NCBI RefSeq assembly: GCF_000003815.2
Contig: NC_049982.1
Coordinates: 6,141,216 to 6,205,215, forward strand
Direction: 5' to 3'
DNA length: 64,000 nucleotides
DNA from: Branchiostoma floridae
Taxonomy: Eukaryota; Chordata; Leptocardii; Amphioxiformes; Branchiostomatidae
Below the pieces are notes generated by a model that made no database searches, had not been told where the DNA came from, and worked only from the letters and a program-made list of their open reading frames with translations. Below are positions 1 through 64,000 of this stretch, piece after piece. Every line of letters begins with the position of its first letter. The first letter of the stretch is position 1. A program made the translations under genes and the position numbers.

Positions 1-13
1 GTTTTCATGTTGT

Positions 14-214
14 GCCGTCATCTCTAGTTTTTTCCTCCAAGTTTTCAGGAAACAACTACGTGTAATTGGATTGTTTGTGTCCCTCCAGACTGAGCATGAT
101 GTCTGTTAAATGGTGCTATTTGTAACTAGTCAGAGGCTACCTGTCAGTTTTTACTTTGCTGCCGTCATCTCTATTTTTTTCCTCCAAGTTTTAAGGAAAC
201 AACTACATGTAATT
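14..214 (+). repeat. Local duplication carrying a copy of an exon acceptor
   Basis: A ~53-bp segment at 14-66 recurs at 161-214. Just after the first copy, 81-105 reads CCCTCCAG followed by ACTGAGCATGATGTCTG. This is a near copy of the real acceptor and first ~17 nt of the alpha-adaptin exon at 651. The copied reading frame hits TAA after seven codons, so it looks like a dead partial exon. Confidence 0.6.
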
Positions 215-650
215 GATTTGAGCCCAAAGCACTGAAGAAGTCACACGGCTATGTATGTTGGCATGTTGGCTCGATTCAATCTCCAAAGTTGGAATATGCG
301 ACTGTGGTGTCTTTTCTAAAGATGGGGCAAGTGTGTGTGATTGGCTTGAGGTTGTCCATTTCCACGTTAACTACATATAACTGATTATAGAAAAAATGCT
401 AACACTTTACTTCCGACACTGAATGAAAATATAGGGACTTACCCTTCTAAATTTGTCAATCTCCGTTGACCTTGTTCACAGAATGACCCTTCTATCTCCA
501 GCAGTGATGTAAGGAACACGCCACTTTTGCAGGAGGCCGTCTCTGTTGAGTGTGGGCCGGTGGGCTCTAATGTTCACTGCCTCCTTCACTCCTCGCACCA
601 AGAAATCCTGTTCTGGGTCTAGTCTACATGTAATTTTTTTGTCCCTCCAG

Positions 651-3600
651 ACTGAGCGTGACGTGAGCGTACGACAGCGAGCTGTTGATCTGCTGTACGG
701 GATGTGTGACAAGTCCAACGCTGAGGAGATCGTGGCCGAAATGCTGTCCTACCTAGAGACAGCCGACTACTCCATCAGAGAAGAAATGGTCAGCAGTGTA
801 TTTCTTTGTGTTCCTGTAACCGTTAAGCTGCCTAACACATCAGCTTTGTGTGGAATTGTGTTGGCGTAACGTTTAAGATATCTGGACTAGAACCCAGAGG
901 TCCTGGGTTTGAATCCCCTGACATGTTGTGCCCTTTGAAAAGCCACTTTATATGACTTTAGTCCCTCCACCAAGGTGTAAAAATGGCTGCTCCCCAAACA
1001 TTGGTTGGATAGGTAAAAGTTGATGGAAGGGAACGATTGGACTCCACCTTCCATGGTATTACCATACCCAGTAGATACTCCCACTGCCCCTCTCTTTTTA
1101 CCTACCAGTTTTGTACCTGTCAGTAAGTACAAGCTTTGTTTCCCATAACCCACTTGTACAGTAAATGCAACCTTTATGCCCCATTGGAGAAAGCACTTTC
1201 TCCTGAGTAGAGTGAGGAAATGGGCATAAAGCATAAACCACCTATCCCAAGGGCACATCATTGGGGCCTGCAAAGGATTGCAATCTAGAATCTTAACGTT
1301 CTTTAAGTCAACAAGCTTGACAACGGCAAGGTCCCGTAATACCACCTTGAAGTGCAAGGGCAGTGACACTATCGTTATGGATGGATATTAGGGCAAAAGG
1401 AAATCTGCCATGCATAGCAAGGTGGTCAGTGGAGCAGTGTACAGCAGCGGAGTGCATTGTTCCTCAATGTTGCAAGCAATTCCAGGGATGTTGTAACACT
1501 TAACCAGGGCTGGAAATGTTGCTGTGTCATTAAATAATACCAAATTGTAGGCAGATATTTCAATCCCTCGTCTAGTTATGAAATTAACAATGTAGGCTAA
1601 ATTCTGACAAGGCAAGTCTTGGGCATGTGTATGGTGCTTCAGTCCTTGCAATGTCTCAAGACAGTTTCAAGGAAATCAGCTAAGAAGGGTCTCAACATTT
1701 TTCACCAGTCAGTGTCAGTTCGATGAAGACATTAGGCATGAAGCTTGAGTCCATGCTATGAGAGGCCAGCCTTGTCAAAACAAGGCGGCAGGCGGTGATT
1801 TTAGCCGCCTACTTACATTTTTCCAGCCGGCTACTTTGGGGTAGAATTTCAAAAAATAAAAGTTTAAGTCCAGTGCTCCCCATTACAAAATCCCCCAGCC
1901 AAAGGTTTGGATCAACCTCTGGCAGTTTTCTGATAGTTGGCCCCCAGTCAGGGGTCATAGCGGGGAACCTATGCCGAATTTTTTTGAAATTCAGGATTTT
2001 TTTGTCAATTCAAAGTTTAAAGATAACAATAAAAGTTACCCAAAATACACCCCCAAACCATATTTAGGGGTCTAAATTTAAAAATTTTCCCAGGGGGAGG
2101 CTCCCCCCAGACCCCCCTACGGGACGGGGGACACCCCCCTCCCATACCTACCCCCCGCTCGCCACTTTGTGGCTCGCCGCAAGCCGCTACGCGCCTTGCC
2201 TGCTACTTTCATATATTAGCCCCCTATTCTAAAAGTTTGTGACAAGGCTGTATGTCTCAAGACAGTTCAAAGGAAATCAGCTAAGAATGGTCAGAATATT
2301 TTTACTGGACAGCACATTGTCAAGTGTTGGTTCTATGAAGACATTAGGCATGGAGCTTTAGCCCTTGTTATATCTCAAGACAGTTCCAAGGAAGTCATCT
2401 AAGAAGGGTCCGAGCATTTTTCACCGGGCAGTGCAAGTCTCTGTTCTATGAAGACATTAGGCATGGAGCTTTAAAAGAAATCAGCTAAAATAAGATGGGT
2501 CAGAACATTTTTCACCGAGCAGCAGTTCTATGAAGACATTATAGGCGTCTGGCCGTTTCCTGGGCCCTCATTAGGGACCCATTTACAGCCCAGAGAGCAC
2601 CTGCTGCCTCCCCTCTCTCCTTTCTTACATCCTCTTCAAAAGTTTTCCACATCGGTGCATGGTCAGGGGGTGCTGCAGGTAATTAGCTGTGCATTGTTAG
2701 ATTAGATCATTAAAGCTAGAAATTATGAGGATAGGGAATAAAGGATGATGGTGAAATATTAAATTAGAAAATCCTTTTTTGAGAATTTTTTATTCTTACA
2801 TTAATGAAGGTTAGACGTCCAGTTTGTAAGATATGCGGGATAACTGGAACTCAAGCACTATATGTACATGTAAATAGATTTGTAAATGATCAGCTGTCTC
2901 AGACAGCATGCCTGCGCTGTCTTTGGTAGTGACAGAACTCTATCTGAAAGAAAGCTTATGTACATTCACAAAGACTTGAAATTACACACAAGAGTATTTT
3001 CCTTAAGAATTTGCTCAGCGCAAGGCCACATAGACCTCTTCTAGACACTGAACTAAGACTCACTATAGCAGCTTCTCTTCTCCCGAAGTCAGAAAAACAT
3101 CAAACTCAATTACTAATAGATGATAGCTGATGCTTTCCAAAACTAATGACCGTTTACAAATATATCCAGTTGACTGAGTAATGGTTATTCTAAATTCTTG
3201 TGTTATCCTCTTTCCTTGTAAATGAAATTGTTGACTTTTTACTTTATTTGATTTGCAACAGGGACAATACAATGTGGACACCAGGCGGCTAACTATTGTG
3301 ACAACATACATATATATACAAACGTACAGTACAAAGATGAACAAGGATAAATGCAATCAAACTGAAATTGTTGCTACTGGTAATAGGCTCATGTGTCTAA
3401 AAGGATAAGTGTACATGTCACCAAAGCAAGCTCAGGTTAATCTCTGCTACAGAAACATTTTAAGACACAAGTCTTTTTCTATCCCCCTGCACAGGTGTTG
3501 AAGGTGGCCATCTTAGCAGAGAAGTACCCAGTTGACTACACCTGGTACGTGGACACCATCCTGAACCTGATCCGAATTGCTGGAGACTACGTCAGTGACG

Positions 3601-6600
3601 AGGTAGGTGCTGGAAAAAGTTTTTTTTGTTGCATATTCTGGAACATGAATGAGAGTACTGGTTTTCTCCTGGTTCTATTGTCTGAAAACATAGAATTCGA
3701 CAAAAGGTGTAAAGAAAGAAGAAAAAACTGAGAATGATGATGTGAAAATAAAGTTATTTGACTTCATTTTACACAAATTTGGAACCAGCTAGTGATTTAA
3801 CATGGGTACCTTTTTTCCTTGTAAAATATGCTGTGTTTGTAGGCCTTCTGTTTTCCAGCGAAAAGTTAAACTTTGCAGTAAAATCAGAAAAAATACAGTT
3901 AACACTGAGTTTGCATCCATGTATGCATAATTTGTCCACTCATAAGCAAACACATCAAACAGTCTTTCCAATGTACATCTATAAATGTTGTCCTCCTGCT
4001 GTCTTCCAGGTGTGGTACCGTGTCATCCAGATTGTCATCAACAGGGACGATGTGCAAGGGTATGCTGCAAAGGTCGTGTTTGAGGTAAAAACAGGGTTTT
4101 CTGCATTGATGTTGAAATCATCAGGTAGCCTTTTAAGCATAAGTTGCTTTAACCACTGTGACTGTTTTTAACATGATACCATGATGCAGAATTGTAGACA
4201 AATTAGATGACCCTATTGGGTGGATGTATGTTGACAAAGGGTTTTGTAATATATATAATTCCGTAGCTGAGCAATTTAATCAGCTTCATAACTTTAAAGA
4301 TCAGAAAATACCATACTTCATGTCTTTCAAGGCCGGATACAGTTCTGTGCAATCAATCAAAAGAGATCCTGAGTTAAGGCTGTTTGTATTAAATAGGCCA
4401 TTTAACATTGCATATATTTTGCTTCCATGTAGGCACTCCAAGCGCCAGCCTGCCATGAGAACATGGTGAAGGTGGGAGGTTACATCCTCGGGGAGTTCGG
4501 CAATCTCATCGCAGGAGACCAGAGATCCAGGTCAGTTACCCATCGGAATGAACTCTCTAATAGTTTTTATCATAGTCTCGACGAGTCGACCAATGCAACA
4601 GTGTTGCGGGAGGGTCTAAGGTAAGGTCTTGAGATAGTTACTTGTAAGTTGTTGATGTTCATTTAGCCATTTGGTATCAAGAATTTAGTTAAGCATTGTC
4701 TGCTTCAATCACACTATCCTGTTATGTCCAAATAATTGCTTAACGAATGTTGATTTGTAGCTATTCATTTTTGCAAAATTGAAAGGCGTGAAGTTCAAAT
4801 CAAGTTCAATTTGACCTTTGTGAAGTTCAATTCGACCTTTGTGCACAAAACCTTTTTTCAGCTTGCAAAATTATGCATGAAAAGGTCAAAGTTCAACTCC
4901 AGAAATCTCACCCTGATTACCCACTTGTTGTCTCTGTCAGCCCAATGGTCCAGTTCCAGCTGCTGCACTCCAAGTACCACCTGTGCAGCGCCCCGACCCG
5001 CGGACTCCTGCTCTCCACCTACATCAAGTTCATCAACCTGTTCCCTGAGATCAAGGGACAACTCCAGGATGTAAGAACCATTCTCAAGATTTGTTCCTTC
5101 TTGTTGACTCTCACAAGATTTGGATGGAAGGAGGGAATATTCTATGACTTAGGAGGTAGACCTAAGCAGTGATGAGGATCGTATATGAAAGAGTTGACAC
5201 TGACAGGAATAAAACTGTTGGACATCAACTGTTGTATAAACTGCAAACTTGAAAACATTCTGGATAGCATTTTACTCATACACACAACTACGGTGTATCT
5301 TACTTGTACAGATTTAGAGTACACATCCCTTGTAAAAAATGTAGGAAAGTAAGCCTATCCGAGAAAATACATTTTAGTGTCTGTATTAGAGTTTGCTCTT
5401 GTGACATTTTCCACTACTACTAGTCTTTACCATGTCAATCACGATATATCTCTCAAAAGAAAGTTCTGCTACAGTGTACAAAATACTTTTCTGAGGCAAG
5501 TTGCACAGTGTGCAAGCTGGGACAAAAACTAGGTTGCACAACTGAATTTCAAGTTGCACCACCTACTATTCACTAATTTCTGAAAAAAAGGTACAGTACA
5601 TACATGTTTGGCTGACATGAAACGTAGCTGCCATGGCCAAGTAAATTGACAACAAAAGTTCTCAGTTCTTAGGCTCAAAATCTAAGTTGCACCCTGTGCA
5701 ACCTGAGTTTAGAAGTAAGTTGCACCAAGCAAAAAGTGGTTGCAATGTGCAAGTGGGTATTTTGCACGCTGTGCTACTTCAGGTTGTGAAGCTCCTTGCC
5801 TTTTTCCTGCAGGTCTTGCGGAATAACAACAACCTGCAGAACGCTGACGCAGAGCTGCAGCAGAGAGCGATCGAGTACCTGCAGCTCAGCACGGTAGCCA
5901 GCCAGGACGTCCTGGTAAGTCCTCTTTTTTTCTTCTTCTAAATCAGGTTCGTAGGGCCTGATGTTACCATCATGAAGATGAAGAGCGGCCCAATTTGGGT
6001 CCAGTTTGAACCAAATTGCTGGAAAGCCATCACCTACAGTAAAGTAGCTGCTGTTATTGTCTTCACTTACGTATGTCCTGGTAAGTTCTCAACTTGGTAG
6101 GGGGAATGTTGCATCACCAATATCTGTCTCTTGGCTGTAGCACTAGACATGTTAGACATCAAGGTAATGAGATACACAATACAAACTTTTAGGATACTCA
6201 AGCAATTGGAAAACTTTTCGTCATCAGTAACTGTTGTATGTTTCAGACTGCATCCGCTGTCTTTTTAGTCACTGACGAAAGGCAGCTTCGTTTAATCACC
6301 TATTTCGACCGTTAACATTACTTAATATCCAGTTGTAATATCTTTTTTTGTTGCTTCAATACCTTTTTTGTTACTTGGGGTTAATAATTGGGAAGCAGAA
6401 GTGTAGAAGTGTTGACTGTTATCGTTTTTACATCTGTTCCTCTAGGCGACAGTTCTAGAAGAGATGCCACCGTTCCCGGAGAGAGAGTCGTCCATCCTGG
6501 CCAAGCTGAAGAAGAAGAAGCCCAACGTCTCGGACATCGAGGTTGTGAAGGAAGGCAAGAAGTCGTCGAACCCTCCCACCCTGAACAACAGTGCCGCCAA

Positions 6601-9600
6601 CACACCTGAGGCCACACCTGCATCAGCACCTGTACCTGTCATGGCAGCTGCACCTGCTGTAAGTCAAGATTCACCTGTTGGGATTCTAGCCAGAATTTTA
6701 TTTTAGTAAAATGGTAATGGTGAGGCAGCATTTCAACCAATCAACAGGATGGTGTGGAATGAGGTCATTAACATAGTTATGCTATCACCATTACTCTTGC
6801 ATTATAGTATTGTGTGAGATCGAAAAAAATTATTGCTCATATTTTCAATAACAGCTATTATCCAGTAGTAGTAGCATCCAGTATTTGACTATACTGCTGC
6901 TGGGATCCCCGAAACCGGTAGGCATCAGTCCACTAGTCTTCGCACCACGCTTCCATGCAGCTCTATCCAGCGAGCTCACCCTAGTTAGACTGCACACTTT
7001 GACATCCCTCCTAACACATTCCATCCAGGATTTCCTTAATCCAATCTAAGCTCTAATCGACTACTTGCGGAACAAGAAGAAGAGGAAAGAAAAAGAACAC
7101 ATCAGTAAAAACAATATGTTTTTTCCCCACAGAGAAAATCTTAACTTGTTTCTAACAGCTGCCACTGTTGTGTATCCCCAGCCTGCCCCAGTCCAGAGTG
7201 CCTCTGACGACCTGCTAGGTTTGAGCGCAGGTCCGGCTGCCGCTGCGCCGGTCACGAACAACTTCGCAGCCCCGGCGGCGCCTGCAGGAGGCGGGGGACT
7301 GCTCGTTGACGTGTTCGACACTCCGCCCGCCCAGAACAACGTGAGCACGGCCTTAGCGCCACAGGCGGAAGAAAACTTCTTCAAGTAAGTGGGACAACAA
7401 CAACAAAAAACAGATGCTTTTGACATGTTTTGTTCTTTTCATTCATCGTACGAACCACACTACTGACTGACAAAAACTATTTACAAAAATCAGTTTCACT
7501 TAAGTTTTGCTTTCAGTTTATTGACAGTGAGGAAAAGACATGATGTTGTACATGTCCATGAAGAAAGCTGCCATGAAGATAGGAGTCTGAAACCGACCCA
7601 AAATGATTTTACAACCTGGAAAAGATTCTCTCAAAAAGCTATAAACCGTTCATTGATAACCCCATGTATGTTCCGACTCCCTCCACTTGTTCCACATAGT
7701 ATGCCCAGTGGAGAAACTGCCCCATCTGGCGACGCCTCTGCTACGGAGCTTGACGGAAGGTCTCAGTACTTTGACATATCTTGTAGACTTAGCCTCACAA
7801 ATCGTAAGGAAAAAGGCGTGTGGTGCTTCCAATCCCTCATAACAGTCACTCTCTAATTATTGCAATCGCTGGGTCTTTCCAAGCTCCTGCAACACCTTTT
7901 ATCCAATGAAGTTTTGTTCCTACACTGATCGAAAGCCATGGTTTTGGTTCGACAATGATTCTGTCACCACTCTTTTGATCTTTATGTCTTTTTGTAATGA
8001 CAACATTTGTCTCCAAGCAAAATTGTGCACTTCGCATTGCATGGACCATCAATGAAAAGCTACTTGATTTCGCTTCAAAATGCTCAAGGCATATGATGCA
8101 TTTCACACAATCACCAAGAAAGCAATCTTCTTCACAAGCTTATTCATGGAATGATTTTGCAGTTATTAGCTACATATACGTTACTGACACAATTACACTT
8201 TCAAAAGTCATTTTACATGACATGTACATGACAACATCTGTGATCACCAGAATTTTTTTTGAATGGCAGTGATATACAGTGATGTACAGTGATGCTGTGT
8301 TCAACTATAATGATTAATATGAATGTTACCAAACATGATAGATGGAATAAGAGACATTGCCACATACAAGGTACAGAAAAAAGTAGGGCTAAAGAATTAT
8401 TTATCCAAACTGCTATGTCTTTTTTTTTACAAGATTTTGGTTGGTCAGAGATCACCAAACACTGTTGCAAATGTGCATCAGTCATAAAGTCAAAAAATAG
8501 GTCATCTTGCTAATGGGTTGATACACTGGTGGCAGTTGTTTAATATATATTTTTGGTTAACTCTTTAACTTGAAAGTTAATCCAGGGAAAGGATGTGTGT
8601 TACTACTGGGTGTGACTTCTAACAGTAACAGACTGACTCTGAGGTGGAATTTTTTTGCATTGTAACCTCATGTTTTAGCTTGCTACATTGTTGCGACACC
8701 TTGCTGTGATGTGACAGGATATTCTGTTTTAAACTACTTTGACTGACAGTGACATAATGATTGTAGTTTTTGTTATACCTACCCAAGTTAATTCTTGCAG
8801 TGGGCTTGTTTGTGCACGGATTTTTCTTATGGGTACAGAATGTAATTAAGCCAGTAGAAAGGGATCAACCAGGAGAAATCATTGCCTGACTTGCTGTGTC
8901 ATGTCCAAGTGTTGCTTGTAGGTGTCGTACCAAGTATACAATGAGCTGCCTGCAAAGCTGGTTTGTTATGCAGAAAGGCAATTGTACTGGCTACAAAGAT
9001 AGATGCAGCAAGTGTATTTGCAGTTAACTGTTTGTTCAAAGTTTATGATAATTTAAGGAATTATGTCTGACTAAAATGTGATGGCAGTTATACTGGCTAC
9101 GAAGATACAGATAAAGCGAATGAGAATATATAATATATCATTCATTCTGCAGGAATTAAGTTTTAATGAAATGTGATGGTATCGTAACTGTATATTCATG
9201 ATTTCGTCCCCAGGTTTGCTATAAAGAACAACGGTGTGCTGTTTGAGAATGAACTCCTGCAGATCGGGGTCAAAGCAGAATACAAGGGCAACCTGGGTAA
9301 GTCCACATCACTACATTCATTCAGGGACCTCCTGGCTGAAGAATCATTGATAGAATAGTCGTGCCCCTACCCCCATTATAATGTAACAGTAGCACGATCA
9401 TAGATTTATACTGATTTTCAAATATTGGGTATTCTTCTGAATACTTTTAGTCTGAAAGAAATTTTAGGTAAGATATGAATTAGGTTAGAGCGTCTACCCT
9501 CAGAGGTGGACTGTGCCATACATTTAAACCAGAATGATGTGTCAAGTCCAATTATTGATATTGACAATACAATGAGATATATTAAAACTTATAATATAAT

Positions 9601-12600
9601 ATATGTCATTGTATTGTCAATATCAATAATTGCATAAGGCTGCTTCTCGCGATTGTAAAATGTAAGTCAGCATAACTGACACCTAGAAGTCTTTTTCATG
9701 AAACAAAATCTTCCATTTACTTTATGGTTTTGAGCTCTTACTTACATGTACTTTGTATATTATAGTTCCTTTTCAGATTTCATAGCTGCAAGGAAGGGAG
9801 CATTGAATATTTGTTGTTACTGTTATTATGCATACAGGACGTTTAGGTCTGTTCTACGGAAACAAGACGTCGTACCCTTTCCAGTTCTTCACCCCCACCG
9901 TGTCTTGTCCAGGAGAACTGGCCTCTGATATCCTTTCACTCTTACCTAAAACTTATTTGCGTCACCTTTTGGTGATAAGTAATACTGTTGCCTTTGTTAT
10001 CTGGCATGGGTAACCCTTTCTTTGTAAGACCTACCTGTTATATTATATACTAAATGTAGTACCTCAATGAAGTCTAGACATCCAGATAATAAGATATGCC
10101 AAATGATAGTCAAGCAACTTGATATGATTTCGGAAACAGACATTTCAGACAGGATCCACTGTCTTTTGTCACAGATACATGTACTATATACTGTGCTGCA
10201 TACTTAGTCTAGCATTAGTACAATATAGTTTGCTAGCATGGATTGTTTAGTTGTATCTTCTTTTGCAACAGAATCACATACAAAAAATGTAAGAGAGCTT
10301 ACATTTATCAGAGTCACAGGAGATCAATGAAAATACATTGAAGCCTTTGATCACCTTATGATATGTACCACCTGTCTGATATGGCCACTTCTTGTGGGCC
10401 TCTTAGAATAATTTGTTTCTCATTGCCATATTCAAGCATTGAGAATCATGTCTCTAGTGACCATTTTTCCACATAGACTGTCCCCTTAGGCATCTTCTTG
10501 GGCAGGTTTGACTACTGTGAAATAGAAATAGACAGTTTGATTGCAGTGGCACATAGATTACACATTTGCCATGCTCTTTCTGTATAAAAGAAGGAACAGC
10601 TGGCTATCTACCCTCCTTCATCAGGGCTCGAAATTCGTTTTTGGGATTAGGTGCATTGGTGCACCCAGCTTAAAAAATTGGGTGCACCAAAAAACTTTTG
10701 GGTGCACCACTTAAATTTAAGTAGAATGTCAGAAAAACCTAATAACAAAACCTACATCTATGTAGTTACATACTATCAAATTCATAAACAAGTACCATGA
10801 CAGACATTCTAATTATCTTTCTAACACTTAGATGTCAAGAATACGATGTATACTAGTATACTTTGATATCTTAACATACACAAACCCAAGAAAATATTTT
10901 GGTGCACCCTGTGCACGTGCACCCACAAAAAATAATTGGGTGCACACCTCCAATATTGGGTGCACCTGGGTGCACATGCACCCAGTATTTCGAGCCCTGT
11001 TCTTGTACATGCACATCTACCAGTATGTTGAATGTGTTCTGTTTGGAAAGTTTCTCCTTAACCCCGGAGCACCGATGAATGTCCAGACCAAACCCCTGGA
11101 TGTGAACACAGTGGAGGGAGGAGCTCAGGTCCAACAGATCATCAACGTGGAGTGTATAGCAGACTTTGTGGATGCCCCCATCCTCAGCATTAAGTTCAGG
11201 TCAGTCCTCGGAGATTATTCCTCCAAAAGGGCTGTTTAGAGGGATCACATTTCCATGCCATGAAACACAACCAAATGTTTCTTTAATTAGTTACCTGCTG
11301 AACTTTAACACACATACTGGAAAGTCTTCAGTCTTCACATACAAATGTAATGCATCAAGTTTTACAGAAGATCATTTTGGCAACATCGTTGGTTCCCCTT
11401 ATCATAGACAAATCAAAGTTTATTGCACAATGATTGAATCAGGACAGTACAATGTATGGCAAATAACATGTATGGTAAAACTTCTTGCCACTCAGAATCA
11501 GAGGTAGAAACAATGTGGACCTGTGCTTGGTAGAAGTCTGGGTGTTTTTGATGAAGCAACAAAACTATAATAAAACTGTTTTTGTCTGGCCCTTGCCAAT
11601 GCCACAGTAACCTGATATGGCTTTGAATGGATTCCTCAGTTGTTGTTTCATACCAAACGTACAATATACCTCATCCAAATACATTTTTTTCCCAGCATTG
11701 TTTGATTAATTTGTAAAGATGATTTGTAGATTGCAGTGTGTGAACAAATGTACATGAACTTCCTGCAGCCTTCTACCAAGCTGCAGATGAAAACTGCAAA
11801 TTCTGCAAAATATAAAATGTTACAGTGAAATACGTTGCCTTAGTGGAACTTTTTGCTTGCTAAGAAAAGTGTAGTTTTTTTTTGCTACAACTCTCAAACT
11901 ATACAGAACATAGTGCTTTTATTTATGTTTGAGAGGTTTTAAAGACTTATGACTTATTTTTCCTCCCTGCCCTCCCCACAGTTACTCTGGCAGCATGCAG
12001 CAGATCAACCTGATGTTGCCCGTCATGTTGAACAAATTCTTCGAGCCCGTCGAGATGGACGCAACCAGCTTCTTCAACAGGTGGAAACAGCTCAGCAGGT
12101 AGGGAAAGGAAATCGCACATGTTACTGTTCAAGCACAAAATAAGCTTGTTTAAGTTTCTTTCACACATTCATGATCAAGATGTTCCCCCACTTTGCTCTC
12201 AATCAGCCCCAAGTTTGTTCAGTGCTGGGTTGGACTGAAAGGCAAATTTGCTGACCAACGCCACTCGTGGATTACCTTGCTCACTAACTCGCAAATATGG
12301 TGTGGAAAAGATTGGGAGGCCATGGTCAGCTATTTGTAATGTGCTTTATTTTTCCTATAGACCTGTAAAATTTGGTCCTCTGTATCTGTGATAAATTTCT
12401 GACTACTCTGCCCCACTTCTCTCATACATTCATGCATCTTTTCTTGTTGTCCTCCCTCCAACTGTTCCTCTGTCCCGTGAATCCTTGGCTTCGTTACGCT
12501 CTCCTGTTTTCTTCACTGCACTGCTGATACCATCTCTGTCTGCTACCTGAGAATGGCTTCCCTTTTCTTTGTCCTTCGTGTTGACTCGCTGAAATTTTCG

Positions 12601-14608
12601 TAGACGGTAAGGGGTGTCTGTAGCAAGAAGTGTTTAGGTCTGTGATAAACTGGCATTTTGGCTTTAAACAGTAGGAAGGTGCTCACGATGATTTGGGAAC
12701 AATGTTTAGTTTTCGAAACATTGACCAGTAAAAAATGCTTGACATTTTCTAAGAATTATGTAACCATGCCTGTTACATGTGCAGTGCTTCTGTCCCAGTG
12801 ACTTTGTCACCTCTACCTTTGGCATGCTGCAAGTACATGTGTGTTCCCAGTTATGACGTTACAATGTATGTCTGAGACAGTTTGACTACAGCATTTCTAT
12901 GTAAGGGAATGAATTGAAATGTTGAAAAGCCTCCTAACATTGCAAATCATTTTTGGAGGTAAAGTGTTGTAAGTATGATAAATGAATCAACTGTATGCCC
13001 TTGTCAGCCTTTCATGTCAATGCAACTGCACACTATAGGATAACTAATTGAACAGCTTTTGTGAATGTTCAGTTCATCGTTAATGGCATGACAATGATGA
13101 TGATGATTTTTCTGTTGTTTGTCTCCAGCCCTGGACAAGAGGAGCAAAAGATTTTCAAGGCCTCGTTCCCAATAAACTCAGATACCTCCAGGACAAAGGT
13201 ACTGCCTCTTCCCATTTAGAAATTATTTCTTAATATTCAGTTTACCATGAAGAAGACCTATGCTCCCCTGATGTAGTAAAGGCTGATTTTCCATTCTGTG
13301 GTACATATGTACTGTACTTTGAAGTTTTTAACAATTCAGAGCTTCTGACTGGAGTGCTGCTTCTCGCTGTGGTGAAAAAAAGAACTCCAGTCAGAAGCTC
13401 TGAGGAAGATGTCTGATAGGCATCGAAACGTAAGCAAGTGAGACATAACTGTTTGTAGTACAATGCTAAACTTTCTTTCAACACAAAAGTACACACAGAT
13501 CAAATTTTTAACGACCACTCTAGCCTTCTTCAGGATCAATACTGATGCAATGTTGACTGCAGCTCTCTTCAGGATCATCAGTATTGATTCTGAAGAAGGC
13601 GACAGTGGTCATTGAAAATTTGATCCGTGTGTATTTCTGTGTTGGAAGAAAGCGATGTACTATGATTACGTAACCAACACAGATGAGCTTCCACGGTAAT
13701 TACTGTTTGTATTACACAAAACTCCAATATCATTCGTGTTGAACCCTGATGAAATAACTGGTTAAAAAGTGATATTCTGTATGCTTGTTTCCTGTTACCC
13801 AGCTCCTTGGCTTTGGGTTTGGTCTCCTGGACGGGGTTGATCCGAACCCGGACAACTTTGTCGGGGCTGGAATCATCAAGGCGCAGTCGTCACAGGTCGG
13901 CTGTCTGCTCAGACTAGAGCCCAATATGCAGGCACAGGTCAGACACTTTCTTTTGTACACACACAACTGTACATTATTTATTTACTCCTTTCATCTGGAG
14001 GACTCCTGGGCACATCTTCAGCATTTTATTCTGATTTCCAAGGTGGCCCAGGTGAAAAAATAAATTAAAAAAGTGCAAAAAATCATATGGCAAAATTATG
14101 CATAACATAATTGAAACTGAGAAATGTACAATAGAATTTATGAACTGATAATTACACATACCGGTTACAACCACGATGCATAGATGATTGAACAGAAACA
14201 ATTCAAAAATTACTAATTCCATTCTGGTTTCGTACCGGTCTTATTTTGCAACAGGAGTTAAAAGGAGGTTTCTTTGGTGTTTCGATTTTTTGAGTTTGAA
14301 TCAATCTTACAGAAGTAAAGAACCATTAAAAAAACTAATTTGCTGTGTCTCAATTTAGTGTCTATATGTAAGATGTTACTGCAAACGCAGAAACAAATCA
14401 GCTATGAGCATTTCAAGTTTAACAGTATTTGCTAGATTTTACCTGAAAATGCAAGAGAACAAATTATCAATGTGGCCTAATCTTTGCAGTGAATGATTAT
14501 GACCATTTTTCCTTTATTTTCCCTCTCCAGATGTACCGGTTAACTTTGCGAACCAGTAGCAAGTCCGTCACCACAAGGCTGGCTGACCTCCTTCTCAAGC
14601 TTTTCTGA
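651..14608 (+). CDS. AP2A: AP-2 complex subunit alpha (alpha-adaptin), 3' part, 15 exons
   Basis: Large subunit of the AP-2 adaptor, which links clathrin, cargo and PIP2 membranes at the plasma membrane during endocytosis. Exons: 651-788, 3495-3602, 4010-4084, 4433-4530, 4941-5070, 5813-5914, 6446-6658, 7182-7384, 9214-9296, 9838-9927, 11073-11199, 11982-12098, 13129-13198, 13803-13937, 14531-14608 (TGA 14606-14608). All junctions keep frame and give 588 residues colinear with animal alpha-adaptin. Residues 1-~240 are the end of the helical trunk (e.g. [37 protein letters not shown]). Residues ~243-355 are a Ser/Pro/Ala-rich hinge including DDLLGL and [13 protein letters not shown]. The rest is the appendage, starting near [12 protein letters not shown] and including [13 protein letters not shown] and [20 protein letters not shown]. 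The 5' exons lie outside the window. One intron is AT-AC; the others are GT-AG. Confidence 0.95.
1651..2545. repeat. Degenerate ~110-bp repeat units in alpha-adaptin intron
   Basis: Four related units share the pattern CTCAAGACAGTT..AAGGAA.TCA.CTAAGAA.GGT, then TTTTTCACC, then TCTATGAAGACATTAGGCATG. They lie near 1651-1755, 2253-2350, 2373-2475 and 2477-2545, the last partial. The array is split between units 1 and 2 by the inverted-repeat element at 1767-2250. The rest of this 2.7-kb intron (789-3494) shows nothing else I recognise. Confidence 0.6.
1767..2250. mobile_element. Non-autonomous DNA transposon with 11-bp TIRs
   Basis: Perfect terminal inverted repeats CAGCCTTGTCA (1767-1777) and TGACAAGGCTG (2240-2250) bound a 484-bp segment that interrupts the local repeat array. 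The interior has a C-rich stretch near 2095-2215 and no transposase frame. A clean target duplication is not visible, so the superfamily is left open. Confidence 0.6.
7385..9213 (+). other. Alpha-adaptin intron with no recognised features
   Basis: A 1.8-kb GT-AG intron between the hinge exon and the first appendage exon. I see only AT-rich unique-looking sequence; the small open frames have no recognisable protein content. The other long unremarkable intron, 12099-13128, is likewise empty apart from AT-rich sequence. Confidence 0.5.
9549..9632. repeat. 84-bp near-perfect palindrome (hairpin)
   Basis: The 27-nt arms at 9549-9575 and 9606-9632 are perfect reverse complements. After one mismatch the pairing continues inward through ATATATTA / TAATATAT. 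It lies in the intron upstream of the exon at 9838. It could be a small palindromic MITE or a fold-back duplication. Confidence 0.8.
9928..11072 (+). other. U12-type AT-AC intron of alpha-adaptin
   Basis: The intron starts with ATATCCTTT, the exact consensus of the minor-spliceosome AT-AC donor, at 9928-9936. It ends in AC at 11071-11072, preceded by TCCTTAAC (11055-11062), the consensus U12 branch site, about 10 nt upstream. With these borders the exons join in frame to give ELASAMNVQTKP, which aligns without gaps to the alpha-adaptin appendage. No GT-AG alternative in this area preserves the alignment. The intron also hosts a MITE at 10622-10999. Confidence 0.88.
10622..10999. mobile_element. 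MITE with CAGGGCTCGAAAT terminal inverted repeats
   Basis: TIRs CAGGGCTCGAAAT (10622-10634) and ATTTCGAGCCCTG (10987-10999) bound 378 bp. Many copies of GGGTGCACC or its complement lie near both ends. CAGGG-type termini recall hAT elements, but the target duplication is not clear. The element sits within the U12-type intron. Confidence 0.7.
13338..13633. repeat. Two nested inverted repeats in intron
   Basis: The first has arms AGAGCTTCTGACTGGAGT (13338-13355) and its complement near 13385-13402. The second has long imperfect arms at about 13492-13547 and 13576-13633, related to GATCAAATTTTTAACGACCAC on one side and its complement on the other. They look like transposon-derived fold-backs in the intron before exon 13803. 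Confidence 0.55.
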
Positions 14609-14894
14609 CCGCAAACCCTCCTGGTTCCTTGAGAAACCTCGAAAAATCCTGGGGAAGACCACGACGTGGAATTACCTAGGAGAATTCCAAAGGCAGTAGC
14701 TTGAAGAAAATAGCTTCAAGAGCATGTTTTCTGTGTGGTAGAGAGAGGAAGGAAAGGTTGTACAGTGGACAGATTATGCCATATCAAAAGGAGAGGTAGA
14801 TTAAAGAAAGAATTCAAAATTTCCACTTAAGGAAACAAATTCATTTAAAGAGAAGTGATCACAGTCACAATAAATCAGTAGCCTTGTGAATAAA
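14609..14894 (+). promoter_or_regulatory. Alpha-adaptin 3' UTR with polyadenylation signals
   Basis: Two AATAAA hexamers follow the stop codon, at 14869-14874 and 14889-14894. The second is followed by a GTGTGTGTG-rich stretch, as expected downstream of a cleavage site. The transcript end is therefore probably near 14.9 kb, though longer isoforms cannot be excluded. Confidence 0.6.
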
Positions 14895-17800
14895 TATGCC
14901 AGTGTGTGTGTTCGTGACAGTCGTATCTAGTGATGGCCCTCTTGTTTTGTTGACTTTTTGCTATGCAAATTAGGCCAGGCTGCCCCTTGAAACCAGTATT
15001 TCTATCAGTTACCAGCAAATGTCAACGTGACCTTTTATGCATCTATGTTTTTCCACCAGTTAATGTGTACCGTCTGTAATGTGAAGTTCAACAATGGGAA
15101 GAGCGTTGAAAAATCTTTTACCAAGCTTCAGAGGTGTGCAAAGGTAAAGCATTTTCAGGATGTCATTGAAAATTTACCTTCTAGGGATTGTAGCTGTAAC
15201 AATTCTAGAAGCCAAGAAGGCTTTAGGATTTGTATGTTTAGTTTAGTTTAGCATTGTAAAAAAAGCAAAAAGAAGAGAAACCTCTTAGATTTGAAGGTAG
15301 AACTTCTTAACTCTGCTGGCGGCAAGAAATGTCTTTGAAAAAAGTTGTGACAAACTTGTTAGATGGTATGAGGCTTGCCCAAAGCCATCCCAATTAAAGT
15401 AGTAGACAATGTGAAAAGTGACTCCCATAAATGGGGAGGACCACGTGCTCATGGAGGTAATGGTAGATTGTGCACATGAAATAGTGGTTTTGGGAGGCAG
15501 CAAGGGAATTTGTACACCAATACACGACAGTTATTCACTTATAGTATACAGGCATACACATGTATAAAGTTGTGAGAAATTCTGGCCAAGAAATTACAAT
15601 ACTTGAGGACACACTTGTATGAGCTCTCAAATCATCATCAGCAAAACAGTACCTACCAGCCAATTTTGGTAACATGTTAGTTTGATTATATATTGTGTAT
15701 GACAGTATTCTGTACTGATAAGAAAGATGATGAAGTTCATCATTTGGTTACTATGTCATCAATTATGATAAGTGTAATTCTACATAACGTTCAATGTTTC
15801 TGTAGCTATTGTGTATATTATATACTAAAATGATTAATTATTACTAGACTATCAGGTTGTGAATTGCAATGATGAAAAGAGCAGCTATTTGCAGCATATT
15901 TGACCCCAGAAACTTTTAAAAAGCTAACTAATGGTTGTTTTCTGTTGTATGCTTCTGCCAATATAAACAATAGTATTCACATGTATAATAATGATCATGT
16001 GCAAGTGTGGTCTATTTTCAGACAGTGCTTGAGGAGGGTAGGGCTGGGGTTTCTGAGATTTAAGGGGGGTTTGAAGGATAATTTCTTTACCGTACAGTCA
16101 ACATTGTCCGAGAAGACCACTCTGGACTGAGAAAAGCTGGTCTATGCGGACAGGTGTTCGCTATGGACAGGATTCTTGATAAAATTTGCTTTTGCTAATG
16201 GGGAAAGTCATCTAAGGGACCAGTAAAATGTGGTAACCATTAACATTTGCCAGGTCAGGTGGTCCTTATGTTGAAGTGGTCACTTGTACAGGTTTGACTG
16301 TACTTCTTATTACCTTGTGAGAAATCATACTGAATTGACAATATGTGATGAGGTCATGTAGAAAAGACGTGAGCACCTAGATCTATTGTTGTAGTAAGCG
16401 CAGAGAGTATATGTAAAGGTTAGTATGGATCAGGACGCTTGTAGGAAAAGTCAGTGTAAAATATACAGGATATAGGATCAGTGAAAAGTTGTAGAGCCTT
16501 GGACATGGTTGCCAATGTAGCAATGTACAAATGTCTGTCTTGGTCTGGTATTTTTTCCCAGTAGAAAAGTATTAAGTCTTGAAGACCACAGTGAAAGCAG
16601 GTTCCAAGAACTAACTGTTAATAGCCTACCCCAGTGGCTCAAAACACTCCTTGGCCAGCTAAACTCCTTATGCCACCGGTACATCTGCTTGGAGATTATT
16701 TCAAATCTCCTTAGGTAAAATTCAAGTCCGATTCTAAAGACTTGTGAAAGTGACATCTTATCCAAACAACACTGACTTCCTGAACGTAAGTGCACCCAGG
16801 CATATACTTCTGGCCCAAACTCTGTTACCATGGTGATCGATCATTAAACCTTGTTTTAAATGTAAGAATCAACAAATTAAAGATAGTATGTTAGTTGAAA
16901 AGTATCCGTAGGCTACATTGGACAGCGTCTCGTGTCCAGTCCCTTGCATGGCATGATGGAAATGGTGAATCGGGAGGAAAACTATCTTAAGTTACCAGGA
17001 AAATGGGTTAGTGTAGATGAATTTGGACTGTCAAATACATCATTGAATTTGAAAAGTTTACTTGGCACAATTGTTCTGAAGTGCAGTCATTGCCTTGATA
17101 CACCCTTGTTCAAGATTTTTCGGGCATTGGGTATTTTGGAGATGAAGACACAAAAAGGCTCGCAACTCAAGAAACATTCTGAATCGTATTCAAAAGCGTC
17201 TCTGGGCCAGAGAATATTGAACTTACATGTACATGTAAGATCTTCTGAATGGAAATATGCGCCAATGATAAGCCAGATCATGGTCTGAAATGCGTATGAA
17301 CGGTGTGATGCATTGTGGGTAATCTTAAAATTGAACGCCCTGCAGCTTAGATATAATCTTCAGGCAGATTTACCGGTGACATATGAAAGAAAACGCCTAA
17401 TTGCACACCCCATTTGCCAGCGCATTTCGTGCAATTATCCGAATGGTGCAACAAAGCGAAGCTATTCACCTGGACCACACCACCATTGCATTTAGGGATT
17501 TCGTGCAATTAACAGAAGTGTGCGATTATCCGTCGTGCAATTAACTGGCTTCTACTGTATCAAAGCTGGCCAAGACGTGTCCATGAGCCACCGGGCACTC
17601 CTTGGTCGGCTTTGATACTATCTTGTGCCATCGGCAAATCTGGCTGGAGATTACTGAGACATAGAACACGCTGCCTGGAGATAACTGAGACATAGAACAT
17701 GTACATGCGTGTTTTAAGCATGAACAAGGGCCTTCATGGTTCGGACTGGTATCGGCGCATCTACAGACGCCTTGGAGTTAAAACTTTAGCTATGAAAAGT

Positions 17801-18009
17801 CCACGGCCGTAGAATATTGCCATGGCTCGGTCCGGTACTGGGCGGCTTTGGCGACTTTCAAAACGTGAATCGGCTCGTTTGACAGACAGCGTTCGTTTGT
17901 GCTATAACCCTTATAATTTATGTGAGTTATGAAGATCGCGTGAATGAATATGCTCTGTTGTAAGCTTTATCCTTACACCCTCAACCCTTGTACATAAATG
18001 ACCAGATTG
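14895..18009. other. Spacer after alpha-adaptin; no gene recognised
   Basis: No open frame here looks like a known protein. Degenerate fragments of a repeat family related to the element at 44872-45160 occur near 16620-16700 and 17565-17670 (TCAAAGCTGGCCAAG, GGCTTTGATACTAT, CTGCTTGGAGAT). The remainder looks unique and AT-rich. Confidence 0.5.
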
Positions 18010-18011
18010 TA

Positions 18012-18589
18012 CGAGGGGCGTTCAAGAAGTAATCCACCTGACCCACTTCCAGTTGTCTGATCTAGATGAAATTTTGCATATGTAATGTTTCATATCTCTA
18101 TGGGTTATGTTGCAAAAAACAGCTCTGAACTAATTTTGGTTTTTGATTTAAAGTTGTTTGAACTGAGTCAGGTGTGAAATGGACCAGGTGTGAAATGGAG
18201 CCAGTTGAGTGTCGCGCAGTGATCCGGTTTTTGTATTTGAAAGGACGCATACCAAATGAGACTTTTGATGAAATAAAAGAAACTTATGGTGATGATTCAC
18301 CATCATATGACCTTGTAAAACGCTGGCATTGTGAATTCAAACATGGCCGGAAGTCTGTGGAAACAGCTCCCAGACCTGGTCGTCCCTCTTCTGCCATTGA
18401 TGAGGCATCTGTTGCAGGACCAACCTGGGGCGTCCTACAAAAACGGTGTACAGAGCTGCATCAAACGATGGTAGAAATGCATAACTCTGGGTGATTCCTA
18501 TGAAGAGAAAGACTAATAACTGCACCAAGTTTCATTAATCTCCTCCTTTGGGAAATGGGTCAGGTGGATTACTTCTTGAACGCCCCTCG
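18012..18589 (+). mobile_element. Internally deleted mariner element, copy 1
   Basis: The 34-bp TIRs (18012-18045 and 18556-18589, starting CGAGGGGCGTTCAAGAAG) are perfect reverse complements, flanked by TA on both sides as in Tc1/mariner insertions. Inside, from ATG at 18195, is the N-terminal helix-turn-helix region of a mariner transposase (MEPVECRAVIRFLYLKG, then SYDLVKRWHCEFKHGR, then PRPGRPS). It jumps without a DDD catalytic core to the transposase C-terminus in another frame (YKNGVQSCIKRW, stop, KCITLG). A second copy lies at 49978-50555. It is a non-autonomous, MITE-like derivative. Confidence 0.9.
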
Positions 18590-19907
18590 TATGTAAATAA
18601 CCAAAGTAGATCGAACACGTTGCATGACGCCACGACGGCTTGCTGGTCCGGGCAGCACAGTCATATGTATCAACTATACCTTTTGTGGGAGAAGCTTAAG
18701 GGGCCATCCAAACTGTTTTCGCTCTTGTTTTCACCTCTCTTCTCATATCGTATTACTTGGAAGGTGTTGATGGAACATTGTTTATAAGAAGTCGTGGAGT
18801 CTTTGCTACTCATGGTAAAACCTTGAACCAGTTTTTTTTACATAAACCATTGAACAGCTGTTAGTACTTAATAACTAACATCCAACGAAGGGGTCTTTTT
18901 CAATGGTCCAGTAAGATTACGTTTTATTAGAGAGGTATGTACATGCAGTTCTGCCTGAAGTAGGTGGTAACGTACGTTTTGAAATGGCCGTCTTTTATAT
19001 CTAGTTGTAACAACGCATTTCTCTATAGCAGCCGTTATCAATGCTCGTCCTTCGTATCAGACATTCTCTATCTAACCTGGTATCAAAACCTATCATTTTA
19101 CCTCCCTTATCTTTTTTGGTATTCTTACTAGCTTGCACGACTAGGCAGCTATGATAAGTTTGGATACCAATTAAAGCTAGGTACCCTCGATGCGCCTCCT
19201 TTTCAAGACGAAAATCGTTGTAAACAAATGAATCAAGATATCCATGTGTAAGATGAAAACCTGATAGTATAGAGCTATTTGCCTGTGTTATAGCCGCCTC
19301 CATCAATTGTAATTATAACGGACCCTTTGCCAGTATTGTCAGGGTTCGACGATTTGAAGAGCCGTAACCGTAACCGTAGTGCCGAATATTGCCAGTGCTG
19401 TACCTGTACATGATGTTACCTGCCTTGTAAATGCCTTGATGTTCAATTAAAACTTAGATACCAGCCGCACGAGTCATACTTCTACCTGCCGCCGAAACGT
19501 TACTGGTACCGACCATATATAACTCAACTGTGCGGCAGTAGTTGCGGAAATAGTTCGGAATGGTGACTGTTTTCACAGAATAAACAAGGCGGTGCCAGCC
19601 AAGCAGATCTGTGTCATGTGTGTAGCTTTCTAGTGATTATACATGCCTGGTCTTCCCCATGCATTTTGTTCTCAGTTATAGCTATGCGTATCGACAATTA
19701 CTGTCATGTAATTTAACGTAACAAAGTCGAAATTGTACAGATGGATTTAGCAAAAACTTTCATCATCATGTACAAAACTAACGGCACGTACCGGTTTGAT
19801 TTTACAATCTGCCAAATCAAACTCGTATACATATGACGTAACGTTATACCACGCGGATTACATGTATGACAACAGCGGGTCGCATCTTCAGTTGACAATC
19901 CTACAAA
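18590..19907. other. Upstream region of transporter copy A
   Basis: No gene recognised. The last ~80 bp before the ATG at 19908 share short blocks with the upstream regions of copies B and C. One is GACGTAACGTTA at 19835-19846, and another is GCATCTTCA before the start codon. No convincing TATA box is visible. Confidence 0.4.
19835..19846 (+). promoter_or_regulatory. Conserved CGTAACG upstream motif (copy A)
   Basis: GACGTAACGTTA lies 62 bp before the start codon. Counterparts are GGCGTAACGCTTA at 33318-33330 (copy B, 39 bp before ATG) and GACGTAACGTTA at 45441-45452 (copy C, 39 bp before ATG). Its position suggests a 5' UTR or promoter element, but simple shared ancestry would give the same pattern. 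Confidence 0.3.
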
Positions 19908-22900
19908 ATGGCGGGTGTCCGTGTGGAGCCGCTGTCCACCCGTGAGAAGCTGTGTTACGCGGTGGGGGAGTTCTCTGCGACGATGATGTACAACGTCATG
20001 TCCCTGTACGCTAACATCTTCCTTCTGGAGGTGGTGAAGGTATCTGAGGAATTATGCACCTTTCTACTTGTTTATGAAACTTGATAGTATCAATGTTGTT
20101 GCACTTGTTTCTACCGGATGCTTGGAGGGAGGGGCAGAGAAGTTTTCGCTAGCAGTCGGTGCGGGTGCGAAAGTCAGATCTCAATGATTCGTCATCACAT
20201 TCTTCGTCTGTAATTACCATGTAGGCAGGACAATAACTAGGTTTTAGATCACCTCCAGAACGTGTCAATTTCGTCCAAACCTGATAGGCTTGTTTTTACG
20301 GTAAAAAAACTTATAGTACTCAAATCACTCGCCGTGCACGGGGTCTCCAGACCAACATTTTTAGCAGTTAACATGTAGATCCTCTTCAATTCTATGTAGA
20401 TTTTGTATATTGTTCGAACGTTGTAGAATAAGGCTCATATAGACTATAGGTATTTAGGTAAAGAAATGGAAAGAAAATAACCTTAATGTAGGTTGTCATG
20501 TATCTATCGGTTTGTTGTAACAGTCTTGTTCCCAAAACAGCCATCTTCCCATCACATAGGATTAATACTAGTGCTGCTTCACCGGTCTCGAAAATCAGTC
20601 GTCATTTTTTGTACAACAGACTCATTATCGTATTATGATCAGGACAATGCCAGGCATTCTGTCATTGGGCACTGAAATTCAATTTAGTACAATTTGGTCA
20701 GTTACTTTTGGATCTGGTGTGACAACAGATCATTCTAAAGATCAGTCAATCCAGGCACAAATATATCTCTCACTCTGTTGTTTTGGTAATTTGAAATCTC
20801 GGACATCATCGATCGTGCAGCATTGATGACACTTCCCGATCTCTAAAAGGACATGTTCAACGCTGTTTTTTTTTTCATTGAATGAATGACCTTTATTGTA
20901 CATTTGTGCTCAAACAAGCTAAGTACAGGTCGCAGCGCTAGTGATAATGTACAATTTTGATATAAGAAAAAAGGTACCTTATCACCTCTAACGTTACACA
21001 TGCTAATACATTCTAGTATGTACAAGTTCAACTTCTTCTCTCTTCTTAAAACAGTTATAAACATAAGGACAGATGGAGTCAATAATGTTTTGTCATTGCG
21101 CAGTTTACCCCACTTGTGGCGACTGCGGTAATTTTCGGGGGCCGTGTTTGGGACGTCCTGGCGTACCCTCTCCTCATCCCTGTCATGAACGCGTCCAGGC
21201 CGAACAAGTGGGGCAAGTACAAAACCTGGTGCGTGCTTACAACCATTCACTTCAACTCTCCGATAGATAGACAAAGGTCATTGACTCGGGTAGATACATT
21301 CTTGCACACTACCAAATATGCTCATGGTGCTATGCATATATGGCTGTTGTGATATTATTCTCTTGTCCATGGTATTAATACAGGTACTGTATTATCAGTG
21401 TGGTGAAATCTAATGCCTCCTGTAAAAACAGGTCCAAATAGGGATTCCAGGTGGTCGGTTGGGCTTATAATGGAGTACCTAATATGGCCATAGCCTCCGT
21501 TTCAGTCTTCGGAACGAGGCTGTTTTTTTTTGGGGGGGGGGGGGGGGGGGGAGCGTTGGTTCCCAATTTTCAACGTTGGCTATGTTCTCTTGTGCCGGGA
21601 AAGGGAGTTTGCCGAGAAAGGGAGCAAACACTCCGAAGTTCGGACGGGGCAAACACTCCGAAGACTGCAACGGAGGCTATTATGACCAGCAGTATGAGTA
21701 ACTGCTATGATATCCTAAAATCATATCCAGTTGCTTGGATAACTACAGAATTTGGCGTATCTCATTACATGTATGCCTAACCTTACTCGACGCAAATAGA
21801 AATTTAAAAAAGGAAAATACTTACAACACGCACTTAAGATGGATCAAACCATTCCCAGGATGGTGGCTTCCGTCCTGATCATGATCCCGTCCAACATCCT
21901 GTCGTGGTACGTCCCGGATATCGGCACTGGCGGCAGGATCGCCTGGTATCTGGTGCTCTACGCTGTGTACCTGGTCATACAAACGGTGAGACAGTTAAGT
22001 ACATGTTATATAATGTAATATTCATAATTATGCGAACGAAGATCATCTAGGGGTTTAGTAAAGGTATGAAGAAGGTTTTTGTGTGTGCGTGCAATGATAA
22101 TGATGAATTATATTGTGTATTAGACTATATATTAACATTCAATTAAATTACATAGCGTTATATATAGAGAGAGACTAGAAAAGAGAGAAAGTAGAAGAGA
22201 GAGTGTGTATTTGATGAATTACTATATATGATTAGTTCGCCCTTCTTTATGAAGCCATACTTTGCTTTTATCATTGTCAATACCCAAGACTTCACTTCTT
22301 TACTTGGTAACGTGTTTGCAGGCCTTCGTGATGGCTTACCGCATCCTGCTGATGTACATGACCGAAGACCCGGGCGACAGGGACTCAGCTACCACATACC
22401 GTACGTGTTTTGTTCGTGTCTTAGATTTGTTTTAGAGCGTATATGTTAAGTACATGATGGAACTTAACGCTGTCTTCGCAATTATGTTACTATGTAGGTC
22501 TCGTGTGCCATATAATGTCGATACTGCTGGCGACCGCTGTGCATGGCCAGATCGTGGGAGCGTTCGGTACCACGGATTCAGCGTCTTGTACCGACACAAC
22601 AACCAGCAACAGCAGTGTGGTCATTACTGCAGACCCGGTAAGGCAGTTCCGTTGCCTCATCGTCGATTATAACTTTGATTGTTGAGCAGAATAGAGATCG
22701 GATCGCAAGTTGAACTGGATTCTCCATGCCCCTTCTGATTATCAATTCAAACACGCTTGCGATGACGTGATACTAATGTGCAAAATTCGAGGGATCAACT
22801 AGGAGAATGAAAACAATTGCTCTGTTACGCCATAATCTTTTTCTTCGCCATACAGGAGACCGGTTATCTAGTGTCTGCCGGGACGATTTCAGCCATCACT

Positions 22901-25900
22901 GTCGTTGCCGTCAGTACAGCAGTCTTCGGCGTGAAGGAATACGCAGGTGAACAGTACTACCTTCTTAAAAAAACGGAGGTGTTGTTTTCGCTCTGTTTGT
23001 TTGTCTGTCTTGGTGTGTGTTCAGGTTTGGCTCGCGGGTCCAAGTTTGTTCCCGGGCTGATCAGCTGTAATCAGAGACTGGCAGGATGCGAAGGTTGAGC
23101 TGTCCCGCGTCCTCAAAGAAATTAAAAAATCTATCAGATAGTGAACGCTGGCACATGGCCCAAAGTCAGGAACCCCAGTGTGGCATGTCCCAGCAAGTGG
23201 AACACGTAATGTGTGAAGTGGACGTTTGTTGCAGTTTGTCAAAAAAGTTCTAAAGACTTTCACAAAGGTGTAGTATGATGTACTTCTTGCGCTTAGTGGC
23301 GTTGTAGTAAGAATCCCAGACGTAGTTGAGTCTGAATCGAGATAGAGAGCTGGGGGTTGTACAGGCGCGTCCACGTTTGGGAATGCATTCTTCTTGCCTG
23401 GACACAACCAAAGAGTATCAGAGTTATGATTTCTTGCTTGACGACAGCTGAAAAGTTTTGGCTGTGTACGTAAGTCGTTACCGTCAAAGAATCCACATTG
23501 AAATTATGTTAAAAGATTTGAAAACGTGTCAGGCAACATCGTTGAAATATTAGGTAAATGTTGATTTTTTTTAACAACTTTTCCATTTTCCATCAACAAA
23601 CTTGTATCGCCACAGGGAGCACGGTGCAAAGTGATGACACCTCACGAGGAACTCTGCTGAAGGACATCTGGGAAGTCTGCACCTTCCGGCCGTTCGCTGA
23701 CCTGGTGGGCTTGGGGATGTTGTCAGCCTTTGGCATAGTAGTAAGTAGTGCTTTCAAATCAAGTAGCGGTTGTTCATTAGAGATATAGAGAGACGGGGAG
23801 GGAGAGAGAGAGAAATAGATAGAAAGACATCTATGTATAACAACTGTTCATTTCGTGAATGTAAGTTCATCTGTGACGGTAGTTAACATAATGATAAATT
23901 TGTTAGACTTTATATCCGTACACAAGTTAAAGCGCTTACCAACAAGTTTTCGATCAGTCCCCTCTGATCCTTCTCAAGCTGTAATGACCCAAAAACTGAA
24001 AACGGAGTGGTGACCTCCGTAAAGGGTCCAAAGTGCTTTGAAAGGCGGTTCCGGCCCCCGTCTCGGTTTGGGGGAAGGCTAATTGGCCTTTGAACAAAAA
24101 CGCCTTTTTTCCCCCCCCNNNNNNNNNNNNNNNNNNNNNNNNNNNNNNNNNNNNNNNNNNNNNNNNNNNNNNNNNNNNNNNNNNNNNNNNNNNNNNNNNN
24201 NNNNNNNNNNNNNNNNNNACTGTCAAGCACCTTTGACCCTTTACTGACGTCACACTTCCGTTCCGTTCCTGCGACTTAGGTTTTGGGTCATTACAACTTG
24301 AGAAGGATCAGAGGACTGATCGAAAGCTTGTTGGTAACTGTTCATTTCGTTTTCACGCTGGTACCCTTGTTACCTTCTTTCTTTTAACTCAAACAATCGG
24401 GCACCAGATCAACAAAATTGTTCCGACCATTCTACTGTTTACAGTTTGATTCGGTCCTGAAGCTATCTCCGCTTAACTACAGCCATTAGTTTCTGCAGTT
24501 TTTAAAATGTTTTCATAACTTGATTTTATAATCAACGCATTTAGTGCACCTCATTTAGTACATGTATACAGCTCAGTACAAATCATTAGCCTGTACCAGA
24601 CTCCAGGTGTCACTGAAAAAATATTGGCTAGATAGACATATAAACACACCAGAGGAGTTGCCAGCCCCAGTTTCCCTATCCCTTCGACGCAAACCGTAGT
24701 TCTGTTCCGGTCATGATGAACTCCTCTGGAATTTATGCTATTTCCTGCGACATGTGGAGCCTGGTAGAGGAAAATTTGACTATCGTAGATTTTTACTAAG
24801 GATTGTACACGCTTAACGATTGTCCTGCTCAACGACGCGTCACAATGACATCTACTTTATTTTTCAAGGTATCGTACTGATCCCCCATCGTGTTCTTCCT
24901 CCAACTCGGGCTATAGTCTTACTAATCATGGAGTCAGAATGATGCCGCTGTTCTTTCATCACTTTAGCTACAGGAATGGTCCGCCGCGCTGGCTGTCCAA
25001 TACGGCTATGGCCTAGAAGATCAACTGGAAAACCTCCTGCTTGCATTTTTGGTAAAAGTCGTGATTTTTTTTTATTCTTTCTGAAAAAAAAAATAATTGT
25101 GGTTTCAGTCGGTAGCTTGGTAGTTGAAATGACAAAAACTCATAACAGTAACCAGTCAGAATTGCCCCGAGGAAGGTGACAGACGGTCACTGAAACTTCG
25201 ATGAGAACAAAACAGTGGTTGTGTAAACTAAAGTCTCTTTATTCAGCCAATATGTAGTGTTTTTTCACGCTCACACCGGAGCGGGCCCTTACGTCTATCG
25301 ACATGTGTGGTGGGTACTCCTACGTGCTTGAGGCCGTAACAAGCCAATACCGGATCGAACTAATGCTACAATCACATTTCTAAACCGGGGTTCAATCGGA
25401 TACAATTTGGACATGGTAAATAAAAATGTAACGCTATATCATGAAGTCTTAAAAAAAATTATGCCGTTTTTTATCGTTACAGTATGTGTGTCCTTCTCGC
25501 AAATTGCCCGACCGGGCGCCGTTCGGAAATGTGACAGTAGCATGTATATGAATAAGCTTATTTTGTTTCTTAACACTGTTTCTGTCACGGTTCTTCCGAC
25601 AGGGATGCACTGTTGTGTCCATTCCCATCTCTGCCCTGCTGATGACACGGTTCGGGAAAAAGGCGATCTACGCAGGCTTCACCCTGGTAATGTACAAACA
25701 CTAGGGCTGGGTACCGGTACAGTGTACCGGTACAAAACCGGTTTTTCTTATTGGACCGGTCCAGAAAAACCGGACCTGTAAAAATACGGTAAACCGGATG
25801 GTGGACAGGATGTTAGATTTACTAGAAAAAGAGGTTAATCGGCAGAAATTCACATGTTTGGGGATTACAGATTGAAGAAAATAACAAGAGCGAAGTAGAG

Positions 25901-26223
25901 TACAGTTCACTGTAATCTCTACCAAGTTTTACAGTCAATCGTATAGTGCCAGTTAACCTTGTATGACTTAAAACGCCAGTGGGACTCAAATACTCCACCA
26001 AACAGATTTCTTTGTAGTGGAATGGACCAATGTTCTGAGTATTGTGCGTCCATAAGTTTTCACATACTGAATCAGGTCCAGGTTCAGGTCCGGACCGGGA
26101 CCTGATCCTCTGGACCTGAACCGGACCTGGACCTGAATTTTCTGTACCGGTACCCAGCCCTAACAGACACTCATTGTCCTGTTTGTATATGTAGTGTAGT
26201 ATAAAATGCAACATATATAATTT

Positions 26224-26292
<69 letters not shown>

Positions 26293-29200
26293 CTACAATT
26301 CGGCGACCTCATATTGCCACGAAACATTTAGAGCTTTTGTATATTATATGCAAATGACTCATACCTTTACATAAGTTATACAACGTGATGTTCATCATTG
26401 ATTAACTAACACATGTCACAAGTATAAAATTCCCATCATTTATCATTGAGCAGTTTTGCCATTTGCGCATTAATTGGTTTGTTATCTTTTATGCTCCACC
26501 TGTCATGAATAACATTTGTTAGATTTATGCCCAGTTATGCAAAACAATGTAATTATACAATTTCTACATTTATTATGCAAATTAACACCTCATTTTGCAT
26601 AACATACACATGTCTATCATTGTATACATCTTTGCTTAAGCTACCTTCATGCCTAAAATTACGGAAATCCGTCGTTTCTTTCTTCAGTTATCCTCTTTGG
26701 AATGTTTTGACAAAAATGCCCCTGCAATTCCAAAACTAAATGTTAAGGGACTCCGATCTGCCTCACCCTGTCCTGACGTTATTTGCTAAACGTCAAGACC
26801 ATATCATGTACGAGACAAGAGATACATTGAAAAAAAACTGCTATTATGGAATATTCTCGTTAATCATGCAAATATCCTCCTATTTTGCACATTTTGTATT
26901 TCAGTTTGTTCATCTTTGTCTAAGCTACCTACATACTTCGTTACTCCTTTTTTTTAGCTAGGGGCATCAGCCGCTGTGAGCGCCATGTACATTTCATCGC
27001 GTCTGGACGTACTGTTCATCGTCCTGTGCCTGGTCGGGTTTGGATTTTCCGCTCCCATTTTCATCCCATGGTATGTGTTTTATAAAAAAAAAACTTACTT
27101 AAAAGCTACTTTAAAATAAACTTAACTGACTTTATCACCATGCAGTGTATATGGTACATTACATGGGTAAAGACCTTGACTTTAGTCGCCCTTGTTCGTC
27201 CGGGGGTAGCTATGATTGTTGTTGTTGCTTGGAAACGTCGCACTTGAGGCTAATCTGTATCTGTGCAGAATGTATACTGCTATCATAGACGCCAGAAATT
27301 CCCTCCAATTATTGTAAAAGACCATTTTCATCCCATACTATGCACCCTTATATCAAGTAGTTTAGCTTGTAGTTATGTATTAGTTTATGCCATAATTTGA
27401 CCTTATACAATTGCTGCACAATAAAGTTATTATTATAACATAAACAAAGATTTTCTACTTTTGATTTCAAGTTTCATACGTGTTTCATACGTTACCTCTA
27501 AATCTATTTTGTTGTCTTGGTCATTCCCGTTTGACGCCTTCCCCCCCAGGTCAATGCTGACTGGCGTGGCAGGAGATGGTTCATATCGATGCTTCAAAGA
27601 AAAGTTGTTCAAAGGAATCCCATCGTTTCGTAAATCATCATTGTCTCCCTATCCCCCAGGACTATGCTGACTGACGTGGCGGATGACTTTAAGATCCAGA
27701 AGGGGAAAAGGCGGGACATGCTGTTCCAGACGTTATTCCAGGCTCTGAACTCAACGGCCATGCTGCTCGCTTCAGTCACATCCTTGGTAACTTTGGAGTA
27801 AGGAGATATTTTCTTATCCATGAAAGTGGGACAAACAAAATGAACGGAACTGACAAAAAGAAAAGTAAGAAAGTATTCTGATGATAATTCATAAAACGTA
27901 TCACCGAAATAGGATATCTTTTTATGATGCGATAACGCTTAAGAGACAGAATTGGGCCTACAGTACACTACAGTGATGTATTGTGAGATAAAAGTATACT
28001 TGTCATACGATGTAATGTAAAAGATAGGTTAGACGAAAGGCAAAAAATAATGAACCCGGGGCAACTACACACACACGTGTACACACACACAGACCCCCCC
28101 CCCCCACACACACACACTTGTGTACACACAAGAACACACACGTGTACACACACGAACACACGTGTACACGTACGAACACATACGTGTACACACACGAACA
28201 CGTGTATACACAGACGCACGTGCACACACACACACACACTCACACACACACATGCACACACACACACACACACAACCAAACCTAGAATAATATCTCTGTT
28301 TTCAAAAAGGTTATGAACAAACCCAATTGAAGAGAATTAGAATATGATTTGCGCGGGTAGAAGTCATAACTCTGTCGACCGCTAAATTTGTATTTGCCGA
28401 TGGCACACGTTTCCTTCAGACATTTTATCAGCCCTCTATAAGCATATCGGTAAAAGATGGTTCCAACGAAAGACTGACTCTTCTTTATCTGGGTAGAATT
28501 AAAGTTGATCCAAAGCAAGTTAATTTGACAGATTTATCATTTAGGCAAACATGGATACAATGCACAATGAATAACCCTCTCCTGTAGGATCGGCGGTTAC
28601 CAGACCGGTTCCTGCACCCAGCCAGACTCCGTCGCCTTCACCACCCGCCTGCTGGTCTCCTTTATCCCGGCGGGGGCGACCCTCCTCAGTCTGGTCTTCC
28701 TCTGGCGCTACCAGCTCACAGGCGAGAGGCTCGCGGCGAACAAGGCTGTGCTAGAGGAACGAAGGTACCATGTCTTCAGACTTTCCCACTGTACGAAAAG
28801 TGGGATCTCCCAATAGCGCTAAACGACAGGCATGCCGGGTAACGCTTAACTTTTGACGAACATTTCCAGACTTACCTGGCATTTACCGCTTTTGGATCCG
28901 TTTCGAGAAATGCAACGCTAGCTTACCTTCATTCGTGGGGTAACCTATATTGGTTTTATGATATTTCATCATCATCATCCAGGCGTGCTGGTTGCACGGA
29001 TGTCCATGACTCTCTTCCTCCATCCTTCCCTATCCTCCATAGCCTTGGGCAGTTCTTCAGCCGAGCAGCCAGATATTTGGGTATCCCCAATTGCACTTAT
29101 TGTTGAAGATATTGCAGTTTGAAATCACCGTCAGTCGACTTGATATCCCTAAATATACGTTTTTAGTTACACGGATATAGGTTACCCTGCAAATGAAGGT

Positions 29201-30498
29201 GAAGTAATGTTAGATGGCATTTTTCAGAAAACTTATTATATTATAATATAGTGTTTGTTGTGGGATTATCTGCAACTTGGCACGGTGGTCAAATACGGGC
29301 TCAAAACCTCCCATGTCTAGCCGAATTCGAACCTTCTTCCATGATGTTCCATCTGACGTATTTCGAACCGAACCCGTGTTCTATTTAGGTCATCTGCGGT
29401 CATTGCAGGTAAAACCGTGCTTTCTGGCATTTCCCCCCCAACTAACTTGAATCAGGCAAAAAATATAGTTTTTAACCAATATAAACAATCTTCTGGACAG
29501 TACATCTATGCTTTCACTTTGTTTTGGACCTGTAATATGTAACGAAGCTACTGGCGTTTTTGTTGGTGACCTTGAATATCATAAGTGTTGTTTACACCGG
29601 TATCAATTACACCCTCCCGCTCTCCGTGCGGCATGACATGCGTGTAAACCTCGTTTAAGATCTCCACCAAGAAGAGTCCAACATAACTCATTGACGGCTC
29701 AAAATGACCGCAACGGTTTTTCCGAGATTTCTGTTTTTGGGATTTTTAAAAAATGCCTTATATTTTGAATTATTGGTAATTAAGTGCGAAAAATGTCATT
29801 TTTACGCATATTTTTGACTGTAACTTTGCTTAAAATTAAAAATTGAAAAATCCCCAAAACAGAAAGTTTTATTTGCCTCTCAGATGACGAAAAATATAAA
29901 AATGGAGAATTTGCCATGGCACTTGCGGCCCATCTTATCAAGAATATGGTCAAATTGAAGGCCTTCCTTGAAACAGAAAATAATCGTCTTTGGAAGCAAA
30001 ATGGAAACAAAACAACTATCTCCATTCAAACGGGAAGATTGAAACTATCTAAAATTGCGAATTTAATCTTATTTTGAATACATTTTCCTTGTCATAACAT
30101 CTTGTTTATTTTGAAATATTTTATGGTTAGCAAATAGTAGGCCTCTTGTAACCCGATACTCTGTCGAACTCGCATAGCAACGGGAAAGAATACCCTAGCA
30201 ACCGACCGCCGTGTGGCGTAACCTTTAGTTTGCCAAATTTTTTTTTTTGAATGAAGGAAATCATGAAGATGATAGCATCAATATCTTAGCTTCCAGGACA
30301 CAATCATCAAAACATGCTAACCTCATGTATGTGACATTATCCCCCAGGACCCAGCAGTCTTCAGACAGCGGTAACACCGACACGGCAGCACCTCAACCGT
30401 CTCTGTCCACGAAGTCACATGACTTACCGGACACGCGCGGACCGGTGCAGCTGACGCACTTCGGGCCTTATGGTTCCTTCCGGTTCAAACGCCCTTAG
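19908..30498 (+). CDS. MFSD2-like MFS transporter, copy A
   Basis: Predicted 12-helix plasma-membrane symporter of the MFS_2 (GPH:cation) family, nearest by eye to MFSD2A/B. Exons: 19908-20039, 21104-21228, 21859-21985, 22322-22400, 22498-22637, 22856-22946, 23616-23740, 24968-25051, 25603-25686, 26958-27070, 27660-27797, 28588-28764, 30348-30498; 521 residues, stop TAG. Family blocks: [12 protein letters not shown] at the N-terminus, RVWDVLAYP in helix 2, [61 protein letters not shown]. The Cys in SASC and in GSCTQP match the loop pair that forms a disulfide in MFSD2A. NSS in the helix 5-6 loop is a possible glycosylation site. Tyr replaces the second Asp of WDxxxDP. Substrate unknown. Exons 3-6 and 8-10 diverge from B/C; exons 11-13 are almost identical to them. 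Confidence 0.9.
20860..20970 (-). mobile_element. Possible LINE 3' tail
   Basis: A T-run followed by CATTGAATGAATGACCTTTATTGTACA resembles, in reverse, an AATAAA-like tail of a LINE inserted on the minus strand in intron 1 of copy A. Only the tail is visible, with no coding part. Confidence 0.35.
23936..24338. mobile_element. Inverted-repeat element containing assembly gap 1
   Basis: Left arm (about 23936-23996) and right arm (about 24281-24338) are near reverse complements: TTACCAACAAG, then CGATCAGTCC.CTGATCC, then AATGACCCAAAA. The N run 24119-24218 (exactly 100, probably nominal) lies between them. It sits in intron 7 of copy A. Related sequence including the upstream TCATCTGTG.CGGTA block appears in intron 9 of B (39870-40030) and C (55460-55630). 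Confidence 0.75.
26224..26290. repeat. A-run and (TA)n microsatellite
   Basis: About 16 A residues are followed by ~25 TA dinucleotides in intron 9 of copy A. Length in the assembly may be unreliable. Confidence 0.9.
27540..27570 (+). pseudogene. Decoy duplicate of exon 11 start (copy A)
   Basis: CCCCCCCAG followed by GTCAATGCTGACTGGCGTGG copies the acceptor and opening of real exon 11 (27660; CCCCCAG, GACTATGCTGACTGACGTGG) about 110 bp upstream. Copies B and C lack it. The match stops after ~25 nt of exon. It could act as a cryptic acceptor. Confidence 0.5.
28062..28276. repeat. (CA)n-rich microsatellite with ACGTGTACAC variants
   Basis: About 215 bp of CA dinucleotides mixed with repeated ACACACGTGTACAC, a C-run and ACGAACAC variants, in intron 11 of copy A. 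The long open frames over it on both strands are products of the repeat. Confidence 0.9.
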
Positions 30499-30942
30499 TC
30501 ACTTACTCTGTTTCATTGGCCTACTAGTATAGGAAACAATTCACACCCTTCAAGTGGAAATCATCCAGAATAGTTGTCGTTTTGCCGCGTCAATTCATTT
30601 ATATATTTCCATTTTCGTTCTCTGTTAAGGCCTACGTCACGTTTCAAAACCGGGGCCCGGCCGAGAAGCTTTCGGGAACGAAATGTATGAGGATAGACGT
30701 GGGCATCATCTGTTTATCTGTTTATGTATACATGGCTATTTTACGTTTCCACAAACAGCCCTACCGGTTTGGGAATCTGACGTTGGCCTAATTATGCACA
30801 CGCTATATACCGACGGTAATGATCTAACTGCTTGTTTGCTGTTACGAGAAACAGGACTGTTGTTAGCATCTCCTTTAATCTATATAAATTAGTATAGTCC
30901 AGCGTGAATATTGAATATCGTGTGCTCTCTATGAAACGAGTA

Positions 30943-31032
30943 ATTCATGCAGAAACTGAAGACGTAAGTCTGCTAATCGTGTATACTAGAATACACGATT
31001 AGCAGACTTACGTCTTCAGTTTCTGCATGAAT
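30943..31032. repeat. Perfect 42-bp-arm palindrome in 3' flank of copy A
   Basis: Arms 30943-30984 and 30991-31032 are exact reverse complements around the hexamer ACTAGA. The right arm matches single-copy sequence in the flanks of B (about 44795-44850) and C (about 63660-63715). The left arm is therefore the new, inverted copy. Confidence 0.92.
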
Positions 31033-31080
31033 CCAGCGAAAAGCATCAACATTACAATTTGCCGTCGGGTATGGTTTTGC

Positions 31081-31086
31081 AATAAA
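31081..31086 (+). promoter_or_regulatory. Candidate polyadenylation signal, copy A
   Basis: AATAAA within GGTATGGTTTTGCAATAAAG, conserved at 45180-45185 downstream of copy B. Copy B also has AATAAA at 44799-44804, matched at 63666-63671 in the copy C flank. Which one is used is not known. Confidence 0.4.
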
Positions 31087-31202
31087 GTTATATCACACAC
31101 ACACATGCATATTTACCTCCGTGAAAAATGGACGTATAGTTTTTTGGTGTGTCTGTCTGTATGTCTGTGTCCAAAGGCAACTGTAGCCCGCATCAATCCA
31201 CG

Positions 31203-31468
31203 CCGCATGCCATCACACACATCCGCTGTTAGAACAACGACTGGCTAGAAATGTTATCTTCAGTCCGTTACTTTCATGGTAAACCTTTTACGACAATCTC
31301 CAAGCAGATCTTCGTGGGCAACATTGTGACGGTTTCTTACTGGGCGGCAACATGTCATTGTTTAGCCCGAACATTTATCTATATATCTACAATCTGTTTC
31401 TAAGTTTACCCGGACACCTTATTACTTCGTTAGTTTTTACGAAGGGTACAAGAAAGTGCTAATATTTT
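31203..31468. repeat. Direct repeat, first copy
   Basis: About 266 bp that recurs at 32671-32934 with the same order of blocks (CACATCCGCTGTTAGAAC, AACCTTTTACGACAATCTCC, CGGCAACATGTCATTGTT, AAGAAAGTGCTAATATTTT). The two copies are ~1.47 kb apart in the A-B spacer. Confidence 0.75.
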
Positions 31469-32670
31469 GGGGGGTTACTAATTTTAAAAAAAGTGAGATG
31501 TCGCCATATAAGGAAAAGTGAAATGTCGACATATAACAGTATATGCGTAGATATTGTGGTACGTATCTAAAAAGAAAAAATCAGTTTGTAAATAGTTTTG
31601 GTGGAGAAATCTGTTTTATATCACTGGAAGCAAGGCAGCTAGGAAAACGTACTTTGCCTCCCAACATCTGCTTGGAGATGACCCTACTTGAGGACATCAG
31701 CCAAGTGACAAGATTACTAGCTCGTCCACTCCTTATTCTATCTATATCCAATGACAATGGCAAGCCTTTACACTTAATTACTTCTGGCTCCCAGATAAGT
31801 TGTCTGTCCGGTCCGTCCACACCCATGTGCCGGTCACGCAGTACTAGTTTGTCGCCAGGAACAAACACGACTTGTCCGTAATTACCTTCGCCAGGTGAGA
31901 GCGTGTTTGTCCGTGTGTCCCTGTGTCTGTGTATGTGTGTGTGTGTGGGGGGGGGGGGCGAGGGCGTTTCTACTTCAACTTACTTTTGAGAGGTCACACC
32001 GTAAATACATATATGTGCACTGGGTACCTTTATTTGTTTCTGTTATTCTCCCTAATGTCACAGACAGGGTAGTGTGATTCACACTTCCTTACTTCAATTT
32101 GGAATACCTCCAAAGGTGCGCTCCCACCGCACTTGTGCCAAGCGTGCGTCACTGCGGGGTTCGTTCACTGCGTCACTGTTTGGGTATTTTCTCCGATTTT
32201 TTATAATTTAGATATCGGTTAAAAATCGCGAAACAACCTCACCCACCCCCACCCCCCAACTTACGCCAAGTCCCCAAGAGGGGTCGGTGAATGTAGTTAG
32301 ACTGGATAATGCCCTTCAAACCTAGCCTCAGGGAAAAAAATTGGGTTGCAAGGGGTTCACCAGTCATGCGCAGGGTTCGCAATCCCGACTGTGACTCAAT
32401 GTTCTGGGAGGGATGTATGTCTATGTGCGACACAAGTTATGTAGTATGTGACTGCGTGAGTGATTTAAAGTGTATGATTTAGTCAGAGATAGGTAAAGTC
32501 AGGTCATCTTCGTGAAGGAGATTTTCTCGATGACTCTGTCTTTTGGTTGATGAGAATCACGCACCGCTTAAGTTATATTTTTTCTTATCCCCCCTTCTTC
32601 TTGGTCAAAGCGACAAGGTAAAGTATTTAGAACGAATAAGGTCCAACAGTACCAGGTGTCCAAAGCCACT

Positions 32671-32934
32671 CCGCAGGCCGTCACGCACATCCGCTGTTAG
32701 AACAAAGGCTGCAGGTAGGTTATCTTCACTCCTCTGTTTTCATGGGAAACCTTTTACGACAATCTCCAAGCAGATCTTCGTGGGCAACATTGTGACTGTT
32801 TCTGTCTAAGCGGCAACATGTCATTGTTAAACGTTTATCTATACATCTACGATGGGTTTGTAAGTTTACCGGGACACCATGCATATCACTGCGTTGGTTT
32901 TTATGAACGGTTACAAGAAAGTGCTAATATTTTT
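32671..32934. repeat. Direct repeat, second copy
   Basis: Partner of 31203-31468. The most conserved stretch, around CAGATCTTCGTGGGCAACAT, differs only at two sites over ~65 nt. Confidence 0.75.
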
Positions 32935-33368
32935 GAGTGAAGTTAGTAAAAAGTGTTGATGAAGATCTATGGGTCCAAGGTGCACCTATGCGAAATTACA
33001 GGCCATTGTAATACCAGGTCACAGGGGCTTAAGGAGCCAAATATATATTTTTGTTATATCTAAAACCGTCCAGAAGAACTCATTAAAATCGCTTTAAAGG
33101 CCTAAACATAAAATGATGTAAAAATAATGCAAAAAAAAAGAAAAAATCACGGGATGATTTCCCATTCTACCTTTGTGGCAAACTCCGGGTAATTTGGACC
33201 ATAAATGACAGAAGATTTGACAGGAGAAGAAGAAGGCGAAGAAGAGGAGACGCCACTAAAAACAAGATATTGAGATACCTGTGGTGTGGCATGAAATATA
33301 ACAGGATGTGTAACCATGGCGTAACGCTTATAGTAACTGCCGCTGGCATCTTTAGACAGTCCTACAAA

Positions 33369-36300
33369 ATGTCTACTGTCCGTGTGGAGCCGCTGTCCAC
33401 CCGTGAGAAGATGTGTTTCGCGGTGGGGGAGTTCTGTGGCGTGATGACGTACGACGTCCTCTCCCTGTACGCCAACATCTTCCTCCTGGAGGTGGTCAAG
33501 GTATCTGAGACATTCTCTTTTCGCTCCCTTAGAAAAAGTTACATCTGTAGATATGGCTCTATTTTTTTTGTACCATTGCGTTCGTATCAACACCATCTGT
33601 ATCACTAGTCGTTTGAAGCTTCATGGCATTAATTGGCAGCAATGAGGAAATAGGAAGAAGATATTCAGTTGTTTGACTTTCTATTGTATCATAGACCAAA
33701 AAGACTTTGCGAATTCTTACCACACAGAATAACTACACTCCCGAAGAACATAGGGCCCAACGACAGGCCCGTCCACCAAACTAACATCACTGTGAGATGT
33801 ATCTGCCATATGTAGTTTTTCCATGTCCTAAAGCGTCCGATGTGGTTTCAGTTACAACAGCACCTACACTAACATTCTGTTGTTGTTATTGTTGTTGTTG
33901 TTCAGCTGACTCCCCTGGCGGCCACTGCGGTAATTTTCGGAAGCCGAGTTTGGGACGTCCTGGCGTACCCTCTCCTCATTCCGGTCCTGGACGCGACCAG
34001 GCCGAACAAGTGGGGCAAGCATAAAACCTGGTGCGTGTTTACACTTATCCATTTTAGTTATACAAACAAAACTAAACATCATGTTTATGCTCTGTGTTGT
34101 CCTGCGATAGGTGTCCCTGTACATAGTGACAATGACAATGAAGTTTATTGCAGTAAGTCACATATAATAATAAGGAGACTGATAGGTAAGCTATTCTATG
34201 TTCTACTTATGCCTATATTTCTACATCCTTCTTCCCTCTTCTTAAAACATGAGAAGACATTAGATATTTGAAAAAAATCTCCCTTTGTTAGTTGTGCATA
34301 TTTCTGTTGTGCAAGTGTAGTATTAACAAAGGTATTGCGTATATCTTTGTACTGTGAACATTCTAGAAGAAAGTGCACTTCATTTTCTATACGCCTATAG
34401 TTCTTATTACAAAACATACATAATCTATCATTTGGAGGAGTTCGGGTGTATCTACCGGCTTCAATTTGTAGAGGGTGATCGCTGATCCTTAAGTTAGTAA
34501 AAATGATGCCGTGCCAAACAGGGACTACACTACCAAGTTACGCTGCTAACTACTGATTTACCTACCTGATAAAACTATTGACTTGACTTGACTTTTATTC
34601 AGATCCACAATTATCTTGGCAACATACAAGTACATTGTAGCTGCTCATCCTGTGGTCCTCTTTAGCAATCATGATAACATAATAGTACAAAGATATGACA
34701 CACAGAAGCATATTGTATTGAGATATGACATCTTAAATCTAATTCTCTGCCAAATGAGTAATACCGTGGACGTCGTAATTGGCATTTGCTAACAGCGTAT
34801 CTCAAATCAATTTAAAACCCCAAAATAACAGCGCTTGTTAGTTATTTCAAACCTTCGGATTTGTCACTGGTTCAAGCTTTGGGTTGCATCCGAAATACGG
34901 ACGCATTGGACAAATCCAGTGAATCCAAATACAAATTACAATGTTCGCTTCTTGTCAGCTTTTCTAAGCCTACAGTCACATTTACAAACCGGGGCCCGGC
35001 CGATGAGCTTTTGGGAACGGAAAGTACAATACATATATATATATTTTTTTTTACTTATTTGCAAATCTATGCCCGTAGGCTAATTGCAATGGTACAAAAA
35101 ATAAAAGGTAACAAGTGTCTATTCTATACAGCTATCTATATGCATGTTTCTACATTCTTTACTGGGAGGTTTGACTTCTTCTTTGGAGGCAGTGGCTGAT
35201 GAAAACTCCCACCTCTTTTATGATTTATGGGTTCTGTGATTTTAACAGGAATGTAGTTTTTTTTTTTGATTTACTAACTGGTGAAAAGTTGGAAAGACAA
35301 CAAAACACAGAATGTAAGAATAATTAGTCATGGCCATAATTTGTGTACAGACCTTGATATGCACTTTTATCTATCGTTTATGCAAAACTCCAACAGTAGC
35401 ATAAGATGGGGTTCACCCAAAAAGCAGTGACAAGCAATTGGATGTGGTTTCTCAGACGTTTCCGACAGCATCTGATGCCTTTCGACAGTGACACTCAAGT
35501 GAAAGACAGTGGTGCTGTCTGAAACGTCTGAAAAGTCATACCTGGATTTCTAACCTTCATCGACGTATGGGGTTTACCGTTTTCAGGATGGTCGCATCTA
35601 CTTTAATCGCCATTCCTTCCTACGTGCTGGGGTGGTACGTCCCGGGTATTGACAGCGGAGTGAAAGTCGCCTGGTACCTGGTCTTCTACAGCGTGTTTCT
35701 GGTGTTCCAAACGGTGAGGCAGGCCTGATTTGAATGACGCGTTCAAAACATGAAGTAACTGTAAATTGACCTTTTAAAAAACTTTGACACGAAAACGGTT
35801 TAAGACGATATGTAGATGAAAAGCGCATTCTCCGTGCATGGTGTCATATTCCCAAATTTTGGGAACGAAAAGTATGATATGAAATAAAACAAAACGCGAA
35901 ACGCGTAAAAAGAAATTAGTCATGGACACAAATTGCGTACCTTTTTTGATAGACAGCCCAGTTTTGACTCGAGATCCTGGTATAAGCAAGTATCGGCTTT
36001 ATTGCAGGCCTACACCATTACTCATCGTACCCTGCTGATGTACATGACCGAAGTACCAGCCGAGAGGGATTCAGCAACAACCTATCGTACGTACTGTCAC
36101 GGAGTAGGTGGCACGGAGAACTGAAGTAGTAATATGTATAACGTTATAGGCTCGTTCTCATTGAAATGTAAAAAATGCTGTCGCCTACCTTTACGACTTC
36201 ATATAGAGCAAATCATAAACAATATCACTGGTCCCTTCGGTTTTCCACAACCCCTGTAATGTTTTACGAAATATGCACCACAACATTCATATTGGTTGAT

Positions 36301-39300
36301 GGCTTGGGATATTGTTATATGGCTGTCGCCTGAGATGACACGAAGAATTCAAGTAGTAGCCAAAAATGTAACAATTCAGCTCACATGATGATTGTTAGGC
36401 AGGTGAAACCAACTACCCAGTCCCCCTGACCGATCACGTCAGATCGCTCCCGTCACTGATCTTGGAGGCAGTGTGAGGTGGTTTATGTCTGTCGCCAAAT
36501 TCGGTAACAAACGTTACCACCACGATTACGATGGTTGTCACGGTTATATTATCCACGTTTAAGACTAGAAATGACCGTTATTGTGACGCTGTACAGTTTT
36601 TCTGGCTTTCTAAAAGAAACAAGAAAGGGACATTGACTGCCATTTGTATCCCACCTTGCTTGTGCAGAAATAACTGTAACAAACGTTACCATTGTTAAAG
36701 TTTACTGCTATAACAAACGTTACCGGTAACGTTTGTTACCTGCCCTGTAATACATAACCAATGGGTAAGAAAATAATAAGTTGCCATTTTTTGGCTATGG
36801 TTAAAAGAGGAATTTTCTTAACCAAACAGGTAGGTTTCAGCGAAAAATAAGCCTATTCATTTTTCGAACAAAAATTGCCATTTTTTACATTTTAATGAGA
36901 ACGAGTGTATAGTCTTCTTTGCTATGTGCAATCTTTTCCCAGTATTTTCCCACGATACACCCCTTTAATTTGCCAACACCTTATGGCCTAGCTATGTCTC
37001 TCTCTCTAACCTCCAGAGGGCCCACAGCTATACAAGCACTAGTATAGTGTAGGCTCTATGGGGCTAGCCCACCGATGTGTGTTCAACTAGCCTACATATG
37101 TTTTACCGTAAGCAGATCGGAGAAAGTCGCATGTCTCTTCCATCCGTTTTTTTTAGCCCGCGACCTCAGGAATGCAAAGCGAACTGTTTACTCACTTGAC
37201 AATCATTCCTCATCATCTTCACCAAGAATGATAATATGTTCTTGGTGTCATTTATTTGCTTCCACGTCACACTATGTACATGTAGTTGAACAGCAAGTTT
37301 CTATGGTACTGCGTCAGAAATGCCGGTTTTGATATCCTACGTTATGGACAAACGCTTTTCATGATTTTTGCTGATTTTTCCCTGTCTAGGAGTTCTATGC
37401 CACATGTTGTCAAATCTCCTGGCCATCGTTGTCCATGGACAGATCGTGGCAGCGTTCGGCACCACGGAATCTGCATCGTGTGTCAATTCCACAATCAGCA
37501 ACACGAGTACGGCCGTCACTGCGGACCCGGTAAGACAAACATTCCGTTTGTTTGTGTGCTTGTTTGTTACTGTTAGTTTGCGTAACTGGCAAATCACTTA
37601 AGGTAAAATATTAACAATTTTTAGATCAGACTTTTGTTGAATCCACTAAGACTATAGATGACCTTCTCATGTCGATAAAGATATAGAGATAACTTTTTTT
37701 CATGACATTTGTACATGGTACAATGTATGGCAACAACTATTACACAAAGTTCGAAATAGGTGTATAGAATAAGACATAACATCTTAATTAACATAACAAG
37801 AAGGGCTAACACAAGTCTTTGATATAGTGTTACAATCGAGTTGGGCTAATCATGAGTTTCAGTATTCTTTCTAATAGCAAAGCAGTCGTTGATATATTTG
37901 CCTATCTTTGCATTATGCGAGTTGTGGCATCTAAAGATATATACAAATCTGCCTGTAGCTTCGAGTCTCCTGAAATCTGCTGTACTGGATTCAAGAAATG
38001 TGAATAGCTCATTACGTAAAATAGCGTATCTAGAAATGTGGTGGTTTCTCCATGGTTCTCGATGTCTGGATTTCCTCAGATCCTCACCTTCATGTCCCAT
38101 CCGAGACAGGAACTTCTCTAGCAGACATCATAAACGTCAAAAGGCAAAAGGCGTCCGTTTGATAAATCTATCCATGTGTGTATGTATTTTGAAGCAGAGG
38201 TTAAACTCGCAGCTCTTTTTGGCCCTTTGTTTTAAGATAACAGAAACGCATGCGCAGATGCATTTGTATATAATCAAGTGCATCGAAGAAATCCATCCTT
38301 ATCAGTTAGTGAGAAAATCAAACACAGTTTTACCCAAAATTTTTTTAGCAGAAACATTTCTTTTCCTTTTCAGGAGACTGGTTACCTCGTATCAGCTGGA
38401 ACTACCGCCGCCATCATCACTATCGCTGTTTGTGCAACAGTCTTCGGAGTCAAGGAGTACACAGGTCATTTACATCCTTCTATTAACTGCACAATTACTG
38501 ACATACATTGAGGCATGAGCAAGTTGAAGAATGATAAGCCGCCAATGAACGTTATTACCGACGAATGATCAGATCAGTTCTTTTTTGTTCTATTTATGCT
38601 ATGATAATATGATGTCTCTGTCCACAGTGAAACAGTAAAATAAGATGTATGTTGTAATTACTACAGGGAGCACGGTCACCGATGACGACACCTCACGAGG
38701 AACTCTGCTGAAGGACATCTGGGAAGTTTGTACTTTCCGACCGTTCGCTGACCTGGTGGGCGTGGGGATGCTGTCAATCTTTGGCACCATTGTAAGTTGT
38801 AGTTCCTTCTCGGGAAAAACTGTCAACAATATGCTCCAATGTGAAAACTGCAGGGGAGGAAAGGATAATTATCACCTATGAGCATCGAAACGACATTGGA
38901 AGGACCTCGTCTCTTACATTGAACAAGAAATGATCTACAAGGTTAGGACTCATCAATGATATTTCGGTAGCCTCAATGGTCTTTTTATGATTCTCAGAGC
39001 CTTACAGCCAGTTATATCTAACAGAAATCTTAATACATTCTCAATAGGCACAGTAGACGCTCCTCAGGCACTCTAAAGAAATGTCTCAACCACGTGATTC
39101 TACAACCGGCTACAATCCATTCAGTGTTCACTGTCTTTGTTTGATGGAACACATTATAGCTGGAAATATGATGACTTAAAACAAAGCTTTCGGTTCTCAA
39201 CTCACTCCCTGCCACGTTCCATTGCCATCAAGTCTCGCTGAAACAGCGAGTCGTCACCTAATACCGTCTCTCTCTCCTCACCACAGCTGCAGCAATGGTC

Positions 39301-42300
39301 CATTGCACTTGCAATTCAATACGCCTATGGACTTGAAGATCAACTGCAGAACCTGCTCCTCGCTCTTTTGGTAATGGCACTTTTTTTCCAAACTTCGGTT
39401 ACATCAAGTATGCTTCATCCATGGCAACTTGGTCAGCAGACTACCTATGTATGGTCAAATTGTATAGTTGTATGTTGACTGTAATTTTATTGCAACATTA
39501 TGTATCTTCTCCTTTCCTGAGAGAGTAGCTGGCAGTAGATAGCTAATTAAAGTGACTTGAAACCTCAACAGACACCAAGCTAGCCCTGTAGTCAATGGGT
39601 CGTTCCTCAGTATATGATCATGAGCACACTGTGCCCGCATAGGAATATCCAAATTCACTTGTTGCAGGGGCCGCAATGCCAGTAACAATCGTATTGACAA
39701 GGATATGCGATCCTTCCTTTTGCTTTCTTCTACATCTAGGTAGCAAGTGTCTTATCCGTCCCCGTCGCTGCCCTACTACTGAACCGTTTTGGGAAGAAGC
39801 TAGTCTTAGCAGGATATGCCTTGGTAAGTAACGCTCTTTTATCAACACAAAGCTTTATCGACTTTGATCGTATGAAGGTTCATCTGTGGCGGTAATCGAC
39901 ATAGTAAAATTGTGTGCTACATCCGTACACAAGGTAAAGCTCTTACACTTAGCAACAAGCAACAAGTTGATTTGACCCGACGCCTACGTCACCTGACCTG
40001 AACGGAGGTGTGGCGTCACCAACGGGTCATAGGTGCCCAGTAGTCTGTATCGGCCCCAGACATCTGCAACCTAAGAAGTCTCCCAGGACATCCACCTCCA
40101 GTCCTCTGGACATCGTGAGTTTGAAGTCAGGAAACTGAACAGCATTATTTCCTGTGAGAAATAAAAGATATCTATATGAGGGGCTCTTCGACCATCCCTC
40201 AACATAGACGGGGGTCGGTACCGACTGCTGGGCATATTTGCTACTATGTTGACTTGTTGGGTCACCTCGTTCAAACCGCACACAGGAACCGTTCATTCAC
40301 GTTACAGTTCTATGAAAAGAATGGACATTGCTATTTACATGCCATTGCCTTTGCAATCTTTCTGGATCCATGAACAGAAAAAGGGCCCAATGTCCAAAGA
40401 TTGTACGTGTATGTGCGCATTACTTCAACTATGATAGCGTCAAATCGACCATGGGGGTTAGGCATCAAGGTAATAAGACAAACTGTTTAAGCAACTGGTT
40501 AGGCATCAAGGTAATAAGACAAACTGTTTAAGCAACTGGTTAGGCATCAAGGTAATAAGACAAACTGTTTAAGCAACTGGATAGAAATCCGGCCAGGCGT
40601 TTCAGACAGCATTTGTTATCTTTCGTCAGTTACTAATAAAGTAGTCTCTGGAGTTAACGTTACCCGGTTTTCCAGAGCTTTGGGCTAAAAACCTGGTAAC
40701 TGGCAGACTGATGATATAGTATGTATAGATATTATGTAGTTCTCATGCCCGCTTCAAATGGTTGCTAATAAAAGGAATATGCAGCAAAGTTGTGTTGGAA
40801 TCAAATGTACTATTTTCCATCTTTACAGTTAATGATGGGAGTTTCGGTGGGCCTGATGTATGTTCCAACAAGGCGACTGGATGTTTTTCTCCCAGTGGTC
40901 TGTCTCGGCGGTGCTGGAATTACTGGCCCAAACTACATACCATGGTGCTGTAGAAATGTTTCATTATTATATCTTTTCTATTATGCAAAAGTTACTGAAG
41001 GGTTAATGACCCGCCCCGAGGTGTATATGGTGTGATAGTGCCTGGCCCCTTGCTATAACTACCGAATGAGGTGGTTATAGCAAAGGACCAGGCGTTATCA
41101 CACCATATACACTGAGGAACAGGCGGGTCATTAACGTTATTGTCATAAAGCCTACATAAACTTGCAAACTCCTGTATGACACAAAGATCCCTTGGTACTA
41201 TACGTGTGAATTTCTTTGTAGAATTTCTAGAAATTCACATTTGTTCTTTGGGAGATTACATATTGCATTTTGAATCCAAAATTTCCACAGAAAATATTCG
41301 AAACATTGCCGTCTTGGCATGCCAAGCCTTTTCAAAATTCTACTGTACTGTATTCATGATCATTCATCCCTCCGGGGTCTGATCTTTCCTCCCTGCTCTG
41401 TGCTATTCATGTACCTCTCATTCTGATTGGTCCTGTGTGTATCGCTCCTTCTGATTGGTCAGAATGTGATGCAAATCTACAACATATATCGATTCAAATT
41501 CTGACCAATCAGAAGGAGCGATACACATCGGGCTGGCCGGAGTCTGTGTGCTACGGCGTCATAACCAACATGGAAGGGGCCTTCTGATTGGTCCGCGGCG
41601 CCTGGCTATATGATAATATAGACTATAACGTTAAACTAAGTGGCAATATGGACCGTTCCCGTAGAACGCCATATCGAACAAACAGAACTCCCTGTTCTAT
41701 TCCGAATCCAGTCGTTCTTTCAATCATCATTGCCTCTCTATTCCCCAGGACTATGGTGACTGACGTGGCGGATGACTTCAAGATTCAGAAAGGGAAGAGG
41801 CGGGACATGCTGGTCCAGACGTTATACCAGACCCTGTATATAGCCGCCGTACTGCTCGCTTCAGTCACCTCCATAGTGGCTTTGGAGTAAGGAAATGTTT
41901 TCTGAAGATGTAACGGAAGGTGCCGCAACTTCGGCATACCCGCAACTTCGGCATAATTTTTAATTGTCTCATTATGCAGAAGTGAGGCATGTTTGTTTTC
42001 ATCAACAGTGCTGAATAAAATCGCAAGAACCCAAGTTATTGCACAGAGCTGTCGTCTGGATGAAACACGGTTTTGTGTACAATAACCGTTTTTTGCGTAA
42101 CCAACGAATTTGAGCATTTAAAATGGCTACGTTCGAAGCAAGGTCACCTTCCGTTATACATGAAAGAGAGACAAAGAACTGAACAAAACTGATAGAGGGA
42201 AAAGAAAGTATCTTGATGATAGCACATAAACTATCTGCAATAGGATATTGTTTTCAAAATACCAGAACTATAAACAATCAACAATTAGAAAGGATAGGGC

Positions 42301-44350
42301 CTACAGTACACATTGATGTATTGAAAGCACTTTTGCAGCAGTACTCTAATGTTTTTCAGTAACAGATTTGATTAACAACGCTTTTGTGTAAGTGGCCAAT
42401 TAGACCTTGTGCAAGGCTTAGCGAAGACGTCTTGGAGCGCCGGCATTACTTTTGGGAGGGGGTGGGAGGCGCTCCAAGAAGTCTGCGAAGAAGGGTAGGC
42501 CTGGCTATCAGTAGAGGACAAGGTTTGCCTGCAAACGCCAATGCTAGAAGTTGTTGCAATGTTTTATGTCTGTCCCCTCCTCTCCAAATTTTACAGGTTG
42601 CTGGAGAAATAATTGAAATTGGCTAAGTAGGCGGAATAACATGCCTGAGGAGTACAGCTCTCAATCGTAATCCCCCTGGATTAACTAATAAATCCTAATA
42701 ACTAATAACTCCTCTGGTAACATGTTCGGCAACATGTTGGGCCTGGTGGAGACTACTGTGATTGGTGGCTGGTTGAAAATTGTACACGTTTCTTGCCGTC
42801 TCCTACAGGATCGGCGGTTACCGGACCGGTTCCTGCACCCAGCCGGACTCCGTCGCCTTCACCACCCGCCTGCTGATGTCCTTTATCCCGGCAGGGGCGT
42901 ACCTCCTCAGCCTGGTCTTCCTCTGGCGCTACCAGCTCACAGGCGACAGACTCGCGGCGAACAAGGCTGTGCTAGAGGAACGAAGGTACAAAGTCTTGAG
43001 ACATTTACATATGAGAAATGAAGATAATTATTATTATCTCATAATTAAAAATGAATGACAATGAAGTGTATTGCATATTCATGCCCCATTAGGGCTAAAT
43101 GCAGTAAGTTACTTACAGAGAAAATCATAATCTATGCTATATCCTGCTTATATCTACGCTTTACTACTCTCCAAGCAGAGGTTAGGCTCCGGCTGTTTTT
43201 TTAACCGGTTTTTTTAGTCGTTTTTATCGGGCTTTCTATTTTGTATTGTATCTTGCTGTGTCAAAACCTAANNNNNNNNNNNNNNNNNNNNNNNNNNNNN
43301 NNNNNNNNNNNNNNNNNNNNNNNNNNNNNNNNNNNNNNNNNNNNNNNNNNNNNNNNNNNNNNNNNNNNNNNNNNNNNNNNNNNNNNNNNNNNNNNNNNNN
43401 NNNNNNNNNNNNNNNNNNNNNNNNNNNNNNNNNNNNNNNNNNNNNNNNNNNNNNNNNNNNNNNNNNNNNNNNNNNNNNNNNNNNNNNNNNNNNNNNNNNN
43501 NNNNNNNNNNNNNNNNNNNNNNNNNNNNNNNNNNNNNNNNNNNNNNNNNNNNNNNNNNNNNNNNNNNNNNNNNNNNNNNNNNNNNNNNNNNNNNNNNNNN
43601 NNNNNNNNNNNNNNNNNNNNNNNNNNNNNNNNNNNNNNNNNNNNNNNNNNNNNNNGGGAGGGGGGCGGGCAAAACGCCGCAAGACAGCGGGAAGAGAAAA
43701 AGAGAAGGGCGAGCGGAGAGGCGCGCCAGACGGAACGGGAGGCAGGCCCGGGGGACGAGGCGCGCCGCGCGCCGGGCAAGAGGCGGGCGGGGGCCCAGGA
43801 AGCGGGGGGGCGAGGCCAGGGGGGGCGCGCGACCACGGGCGCGCGGGCGCGACGCGCGACCCCGAATACCGGGCACACAACAGGAAAGCCCCGCATCAAA
43901 ACGGACCAAAAAGGAGTCGAAAAAACAGCCCGGAGCCTAACCTCTGCTTGGAGAGTACGCTTTACATGCTTCTTCCAATGAAGCAAGTCTTTAACTTGTG
44001 GGGTTAGACTTCAAAGTGGCGGTCCCGTGTTCGAGGAGGTGCCTCTGGCTGTGCTAATACAAGCAGGGCAACTAGCAGCAACTTTAATTTGTAAATTGTT
44101 TCATGATGAAAACCATTTAAGAAGAAGGCATTTCGTCTTCTGGACAAGGACACAAACATCAAAACATGCTGACCTGCTTTATGTGACGTTTTCCCCCAGG
44201 ACCCAGCAGTCTGCAGACAGCGGTAACACCGACAAGGCGGCACCACAGCCGTCTCTGGCCATGAAGTCACATGACTTACCGGACACACGCGGACCGGTGC
44301 AGCTGACTTACTTCGGGCCTTACGGTTCCTTCCGGTTTAAACTCCCTTAG
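33369..44350 (+). CDS. MFSD2-like MFS transporter, copy B
   Basis: Same family and gene plan as copy A. Exons: 33369-33500, 33906-34030, 35587-35713, 36008-36086, 37390-37529, 38374-38464, 38667-38791, 39287-39370, 39740-39823, 40829-40944, 41749-41886, 42809-42985, 44200-44350; 522 residues, stop TAG. The start follows CTACAAA, as in copy A, and gives [14 protein letters not shown]. Helix 2 reads [15 protein letters not shown]. The helix 5-6 loop has SASCVNSTISNTS (two glycosylation sequons). The loop before helix 12 has GSCTQPDS. The tail ends [12 protein letters not shown]. Exon 10 is one codon longer than in copy A, as in copy C. Introns carry LINE fragments, palindromes and an element with assembly gap 2. 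No frameshift or stop interrupts the frame, so it looks functional. Substrate unknown. Confidence 0.9.
34125..34520 (-). mobile_element. LINE 3' fragment (ORF2 C-terminus)
   Basis: On the minus strand the translation gives LRISDHPLQIEAGRY, then RLCMFCNKNYRRIENE, then VHFLLECSQYKDIR. This is the Cys/His-containing C-terminal signature of many animal non-LTR retrotransposons. The 3' end reads TGCAATAAACTTCAT. The reverse-transcriptase part is missing. It lies in intron 2 of copy B. Confidence 0.75.
36503..36740. repeat. Cluster of GGTAACAAACGTTACC motifs
   Basis: The 14-16 bp motif (G)GTAACAAACGTTACC occurs at 36503-36518 and 36676-36690. At 36711-36740 it occurs as a back-to-back pair forming a perfect palindrome centred on ACCGGT. 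Location: intron 4 of copy B. Confidence 0.6.
37620..38100 (-). mobile_element. LINE 3' fragment in copy B intron 5
   Basis: The minus-strand frame at 37846-38100 contains LFTFLESSTADFRRLEATG then FVYIFRCHNSHNAKIGKYI. This pattern resembles the extreme C-terminus of animal LINE polyproteins, and AT-rich 3' UTR-like sequence follows it. The corresponding intron of copy C is much shorter and lacks this frame. Confidence 0.5.
40457..40579. repeat. 41-bp tandem repeat, three copies
   Basis: Units start at 40457, 40498 and 40539 (GTTAGGCATCAAGGTAATAA...). They are identical or nearly so and sit at the edge of a dispersed repeat (CAAGCAACTGG ... TTTCAGACAGCAT) that also occurs near 6160-6290, 10060-10180 and 35430-35530. 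Confidence 0.85.
41002..41135. mobile_element. Palindromic MITE in copy B intron 10
   Basis: Arms of ~55 bp (GTTAATGACCCGCC at 41002, complement ending 41135; GTGTATATGGTGTGATA and its complement) surround a ~15-nt loop. No coding capacity. Confidence 0.75.
41436..41527. repeat. Inverted repeat with CCAAT boxes
   Basis: The 30-bp arms at 41436-41465 and 41498-41527 are perfect reverse complements, each including CTGATTGGTCAGAAT or its complement. Two more CTGATTGG motifs lie nearby (41422, 41582). Confidence 0.75.
41911..42156. mobile_element. Short TIR element in copy B intron 11
   Basis: TAACGGAAGGTG (41911-41922) and CACCTTCCGTTA (42145-42156) bound 246 bp. The homologous introns of A and C run through this point without it, so it is a copy B-specific insertion. 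Confidence 0.7.
43165..43957. mobile_element. TACTCTCC-type TIR element with assembly gap 2
   Basis: Termini TACTCTCCAAGCAGAGGTTA (43165) and the complement ending at 43957 are flanked by a perfect 8-bp target duplication CGCTTTAC (43157-43164, 43958-43965). The N run 43272-43655 sits between the arms. The right side of the gap (43656-~43900) is extremely GC-rich and looks like corrupted sequence. It inserted into LINE-tail sequence (43050-43140) in intron 12 of copy B. Confidence 0.85.
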
Positions 44351-45490
44351 CCATTTCCTCTGTTTCATTGGCCTACTGTTATTGGAAAGAATTCACACCG
44401 TTCAAGTGGAAATGAATCCAGAATATTAGTCGTTTTGCCGTTAATTTATTTACATATTTCTTTTTTTTTTTTGGTTCTCTGTCAAGGCCTACGTCACATT
44501 TCCAATCCGGGCAGCTTTCGGGAACGAAAAGTATGGTATAAACTATAAAAGACACCAAGCTACATACGACGTAAAGAGGATAGTCGTGTGCATTGTTTGT
44601 ATTAATAATATAACTGTTTGTTTGCTGCTACAAGAAGTAAGACAGTTCTTGGCACCTCCTCCCATTAATGTAACTTAGTATAGTCCAACATGAATATTGA
44701 ATATGGTGTTCTCTCTACGAAAGGGCATTTAAAGTAATACGACGTCTTTACTACAGGACACACGGTCTCTGTATGTATGTCTAGTACCATGATACTAGAA
44801 TAAAGGCTTAGCAGCCTCTAACGTTACGTCTATAGTTTCTGCATGAATCCATTGAAAAGCGTCAACATTTAGTCTCCAAGCAGACCCTACGGTGCCTTAG
44901 AAATAGTATCAAAGCTGGCCAGGGACTTGGTATACCGGCACTANNNNNNNNNNNNNNNNNNNNNNNNNNNNNNNNNNNNNNNNNNNNNNNNNNNNNNNNN
45001 NNNNNNNNNNNNNNNNNNNNNNNNNNNNNNNNNNNNNNNNNNNTATACCGGCACCGGTGCCCGTTTGTCTACCTTAGCCGGCTATCTCCCTTTGGCCGGC
45101 TATACTCCTTTGCCAGCTTTGATACTATTTCTAAGGCACCGTAGGGTCTGGCTTGGAGACTAGTCGGGTATGGTTTTGCAATAAAGTTATATCACATATA
45201 CATACATTTTTGAAAAAGCCTTTCCTAAGGACTGCAGACCTTACCTGACAAAAGAGCAGTATTAAAGCTAAAAGTAGTAGACCACAGTCGCGAAGTGGAA
45301 ACTGTGATGGAAAGATTTTATCTAGAATACGACACCGAGGTGCCAGCCCGATCGCCGGAGGGTAATCCAAAAACAAAATATTCAATCTATTCTTTTGGTG
45401 TGGCATGAAGTAAAACTAGTTATGTAAGTAGGCCCACTAGGACGTAACGTTACACCGATGACAACAATGAGGCATCTTCACTCTGTCAAA
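44351..45490. other. Spacer between copies B and C
   Basis: Holds the conserved 3' flank of the transporter genes, a TIR element with assembly gap 3, and the upstream region of copy C. The last ~260 bp match the region before copy B (CCAAAAACAA, TGGTGTGGCATGAA) and the end of the window. No gene recognised. Confidence 0.6.
44872..45160. mobile_element. TA-flanked TIR element with assembly gap 3
   Basis: Long TIRs begin GTCTCCAAGCAGACCC.TACGGTGCC and include TAGAAATAGTATCAAAGC; the right arm ends GGAGAC at 45160. TA flanks both ends (44870-44871, 45161-45162), as for Tc1/mariner-type MITEs. The N run 44944-45043 (exactly 100) lies between the arms. Degenerate relatives occur near 16.6 and 17.6 kb. 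Confidence 0.8.
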
Positions 45491-48400
45491 ATGGCGGGGG
45501 TCCGTTTGGAGCCGCTGTCCACCCGTGAGAAGCTGTGTTACGCGGTGGGGGAGTTCTCTGGCGTCATGACGTACGACATCATCTCCATGTACGCCAACAT
45601 CTTCCTCCTGGAAGTAGTGAAGGTATCTGAGAAGTTGTTCTCTTTTCGCTCCCTTAAAAAACTTACATCTGTAGACATACCTGTATTTCTTTGGGCGCCC
45701 TTGTGTTATATCAGCATCACCTGTTTTGACCCACTGTACGTCAGTCTTTGCAACTTCTAATATTTCCGAATTCCTAAATCCTCATTAATACATTTTTCAT
45801 GCTGTCCATCGTGATTATAGAGTATTGTCCTTTCTCAACGGCAGCAGCTGTCCTGATACGGACATTGTTTGAACAGTCCGTGACAATTTACACCACCTCA
45901 GGTATATTTATTTATTTATTGGTTTGGCTGCACCGAACACACAGCCAGGGCTGCCCAACTAGCCTATGGCTATTACAAAGGGCTAGCCCTGCTGACAAAC
46001 ACATAAACAATACATATTAAAAAAGAACATTTATATATACATGGTGTAGGATAACTTACATATCATCTAAAATGGAGTATATAACATCATATCATGGACA
46101 ACAATATTTGCAATGAGAGGTCAGGGTCTGTATACACGTGTATGACACCATGCGTAAGGGTCGCCTAGACATTCCCACAGACACCTCAGGTATAAGCCTG
46201 TTTTCTTGCCGGGGTTTTATTCCTACGACCTGTAATCCTAGAATATGTTACAGGGTTCCGACAATGCAACAGACGTACACGTAAATGCATAGAGAGGTAC
46301 ATAGTAATATATGTATTACAAGTCACTACGTACAAATTCGTAGTGACTTGTGTCCAGAACGTGAACTATTCGTTCGTCAGTGACCAACGTGGCAGTGATT
46401 TTCTTTCGTCAGTGTCTTTCCCCCTTTGGAAGTAATTCAACAATATTGTAATACTGTTGAAAATACTGAAAGAGTGACATAACACACTGTTCGGTGTGGT
46501 AACATACGTAGCAGCACCTATCCTAACATTCTGTTGTTGTTGTTGTTGCTCAGCTGACTCCCCTCGCGGCAACTGCGGTAATTTTCGGAAGCCGAGTTTG
46601 GGACGTCCTGGCGTACCCTCTCCTCATCCCGGTCCTGAACGCGTCCAAGCCGAACAAGTGGGGCAAGCATAAAAGCTGGTACGTGTTTACAGTTTATGTA
46701 TCCATTTCAGCTATATAAACAAATTATATAACACAGGGTATATCATGTTCGCTACGCTCTATTTCGCCCTGCTATACACACTGATAATGATGCAGTGCCA
46801 AACGGGATTACAAAACGGAGCTACACATTGATTTAAGTACCTGATGAAACTATTCAGGGACGTTGTTTTTAGATTTGACATCTGAAATATTACACTACCC
46901 TTAAAACCATGGGCGTCGTAAGGGGCTAACAGGGTGTCTCGTATCAATTCAAAATCCCACAATGACAGCGCTTGTTGGCAGAAGGGAAAGCATTGTTTTT
47001 TGCTCAATTCCTTCTTATTCTTCTCTAAACAAATAACGGAATCTAGCTTTAAAGCACTTGGGGCGGCATGATAGGAACAAGTATTAATGGGAAATCTGAG
47101 TAAGCACGAACTGCATTAAACGTTAAATCGAAGTTTTCTATTGCTTGCTCAAAAGAAGAAAAAAATTGTGAAAACAAAAATAGCGGTCTCTGAAAAAACT
47201 GACCATGCTGTTAAAATGTGTTTGGACTTTGCACTGGAATCACGGGAAGATTCGATGCGTATACTTCGAGGATCACGTGCGGTGTGCTGAGGTAGCCTTA
47301 TCATGATCAGTTTCTCGACAAATGCGGGGCGTTTATATTTGTGGCATTTCTTGTTGCGATTACGATAACCAGCCTTTTTGTGTAAAACAAAGTATCTACC
47401 ATCTGTGGTAATCAATTTTGACTTGTACTGGAATGCAACAAGTGGCGTAACCAGCGCCAATGCCTGGCATCGGTAGAAACTTACGCTCGCTCGGTTGCTA
47501 ATCTAATTTGGGCTCTACCCTTTATTAGGATGGCCGCATCCACGCTAATCGTCATCCCCTCCTACGTGCTGGGGTGGTACGTCCCGGGTATTGACAGCGG
47601 AGGGAAAGTCGCCTGGTACCTGGTCTTCTACAGCGTGTATTTGGTGTCCCAGACGGTGAGGCAGACCTGATTTGACTCATTACCTCCATGAAATTTCATG
47701 GAATGGAGGTTATATTTTCTGTTATGTGTCTCTGTCTGTGTAGATGATTACTCAAGAACGGCTGGATGGATTGGTTTCATACTTGTTGTGTTGGTGCGGT
47801 GTGATGAAAGCTCGAATCGATGAGATCTTGGGAGCCGTATCTGTAGTTATAATCGATGTAATAATATAAGAAATCACCCCTATATTTGAGATATATTGGT
47901 ACAGGCATCGTGCTGTATGTGTTTGTTAATGGGCTTAGCTGCAAACAGATAGTGAGGTGACAGCTGTTTGGGGAACCCCCAGTAGTTTTATTTATGTCTG
48001 CTTAGGACTGTTTGAAATATTTGTAACAGTTGGCACAGTAGTTACCTCCATGAAATGTCATGGAGGTTATATTTTCTGTTATGTGTCTCTGTCTGTGTAC
48101 AAGATTCCTCAAGAACGGCTGGATGGATTGGTTTCATACTTGTTGTGTTGGTGGGCTGTTATGAAAGCTCGAATCGATGTGATTTTGGGCGCCGTATCTG
48201 TCGTTATAATCGATGTAATAATATCAGAAATCCCCCATATATCTGCGATATATTGGAACAGGATATTGGAATTGGATATATCGTGCTTTAAGTGTTTGTT
48301 AATGGGCTTAGCGCCAATCAGATAGTGAGGTGATTTGTATGACAGCTGTTTGGGGAACCCCGAGTTTTTTTAATATGATAATTAGTTTTATTTATGTCTG

Positions 48401-51400
48401 CTTAGGATATCATGGAGATGTGAAGCGTGAGTATAATTGTAAGAAGTTGAGGTACATTTAACGGTAATGCTTAACAGGTATGGATGTCTCACATACGGTA
48501 CTGCTGATTTGAGTGACATGGTGATTAAAATGCCATTAGGTCCTCTCATCTTAGATGGGTTGGGTGTCATAAGTTTTATGGGCGATACAGATGTTCTGAT
48601 TTCCTTACGATAAGGAACAGTTGTTAGTTGTCTCTTTCGTAGCCAATGGTACTTGTTTTTTTAGCAGACGGGGTTGGCGCCAAGTATTCATCTTACAGTT
48701 GGTGTAGGGCTATCAGAGGAAAGTGTGCATCTCATTTTTGTACCGTGTGAACAGCTGATGTTATGACATATTGGTGGAAAATCAAATCACCATCTGACTA
48801 AAGTTGGCCACATCCCTTCTTCTTTCTGAGTTTCCCAACTTCCTCCCACCACACCGCTCTGAGGCACATAGTCGAACCTCAATAATGCTGACAACCTTAG
48901 ACAGTTTAAATGTCAAACATCAAGCTTAAGGAACACCACGCTACCATATGCCGTCGACCTCTTAAACGCACATTACAGAATTAAGTGTCACATTTTAATA
49001 ATTACTAATCAGATGGACATCCTCTGTGTCATTAAACAAATACACCACTACTTTCCCATAACATTTATAACCATTACTCTCAAATACAACCGACTATAAA
49101 CATACATACCATCCACAAAAAAGCAATAAATATTTCATGGAGGTATGAGGTCCCCGAACTCTAGTTCAAAAATAAAGTAACTGTAAATGGAACATTTAAC
49201 TTCGACACATAAAGACCGTCAGTAAGGCTCATCTCACTCACTCACTCATGGCAGGGTATTGTCGCTCTCTGCATCAATATCGGCTCATCAGTATCGGAAA
49301 ATTCCTGAAATTAAATGCAACTTGTTGCAAATAATTGTCTTATTTGTGGGAACGAAAAGTATGATAAAATAAACTATAAAACGCACAATACGTACAAACA
49401 TTAGCCATGAACATGACTTGTGGAGACAGCCCTGCCAGGCCTAATTTGGAAATGTGATCCTGGTATTTTTGCAGGCCTACACCATTGCTCATCGTACCCT
49501 GTTGATGTACATGACCGAAGTACCAGCCGAGAGGGACTCAGCAACAACCTATCGTACGTACGATCCGCGCAAGGAAATGCCGCCTCGATAAAGATCCTTA
49601 CTTACTTACATTTGTATCTTCCCAAACTGGCCAAAACAGGAGTACAGGTGGAATGATATCTTTTTGACTTCGTTAAAATTAAACATTTCCATGGCGGTAG
49701 CCACACTGTGAGTTACAGCCAATAGGCCAACTAGGCAACGTTGTTCCTGCATACTAGTATACGGCAACTATGGCGGTGATCAGGTGTTCCGTACATTGAG
49801 AAATATGCAATTAAATGGGACAACGTTGAAGGAGCATTCCACTCCAGAAGCGAGTGTTATTTTTTGATAGATTATATTTTTGTGGTACAAATGCACCTGA
49901 CTTTTCGCAAAGTTACCTCATTTGTCTTTTCGACAATATTCTTTGCACCCAAGCACCCACATACGGACCCGCTTCTACGAGGGGCGTTCACTAAGTAATG
50001 CCCCTGACCCATTTTCCATAGCAGGAGATTAATGAAACTTGGCACAGTTATTAGTCTTTCTCTTCATAGGAACCACCCAGAGTTATGCATTTCTCCCATC
50101 GTTTGATGCAGCTCTGGACACCGTTTTTGTAGGACACCCCAGGTTGGTCCTCCAACAGATGCCTCATCAATGGCAGAAGAGGGACGACCAGGTCTGGGAG
50201 CTGTTTCCACAGACTTCCGGCCATGTTTGAATTCAGGATGCCAGCGTATTACAAGGTCATATGATGGGGCATCATCACCATAAGTTTCTTTCATTTCATC
50301 AAAAGTCTTCTTTGGTGTGCGTCCTTTCAATTACAAAAAACGGATCACTGCGCGCCACTCAACTGGTTCCATTTTACACATGGTCTATTTCGCACCTGAC
50401 TCAGTTCAAACACAAGTAAATCAGAAACCATAATTAGTTCAGAGCTGTTTTTTGCAACATAATCTATAAAGATATGAATCATTACACATACAAAATTTCA
50501 TTTAGATCAGACGACTGGAAGTGGGTCAGAGGCATTACTTATTGCACGCCCCTCGTAATGTAATGCACCGTATATGATTTTGTGACTTCCGTCACACTTT
50601 CTCGCTAACGGTAGTTTCATTCATTCATTCGTTTCGTTTCGTGACTATCACACATTTAGGGAGATACAAAAAAGTTTGAAGACTATCTCATCTTGGGATG
50701 GGGAAATTTGGTCACTTAAGTATAAAGAGCTGAAAGTCGGTCACCAGCGCACAATGCATTGGAAGGGTCCTCAGGGGAATTTTTCAGTTTTTAGGGCTTT
50801 CAGCCCGCGAACTCCCTAATACAAAGCGATCGTTCTACCCACCCTACTGCTAGTCCTCATTATCTTCGCCGAGAAGGTTATTTTTGGTGCCGTTTGTATG
50901 TATGTAATGTATGTATGAATGTATGTAGTTGAACAGCATAACCCAAGAAGCTATGGACGGATTGTCATAAGATTTTGTATTGTCAAATAAACGATAAGAT
51001 TTGGGGTTCCCTGGTGGGTTGCCTTGGTAGTGCGCCAGAAATACTGGTGCTGATATCCTGCGTTATGGATGAACGATGGTGATGATTTTTCTTCATTTTT
51101 CCCTGTCTAGGAATATTATGCCACATGCTGTCGTACCTGCTGGCGATCGCTGTCCATGGGCAGATCGTGGCAGCGTTCGGCACCACGGAATCTGCATCGT
51201 GTGTCAACTCCACAATCAGCAACTCAAGTACGGCCGTCACTGCGGACCCGGTAAGACAAACGTTAAACATTCTGTTTGTTTGTTTGTTTGTTTGTTTGTT
51301 TGTTCGTTGGAGTAACCGGTATATCACTTAAGAACAGTTTTTTTAGGGTAATACCAAACTTGGTTAGATCTGGAGATGACCTTATAGCGATAAATATGGT

Positions 51401-54400
51401 GTAGTCCTTATTATTTTCGGTGTGAGACTTTCCTCAAACACAGAACCTTCGCTTTATTTCCCTCCCAAGAGAAGAACTTCCCTAACAGACATCATAAACG
51501 TCAAAAGGCGTCCGTTTGATATACCTATTCAACATGTACCTACTGCTCTCATGGGCCTTGTTTTTTAGACAACACAAACGTAGATGCACTTACATAGTGA
51601 GTTTTATGAAATTACATCTAAATCTGCGCTAATCAGTTAATAGAATTTTTTTAATGTACCTAGAAATTGTTGTTTTAGCAGCAAACATGTTTTCCCTTTT
51701 CAGGAGACTGGTTACCTCGTATCAGCTGGAACTACAGCCGCCATTATCACTATCGCTGTCTGTGCAACAGTCTTCGGAGTCAAGGAGTATACAGGTCATC
51801 AATATCCCCATGTTACCTTCAGAATTACTAGGATTCGTTGCAACAGTGGCAAGATAAAGCGAAAGAAGCTGATAACATTACTAACGTTAGTTTCTATTCC
51901 ATATCATTGACAGATGATAACTATGATGATGACATCATGTCTCAGTCCACGGTAAAATAAGATGTATGTTACCACAGGGAGTACGGTCACCGGTGACGAC
52001 ACCTCACGAGGAACTCTGCTGAAGGACATCTGGGAAGTCTGCACCTTCAGGCCGTTCGCTGACCTGGTGGGCTTGGGGATGCTGTCAGTATTTGGCGCCA
52101 TTGTAAGTAGTTCCTTGTCGGACAATAGTTGTCACTTGTCAGCAATATGCGCCAAAGTGTAAACTGCAGGGGAGGAACGGATAATTGACATTATGAGCAT
52201 TCAAGCATTCGAAGGACCTTGAATCTTACATTGAACAAGTAATGGTCTACGATGCTAAGTTTCTATTGACCCACCAATGATCTTTCGGCAGCTTGACTTT
52301 TTTTTTACTTTATTTATTTTGCACAATCTTTAAAAGGTTAACATAAAACAAGTTAAAGGAAGAAAGTACGTGCAGGGGGGAAGAAAAAAGCCTCGTGGCT
52401 TGTACAAAGTCTTCCTCCAAAGTAACAAGATTGAATAGACGTGTAAAATTAAACATTAGACAATAATGTAACCAAAAGAATTATATCAATTAACAAAATG
52501 GAAATAAATCATAATAGTTCAATAATTGATAACTTATGCAATATCATAACGGCGAAATGAATGAAATGATGTAATAAGAATATAACATTGAAAGAAATGT
52601 AACAACTGACAATGAATGGGAGATTAATTAAATGTTGGATTATCTAATAATGACTTTTTTAACAGGTTTTTGAAGATGGGTTGTGAATGACAATGATGTA
52701 AGGTTTCATTTAAACTATTCCAGATTTGCGGACACTTGAAGAACATGGAAAACTTTCTTTGTTGTGTTTTTACTTGTATCTGTTTTAAATGGTTAGACTG
52801 TCTAGTATTGTAATGATGGTGGTCTGAATTGTGATGGAAAAGGTTCTGGAATTGCTTAGGTATAGAAGAACTATTAATTGTTTTGTGAACAAAAAGGCAA
52901 CTTTGCAGTTTGTTTATATCATATATAGTTAATACTTTTAAATTACGAAACAAAGATGCAGAAGGGAATGTATACGACACATTTGAGACTATTCGGACGA
53001 AGCGTTTCTGCAGAAGAAGTAGAGGTTTAAGTGATGTGGAGAACGTACTCGCCCATACGATGTTACAATATGCAAGATAGGGATATAGTAAACTATAGTA
53101 TAATATCATATATGTTTTAGAAGATAGTAGCATTGCGATTTTTCTGACAATACCTATGTTTTTATAGATTTTTTTGCAAATAAGGTCAATATGTTTTTTC
53201 CAGGTAAGTTTGTCATCAATGGTGACACCTAAGAAACACGTGTGCGTAACTTGATTAATTGGTGTGTTATTAATAGCTATTTTAACATTTTCCTTATTGT
53301 ATTTTTTCTTCCCTGCAAAAATAATGAAATTTGTTTTCTTGACATTTAAGGATAATTTGTTAATTTGGAACCATTTGTTTACTTTGTCTAATTCTATATT
53401 CATTTTACTGACTAATATATCAAGGTCAGAATGTGATGAAAACAAGTTAGTATCATCTGCAAATAGTAGTGCATATAGCTCATCAGATACATAAGCCAAA
53501 TCGTTGATATATATGAGAAATAATAGAGGACCAAGTATAGAACCTTGAGGGACGCCACAGGAAATTGATCTTGTATCTGAGGAGTAGGTATTATTGGAAA
53601 CATACTGTTTTCTGTTAGATAAATAGTCTTTTAGCCATGTGAAAACATATCCTTGAAAGCCATAGCAGTTAAGTTTTTCTAATAGAATTTTATGGTTCAC
53701 GGTGTCGAATGCTTTCGACAAGTCCAGAAACACACCAATGGTGAATTCATTCTTTTCTATGGCCGAGGTAATTTTATCTACTAATTTCAAAAGTGTCATA
53801 TATGTTGAATGGTGTTTACGGAAGCCATATTGGTGTTCATGGAGAATGTTGTTATCTTCTAAGTGCTGTAGAATTCTCTTGTATACTAATTTCTCTAGGA
53901 CTTTTGAAAATACCGGCAAAACTGATATGGGGCGGTAATTTGACAGTAAACAGGTGTTTCCCGATTTGAAAAGCGGTATGACTTTGGCTATCTTTAAATC
54001 ATTTGGGACCATACCAGTTTCCAAGGACAATTTTAATATATACGTGAGGGGCTCTAGTATTGAGCTGCTGACTTGTTTTATTAAGGAGGTGCTTAATTCA
54101 TCATTACCAGGAGCAGAGTTCTTAAGATTACAAATAATATTTGTGCTTCAATGTGCTTCAATGATCTATTTATGATTCTCAGAGACTTCCAGTGATACCT
54201 AACCTAAATCATAATCATGTTCTCAATAAATAAAGACGTTTTTTGCTCATTGGCTGCCTCGTAACTGTCCCCATCCTGTTAAAACGTACTTTTACTTGTG
54301 AGGTATGGTATCCTCATCCTTCGCCTGAGATGCCTTCATAAGATGTCTTCCTTCTCATGCGTACTATCTTCTCCATCACTGGCGATCTCAGGCCAATGAT

Positions 54401-57400
54401 CCCAAGTCTTGAAGGAGCACTATGTTTTTCCCTCGAGCTTGGCATCCTCGAGCACACAATCTAAGCACATTCCTCGAGTCCTCCTCTTGAACGTTTTCCT
54501 TAGTCTGATGCCTTTTCTAATACTAATAGAGACAATGGTAGACGCTATTGAGGCATTCTAAAGAAATGTCTCAACCACGTGATTCTACAGCCGGCTACGA
54601 TTACTTCAGTGTTCATTGTCTTTGTTTGATGGACCACATCATAGTTGGAAATATGTCAAAATCAAAGTCAGAGTACTTCCCGCCCCTGATGGTGCATAGG
54701 GCGCCGGCGGCGCCCATGTCCGTTTCAGTAGCCCTGGGCCACACAACATTATGCAATCACTACAGCAGGGGGCTAGTCCACTGGTATTGTGCTGCAAATA
54801 TGATGACTGTTAAAAAAAGCTTTATCGGCCATATTCCATTGCCATCAAGTCTCGCTCAAACAACGAGCCGTCATCTAACACCGTCCTTCTGTCCTCACCA
54901 CAGCTGCAGCAATGGTCCGCGGCCCTCGCAATTCAATACGCCTTTGGCCTTGAAGACCAACTGCAGAATCTTCTCCTCGCTCTTTTGGTAACGGCATTTA
55001 TTTTTCAAACTTCGGTTACAAAAAGTGTGCTTATCTTCATCCATGACAACTTCTTTAGAATCCAACTATGTATGTTCAACTTTATGTAATTTTATCCATG
55101 TATTGCAGCGTTATGTATCTTCTACTTCCTTGAAAGAGTAGCTGACAGTAGACAGTTAAATAGAGTTGAAACATCAATAAACACCAAGCTAGTCCTGTAG
55201 TCCATAAGTCGTTAATCAATATATGATCATGAGCACACTGTGCCCGCATATGAACATACAAATGGTCCTATTACCAGTAACAATCGTATTGGCAAGGATA
55301 AGTGTATGATCCTTGCTTTTGCTTTCTTCTACATCTAGGGAGCAACTGTTCTAGCCGTCCCCGTCGCCGCCCTACTGCTGACCCGTTTTGAGAAGAAGCT
55401 AGTATTGGCAGGATTCGCCTTGGCAAGTAACGCTTTACCAAATATTGATCGTATGAAGGTTTATCTGTGGCGGTAATCGACATAGCAAAAAGTGTTACGA
55501 GCCTTATCCGTACACAAAGTATAGCTGCCCAACAAGCTTTCAACCAGTCCTCTGGTCCTTTTCAATTGATTTCTCTGATTCGACCCAAAGCCTATATCAC
55601 GTGACTTGAACAGAAGTGTGACGTCAGCAACGAGTCGAATGTGACCAGGAGTTGGTATACCCCCCGTCGTCTGCAACCTAAGAAGTCACATATCCACATC
55701 GAGTCCACTGGACATTTGGTGGGTTTGGAGGAGGACTCAGAAATCCAGTCACAGAGCAGAATCACTTCCTAAGAGGAGTAAAAGAGGCCAACTAGATGAG
55801 GGGATCATCGACCATCCCTCAACAGAGATGGGGCCGATACCGACTGCTGGGCTCCTTCTCTACTATGTTAAATATACTCGTTTGAAATAAGCTTTGATTT
55901 GTTGTTAATATGAAGCGAAGTTGTGTTGGAACAAAACGTACCATTTTCCATCTACAGTTAGTGATTGGAGTTTCGGTGGGCCTGATGTATGCTCCGGCAC
56001 GGCGACTGGATGTTTTTTTCGTACTGTTCTGTCTCATTGGGATTGGATTTGCCGGTCCAAACTACATACCATGGTATACATGTTTCATTATTACATTAGT
56101 CTGTCATTCTACAACAGGTACTAGACCCTAAATGGAAATTGAACAATTAGTTCAATTTCACATTTTTCTTCCTTTAAACTCTTTACACAGTAGAATATTC
56201 ATTTCATGAATCTGCCATTTTTGCTATGTTATTATTTAATGTATGATTTCATATCTTATCAATTATTATGTTATCATTTGTTACCATTCTCTGATCTATC
56301 ACATCGTTGTAATCTGATATCAACTAGTTTCTATCATTATAATTTTCGTTTGTTTAATAATTGTAATTTGTTAACTTTGATGTAGGGGGAGATATTGAAC
56401 AAGGCATATGGCTTTTGTGTTGTTTTTTTCTGTATTAAATTTTATTGATTGATTTTGAAATGTGCAAGTAAATAAATATAAAAAACAGTGCCATGGTACT
56501 TTTACTGCTCAATTGTTTTTTTAAATCGAATTGTGACAGAAACACATACCAATATGTGGCATGAATTGATACTGCATTGGGGAGCCAGGCTCGGGCTACG
56601 TGACCAATATACGTAACGGGTCACGTGCCCTGAAGATAGCCTAGACGCCATCTTTGCTGTTCTTTGCTGTTTTAGACTTCTACGTACCTTGCTTCCACTA
56701 CACTCGTCATGATGCCGCAATCGTATCCATAATTGGTGATACAGGAGATGGTTTATATCGATACTACATTAAAAAAATGTTCAAAGGAATCTCATCATTT
56801 CTTAAATCACCATTATCTCCCTATCCCCCAGGACTATGCTGACTGACGTGGCGGATGACTTTAAGATCCAGAAGGGGAAGAGGCGGGACATGCTGTTCCA
56901 GACGTTATACCAGTCCCTGAATATAGCCGCCGTACTGCTCGCTTCAGTGACCTCAATAGTGGCTTTGGAGTAAGGAAATATTTTCTGAAGTTGTATCCAT
57001 TAAAGTGAGACAAACGAACTGAACAATACCGATAAAAGGAAATGTAAGAAAGTATTTTGATGATAACACATAAACTGTAATAGGATATCCTTTTCAAAAT
57101 ACAAGAACGCTAAACAATCAACAAGAAAGGATTGGGCCTACAGTACACAATAATATATTGTAAACTCTCTAGCAACAGTACACTGCAATTGATGACAGAT
57201 TTCAAGTGACAGATTTGATTTACAATGCCTTTGTGTACGTGACCATTTAGACCTTTTCCATCAGCTTAACCTCGTTCGGAGACGTCTTGGAGCGCCGGCA
57301 TTATTTTGGGGAGGGGGGGGGGGTGAGAGGCGCTCAATGGCGTCTGCGAAGAAGGCTAGGCTCAGCTATCAGTGGAAGCGAGGAGACGGTTACCCTGCAC

Positions 57401-58907
57401 ATGCCGATACTATACGGTGTTGCAATGTTTTCTGTGGTTGTAGTCCTCTCCAGATTTTTAAGGTTGCTGGAGAAATAATTGAAAGTGGCCAAATGGACGG
57501 AATAACATACCTGAGGAGTTAGCCGTCCAGAGAAGTACAGCTCTCAACCGTAACTCCCCTGGCCCACTAATAACTCCTCTGGTATAGTCTCTACCAGACT
57601 CCCGCCTGGCCGAATACTAGAAGTAGTAAAGGGACTTTGGCCAAGTTAGGAATAAAAGCCTAGTAGGAGTTAATTGGCCTAGGAATGTTGGCCCGCCTCG
57701 CGGTGCACGAGGAAATAACGCCTCTGACCCGACCGACTCCCCTAGCGTACTACTGATTGCAATTTCTTACTCTCAAAGCAGAGGTTAAGTCGCGAATATA
57801 TAGTAGTAGTCTGGAAATTTACAGGCGTAAGAGGAGCGTGTACATTTCCCGACTACTACTATATCTCCGTGACTCAACCCCTGCTTAGAGAGTACAATTT
57901 CTTCCATTGGACCAACAATCCGCGGAGCCTGGTAGAGGCTACCTCTGGCATATCATTCCGTCCATTTGGCTGATTCTAACTATTCAGCAACCAGTTGAGC
58001 CTAGTGGAGATTACTGTGATTCGTGGCTGGTTGAAAATGGGACACGTTTCTTGTCGTCTCCTGTAGGATCGGCGGTTACCAGTCCAGTGCATGCACCCAG
58101 CCGGATTCCGTCGCCTTCACCACCCGCCTGCTGGTCTCCTTCATCCCGGCGGGGGCGACCCTCCTCAGCCTGGTCTTCCTCTGGCGCTACCAGCTCACAG
58201 GAGAGAGACTCGCGGCGAACAAGGCTGTGCTAGAGGAACGAAGGTACCGTGTCTTAGACTCTCCCACTGCAGTAAAAGTAGTATTTATCAAGAGCGGTAA
58301 ATGCCAGTTCCACCCGGTAACACTTGCTTTCTGGCAAACATTACCAGACTTACCTGGCATTTACCTGGCATTTGGATCCGTTTCCCGAAATGTAACGCTA
58401 GTTCACCTTCATCCGCCTGGTACCCTATCATGATCCGTCTCAGGGTATTTAGGGATATCAATAGGGATATAAAGTCTCAATTGGACTATTTTGAAAATAT
58501 TGCAGTTTGAAACCACCGTCTGTCGACTTGATATCCCTAAATATCCTGTTTTACCCTGTTTATTTGTTACCCTGTGAATTAAGGTGAACTAGCGTTAGAT
58601 GGCATTTTCAGAAAACGTATTACAATATAAGTTTAACTGTTTGTTGCGGGATTAGCTGCAACTTTTTTCGAATGAAGGGAATCATGCAGATGAAACTGTG
58701 TCAACGACAAGAACATAAAAATATGCTGACCTCATTTATGTGACGTTTTCCCCCAGGACTCAGCAGTCTTCAGACAGCGGTAACACCGACACGGCAGCAC
58801 CTCCACCGTCTCTGGCCACGAAGTCACATGACTTACCGGACATGCGCGGACCGGTGCAGCTGACTTACTTCGGGCCTTACGGTTCCTTCCGGTTTAAACG
58901 CCCTTAA
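45491..58907 (+). CDS. MFSD2-like MFS transporter, copy C
   Basis: Same family and plan as A and B. Exons: 45491-45622, 46554-46678, 47529-47655, 49475-49553, 51111-51250, 51704-51794, 51978-52102, 54904-54987, 55339-55422, 55958-56073, 56832-56969, 58067-58243, 58757-58907; 522 residues, stop TAA. Residues W60-D61 and Y65 form WDxxxYP. The helix 5-6 loop has C185 and sequons N187 and N192; C423 is its likely disulfide partner. W368-F378 is the family hallmark [12 protein letters not shown]. The tail ends [15 protein letters not shown] 45491 is chosen because it aligns with the starts of A and B; an in-frame ATG at 45458 would add 11 residues. Intron 9 has a GC donor. Intron 7 carries a LINE and a SINE-like insertion; intron 4 carries a mariner derivative. 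Confidence 0.9.
45900..46022 (-). mobile_element. Possible LINE/SINE tail in copy C intron 1
   Basis: TATTTATTTATTTATTGG, then a GC-rich block ending in AGGGCTAGCCCTG, then AAACACATAAACAATACATA. It looks like the 3' end of a retroelement. Only this fragment is visible. Confidence 0.35.
47681..48410. repeat. 362-bp tandem duplication of a dispersed element
   Basis: Two copies, starting at 47681 and 48043, both begin TACCTCCATGAAAT.TCATGG. Both contain GGTTATATTTTCTGTTATG and CTCAAGAACGGCTGGATGG, and end TTTATGTCTGCTTAGGA. A fragment of the opening palindrome (ATTTCATGGAGGTATGAGG) recurs near 49132. It lies in intron 3 of copy C. Confidence 0.75.
49978..50555 (-). mobile_element. Internally deleted mariner element, copy 2
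   Basis: Reverse-oriented relative of 18012-18589, exactly the same length (578 bp), with TA at both flanks and TIRs starting CGAGGGGCGT (a few mismatches between arms). On the minus strand it keeps the helix-turn-helix part (KGRTPKKTFDEMKETYGDD, SYDLVIRWHPEFKHGR). In a second frame it keeps the C-terminus YKNGVQSCIKRWEKCI...GGSYEEKD, there without a stop. The internal deletion joint is shared with copy 1. Location: intron 4 of copy C. Confidence 0.9.
52295..54154 (-). mobile_element. 5'-truncated LINE (non-LTR retrotransposon)
   Basis: The 3' end is at the low coordinate, with an A-rich tail (complement of the T-run at 52298-52307) and AATAAA-like sequence. The 5' end is truncated near 54150, where GTGCTTCAAT is repeated twice. 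Copy B has an uninterrupted homologous stretch (near 38955-38990), so the insertion is specific to copy C intron 7. The terminal duplication is short or eroded (GCTT). Confidence 0.85.
52624..54147 (-). pseudogene. LINE reverse transcriptase, N-terminally truncated
   Basis: Open frame of ~508 codons with no ATG at its 5' end, starting just inside a TGA at 54148-54150. The opening has KNSAPGNDELS, the usual block before RT. Then come NYRPISVLPVF, FLDLSKAFDTVNH (RT block A catalytic Asp), CGVPQGSILGPLLF (block B) and LFADDTN (block C, FADD). The C-terminus has HYNTRQSNHL and QIWNSLNETL, typical of CR1/Jockey-group LINEs. The endonuclease domain is absent. The RT frame is unbroken, which suggests a fairly recent insertion, but the copy cannot move by itself. 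Confidence 0.9.
54656..54802. mobile_element. 147-bp SINE-like insertion
   Basis: Bounded by AAATATG at 54649-54655 and 54796-54802, a 7-bp direct repeat. The homologous intron of copy B reads straight through (GGAAATATGATGAC, near 39165). The insert contains a GC-rich hairpin-like core (GGGCGCCGGCGGCGCCC) and no coding frame. SINE identity is a guess from size and structure. Confidence 0.65.
57768..57894. mobile_element. 127-bp TACTCTC-type MITE
   Basis: Arms TACTCTCAAAGCAGAGGTTA and the complement ending at 57894 are joined by a second stem (TATAGTAGTAGTC / GACTACTACTATA). Both flanks carry CAATTTCT (57760-57767, 57895-57902), an 8-bp target duplication. Same TIR family as 43165-43957. Location: intron 11 of copy C. 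Confidence 0.85.
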
Positions 58908-59770
58908 GGTAGCCAGGGTATGTCTGGCTGAGGTATATATGGAAATAAAATCAACCATTTCCTCTGTTTCATTGGCCTACTGTTATGGGAAAGAAGTGAA
59001 ACCCTTCAATTGAAAATAAATTCAGAATAGTTGTCAGTACTCCGTTAATTCATTTATGTATTTCGATTGCCGTCCTCCGTTAAGGCATATGGCACATTTC
59101 CAAACCGGGGCCCAGCCGGGCAGCTTTCGATATAAAAGATATCAGACTACACATGACGTTAAGAGGATAGTCGTGTGTATGTTTATGTATACATGGCTAT
59201 TTTACGTTTCTACAAACAGCCCTCCCGAGCTCCGGTTTGGAAATCTGACGTTGGCCTAAGTATGCACACGCTGTATACCACGTTAATGATCTAACTGCTT
59301 GTTTGCTGTTACAAGAAGTATGACAGTTGTTCATTTCATTCATTTATTCATTTATTTAGCCAGGTATTCACTCTCAGGACAAAAGCGCTATTTTTCAGGA
59401 GAACCTGGGTACACCAAACTTCTCAACCATTCAATCCGACAAACATAGCATAGTTACAAATAGCATAATTACAAATTAAAAATAGAACAACAATGCATGA
59501 TTACATAAATTTCTACCTATGGGTAAGATTCGCTAGTATTGAAATCAGTCCTTGTTCGAAATCAGTCCACGTTTGAATCCCTTTAACGAACTGGAACGTC
59601 TCTGTTCTACGGTAAGTTTATTCCAAAGTATCGGTCAATAGTGTTGTATGCTGCCTTTGACTGCACATTGCTCTGGGGTATGTGTAATAGGTGGGGTCCC
59701 AAATTGTGAAGAGCTTCAATGCAGAACGCGTTCTCACCTCAGGACAGGCGGCGGCATCCACAAATGGTAC

Positions 59771-59991
59771 GCTCCCACCGTACTTGTGTCAAGCTTGCGT
59801 CACTGCGGGGTTCGAAAGNNNNNNNNNNNNNNNNNNNNNNNNNNNNNNNNNNNNNNNNNNNNNNNNNNNNNNNNNNNNNNNNNNNNNNNNNNNNNNNNNN
59901 NNNNNNNNNNNNNNNNNNAGAAAATAATAAAACAGTAACACAGTGAACGAACCCCGCAGTGACGCAAGCTTGACACAAGTGCGGTGGGAGC
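59771..59991. mobile_element. Inverted-repeat element with assembly gap 4
   Basis: Left arm GCTCCCACCGTACTTGTG...CACTGCGGGGTTCG (59771-59814) and right arm CGAACCCCGCAGTG...GGTGGGAGC (about 59948-59991) are near-perfect complements. The N run 59819-59918 (exactly 100) separates them. Single arms of the same family occur at 32113-32165, 60000-60050 and 63445-63480. Confidence 0.8.
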
Positions 59992-60141
59992 GCACTTTTA
60001 AGGTCCACTCTCACTACACTCGCGTCGCTCTTGCGTCGCTGCGGGGTTCGACAACGCAGACGAAAGCCGACGGAACCTAGAGGTGACGCGAGCGAACCTA
60101 GAAGTGACACAGGTGAACCTAGAGGTAACACAAGCAAGCGC

Positions 60142-60301
60142 GGCGGTTTTTTGAAAGTTAAAAAAATAACGCAATTGGCAAGATGCCCCAACAGTGACCC
60201 GAGAGTGACACAACAGGACAGGCGGCGGTTTTTTGAAAGTTAAAAAAATAACGCAATTGGCAAGATGCCCCAACAGTGACCCAAGAGTGACACAACAGTG
60301 A
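60142..60301. repeat. 82-bp tandem repeat, two copies
   Basis: GGCGGTTTTTTGAAAG starts both units (60142, 60224); each continues through CGCAATTGGCAAGATGCC and AGTGACACAACAG. Shorter AGTGACAC variants precede them. Part of the composite insertion. Confidence 0.8.
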
Positions 60302-63300
60302 CGCCAACATGCCTTCAACAGTATCAAGGTTATTCCCTCCGTGAAACGGAGGTTTTGTTTTCACTGCTGTTTTTATGTCAGAGGGACGTTTGTCAGCCTG
60401 ATAACTGGGGAACGCATGGACGGATTGTTTTGATATTTGGTATGTGGGTAGGATTAGACATGACAAAGGAATGGTAGGAATTGCGTTACGACAGGGCGCT
60501 CTAGCGGCGTGTTATGGTACTGTACATAGTAGAACTTCCGGTTTTGATATTTTTTGTTCGGGACTTAATTGTTTGGGTGATGATTTTTAAGTGGTAGGTA
60601 GCTGTGTAAAAGCGTAGTAAGGTGTGTAAGTTTTGGCCCCCTAGGGGTTTCCCAGGGGCGGTGAAAGTAATTCTTGTGTTAGGTTTTGAGAAGGAATAAT
60701 GCAAGCAGGGAATGATGGATCGGAATGATTGTAGGTATGCAGATAGCTTACGTAATGATGTACATAATTGTATGCTTGTTATGCAAATTAGGAGGTAATT
60801 TACATAATAAAATAGTTTTGTGTAGAAACCTTCTACAGTCGATGTCTGTGAACAAAATAACTTGTGAACGCCAGGACAGATTGATCTGATATTTGGTATA
60901 TGGGTAGGTATTTGGAAGGGGCAGAAACGTACGTTTGGCGGTTTTGCAGGGGATGTTTGTACTTGGGAAATAGACTGTGTAGAGTGGCTATTGCACAATA
61001 GTAGTATATATAGGTGATTACATCATGCCGATGCCAGCGTGGGCTGCAGTTGTGCCCGTCCCCACAAGAAGTGACCCCAAAGGTCATATTTGCGGCAATA
61101 GAGAAAATGGTTTATAGGGACAGTACATTATACATGATGGGGTGTACATGTTCCCCATAAGATTTGATAATCTGCAGACCAAGAATAAGGGCAATGATGA
61201 TATTGTACACAGGGGCGTATATTATACTTCTTCAAACGGTTACACATGTAACAGTTACATTACATTGTCGAACAAAGTTACGTATTAAAAGTTTATGTAC
61301 GAAGTGCAGCAGGGTTTGTTTTTCACAGTAGTCATTGATGAGATTGTTTAAAGGGATTGTACATTAAACATATGGGACACACAATGTTGTGGACTGCATT
61401 GTGAAATAAAGAATGTTACATCATCATTGTTGGAAGCAACAAGTCGGCAATGATGCTATGTACCGCAAAGGTCGTATATTTTACGTAAAGGGGTACTTTG
61501 TGGAAACATTCATGCAATGTATAAAGTCGTAAATATTGACATGCTTTATCTATATAGTACATTATATTTATTGGAAGTATTCAATGTACTACATTGCGGA
61601 GCTGGGTAGAAATGTGCATATTTAATATCTGATGATGGATTCTCCTGTCGATGTCGACGGATGAGTATATATATGCAGGCAGCCAGTCACTTGCCAAGGT
61701 GGCTCCTATATCTATAATTATCTATAAATATCTTTTTTCAGTTACAAATGTAATACGTTTGACTGTCCTCAAATGCTGCGGATTTATTAATTGTGCAAAC
61801 TAGCCCCTGGTTTGCATTAATAGAACTTGATTATAGAAGGCATCCCCCAAGTTATCTAGAGATCAAAAAATCATGACGATCCGTCAACCCTTCCAGTGTT
61901 ATTACCACGTGGTGAGGATAATGGTTCTACTCGGCCGGCCGACTCCTCTAGCTTACTATTGACTCTATTTGTCCAATTTCTACAATTGAACCACCGATCC
62001 ACGGAGCCTGGTAGAGGCTATTATTACCATCCAAAGGGATGATGCAATTTCGTACGCGCGTAAGACTTGCTATAAATTCCGGGAATTTTTACCGATCGGA
62101 CATACTAGTACACTACTCAGTTAGGCCAATATTTCTCTCTTTGTTAGTTACATGTGTCTTATCTTTAAGTATCTGCTATTATGAAATAAAGTAGGCGTAT
62201 AAACTGTCCTCATTATTTATGCAAATTAGCCCCTGATTTGCATGATAAAATTTGAATATCTAAGTCATCTCCAAAGCATTCTCACTCACTCGCTCGCTCA
62301 CAGCCTATGACAAAAACTATCTGCATTCCAAATACCATGACAATCTGTCAACCCAAATTATTCCACTCCAAAGGGATGATGCAACTACATAGGCTCGGAA
62401 AAATTCCTGTAGATTTCCGGACAATTTTGCCAATCGGACGTAACATAGACTGTTAGGCTAGCCCCTGAGATGCCTATAAAAACACCCTCAAACCACCACA
62501 CCCTCACCCATTTCACGGAGGTTGAGTTCTACGAACGCTTGCATTTTGTCTATTTTGCACCAAGTATCAAAAGTAAGCATCCTTTTATTACTGAAAAGCT
62601 ATTTTGGATACATTTTGGATATCATTTTACAGTGGTTTTTGATTCAGTTACAACAGTGAGATTTCCACAAAACTTGTTTCCGTATTCAGACTAACTTAAA
62701 AATATCTTTTGTTTTATCTGATGGGAAATAAGCCAGAATTCTATACTTGTAAACACCAATTAAGTAACTGGTTATCGATTCATAAACCTACAGATGTGGA
62801 GAAACAGATTATCGTGAAACGTTGAAAAAGAAATTATATCTATGTTGGATAACGTTTGCTTTTGAGTTTGCGATACAAGCAATGTAATCATTGCTGGTAG
62901 CCTGCCGCAGACAGAACATTAAACTTGCAGGCAGTCGGACCCATAAGCCATTCTTTTTCCTGCCTTTTTACAAGTACGATAGACTTAGACATTAATAGTT
63001 TGGCAAGCCATCCGCCGACAGTGAAAATGCTCCGCGTCGGAAAAAAAACGTATGAAATATCAAACTTTTTTCATTTGTGAAATTTGAAAATTGTTCAATA
63101 AACCTAGATTTTCTATATACATACACCATTACACATACTTGGTGCAAAACATATAAGCGATCGAGTCTAATCTGGTAAATGATTCGTGTCCATTCGTTTG
63201 TGTCACTTCTTTTACTGTAAAAGTCTTTCAAGGTTATTACATAACATATGTAACATATTATTCATCATCACAAGGTATGTTATTTCATTATAAATCTCAT

Positions 63301-63486
63301 TTTGAGGCATTCTCATAATTTTACAGTGATTTTGCATAAATGGACAACGCTACGACTTCCGATAACCTGTTCATTTAGTCTAAAAACGCAACAGTGTCGC
63401 AAGTAAGTGTGAGCGCAACAGAAAATCGGCGAAAATAACACAATAGTGACACAGTGAACGAACCCCGCAGTGAGAGTGGACCTTTA

Positions 63487-64000
63487 GTTAGCACCTCCTC
63501 CAATCTATATACACAATGTAACTTAGTATAGTCCAACGTAAATATTGAGTATTGTGTCATCTCTACGAAACGACTCTTGAAGTAATGCGCCTTTACAACT
63601 TAACTGGACACATGGAGTTGAACACATGGTCTCTTTGTGTATACTTCTACTAAACGTGATACTCGAATAAAGAATTAGCAGCACCTAACGTTACGTCTTC
63701 AGTTTCTGTATGAATCCAAAAGTGTACATGTCGAAAAGCGTCAACATTTACAATTTGCTTATGCTTATCGCAATTGGGTATGCTTATGCAATTACTTTAT
63801 AAGTTATACTTAAAGCATTTCCTTGCATTGGGACTGCAAACCTTCCCTGAAAAAAAATTAATTAGTGGACCATAGTCGCAAAGTGGGAAATAAGAAGATG
63901 CCATATAGAATACAACACCGATGTACGTGCCAGTCTGTTCGCGGGTAGAATCGTCGAAGTCCGGAGGGTGATCCAAAAACAAGATATTTCATCTATACCT
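63487..64000 (+). promoter_or_regulatory. Resumed 3' flank of copy C and upstream region of a putative fourth copy
   Basis: 63487-63780 matches the flanks of A and B (TAACTTAGTATAGTCCAACG, TTACGTCTTCAGTTTCTG, AAAAGCGTCAACATTTAC). From ~63870 to the end it matches the region 100-200 bp upstream of copies B and C (ACCATAGTCGCAAAGTGG, GGAGGGTGATCCAAAAACAA). In C these blocks precede the ATG by roughly 100-220 bp, so the start of a fourth transporter should fall shortly after the window. Confidence 0.65.

Follow-up and report, generated by a model that had tools for sequence, protein, structure and literature searches.

Can a protein of the MFSD2 family still carry lipid once the residues proposed to tie transport to sodium are gone? 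MFSD2A is the brain omega-3 lipid importer, and three tandem genes (A, B and C) in the 64,000 nucleotides of lancelet DNA analysed here, hereafter the window, raise this question, because each has lost an aspartate and a lysine on which MFSD2A depends.

Three intact MFSD2-type genes lie in tandem

Splice models place three MFSD2-like genes of 12 exons each on the + strand, A at 19908..28816, B at 33369..43058 and C at 45491..58257. Exon 1 occupies 19908-20039, 33369-33500 and 45491-45622, respectively; exon 12 covers 28588-28816 in A and 42809-43058 in B and begins at 58067 in C, where the open frame runs to 58433. The C-terminal tail is uncertain in B and C and possibly spliced further in A. 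AG precedes exons 2-12 and GT follows exons 1-11 throughout, the sole exception being exon 9 of C, whose donor reads GC, and the three models contain no internal stop. A fourth tandem copy, D, starts just beyond the window edge. Among A-D, dN/dS is 0.25-0.32 over ~470 codons, indicating purifying selection. A pseudogene reading is ruled out by intact frames in the ten genes checked across 12 exons.

The Pfam MFS_2 profile (PF13347) matches A, B and C at 4.3e-58, 1.9e-56 and 1.1e-53 over residues 16-458, near full length; TIGR00792 matches C at E 9.8e-36, yet under its curated cut-off. When solved chains were searched with C, the only copy used as a query, four MFSD2A sequences came out best (E 1e-59 to 2.2e-57, with 7oix at 1e-59), followed by MelB at E 0.13; the 7 PDB sequences recovered at E ≤ 1 included no chain named MFSD2B. 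A phage-family search gave one weak match and an Rfam search none. A, B and C are intact MFSD2-type genes.

Tyrosine replaces the second aspartate of helix 2

The earlier note on this DNA had reported that exon 2 of all three copies reads WDVLAYP, with Tyr at the second Asp of the WDxxxDP motif. This proposed Na+ site is chicken D92, human D97 and MelB D59; the first Asp is chicken D88 and MelB D55. The motif is encoded with 0 mismatches at 21149-21168, 33951-33970 and 46599-46618 on the + strand. The rest of the window has no further match when as many as 3 mismatches are tolerated, a setting at which 1 of 100 shuffles gave at least three matches. The Tyr codon is TAC at 21164..21166 in A, 33966..33968 in B and 46614..46616 in C, as placed by motif scan, splice model and MAFFT and confirmed by a codon recheck. 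MAFFT puts the Tyr in the D92 column in all three, and HMMER aligns that of C with the second Asp in MFSD2A WDAITDP. The first Asp is retained by motif scan and alignment (GAC at 21152..21154 in A; 33954-33956 in B; 46602-46604 in C), as are the equivalents of R85 and T154. A 12-residue stretch of helix 2 holds no acid other than this first Asp. A, B and C thus carry Tyr where the second Asp would mark an MFSD2A. The available text of PMC7948482 equates MFSD2B D95 and T157 with MFSD2A D97 and T159; by that pair the three proteins have Tyr at the Asp site and keep Thr at the chicken T154 column.

The helix-11 lysine is absent in every register

In the note's reading, the helix-11 Lys of MFSD2A (chicken K436) had become Ser in A and Ile in the other two copies; MAFFT reproduced this, as did HMMER for C, the one copy queried. 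The codons, located through the splice models and rechecked, are TCA at 27751..27753 in A, ATA at 41840..41842 in B and ATA at 56923..56925 in C (+ strand), so that none of the three has the Lys expected of an MFSD2A. All three copies lack both Lys and Arg throughout the helix-11 stretch (Asp387 to Glu414 in C numbering), and a shift of register therefore cannot rescue K436. In a related gene at C19:10.51 Mb, a Lys lies one residue ahead of its Ser.

In the profile alignment with MFSD2A structures, the Tyr and Ile of C fall on D92 and K436. With no other acid near D92 and no Lys or Arg in helix 11, neither of the two objections that the note had itself raised, a different acid at the site or a Lys in shifted register, applies at the sequence level.

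Other functional residues have diverged with the rest of the protein

A third position, chicken E312, separates the copies. Glu is retained in A (LQEW, 24974..24976), and Gln stands in B (LQQW, 39293..39295) and C (LQQW, 54910..54912), all on the + strand by splice model and alignment, with HMMER agreeing for C. Gln also occupies this position in the canonical MFSD2 gene of the same genome (C2:10.23 Mb). The available text of PMC10250862 describes R85 and E312 as an absolutely conserved pair in MFSD2A; here R85 is kept in all three and E312, a Glu called essential, in A only.

One reading of these states is ordinary Na+ symport from a displaced site, with D88 and T154 binding the ion, joined in A by E312. 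The first two residues are indeed kept, and simulations in the accessible part of PMC10250862 have E312 bridging Na+ to the headgroup. We nevertheless regard this as very unlikely: D92 is present in 17/17 reference rows, and in MelB the D59C change alone abolishes Na+ binding despite D55 and T121.

Another reading is that the proteins are transport-dead and selected for a different function, as receptors, scaffolds or in trafficking. D92, K436 and, in B and C, E312 are gone, all essential in MFSD2A. An Mfsd2a D92A variant with disrupted sodium binding showed background activity only in proteoliposomes (PMC10083588), the altered residue being the second Asp if numbered as in chicken and the first if numbered as in mouse, since the available part of that paper gives no species numbering; mutants of Lys433 were abolished or reduced in the available part of PMC10167227. 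In MFSD2A itself, then, losing these residues halts transport rather than uncoupling it. We still hold a dead transporter to be distinctly improbable given the dN/dS values, the retention of R85, D88 and W403, and the activity of MFSD2B D95Y.

Elsewhere, helix 4 carries a newly acquired Arg at zebrafish S160/chicken S161 (+ strand, by alignment; 22340..22342 in A, CGC; 36026-36028 in B and 49493-49495 in C, CGT). The equivalents of R180 and W403 are retained, and the helix-11 acid, zebrafish E421, is Asp in all three. As the note had stated, the extracellular cysteines, at 185 and 422/423, and the loop sequons are present; by homology the cysteines probably form the disulfide pair, with the loop Cys a few alignment columns off. 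At 21 named functional positions that are invariant in vertebrates (part of a table in PMC10167227 plus D91 and E309), A keeps 5, B 4 and C 4, against 34-37% of other vertebrate-invariant columns (Fisher p 0.15-0.35). Preferential change of functional residues is thus unsupported, and the protein has diverged generally rather than been retuned at these sites.

Compatible with altered coupling is a new substrate, away from zwitterionic lysophosphatidylcholine and towards anionic lysolipids or another amphiphile. Such a switch would fit the disappearance of D92, K436 and (in B and C) E312, and also the helix-4 Arg, gained in 12/13 genes of the clade described below. Of six zebrafish headgroup contacts given in the available part of PMC10167227 (K433, Y50, Q51, T432, H156 and E184), the three copies retain none, and the pocket of A differs from that of B and C (E versus Q at 312, S versus I at 436). 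Equivalents of the headgroup trap (R84, D87 and R180) are, however, kept, and E421 has changed only to Asp; we hold the substrate change as a tentative possibility, short of even odds.

The ion site is altered across a large lancelet family

Two exon-2 queries against the host genome returned an identical set of 23 loci, nine of them known from exon 2 alone (with exon 11 seen for two of those). Both Asp residues are complete in one of the 23, leaving at least 22 related loci with an altered ion site. Among modelled genes of the clade to which A, B and C belong, D92 is absent in 13/13, and the positive charge at K436 is absent in 11 of the 12 with exon 11 seen, the remaining one having Arg. D92 and K436 occur together in 4/4 vertebrate chains, in the canonical lancelet gene and in 12/12 sampled bacterial relatives, counts that exclude a bacterial split gene (L067), left unjoined. 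A clade-wide scan for charge changes found four losses and four gains; D92 and K436 are the only two of the lost charges that each of the five bacterial rows in the alignment also carries. A back-translation search for further prokaryote relatives gave 1 locus, and none of the literature titles listed concerned lancelet MFSD2.

In a rooted tree, which drew a program warning that long bacterial branches meet, the 13 modelled genes without D92 form one clade (support 100/98) apart from the MFSD2A-type gene. That gene lies at C2:10.23 Mb, shares 53% identity with MFSD2A 7oix and clusters with the vertebrate chains, its support (92/86) being short of the program's star; A, B and C fall outside that grouping. 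The tree requires one change for the Asp loss and two for the loss of the Lys charge. A single loss of the Lys charge, with the C11:8.32 Mb gene outside the rest, is mildly disfavoured (p-AU 0.039).

With intact genes under purifying selection and both Asp and Lys gone, changed coupling is the natural reading. The proposal of a new subtype with a preserved fold and altered coupling thus gained from the family assignment, the fold signature and the intact genes; its scope of three genes was too narrow, as the Asp pair is intact in only one of 23 loci.

A probable sodium-independent lipid transporter

Loss of sodium-site residues in A, B and C, and of part of the site in nearly every relative recovered from the same genome, makes it probable that these proteins move lipids without sodium. 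Our preferred reading, to which we assign a probability of roughly 0.55, is that A, B and C, together with D, are intact MFSD2-type transporters independent of Na+, acting as facilitators or with weak proton assistance on a lysolipid-like substrate. Tyr has taken the place of the helix II carboxylate for Na+/H+ coupling (D92), and the Lys partner of that carboxylate in helix XI is gone; the predicted 12-helix MFS protein would still switch between outward- and inward-facing conformations and carry an amphiphilic, lysolipid-like substrate. Transport would be gradient-driven, as in a uniporter, or weakly proton-assisted through D88; the headgroup is probably gripped by R85 and D88 as a pair, by zebrafish R180 (the Arg ahead of the helix-5 gate), by the acid of helix 11 and by the new helix-4 Arg. 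The MelB D59C uniporter and the active Tyr form of MFSD2B favour this reading; against it stand the lost or reduced transport of the Mfsd2a D92A and Lys433 mutants, the Gln at E312 in B and C, and functional positions that diverged like the rest of the protein.

The note had held that the Asp is needed for Na+-dependent lysolipid transport in MFSD2A. This does not extend to all MFSD2-type transport: in the available text of PMC7948482, MFSD2B, a sphingosine-1-phosphate (S1P) exporter, is Na+-independent and stimulated by a proton gradient, and its D95Y and D95S forms stay active, D95Y transporting strongly. A, B and C might accordingly be read as proton-assisted, MFSD2B-like exporters of lysosphingolipid or lysolipid, with D88 or a Tyr network as the proton-sensitive step. 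We consider this unlikely: in MelB, per the available part of PMC11259710, D55 (the equivalent of D88) cannot be protonated in the absence of D59 and the D59C mutant lacks H+ coupling, and the lancelet genes form a clade apart from the MFSD2A-type gene.

More tentatively, and with less than even confidence, the genome may hold a large family of MFSD2-type lipid facilitators that became uncoupled in nature. In this view the coupling Asp disappeared once, in an ancestor; the helix-XI Lys, left without its partner, was then dropped, probably on two occasions, and the helix-IV Arg took over as headgroup clamp. The members of the family would form a natural series from symporter to facilitator (D/K, N/R, N/S, Y/S and Y/I), alongside loci that lost the first Asp instead. 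The change from MFS symporter to uniporter has so far been studied in engineered MelB mutants, and whether lipid flipping requires Na+ is called unresolved in the available part of PMC10167227. Here a canonical MFSD2 gene shares one genome with at least 22 related loci whose ion sites are changed by degrees, and every gene checked whole is intact. Both questions, whether the Asp went before the Lys and whether Na+ is required, thereby become directly testable. Homology alone is poor ground for labelling such proteins sodium-dependent symporters.

Comparison with known transporters

MFSD2A (NLS1), the Na+-dependent lysophosphatidylcholine symporter, is the best solved match over near full length and shares the MFS_2 family, R85, D88, W403, the extracellular cysteines and the loop sequons. 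Identity is 27-29%, however; F60, F61 and F399 are lost in A, B and C along with D92 (Tyr) and K436 (Ser or Ile), E312 survives in A only, and the three fall in another clade, whereas C2:10.23 Mb groups with MFSD2A. MFSD2B resembles them as a family member without a need for Na+ whose D95Y form is active at the equivalent site (PMC7948482, available text), but the wild type keeps its Asp, and the likeness is drawn from the published description. The MelB D59C uniporter, of the GPH family, has lost the same carboxylate in a related fold; the available parts of PMC10942615, PMC11259710 and PMC12851581 describe loss of Na+, Li+ and H+ coupling with downhill sugar transport remaining. It is a laboratory mutant of a sugar symporter that retains the helix-XI K377, whereas A, B and C have lost the Lys as well and presumably carry a lipid.

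A tandem cluster of MFSD2-type genes

The window corresponds to C4:6141216-6205215 of the 513-Mb host genome (431 contigs). Using BLAST between copies and reading of splice sites, we modelled three tandem MFSD2-like genes in it: A (19908-28816), B (33369-43058) and C, which starts at 45491 and whose exon 12 begins at 58067 with an open frame to 58433. All lie on the + strand, with 12 coding exons each, identical intron phases and no internal stops. Acceptors are AG and donors GT, the sole exception being a GC donor at exon 9 of C. In each gene ERR is followed by a donor-like GTAC, which leaves the C-terminal end uncertain. None of the four runs of N (24119-24218, 43272-43655, 44944-45043 and 59819-59918; three of exactly 100 bases) falls inside a modelled exon. 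A fourth tandem copy of 12 exons, D, has its exon 2 at C4:6206420-6206545, 1.2 kb past the window end. B and C share 88% protein identity, A is 73% identical to B and 76% to C, and D is 92% identical to C. The dN/dS of A-D, 0.25-0.32, argues against decay, but would be compatible with a non-transport role. Downstream of each of A, B and C lies a repeat (30242-30864, 44145-44500 and 58663-59331; 76-87% identity between copies by BLAST), apparently duplicated together with the genes.

Upstream of the cluster, adaptin N-terminal exons occur at 513-866 and 4792-5169 (+ strand; one clear, one below the family cut-off), presumably of an AP-2 alpha subunit gene. Between these and A lies a mariner fragment with a Mos1-type transposase HTH domain (PF17906, 4.9e-8; 18162-18491, + strand).

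A, B and C match Pfam MFS_2 at 4.3e-58 to 1.1e-53. The best PDB matches of C are four MFSD2A sequences (7oix at 1e-59, 7mjs, 8d2s and 7n98), followed by MelB at E 0.13; A, B and C are 27-29% identical to 7oix. We take 7oix and 7n98 to be human and mouse MFSD2A. 7mjs is chicken and 8d2s zebrafish, in agreement with the residue numbering in PMC10250862 and PMC10167227, respectively.

Loss of cation-site residues in A, B and C

An earlier note, made from the sequence alone, held that A, B and C carry Tyr for the second Asp of the WDxxxDP motif and lack the helix-11 Lys. The pattern WDVLAYP indeed occurs three times in the window, precisely at exon 2 of each gene. HMMER sets the Tyr of C opposite the second Asp of WDAITDP, and MAFFT places Tyr at D92 (chicken numbering, as below) in all three. 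D92 is proposed as the Na+ site of MFSD2A in PMC10250862. At K436, the helix-11 Lys, MAFFT gives Ser in A and Ile in B and C, with HMMER agreeing for C. The helix-11 stretch of all three genes holds no Lys or Arg, and helix 2 holds no replacement acidic residue near the site, which at sequence level excludes the two refutations that the note had named. D88, R85, T154 and W403 are retained in the MAFFT alignment, and E312 is Glu in A and Gln in B and C (codons rechecked).

We compared these positions with bacterial relatives. Searching plasmids with MFSD2A by tblastn matched 292 records, from which we picked 11 whole proteins and added one cyanobacterial chromosome locus; D88, D92 and K436 are all present in 12 of 12. 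A thirteenth locus, a split gene (L067), was left out of this count.

Altered cation sites across the host genome

Exon 2 of C matched 14 sites in the host genome: A-D and ten on C2, C5, C7, C11, C19 and C325. Models built from genomic DNA cover 12 exons for D and nine others, and 8 for the C325 gene, up to its contig end. In the canonical gene (C2:10.23 Mb) exon 7 was left out and the first exon placed by hand from a tblastn match; some exon ends are uncertain in the more distant genes. Across these 14 genes and four vertebrate MFSD2A chains, D92 is Asp in vertebrates and the canonical gene, Asn in nine genes and Tyr in A-D (D also carries WDVLAYP). K436 is Lys in vertebrates and the canonical gene, Arg in C11:8.32 Mb, Ile in B, C and D, and Ser in A and seven C5, C7 and C19 genes; the C325 model ends before this site. 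E312 is Glu in vertebrates, A and C11, Gln in B, C, D and the canonical gene, His in six C5 and C19 genes, and Leu in C7 and C325.

With exon 2 of the canonical gene or of a C19 gene as query, the same loci, at least 23, were found each time. The nine additional loci, putative genes, were taken as short pieces, exon 2 alone (exon 11 also for two), and share the same donor phase (9/9); at D92 they read D, F, G, S, D, N, G, F and Y. Over the 23 loci found, D92 is thus D in 3, N in 10, Y in 5, G in 2, F in 2 and S in 1, and D88 is D in 14, S in 5, E in 2, W in 1 and M in 1. The complete Asp pair occurs in one; in the other 22 of the 23 loci found, the cation site of this MFSD2-type family is altered. 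The residues reported for A, B and C were correct, as a local case of a wider pattern rather than a peculiarity of these genes.

Five loci (four in C2:24684830-24719465 and one at C18:3149571) have Ser at D88 and lack R85, two of them retaining D92; here the opposite half of the putative ion pair is missing. Aromatic residues at D92 also occur outside the C4 cluster, at C11:5461999 (EILAYP; Tyr, TAT) and C6:5848314 (EILSFP; Phe), both with Glu for the first Asp. By eye, residue 436 is His at the C18 locus and Gly at C2:24.72 Mb, exon 11 being assigned to its gene by position in both cases, and Arg at an extra exon-11 locus lacking an exon-2 match (C5:8.84 Mb). A search of open-licence PMC papers did not find this pattern in print.

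Number of losses on the tree

We built a tree without sites 92, 312 and 436, using five bacterial sequences as outgroup, whose long branches drew a program warning. In it, the 13 modelled genes lacking D92 group as a single clade (100/98), while the canonical gene joins vertebrates (92/86, below the program's star). Loss of the Asp requires one change; charge at 436 requires two, which may be a pair of losses or one loss followed by a regain. An alternative with the C11 gene outside, permitting a single loss of the Lys charge, fits worse by 9.25 log units (p-AU 0.039). The Ser codon at 436 is TCA in A and AGT in the seven other Ser genes, in line with separate origins. Scanning charged columns revealed four losses and four gains common to the clade. 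Only D92 and K436 among the losses are also charged in all five bacterial rows; the gains include Arg at zebrafish S160 (12/13 genes).

Probable transport mechanism and comparison with known transporters

As described in PMC10942615, PMC11259710 and PMC12851581, MelB Asp59, the D92 equivalent, is a Na+ ligand and suggested proton site; the D59C mutant lacks Na+, Li+ and H+ coupling and still carries sugar down its gradient, K377 then pairing with D55. The absent carboxylate at D92 argues against Na+ symport by A, B and C, which would most likely act as Na+-independent lysolipid-type facilitators, perhaps proton-assisted. In liposomes, the Mfsd2a sodium-site variant D92A has no more than background activity (PMC10083588; the species numbering is not given, so that either Asp of the pair may be meant). 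That MFSD2A mutants lose function indicates that the protein background matters, and counts against the facilitator reading. According to PMC7948482, MFSD2B, which keeps the Asp, does not need sodium; a proton gradient assists it, and its D95Y and D95S mutants remain active. Experiment thus allows Tyr at the D92 site in a functioning MFSD2-type transporter.

Also against the facilitator reading, A, B and C retain 21 positions named functional about as often as other vertebrate-invariant columns, so that a general shift of function, with a new substrate among the possibilities, would fit equally well. PMC10167227 describes the LPC headgroup in zebrafish Mfsd2a as meeting R84, D87 and K433 and afterwards R180 and E421. 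Of these, A, B and C retain R84, D87 and R180, keep an acidic residue at 421 and lack K433.
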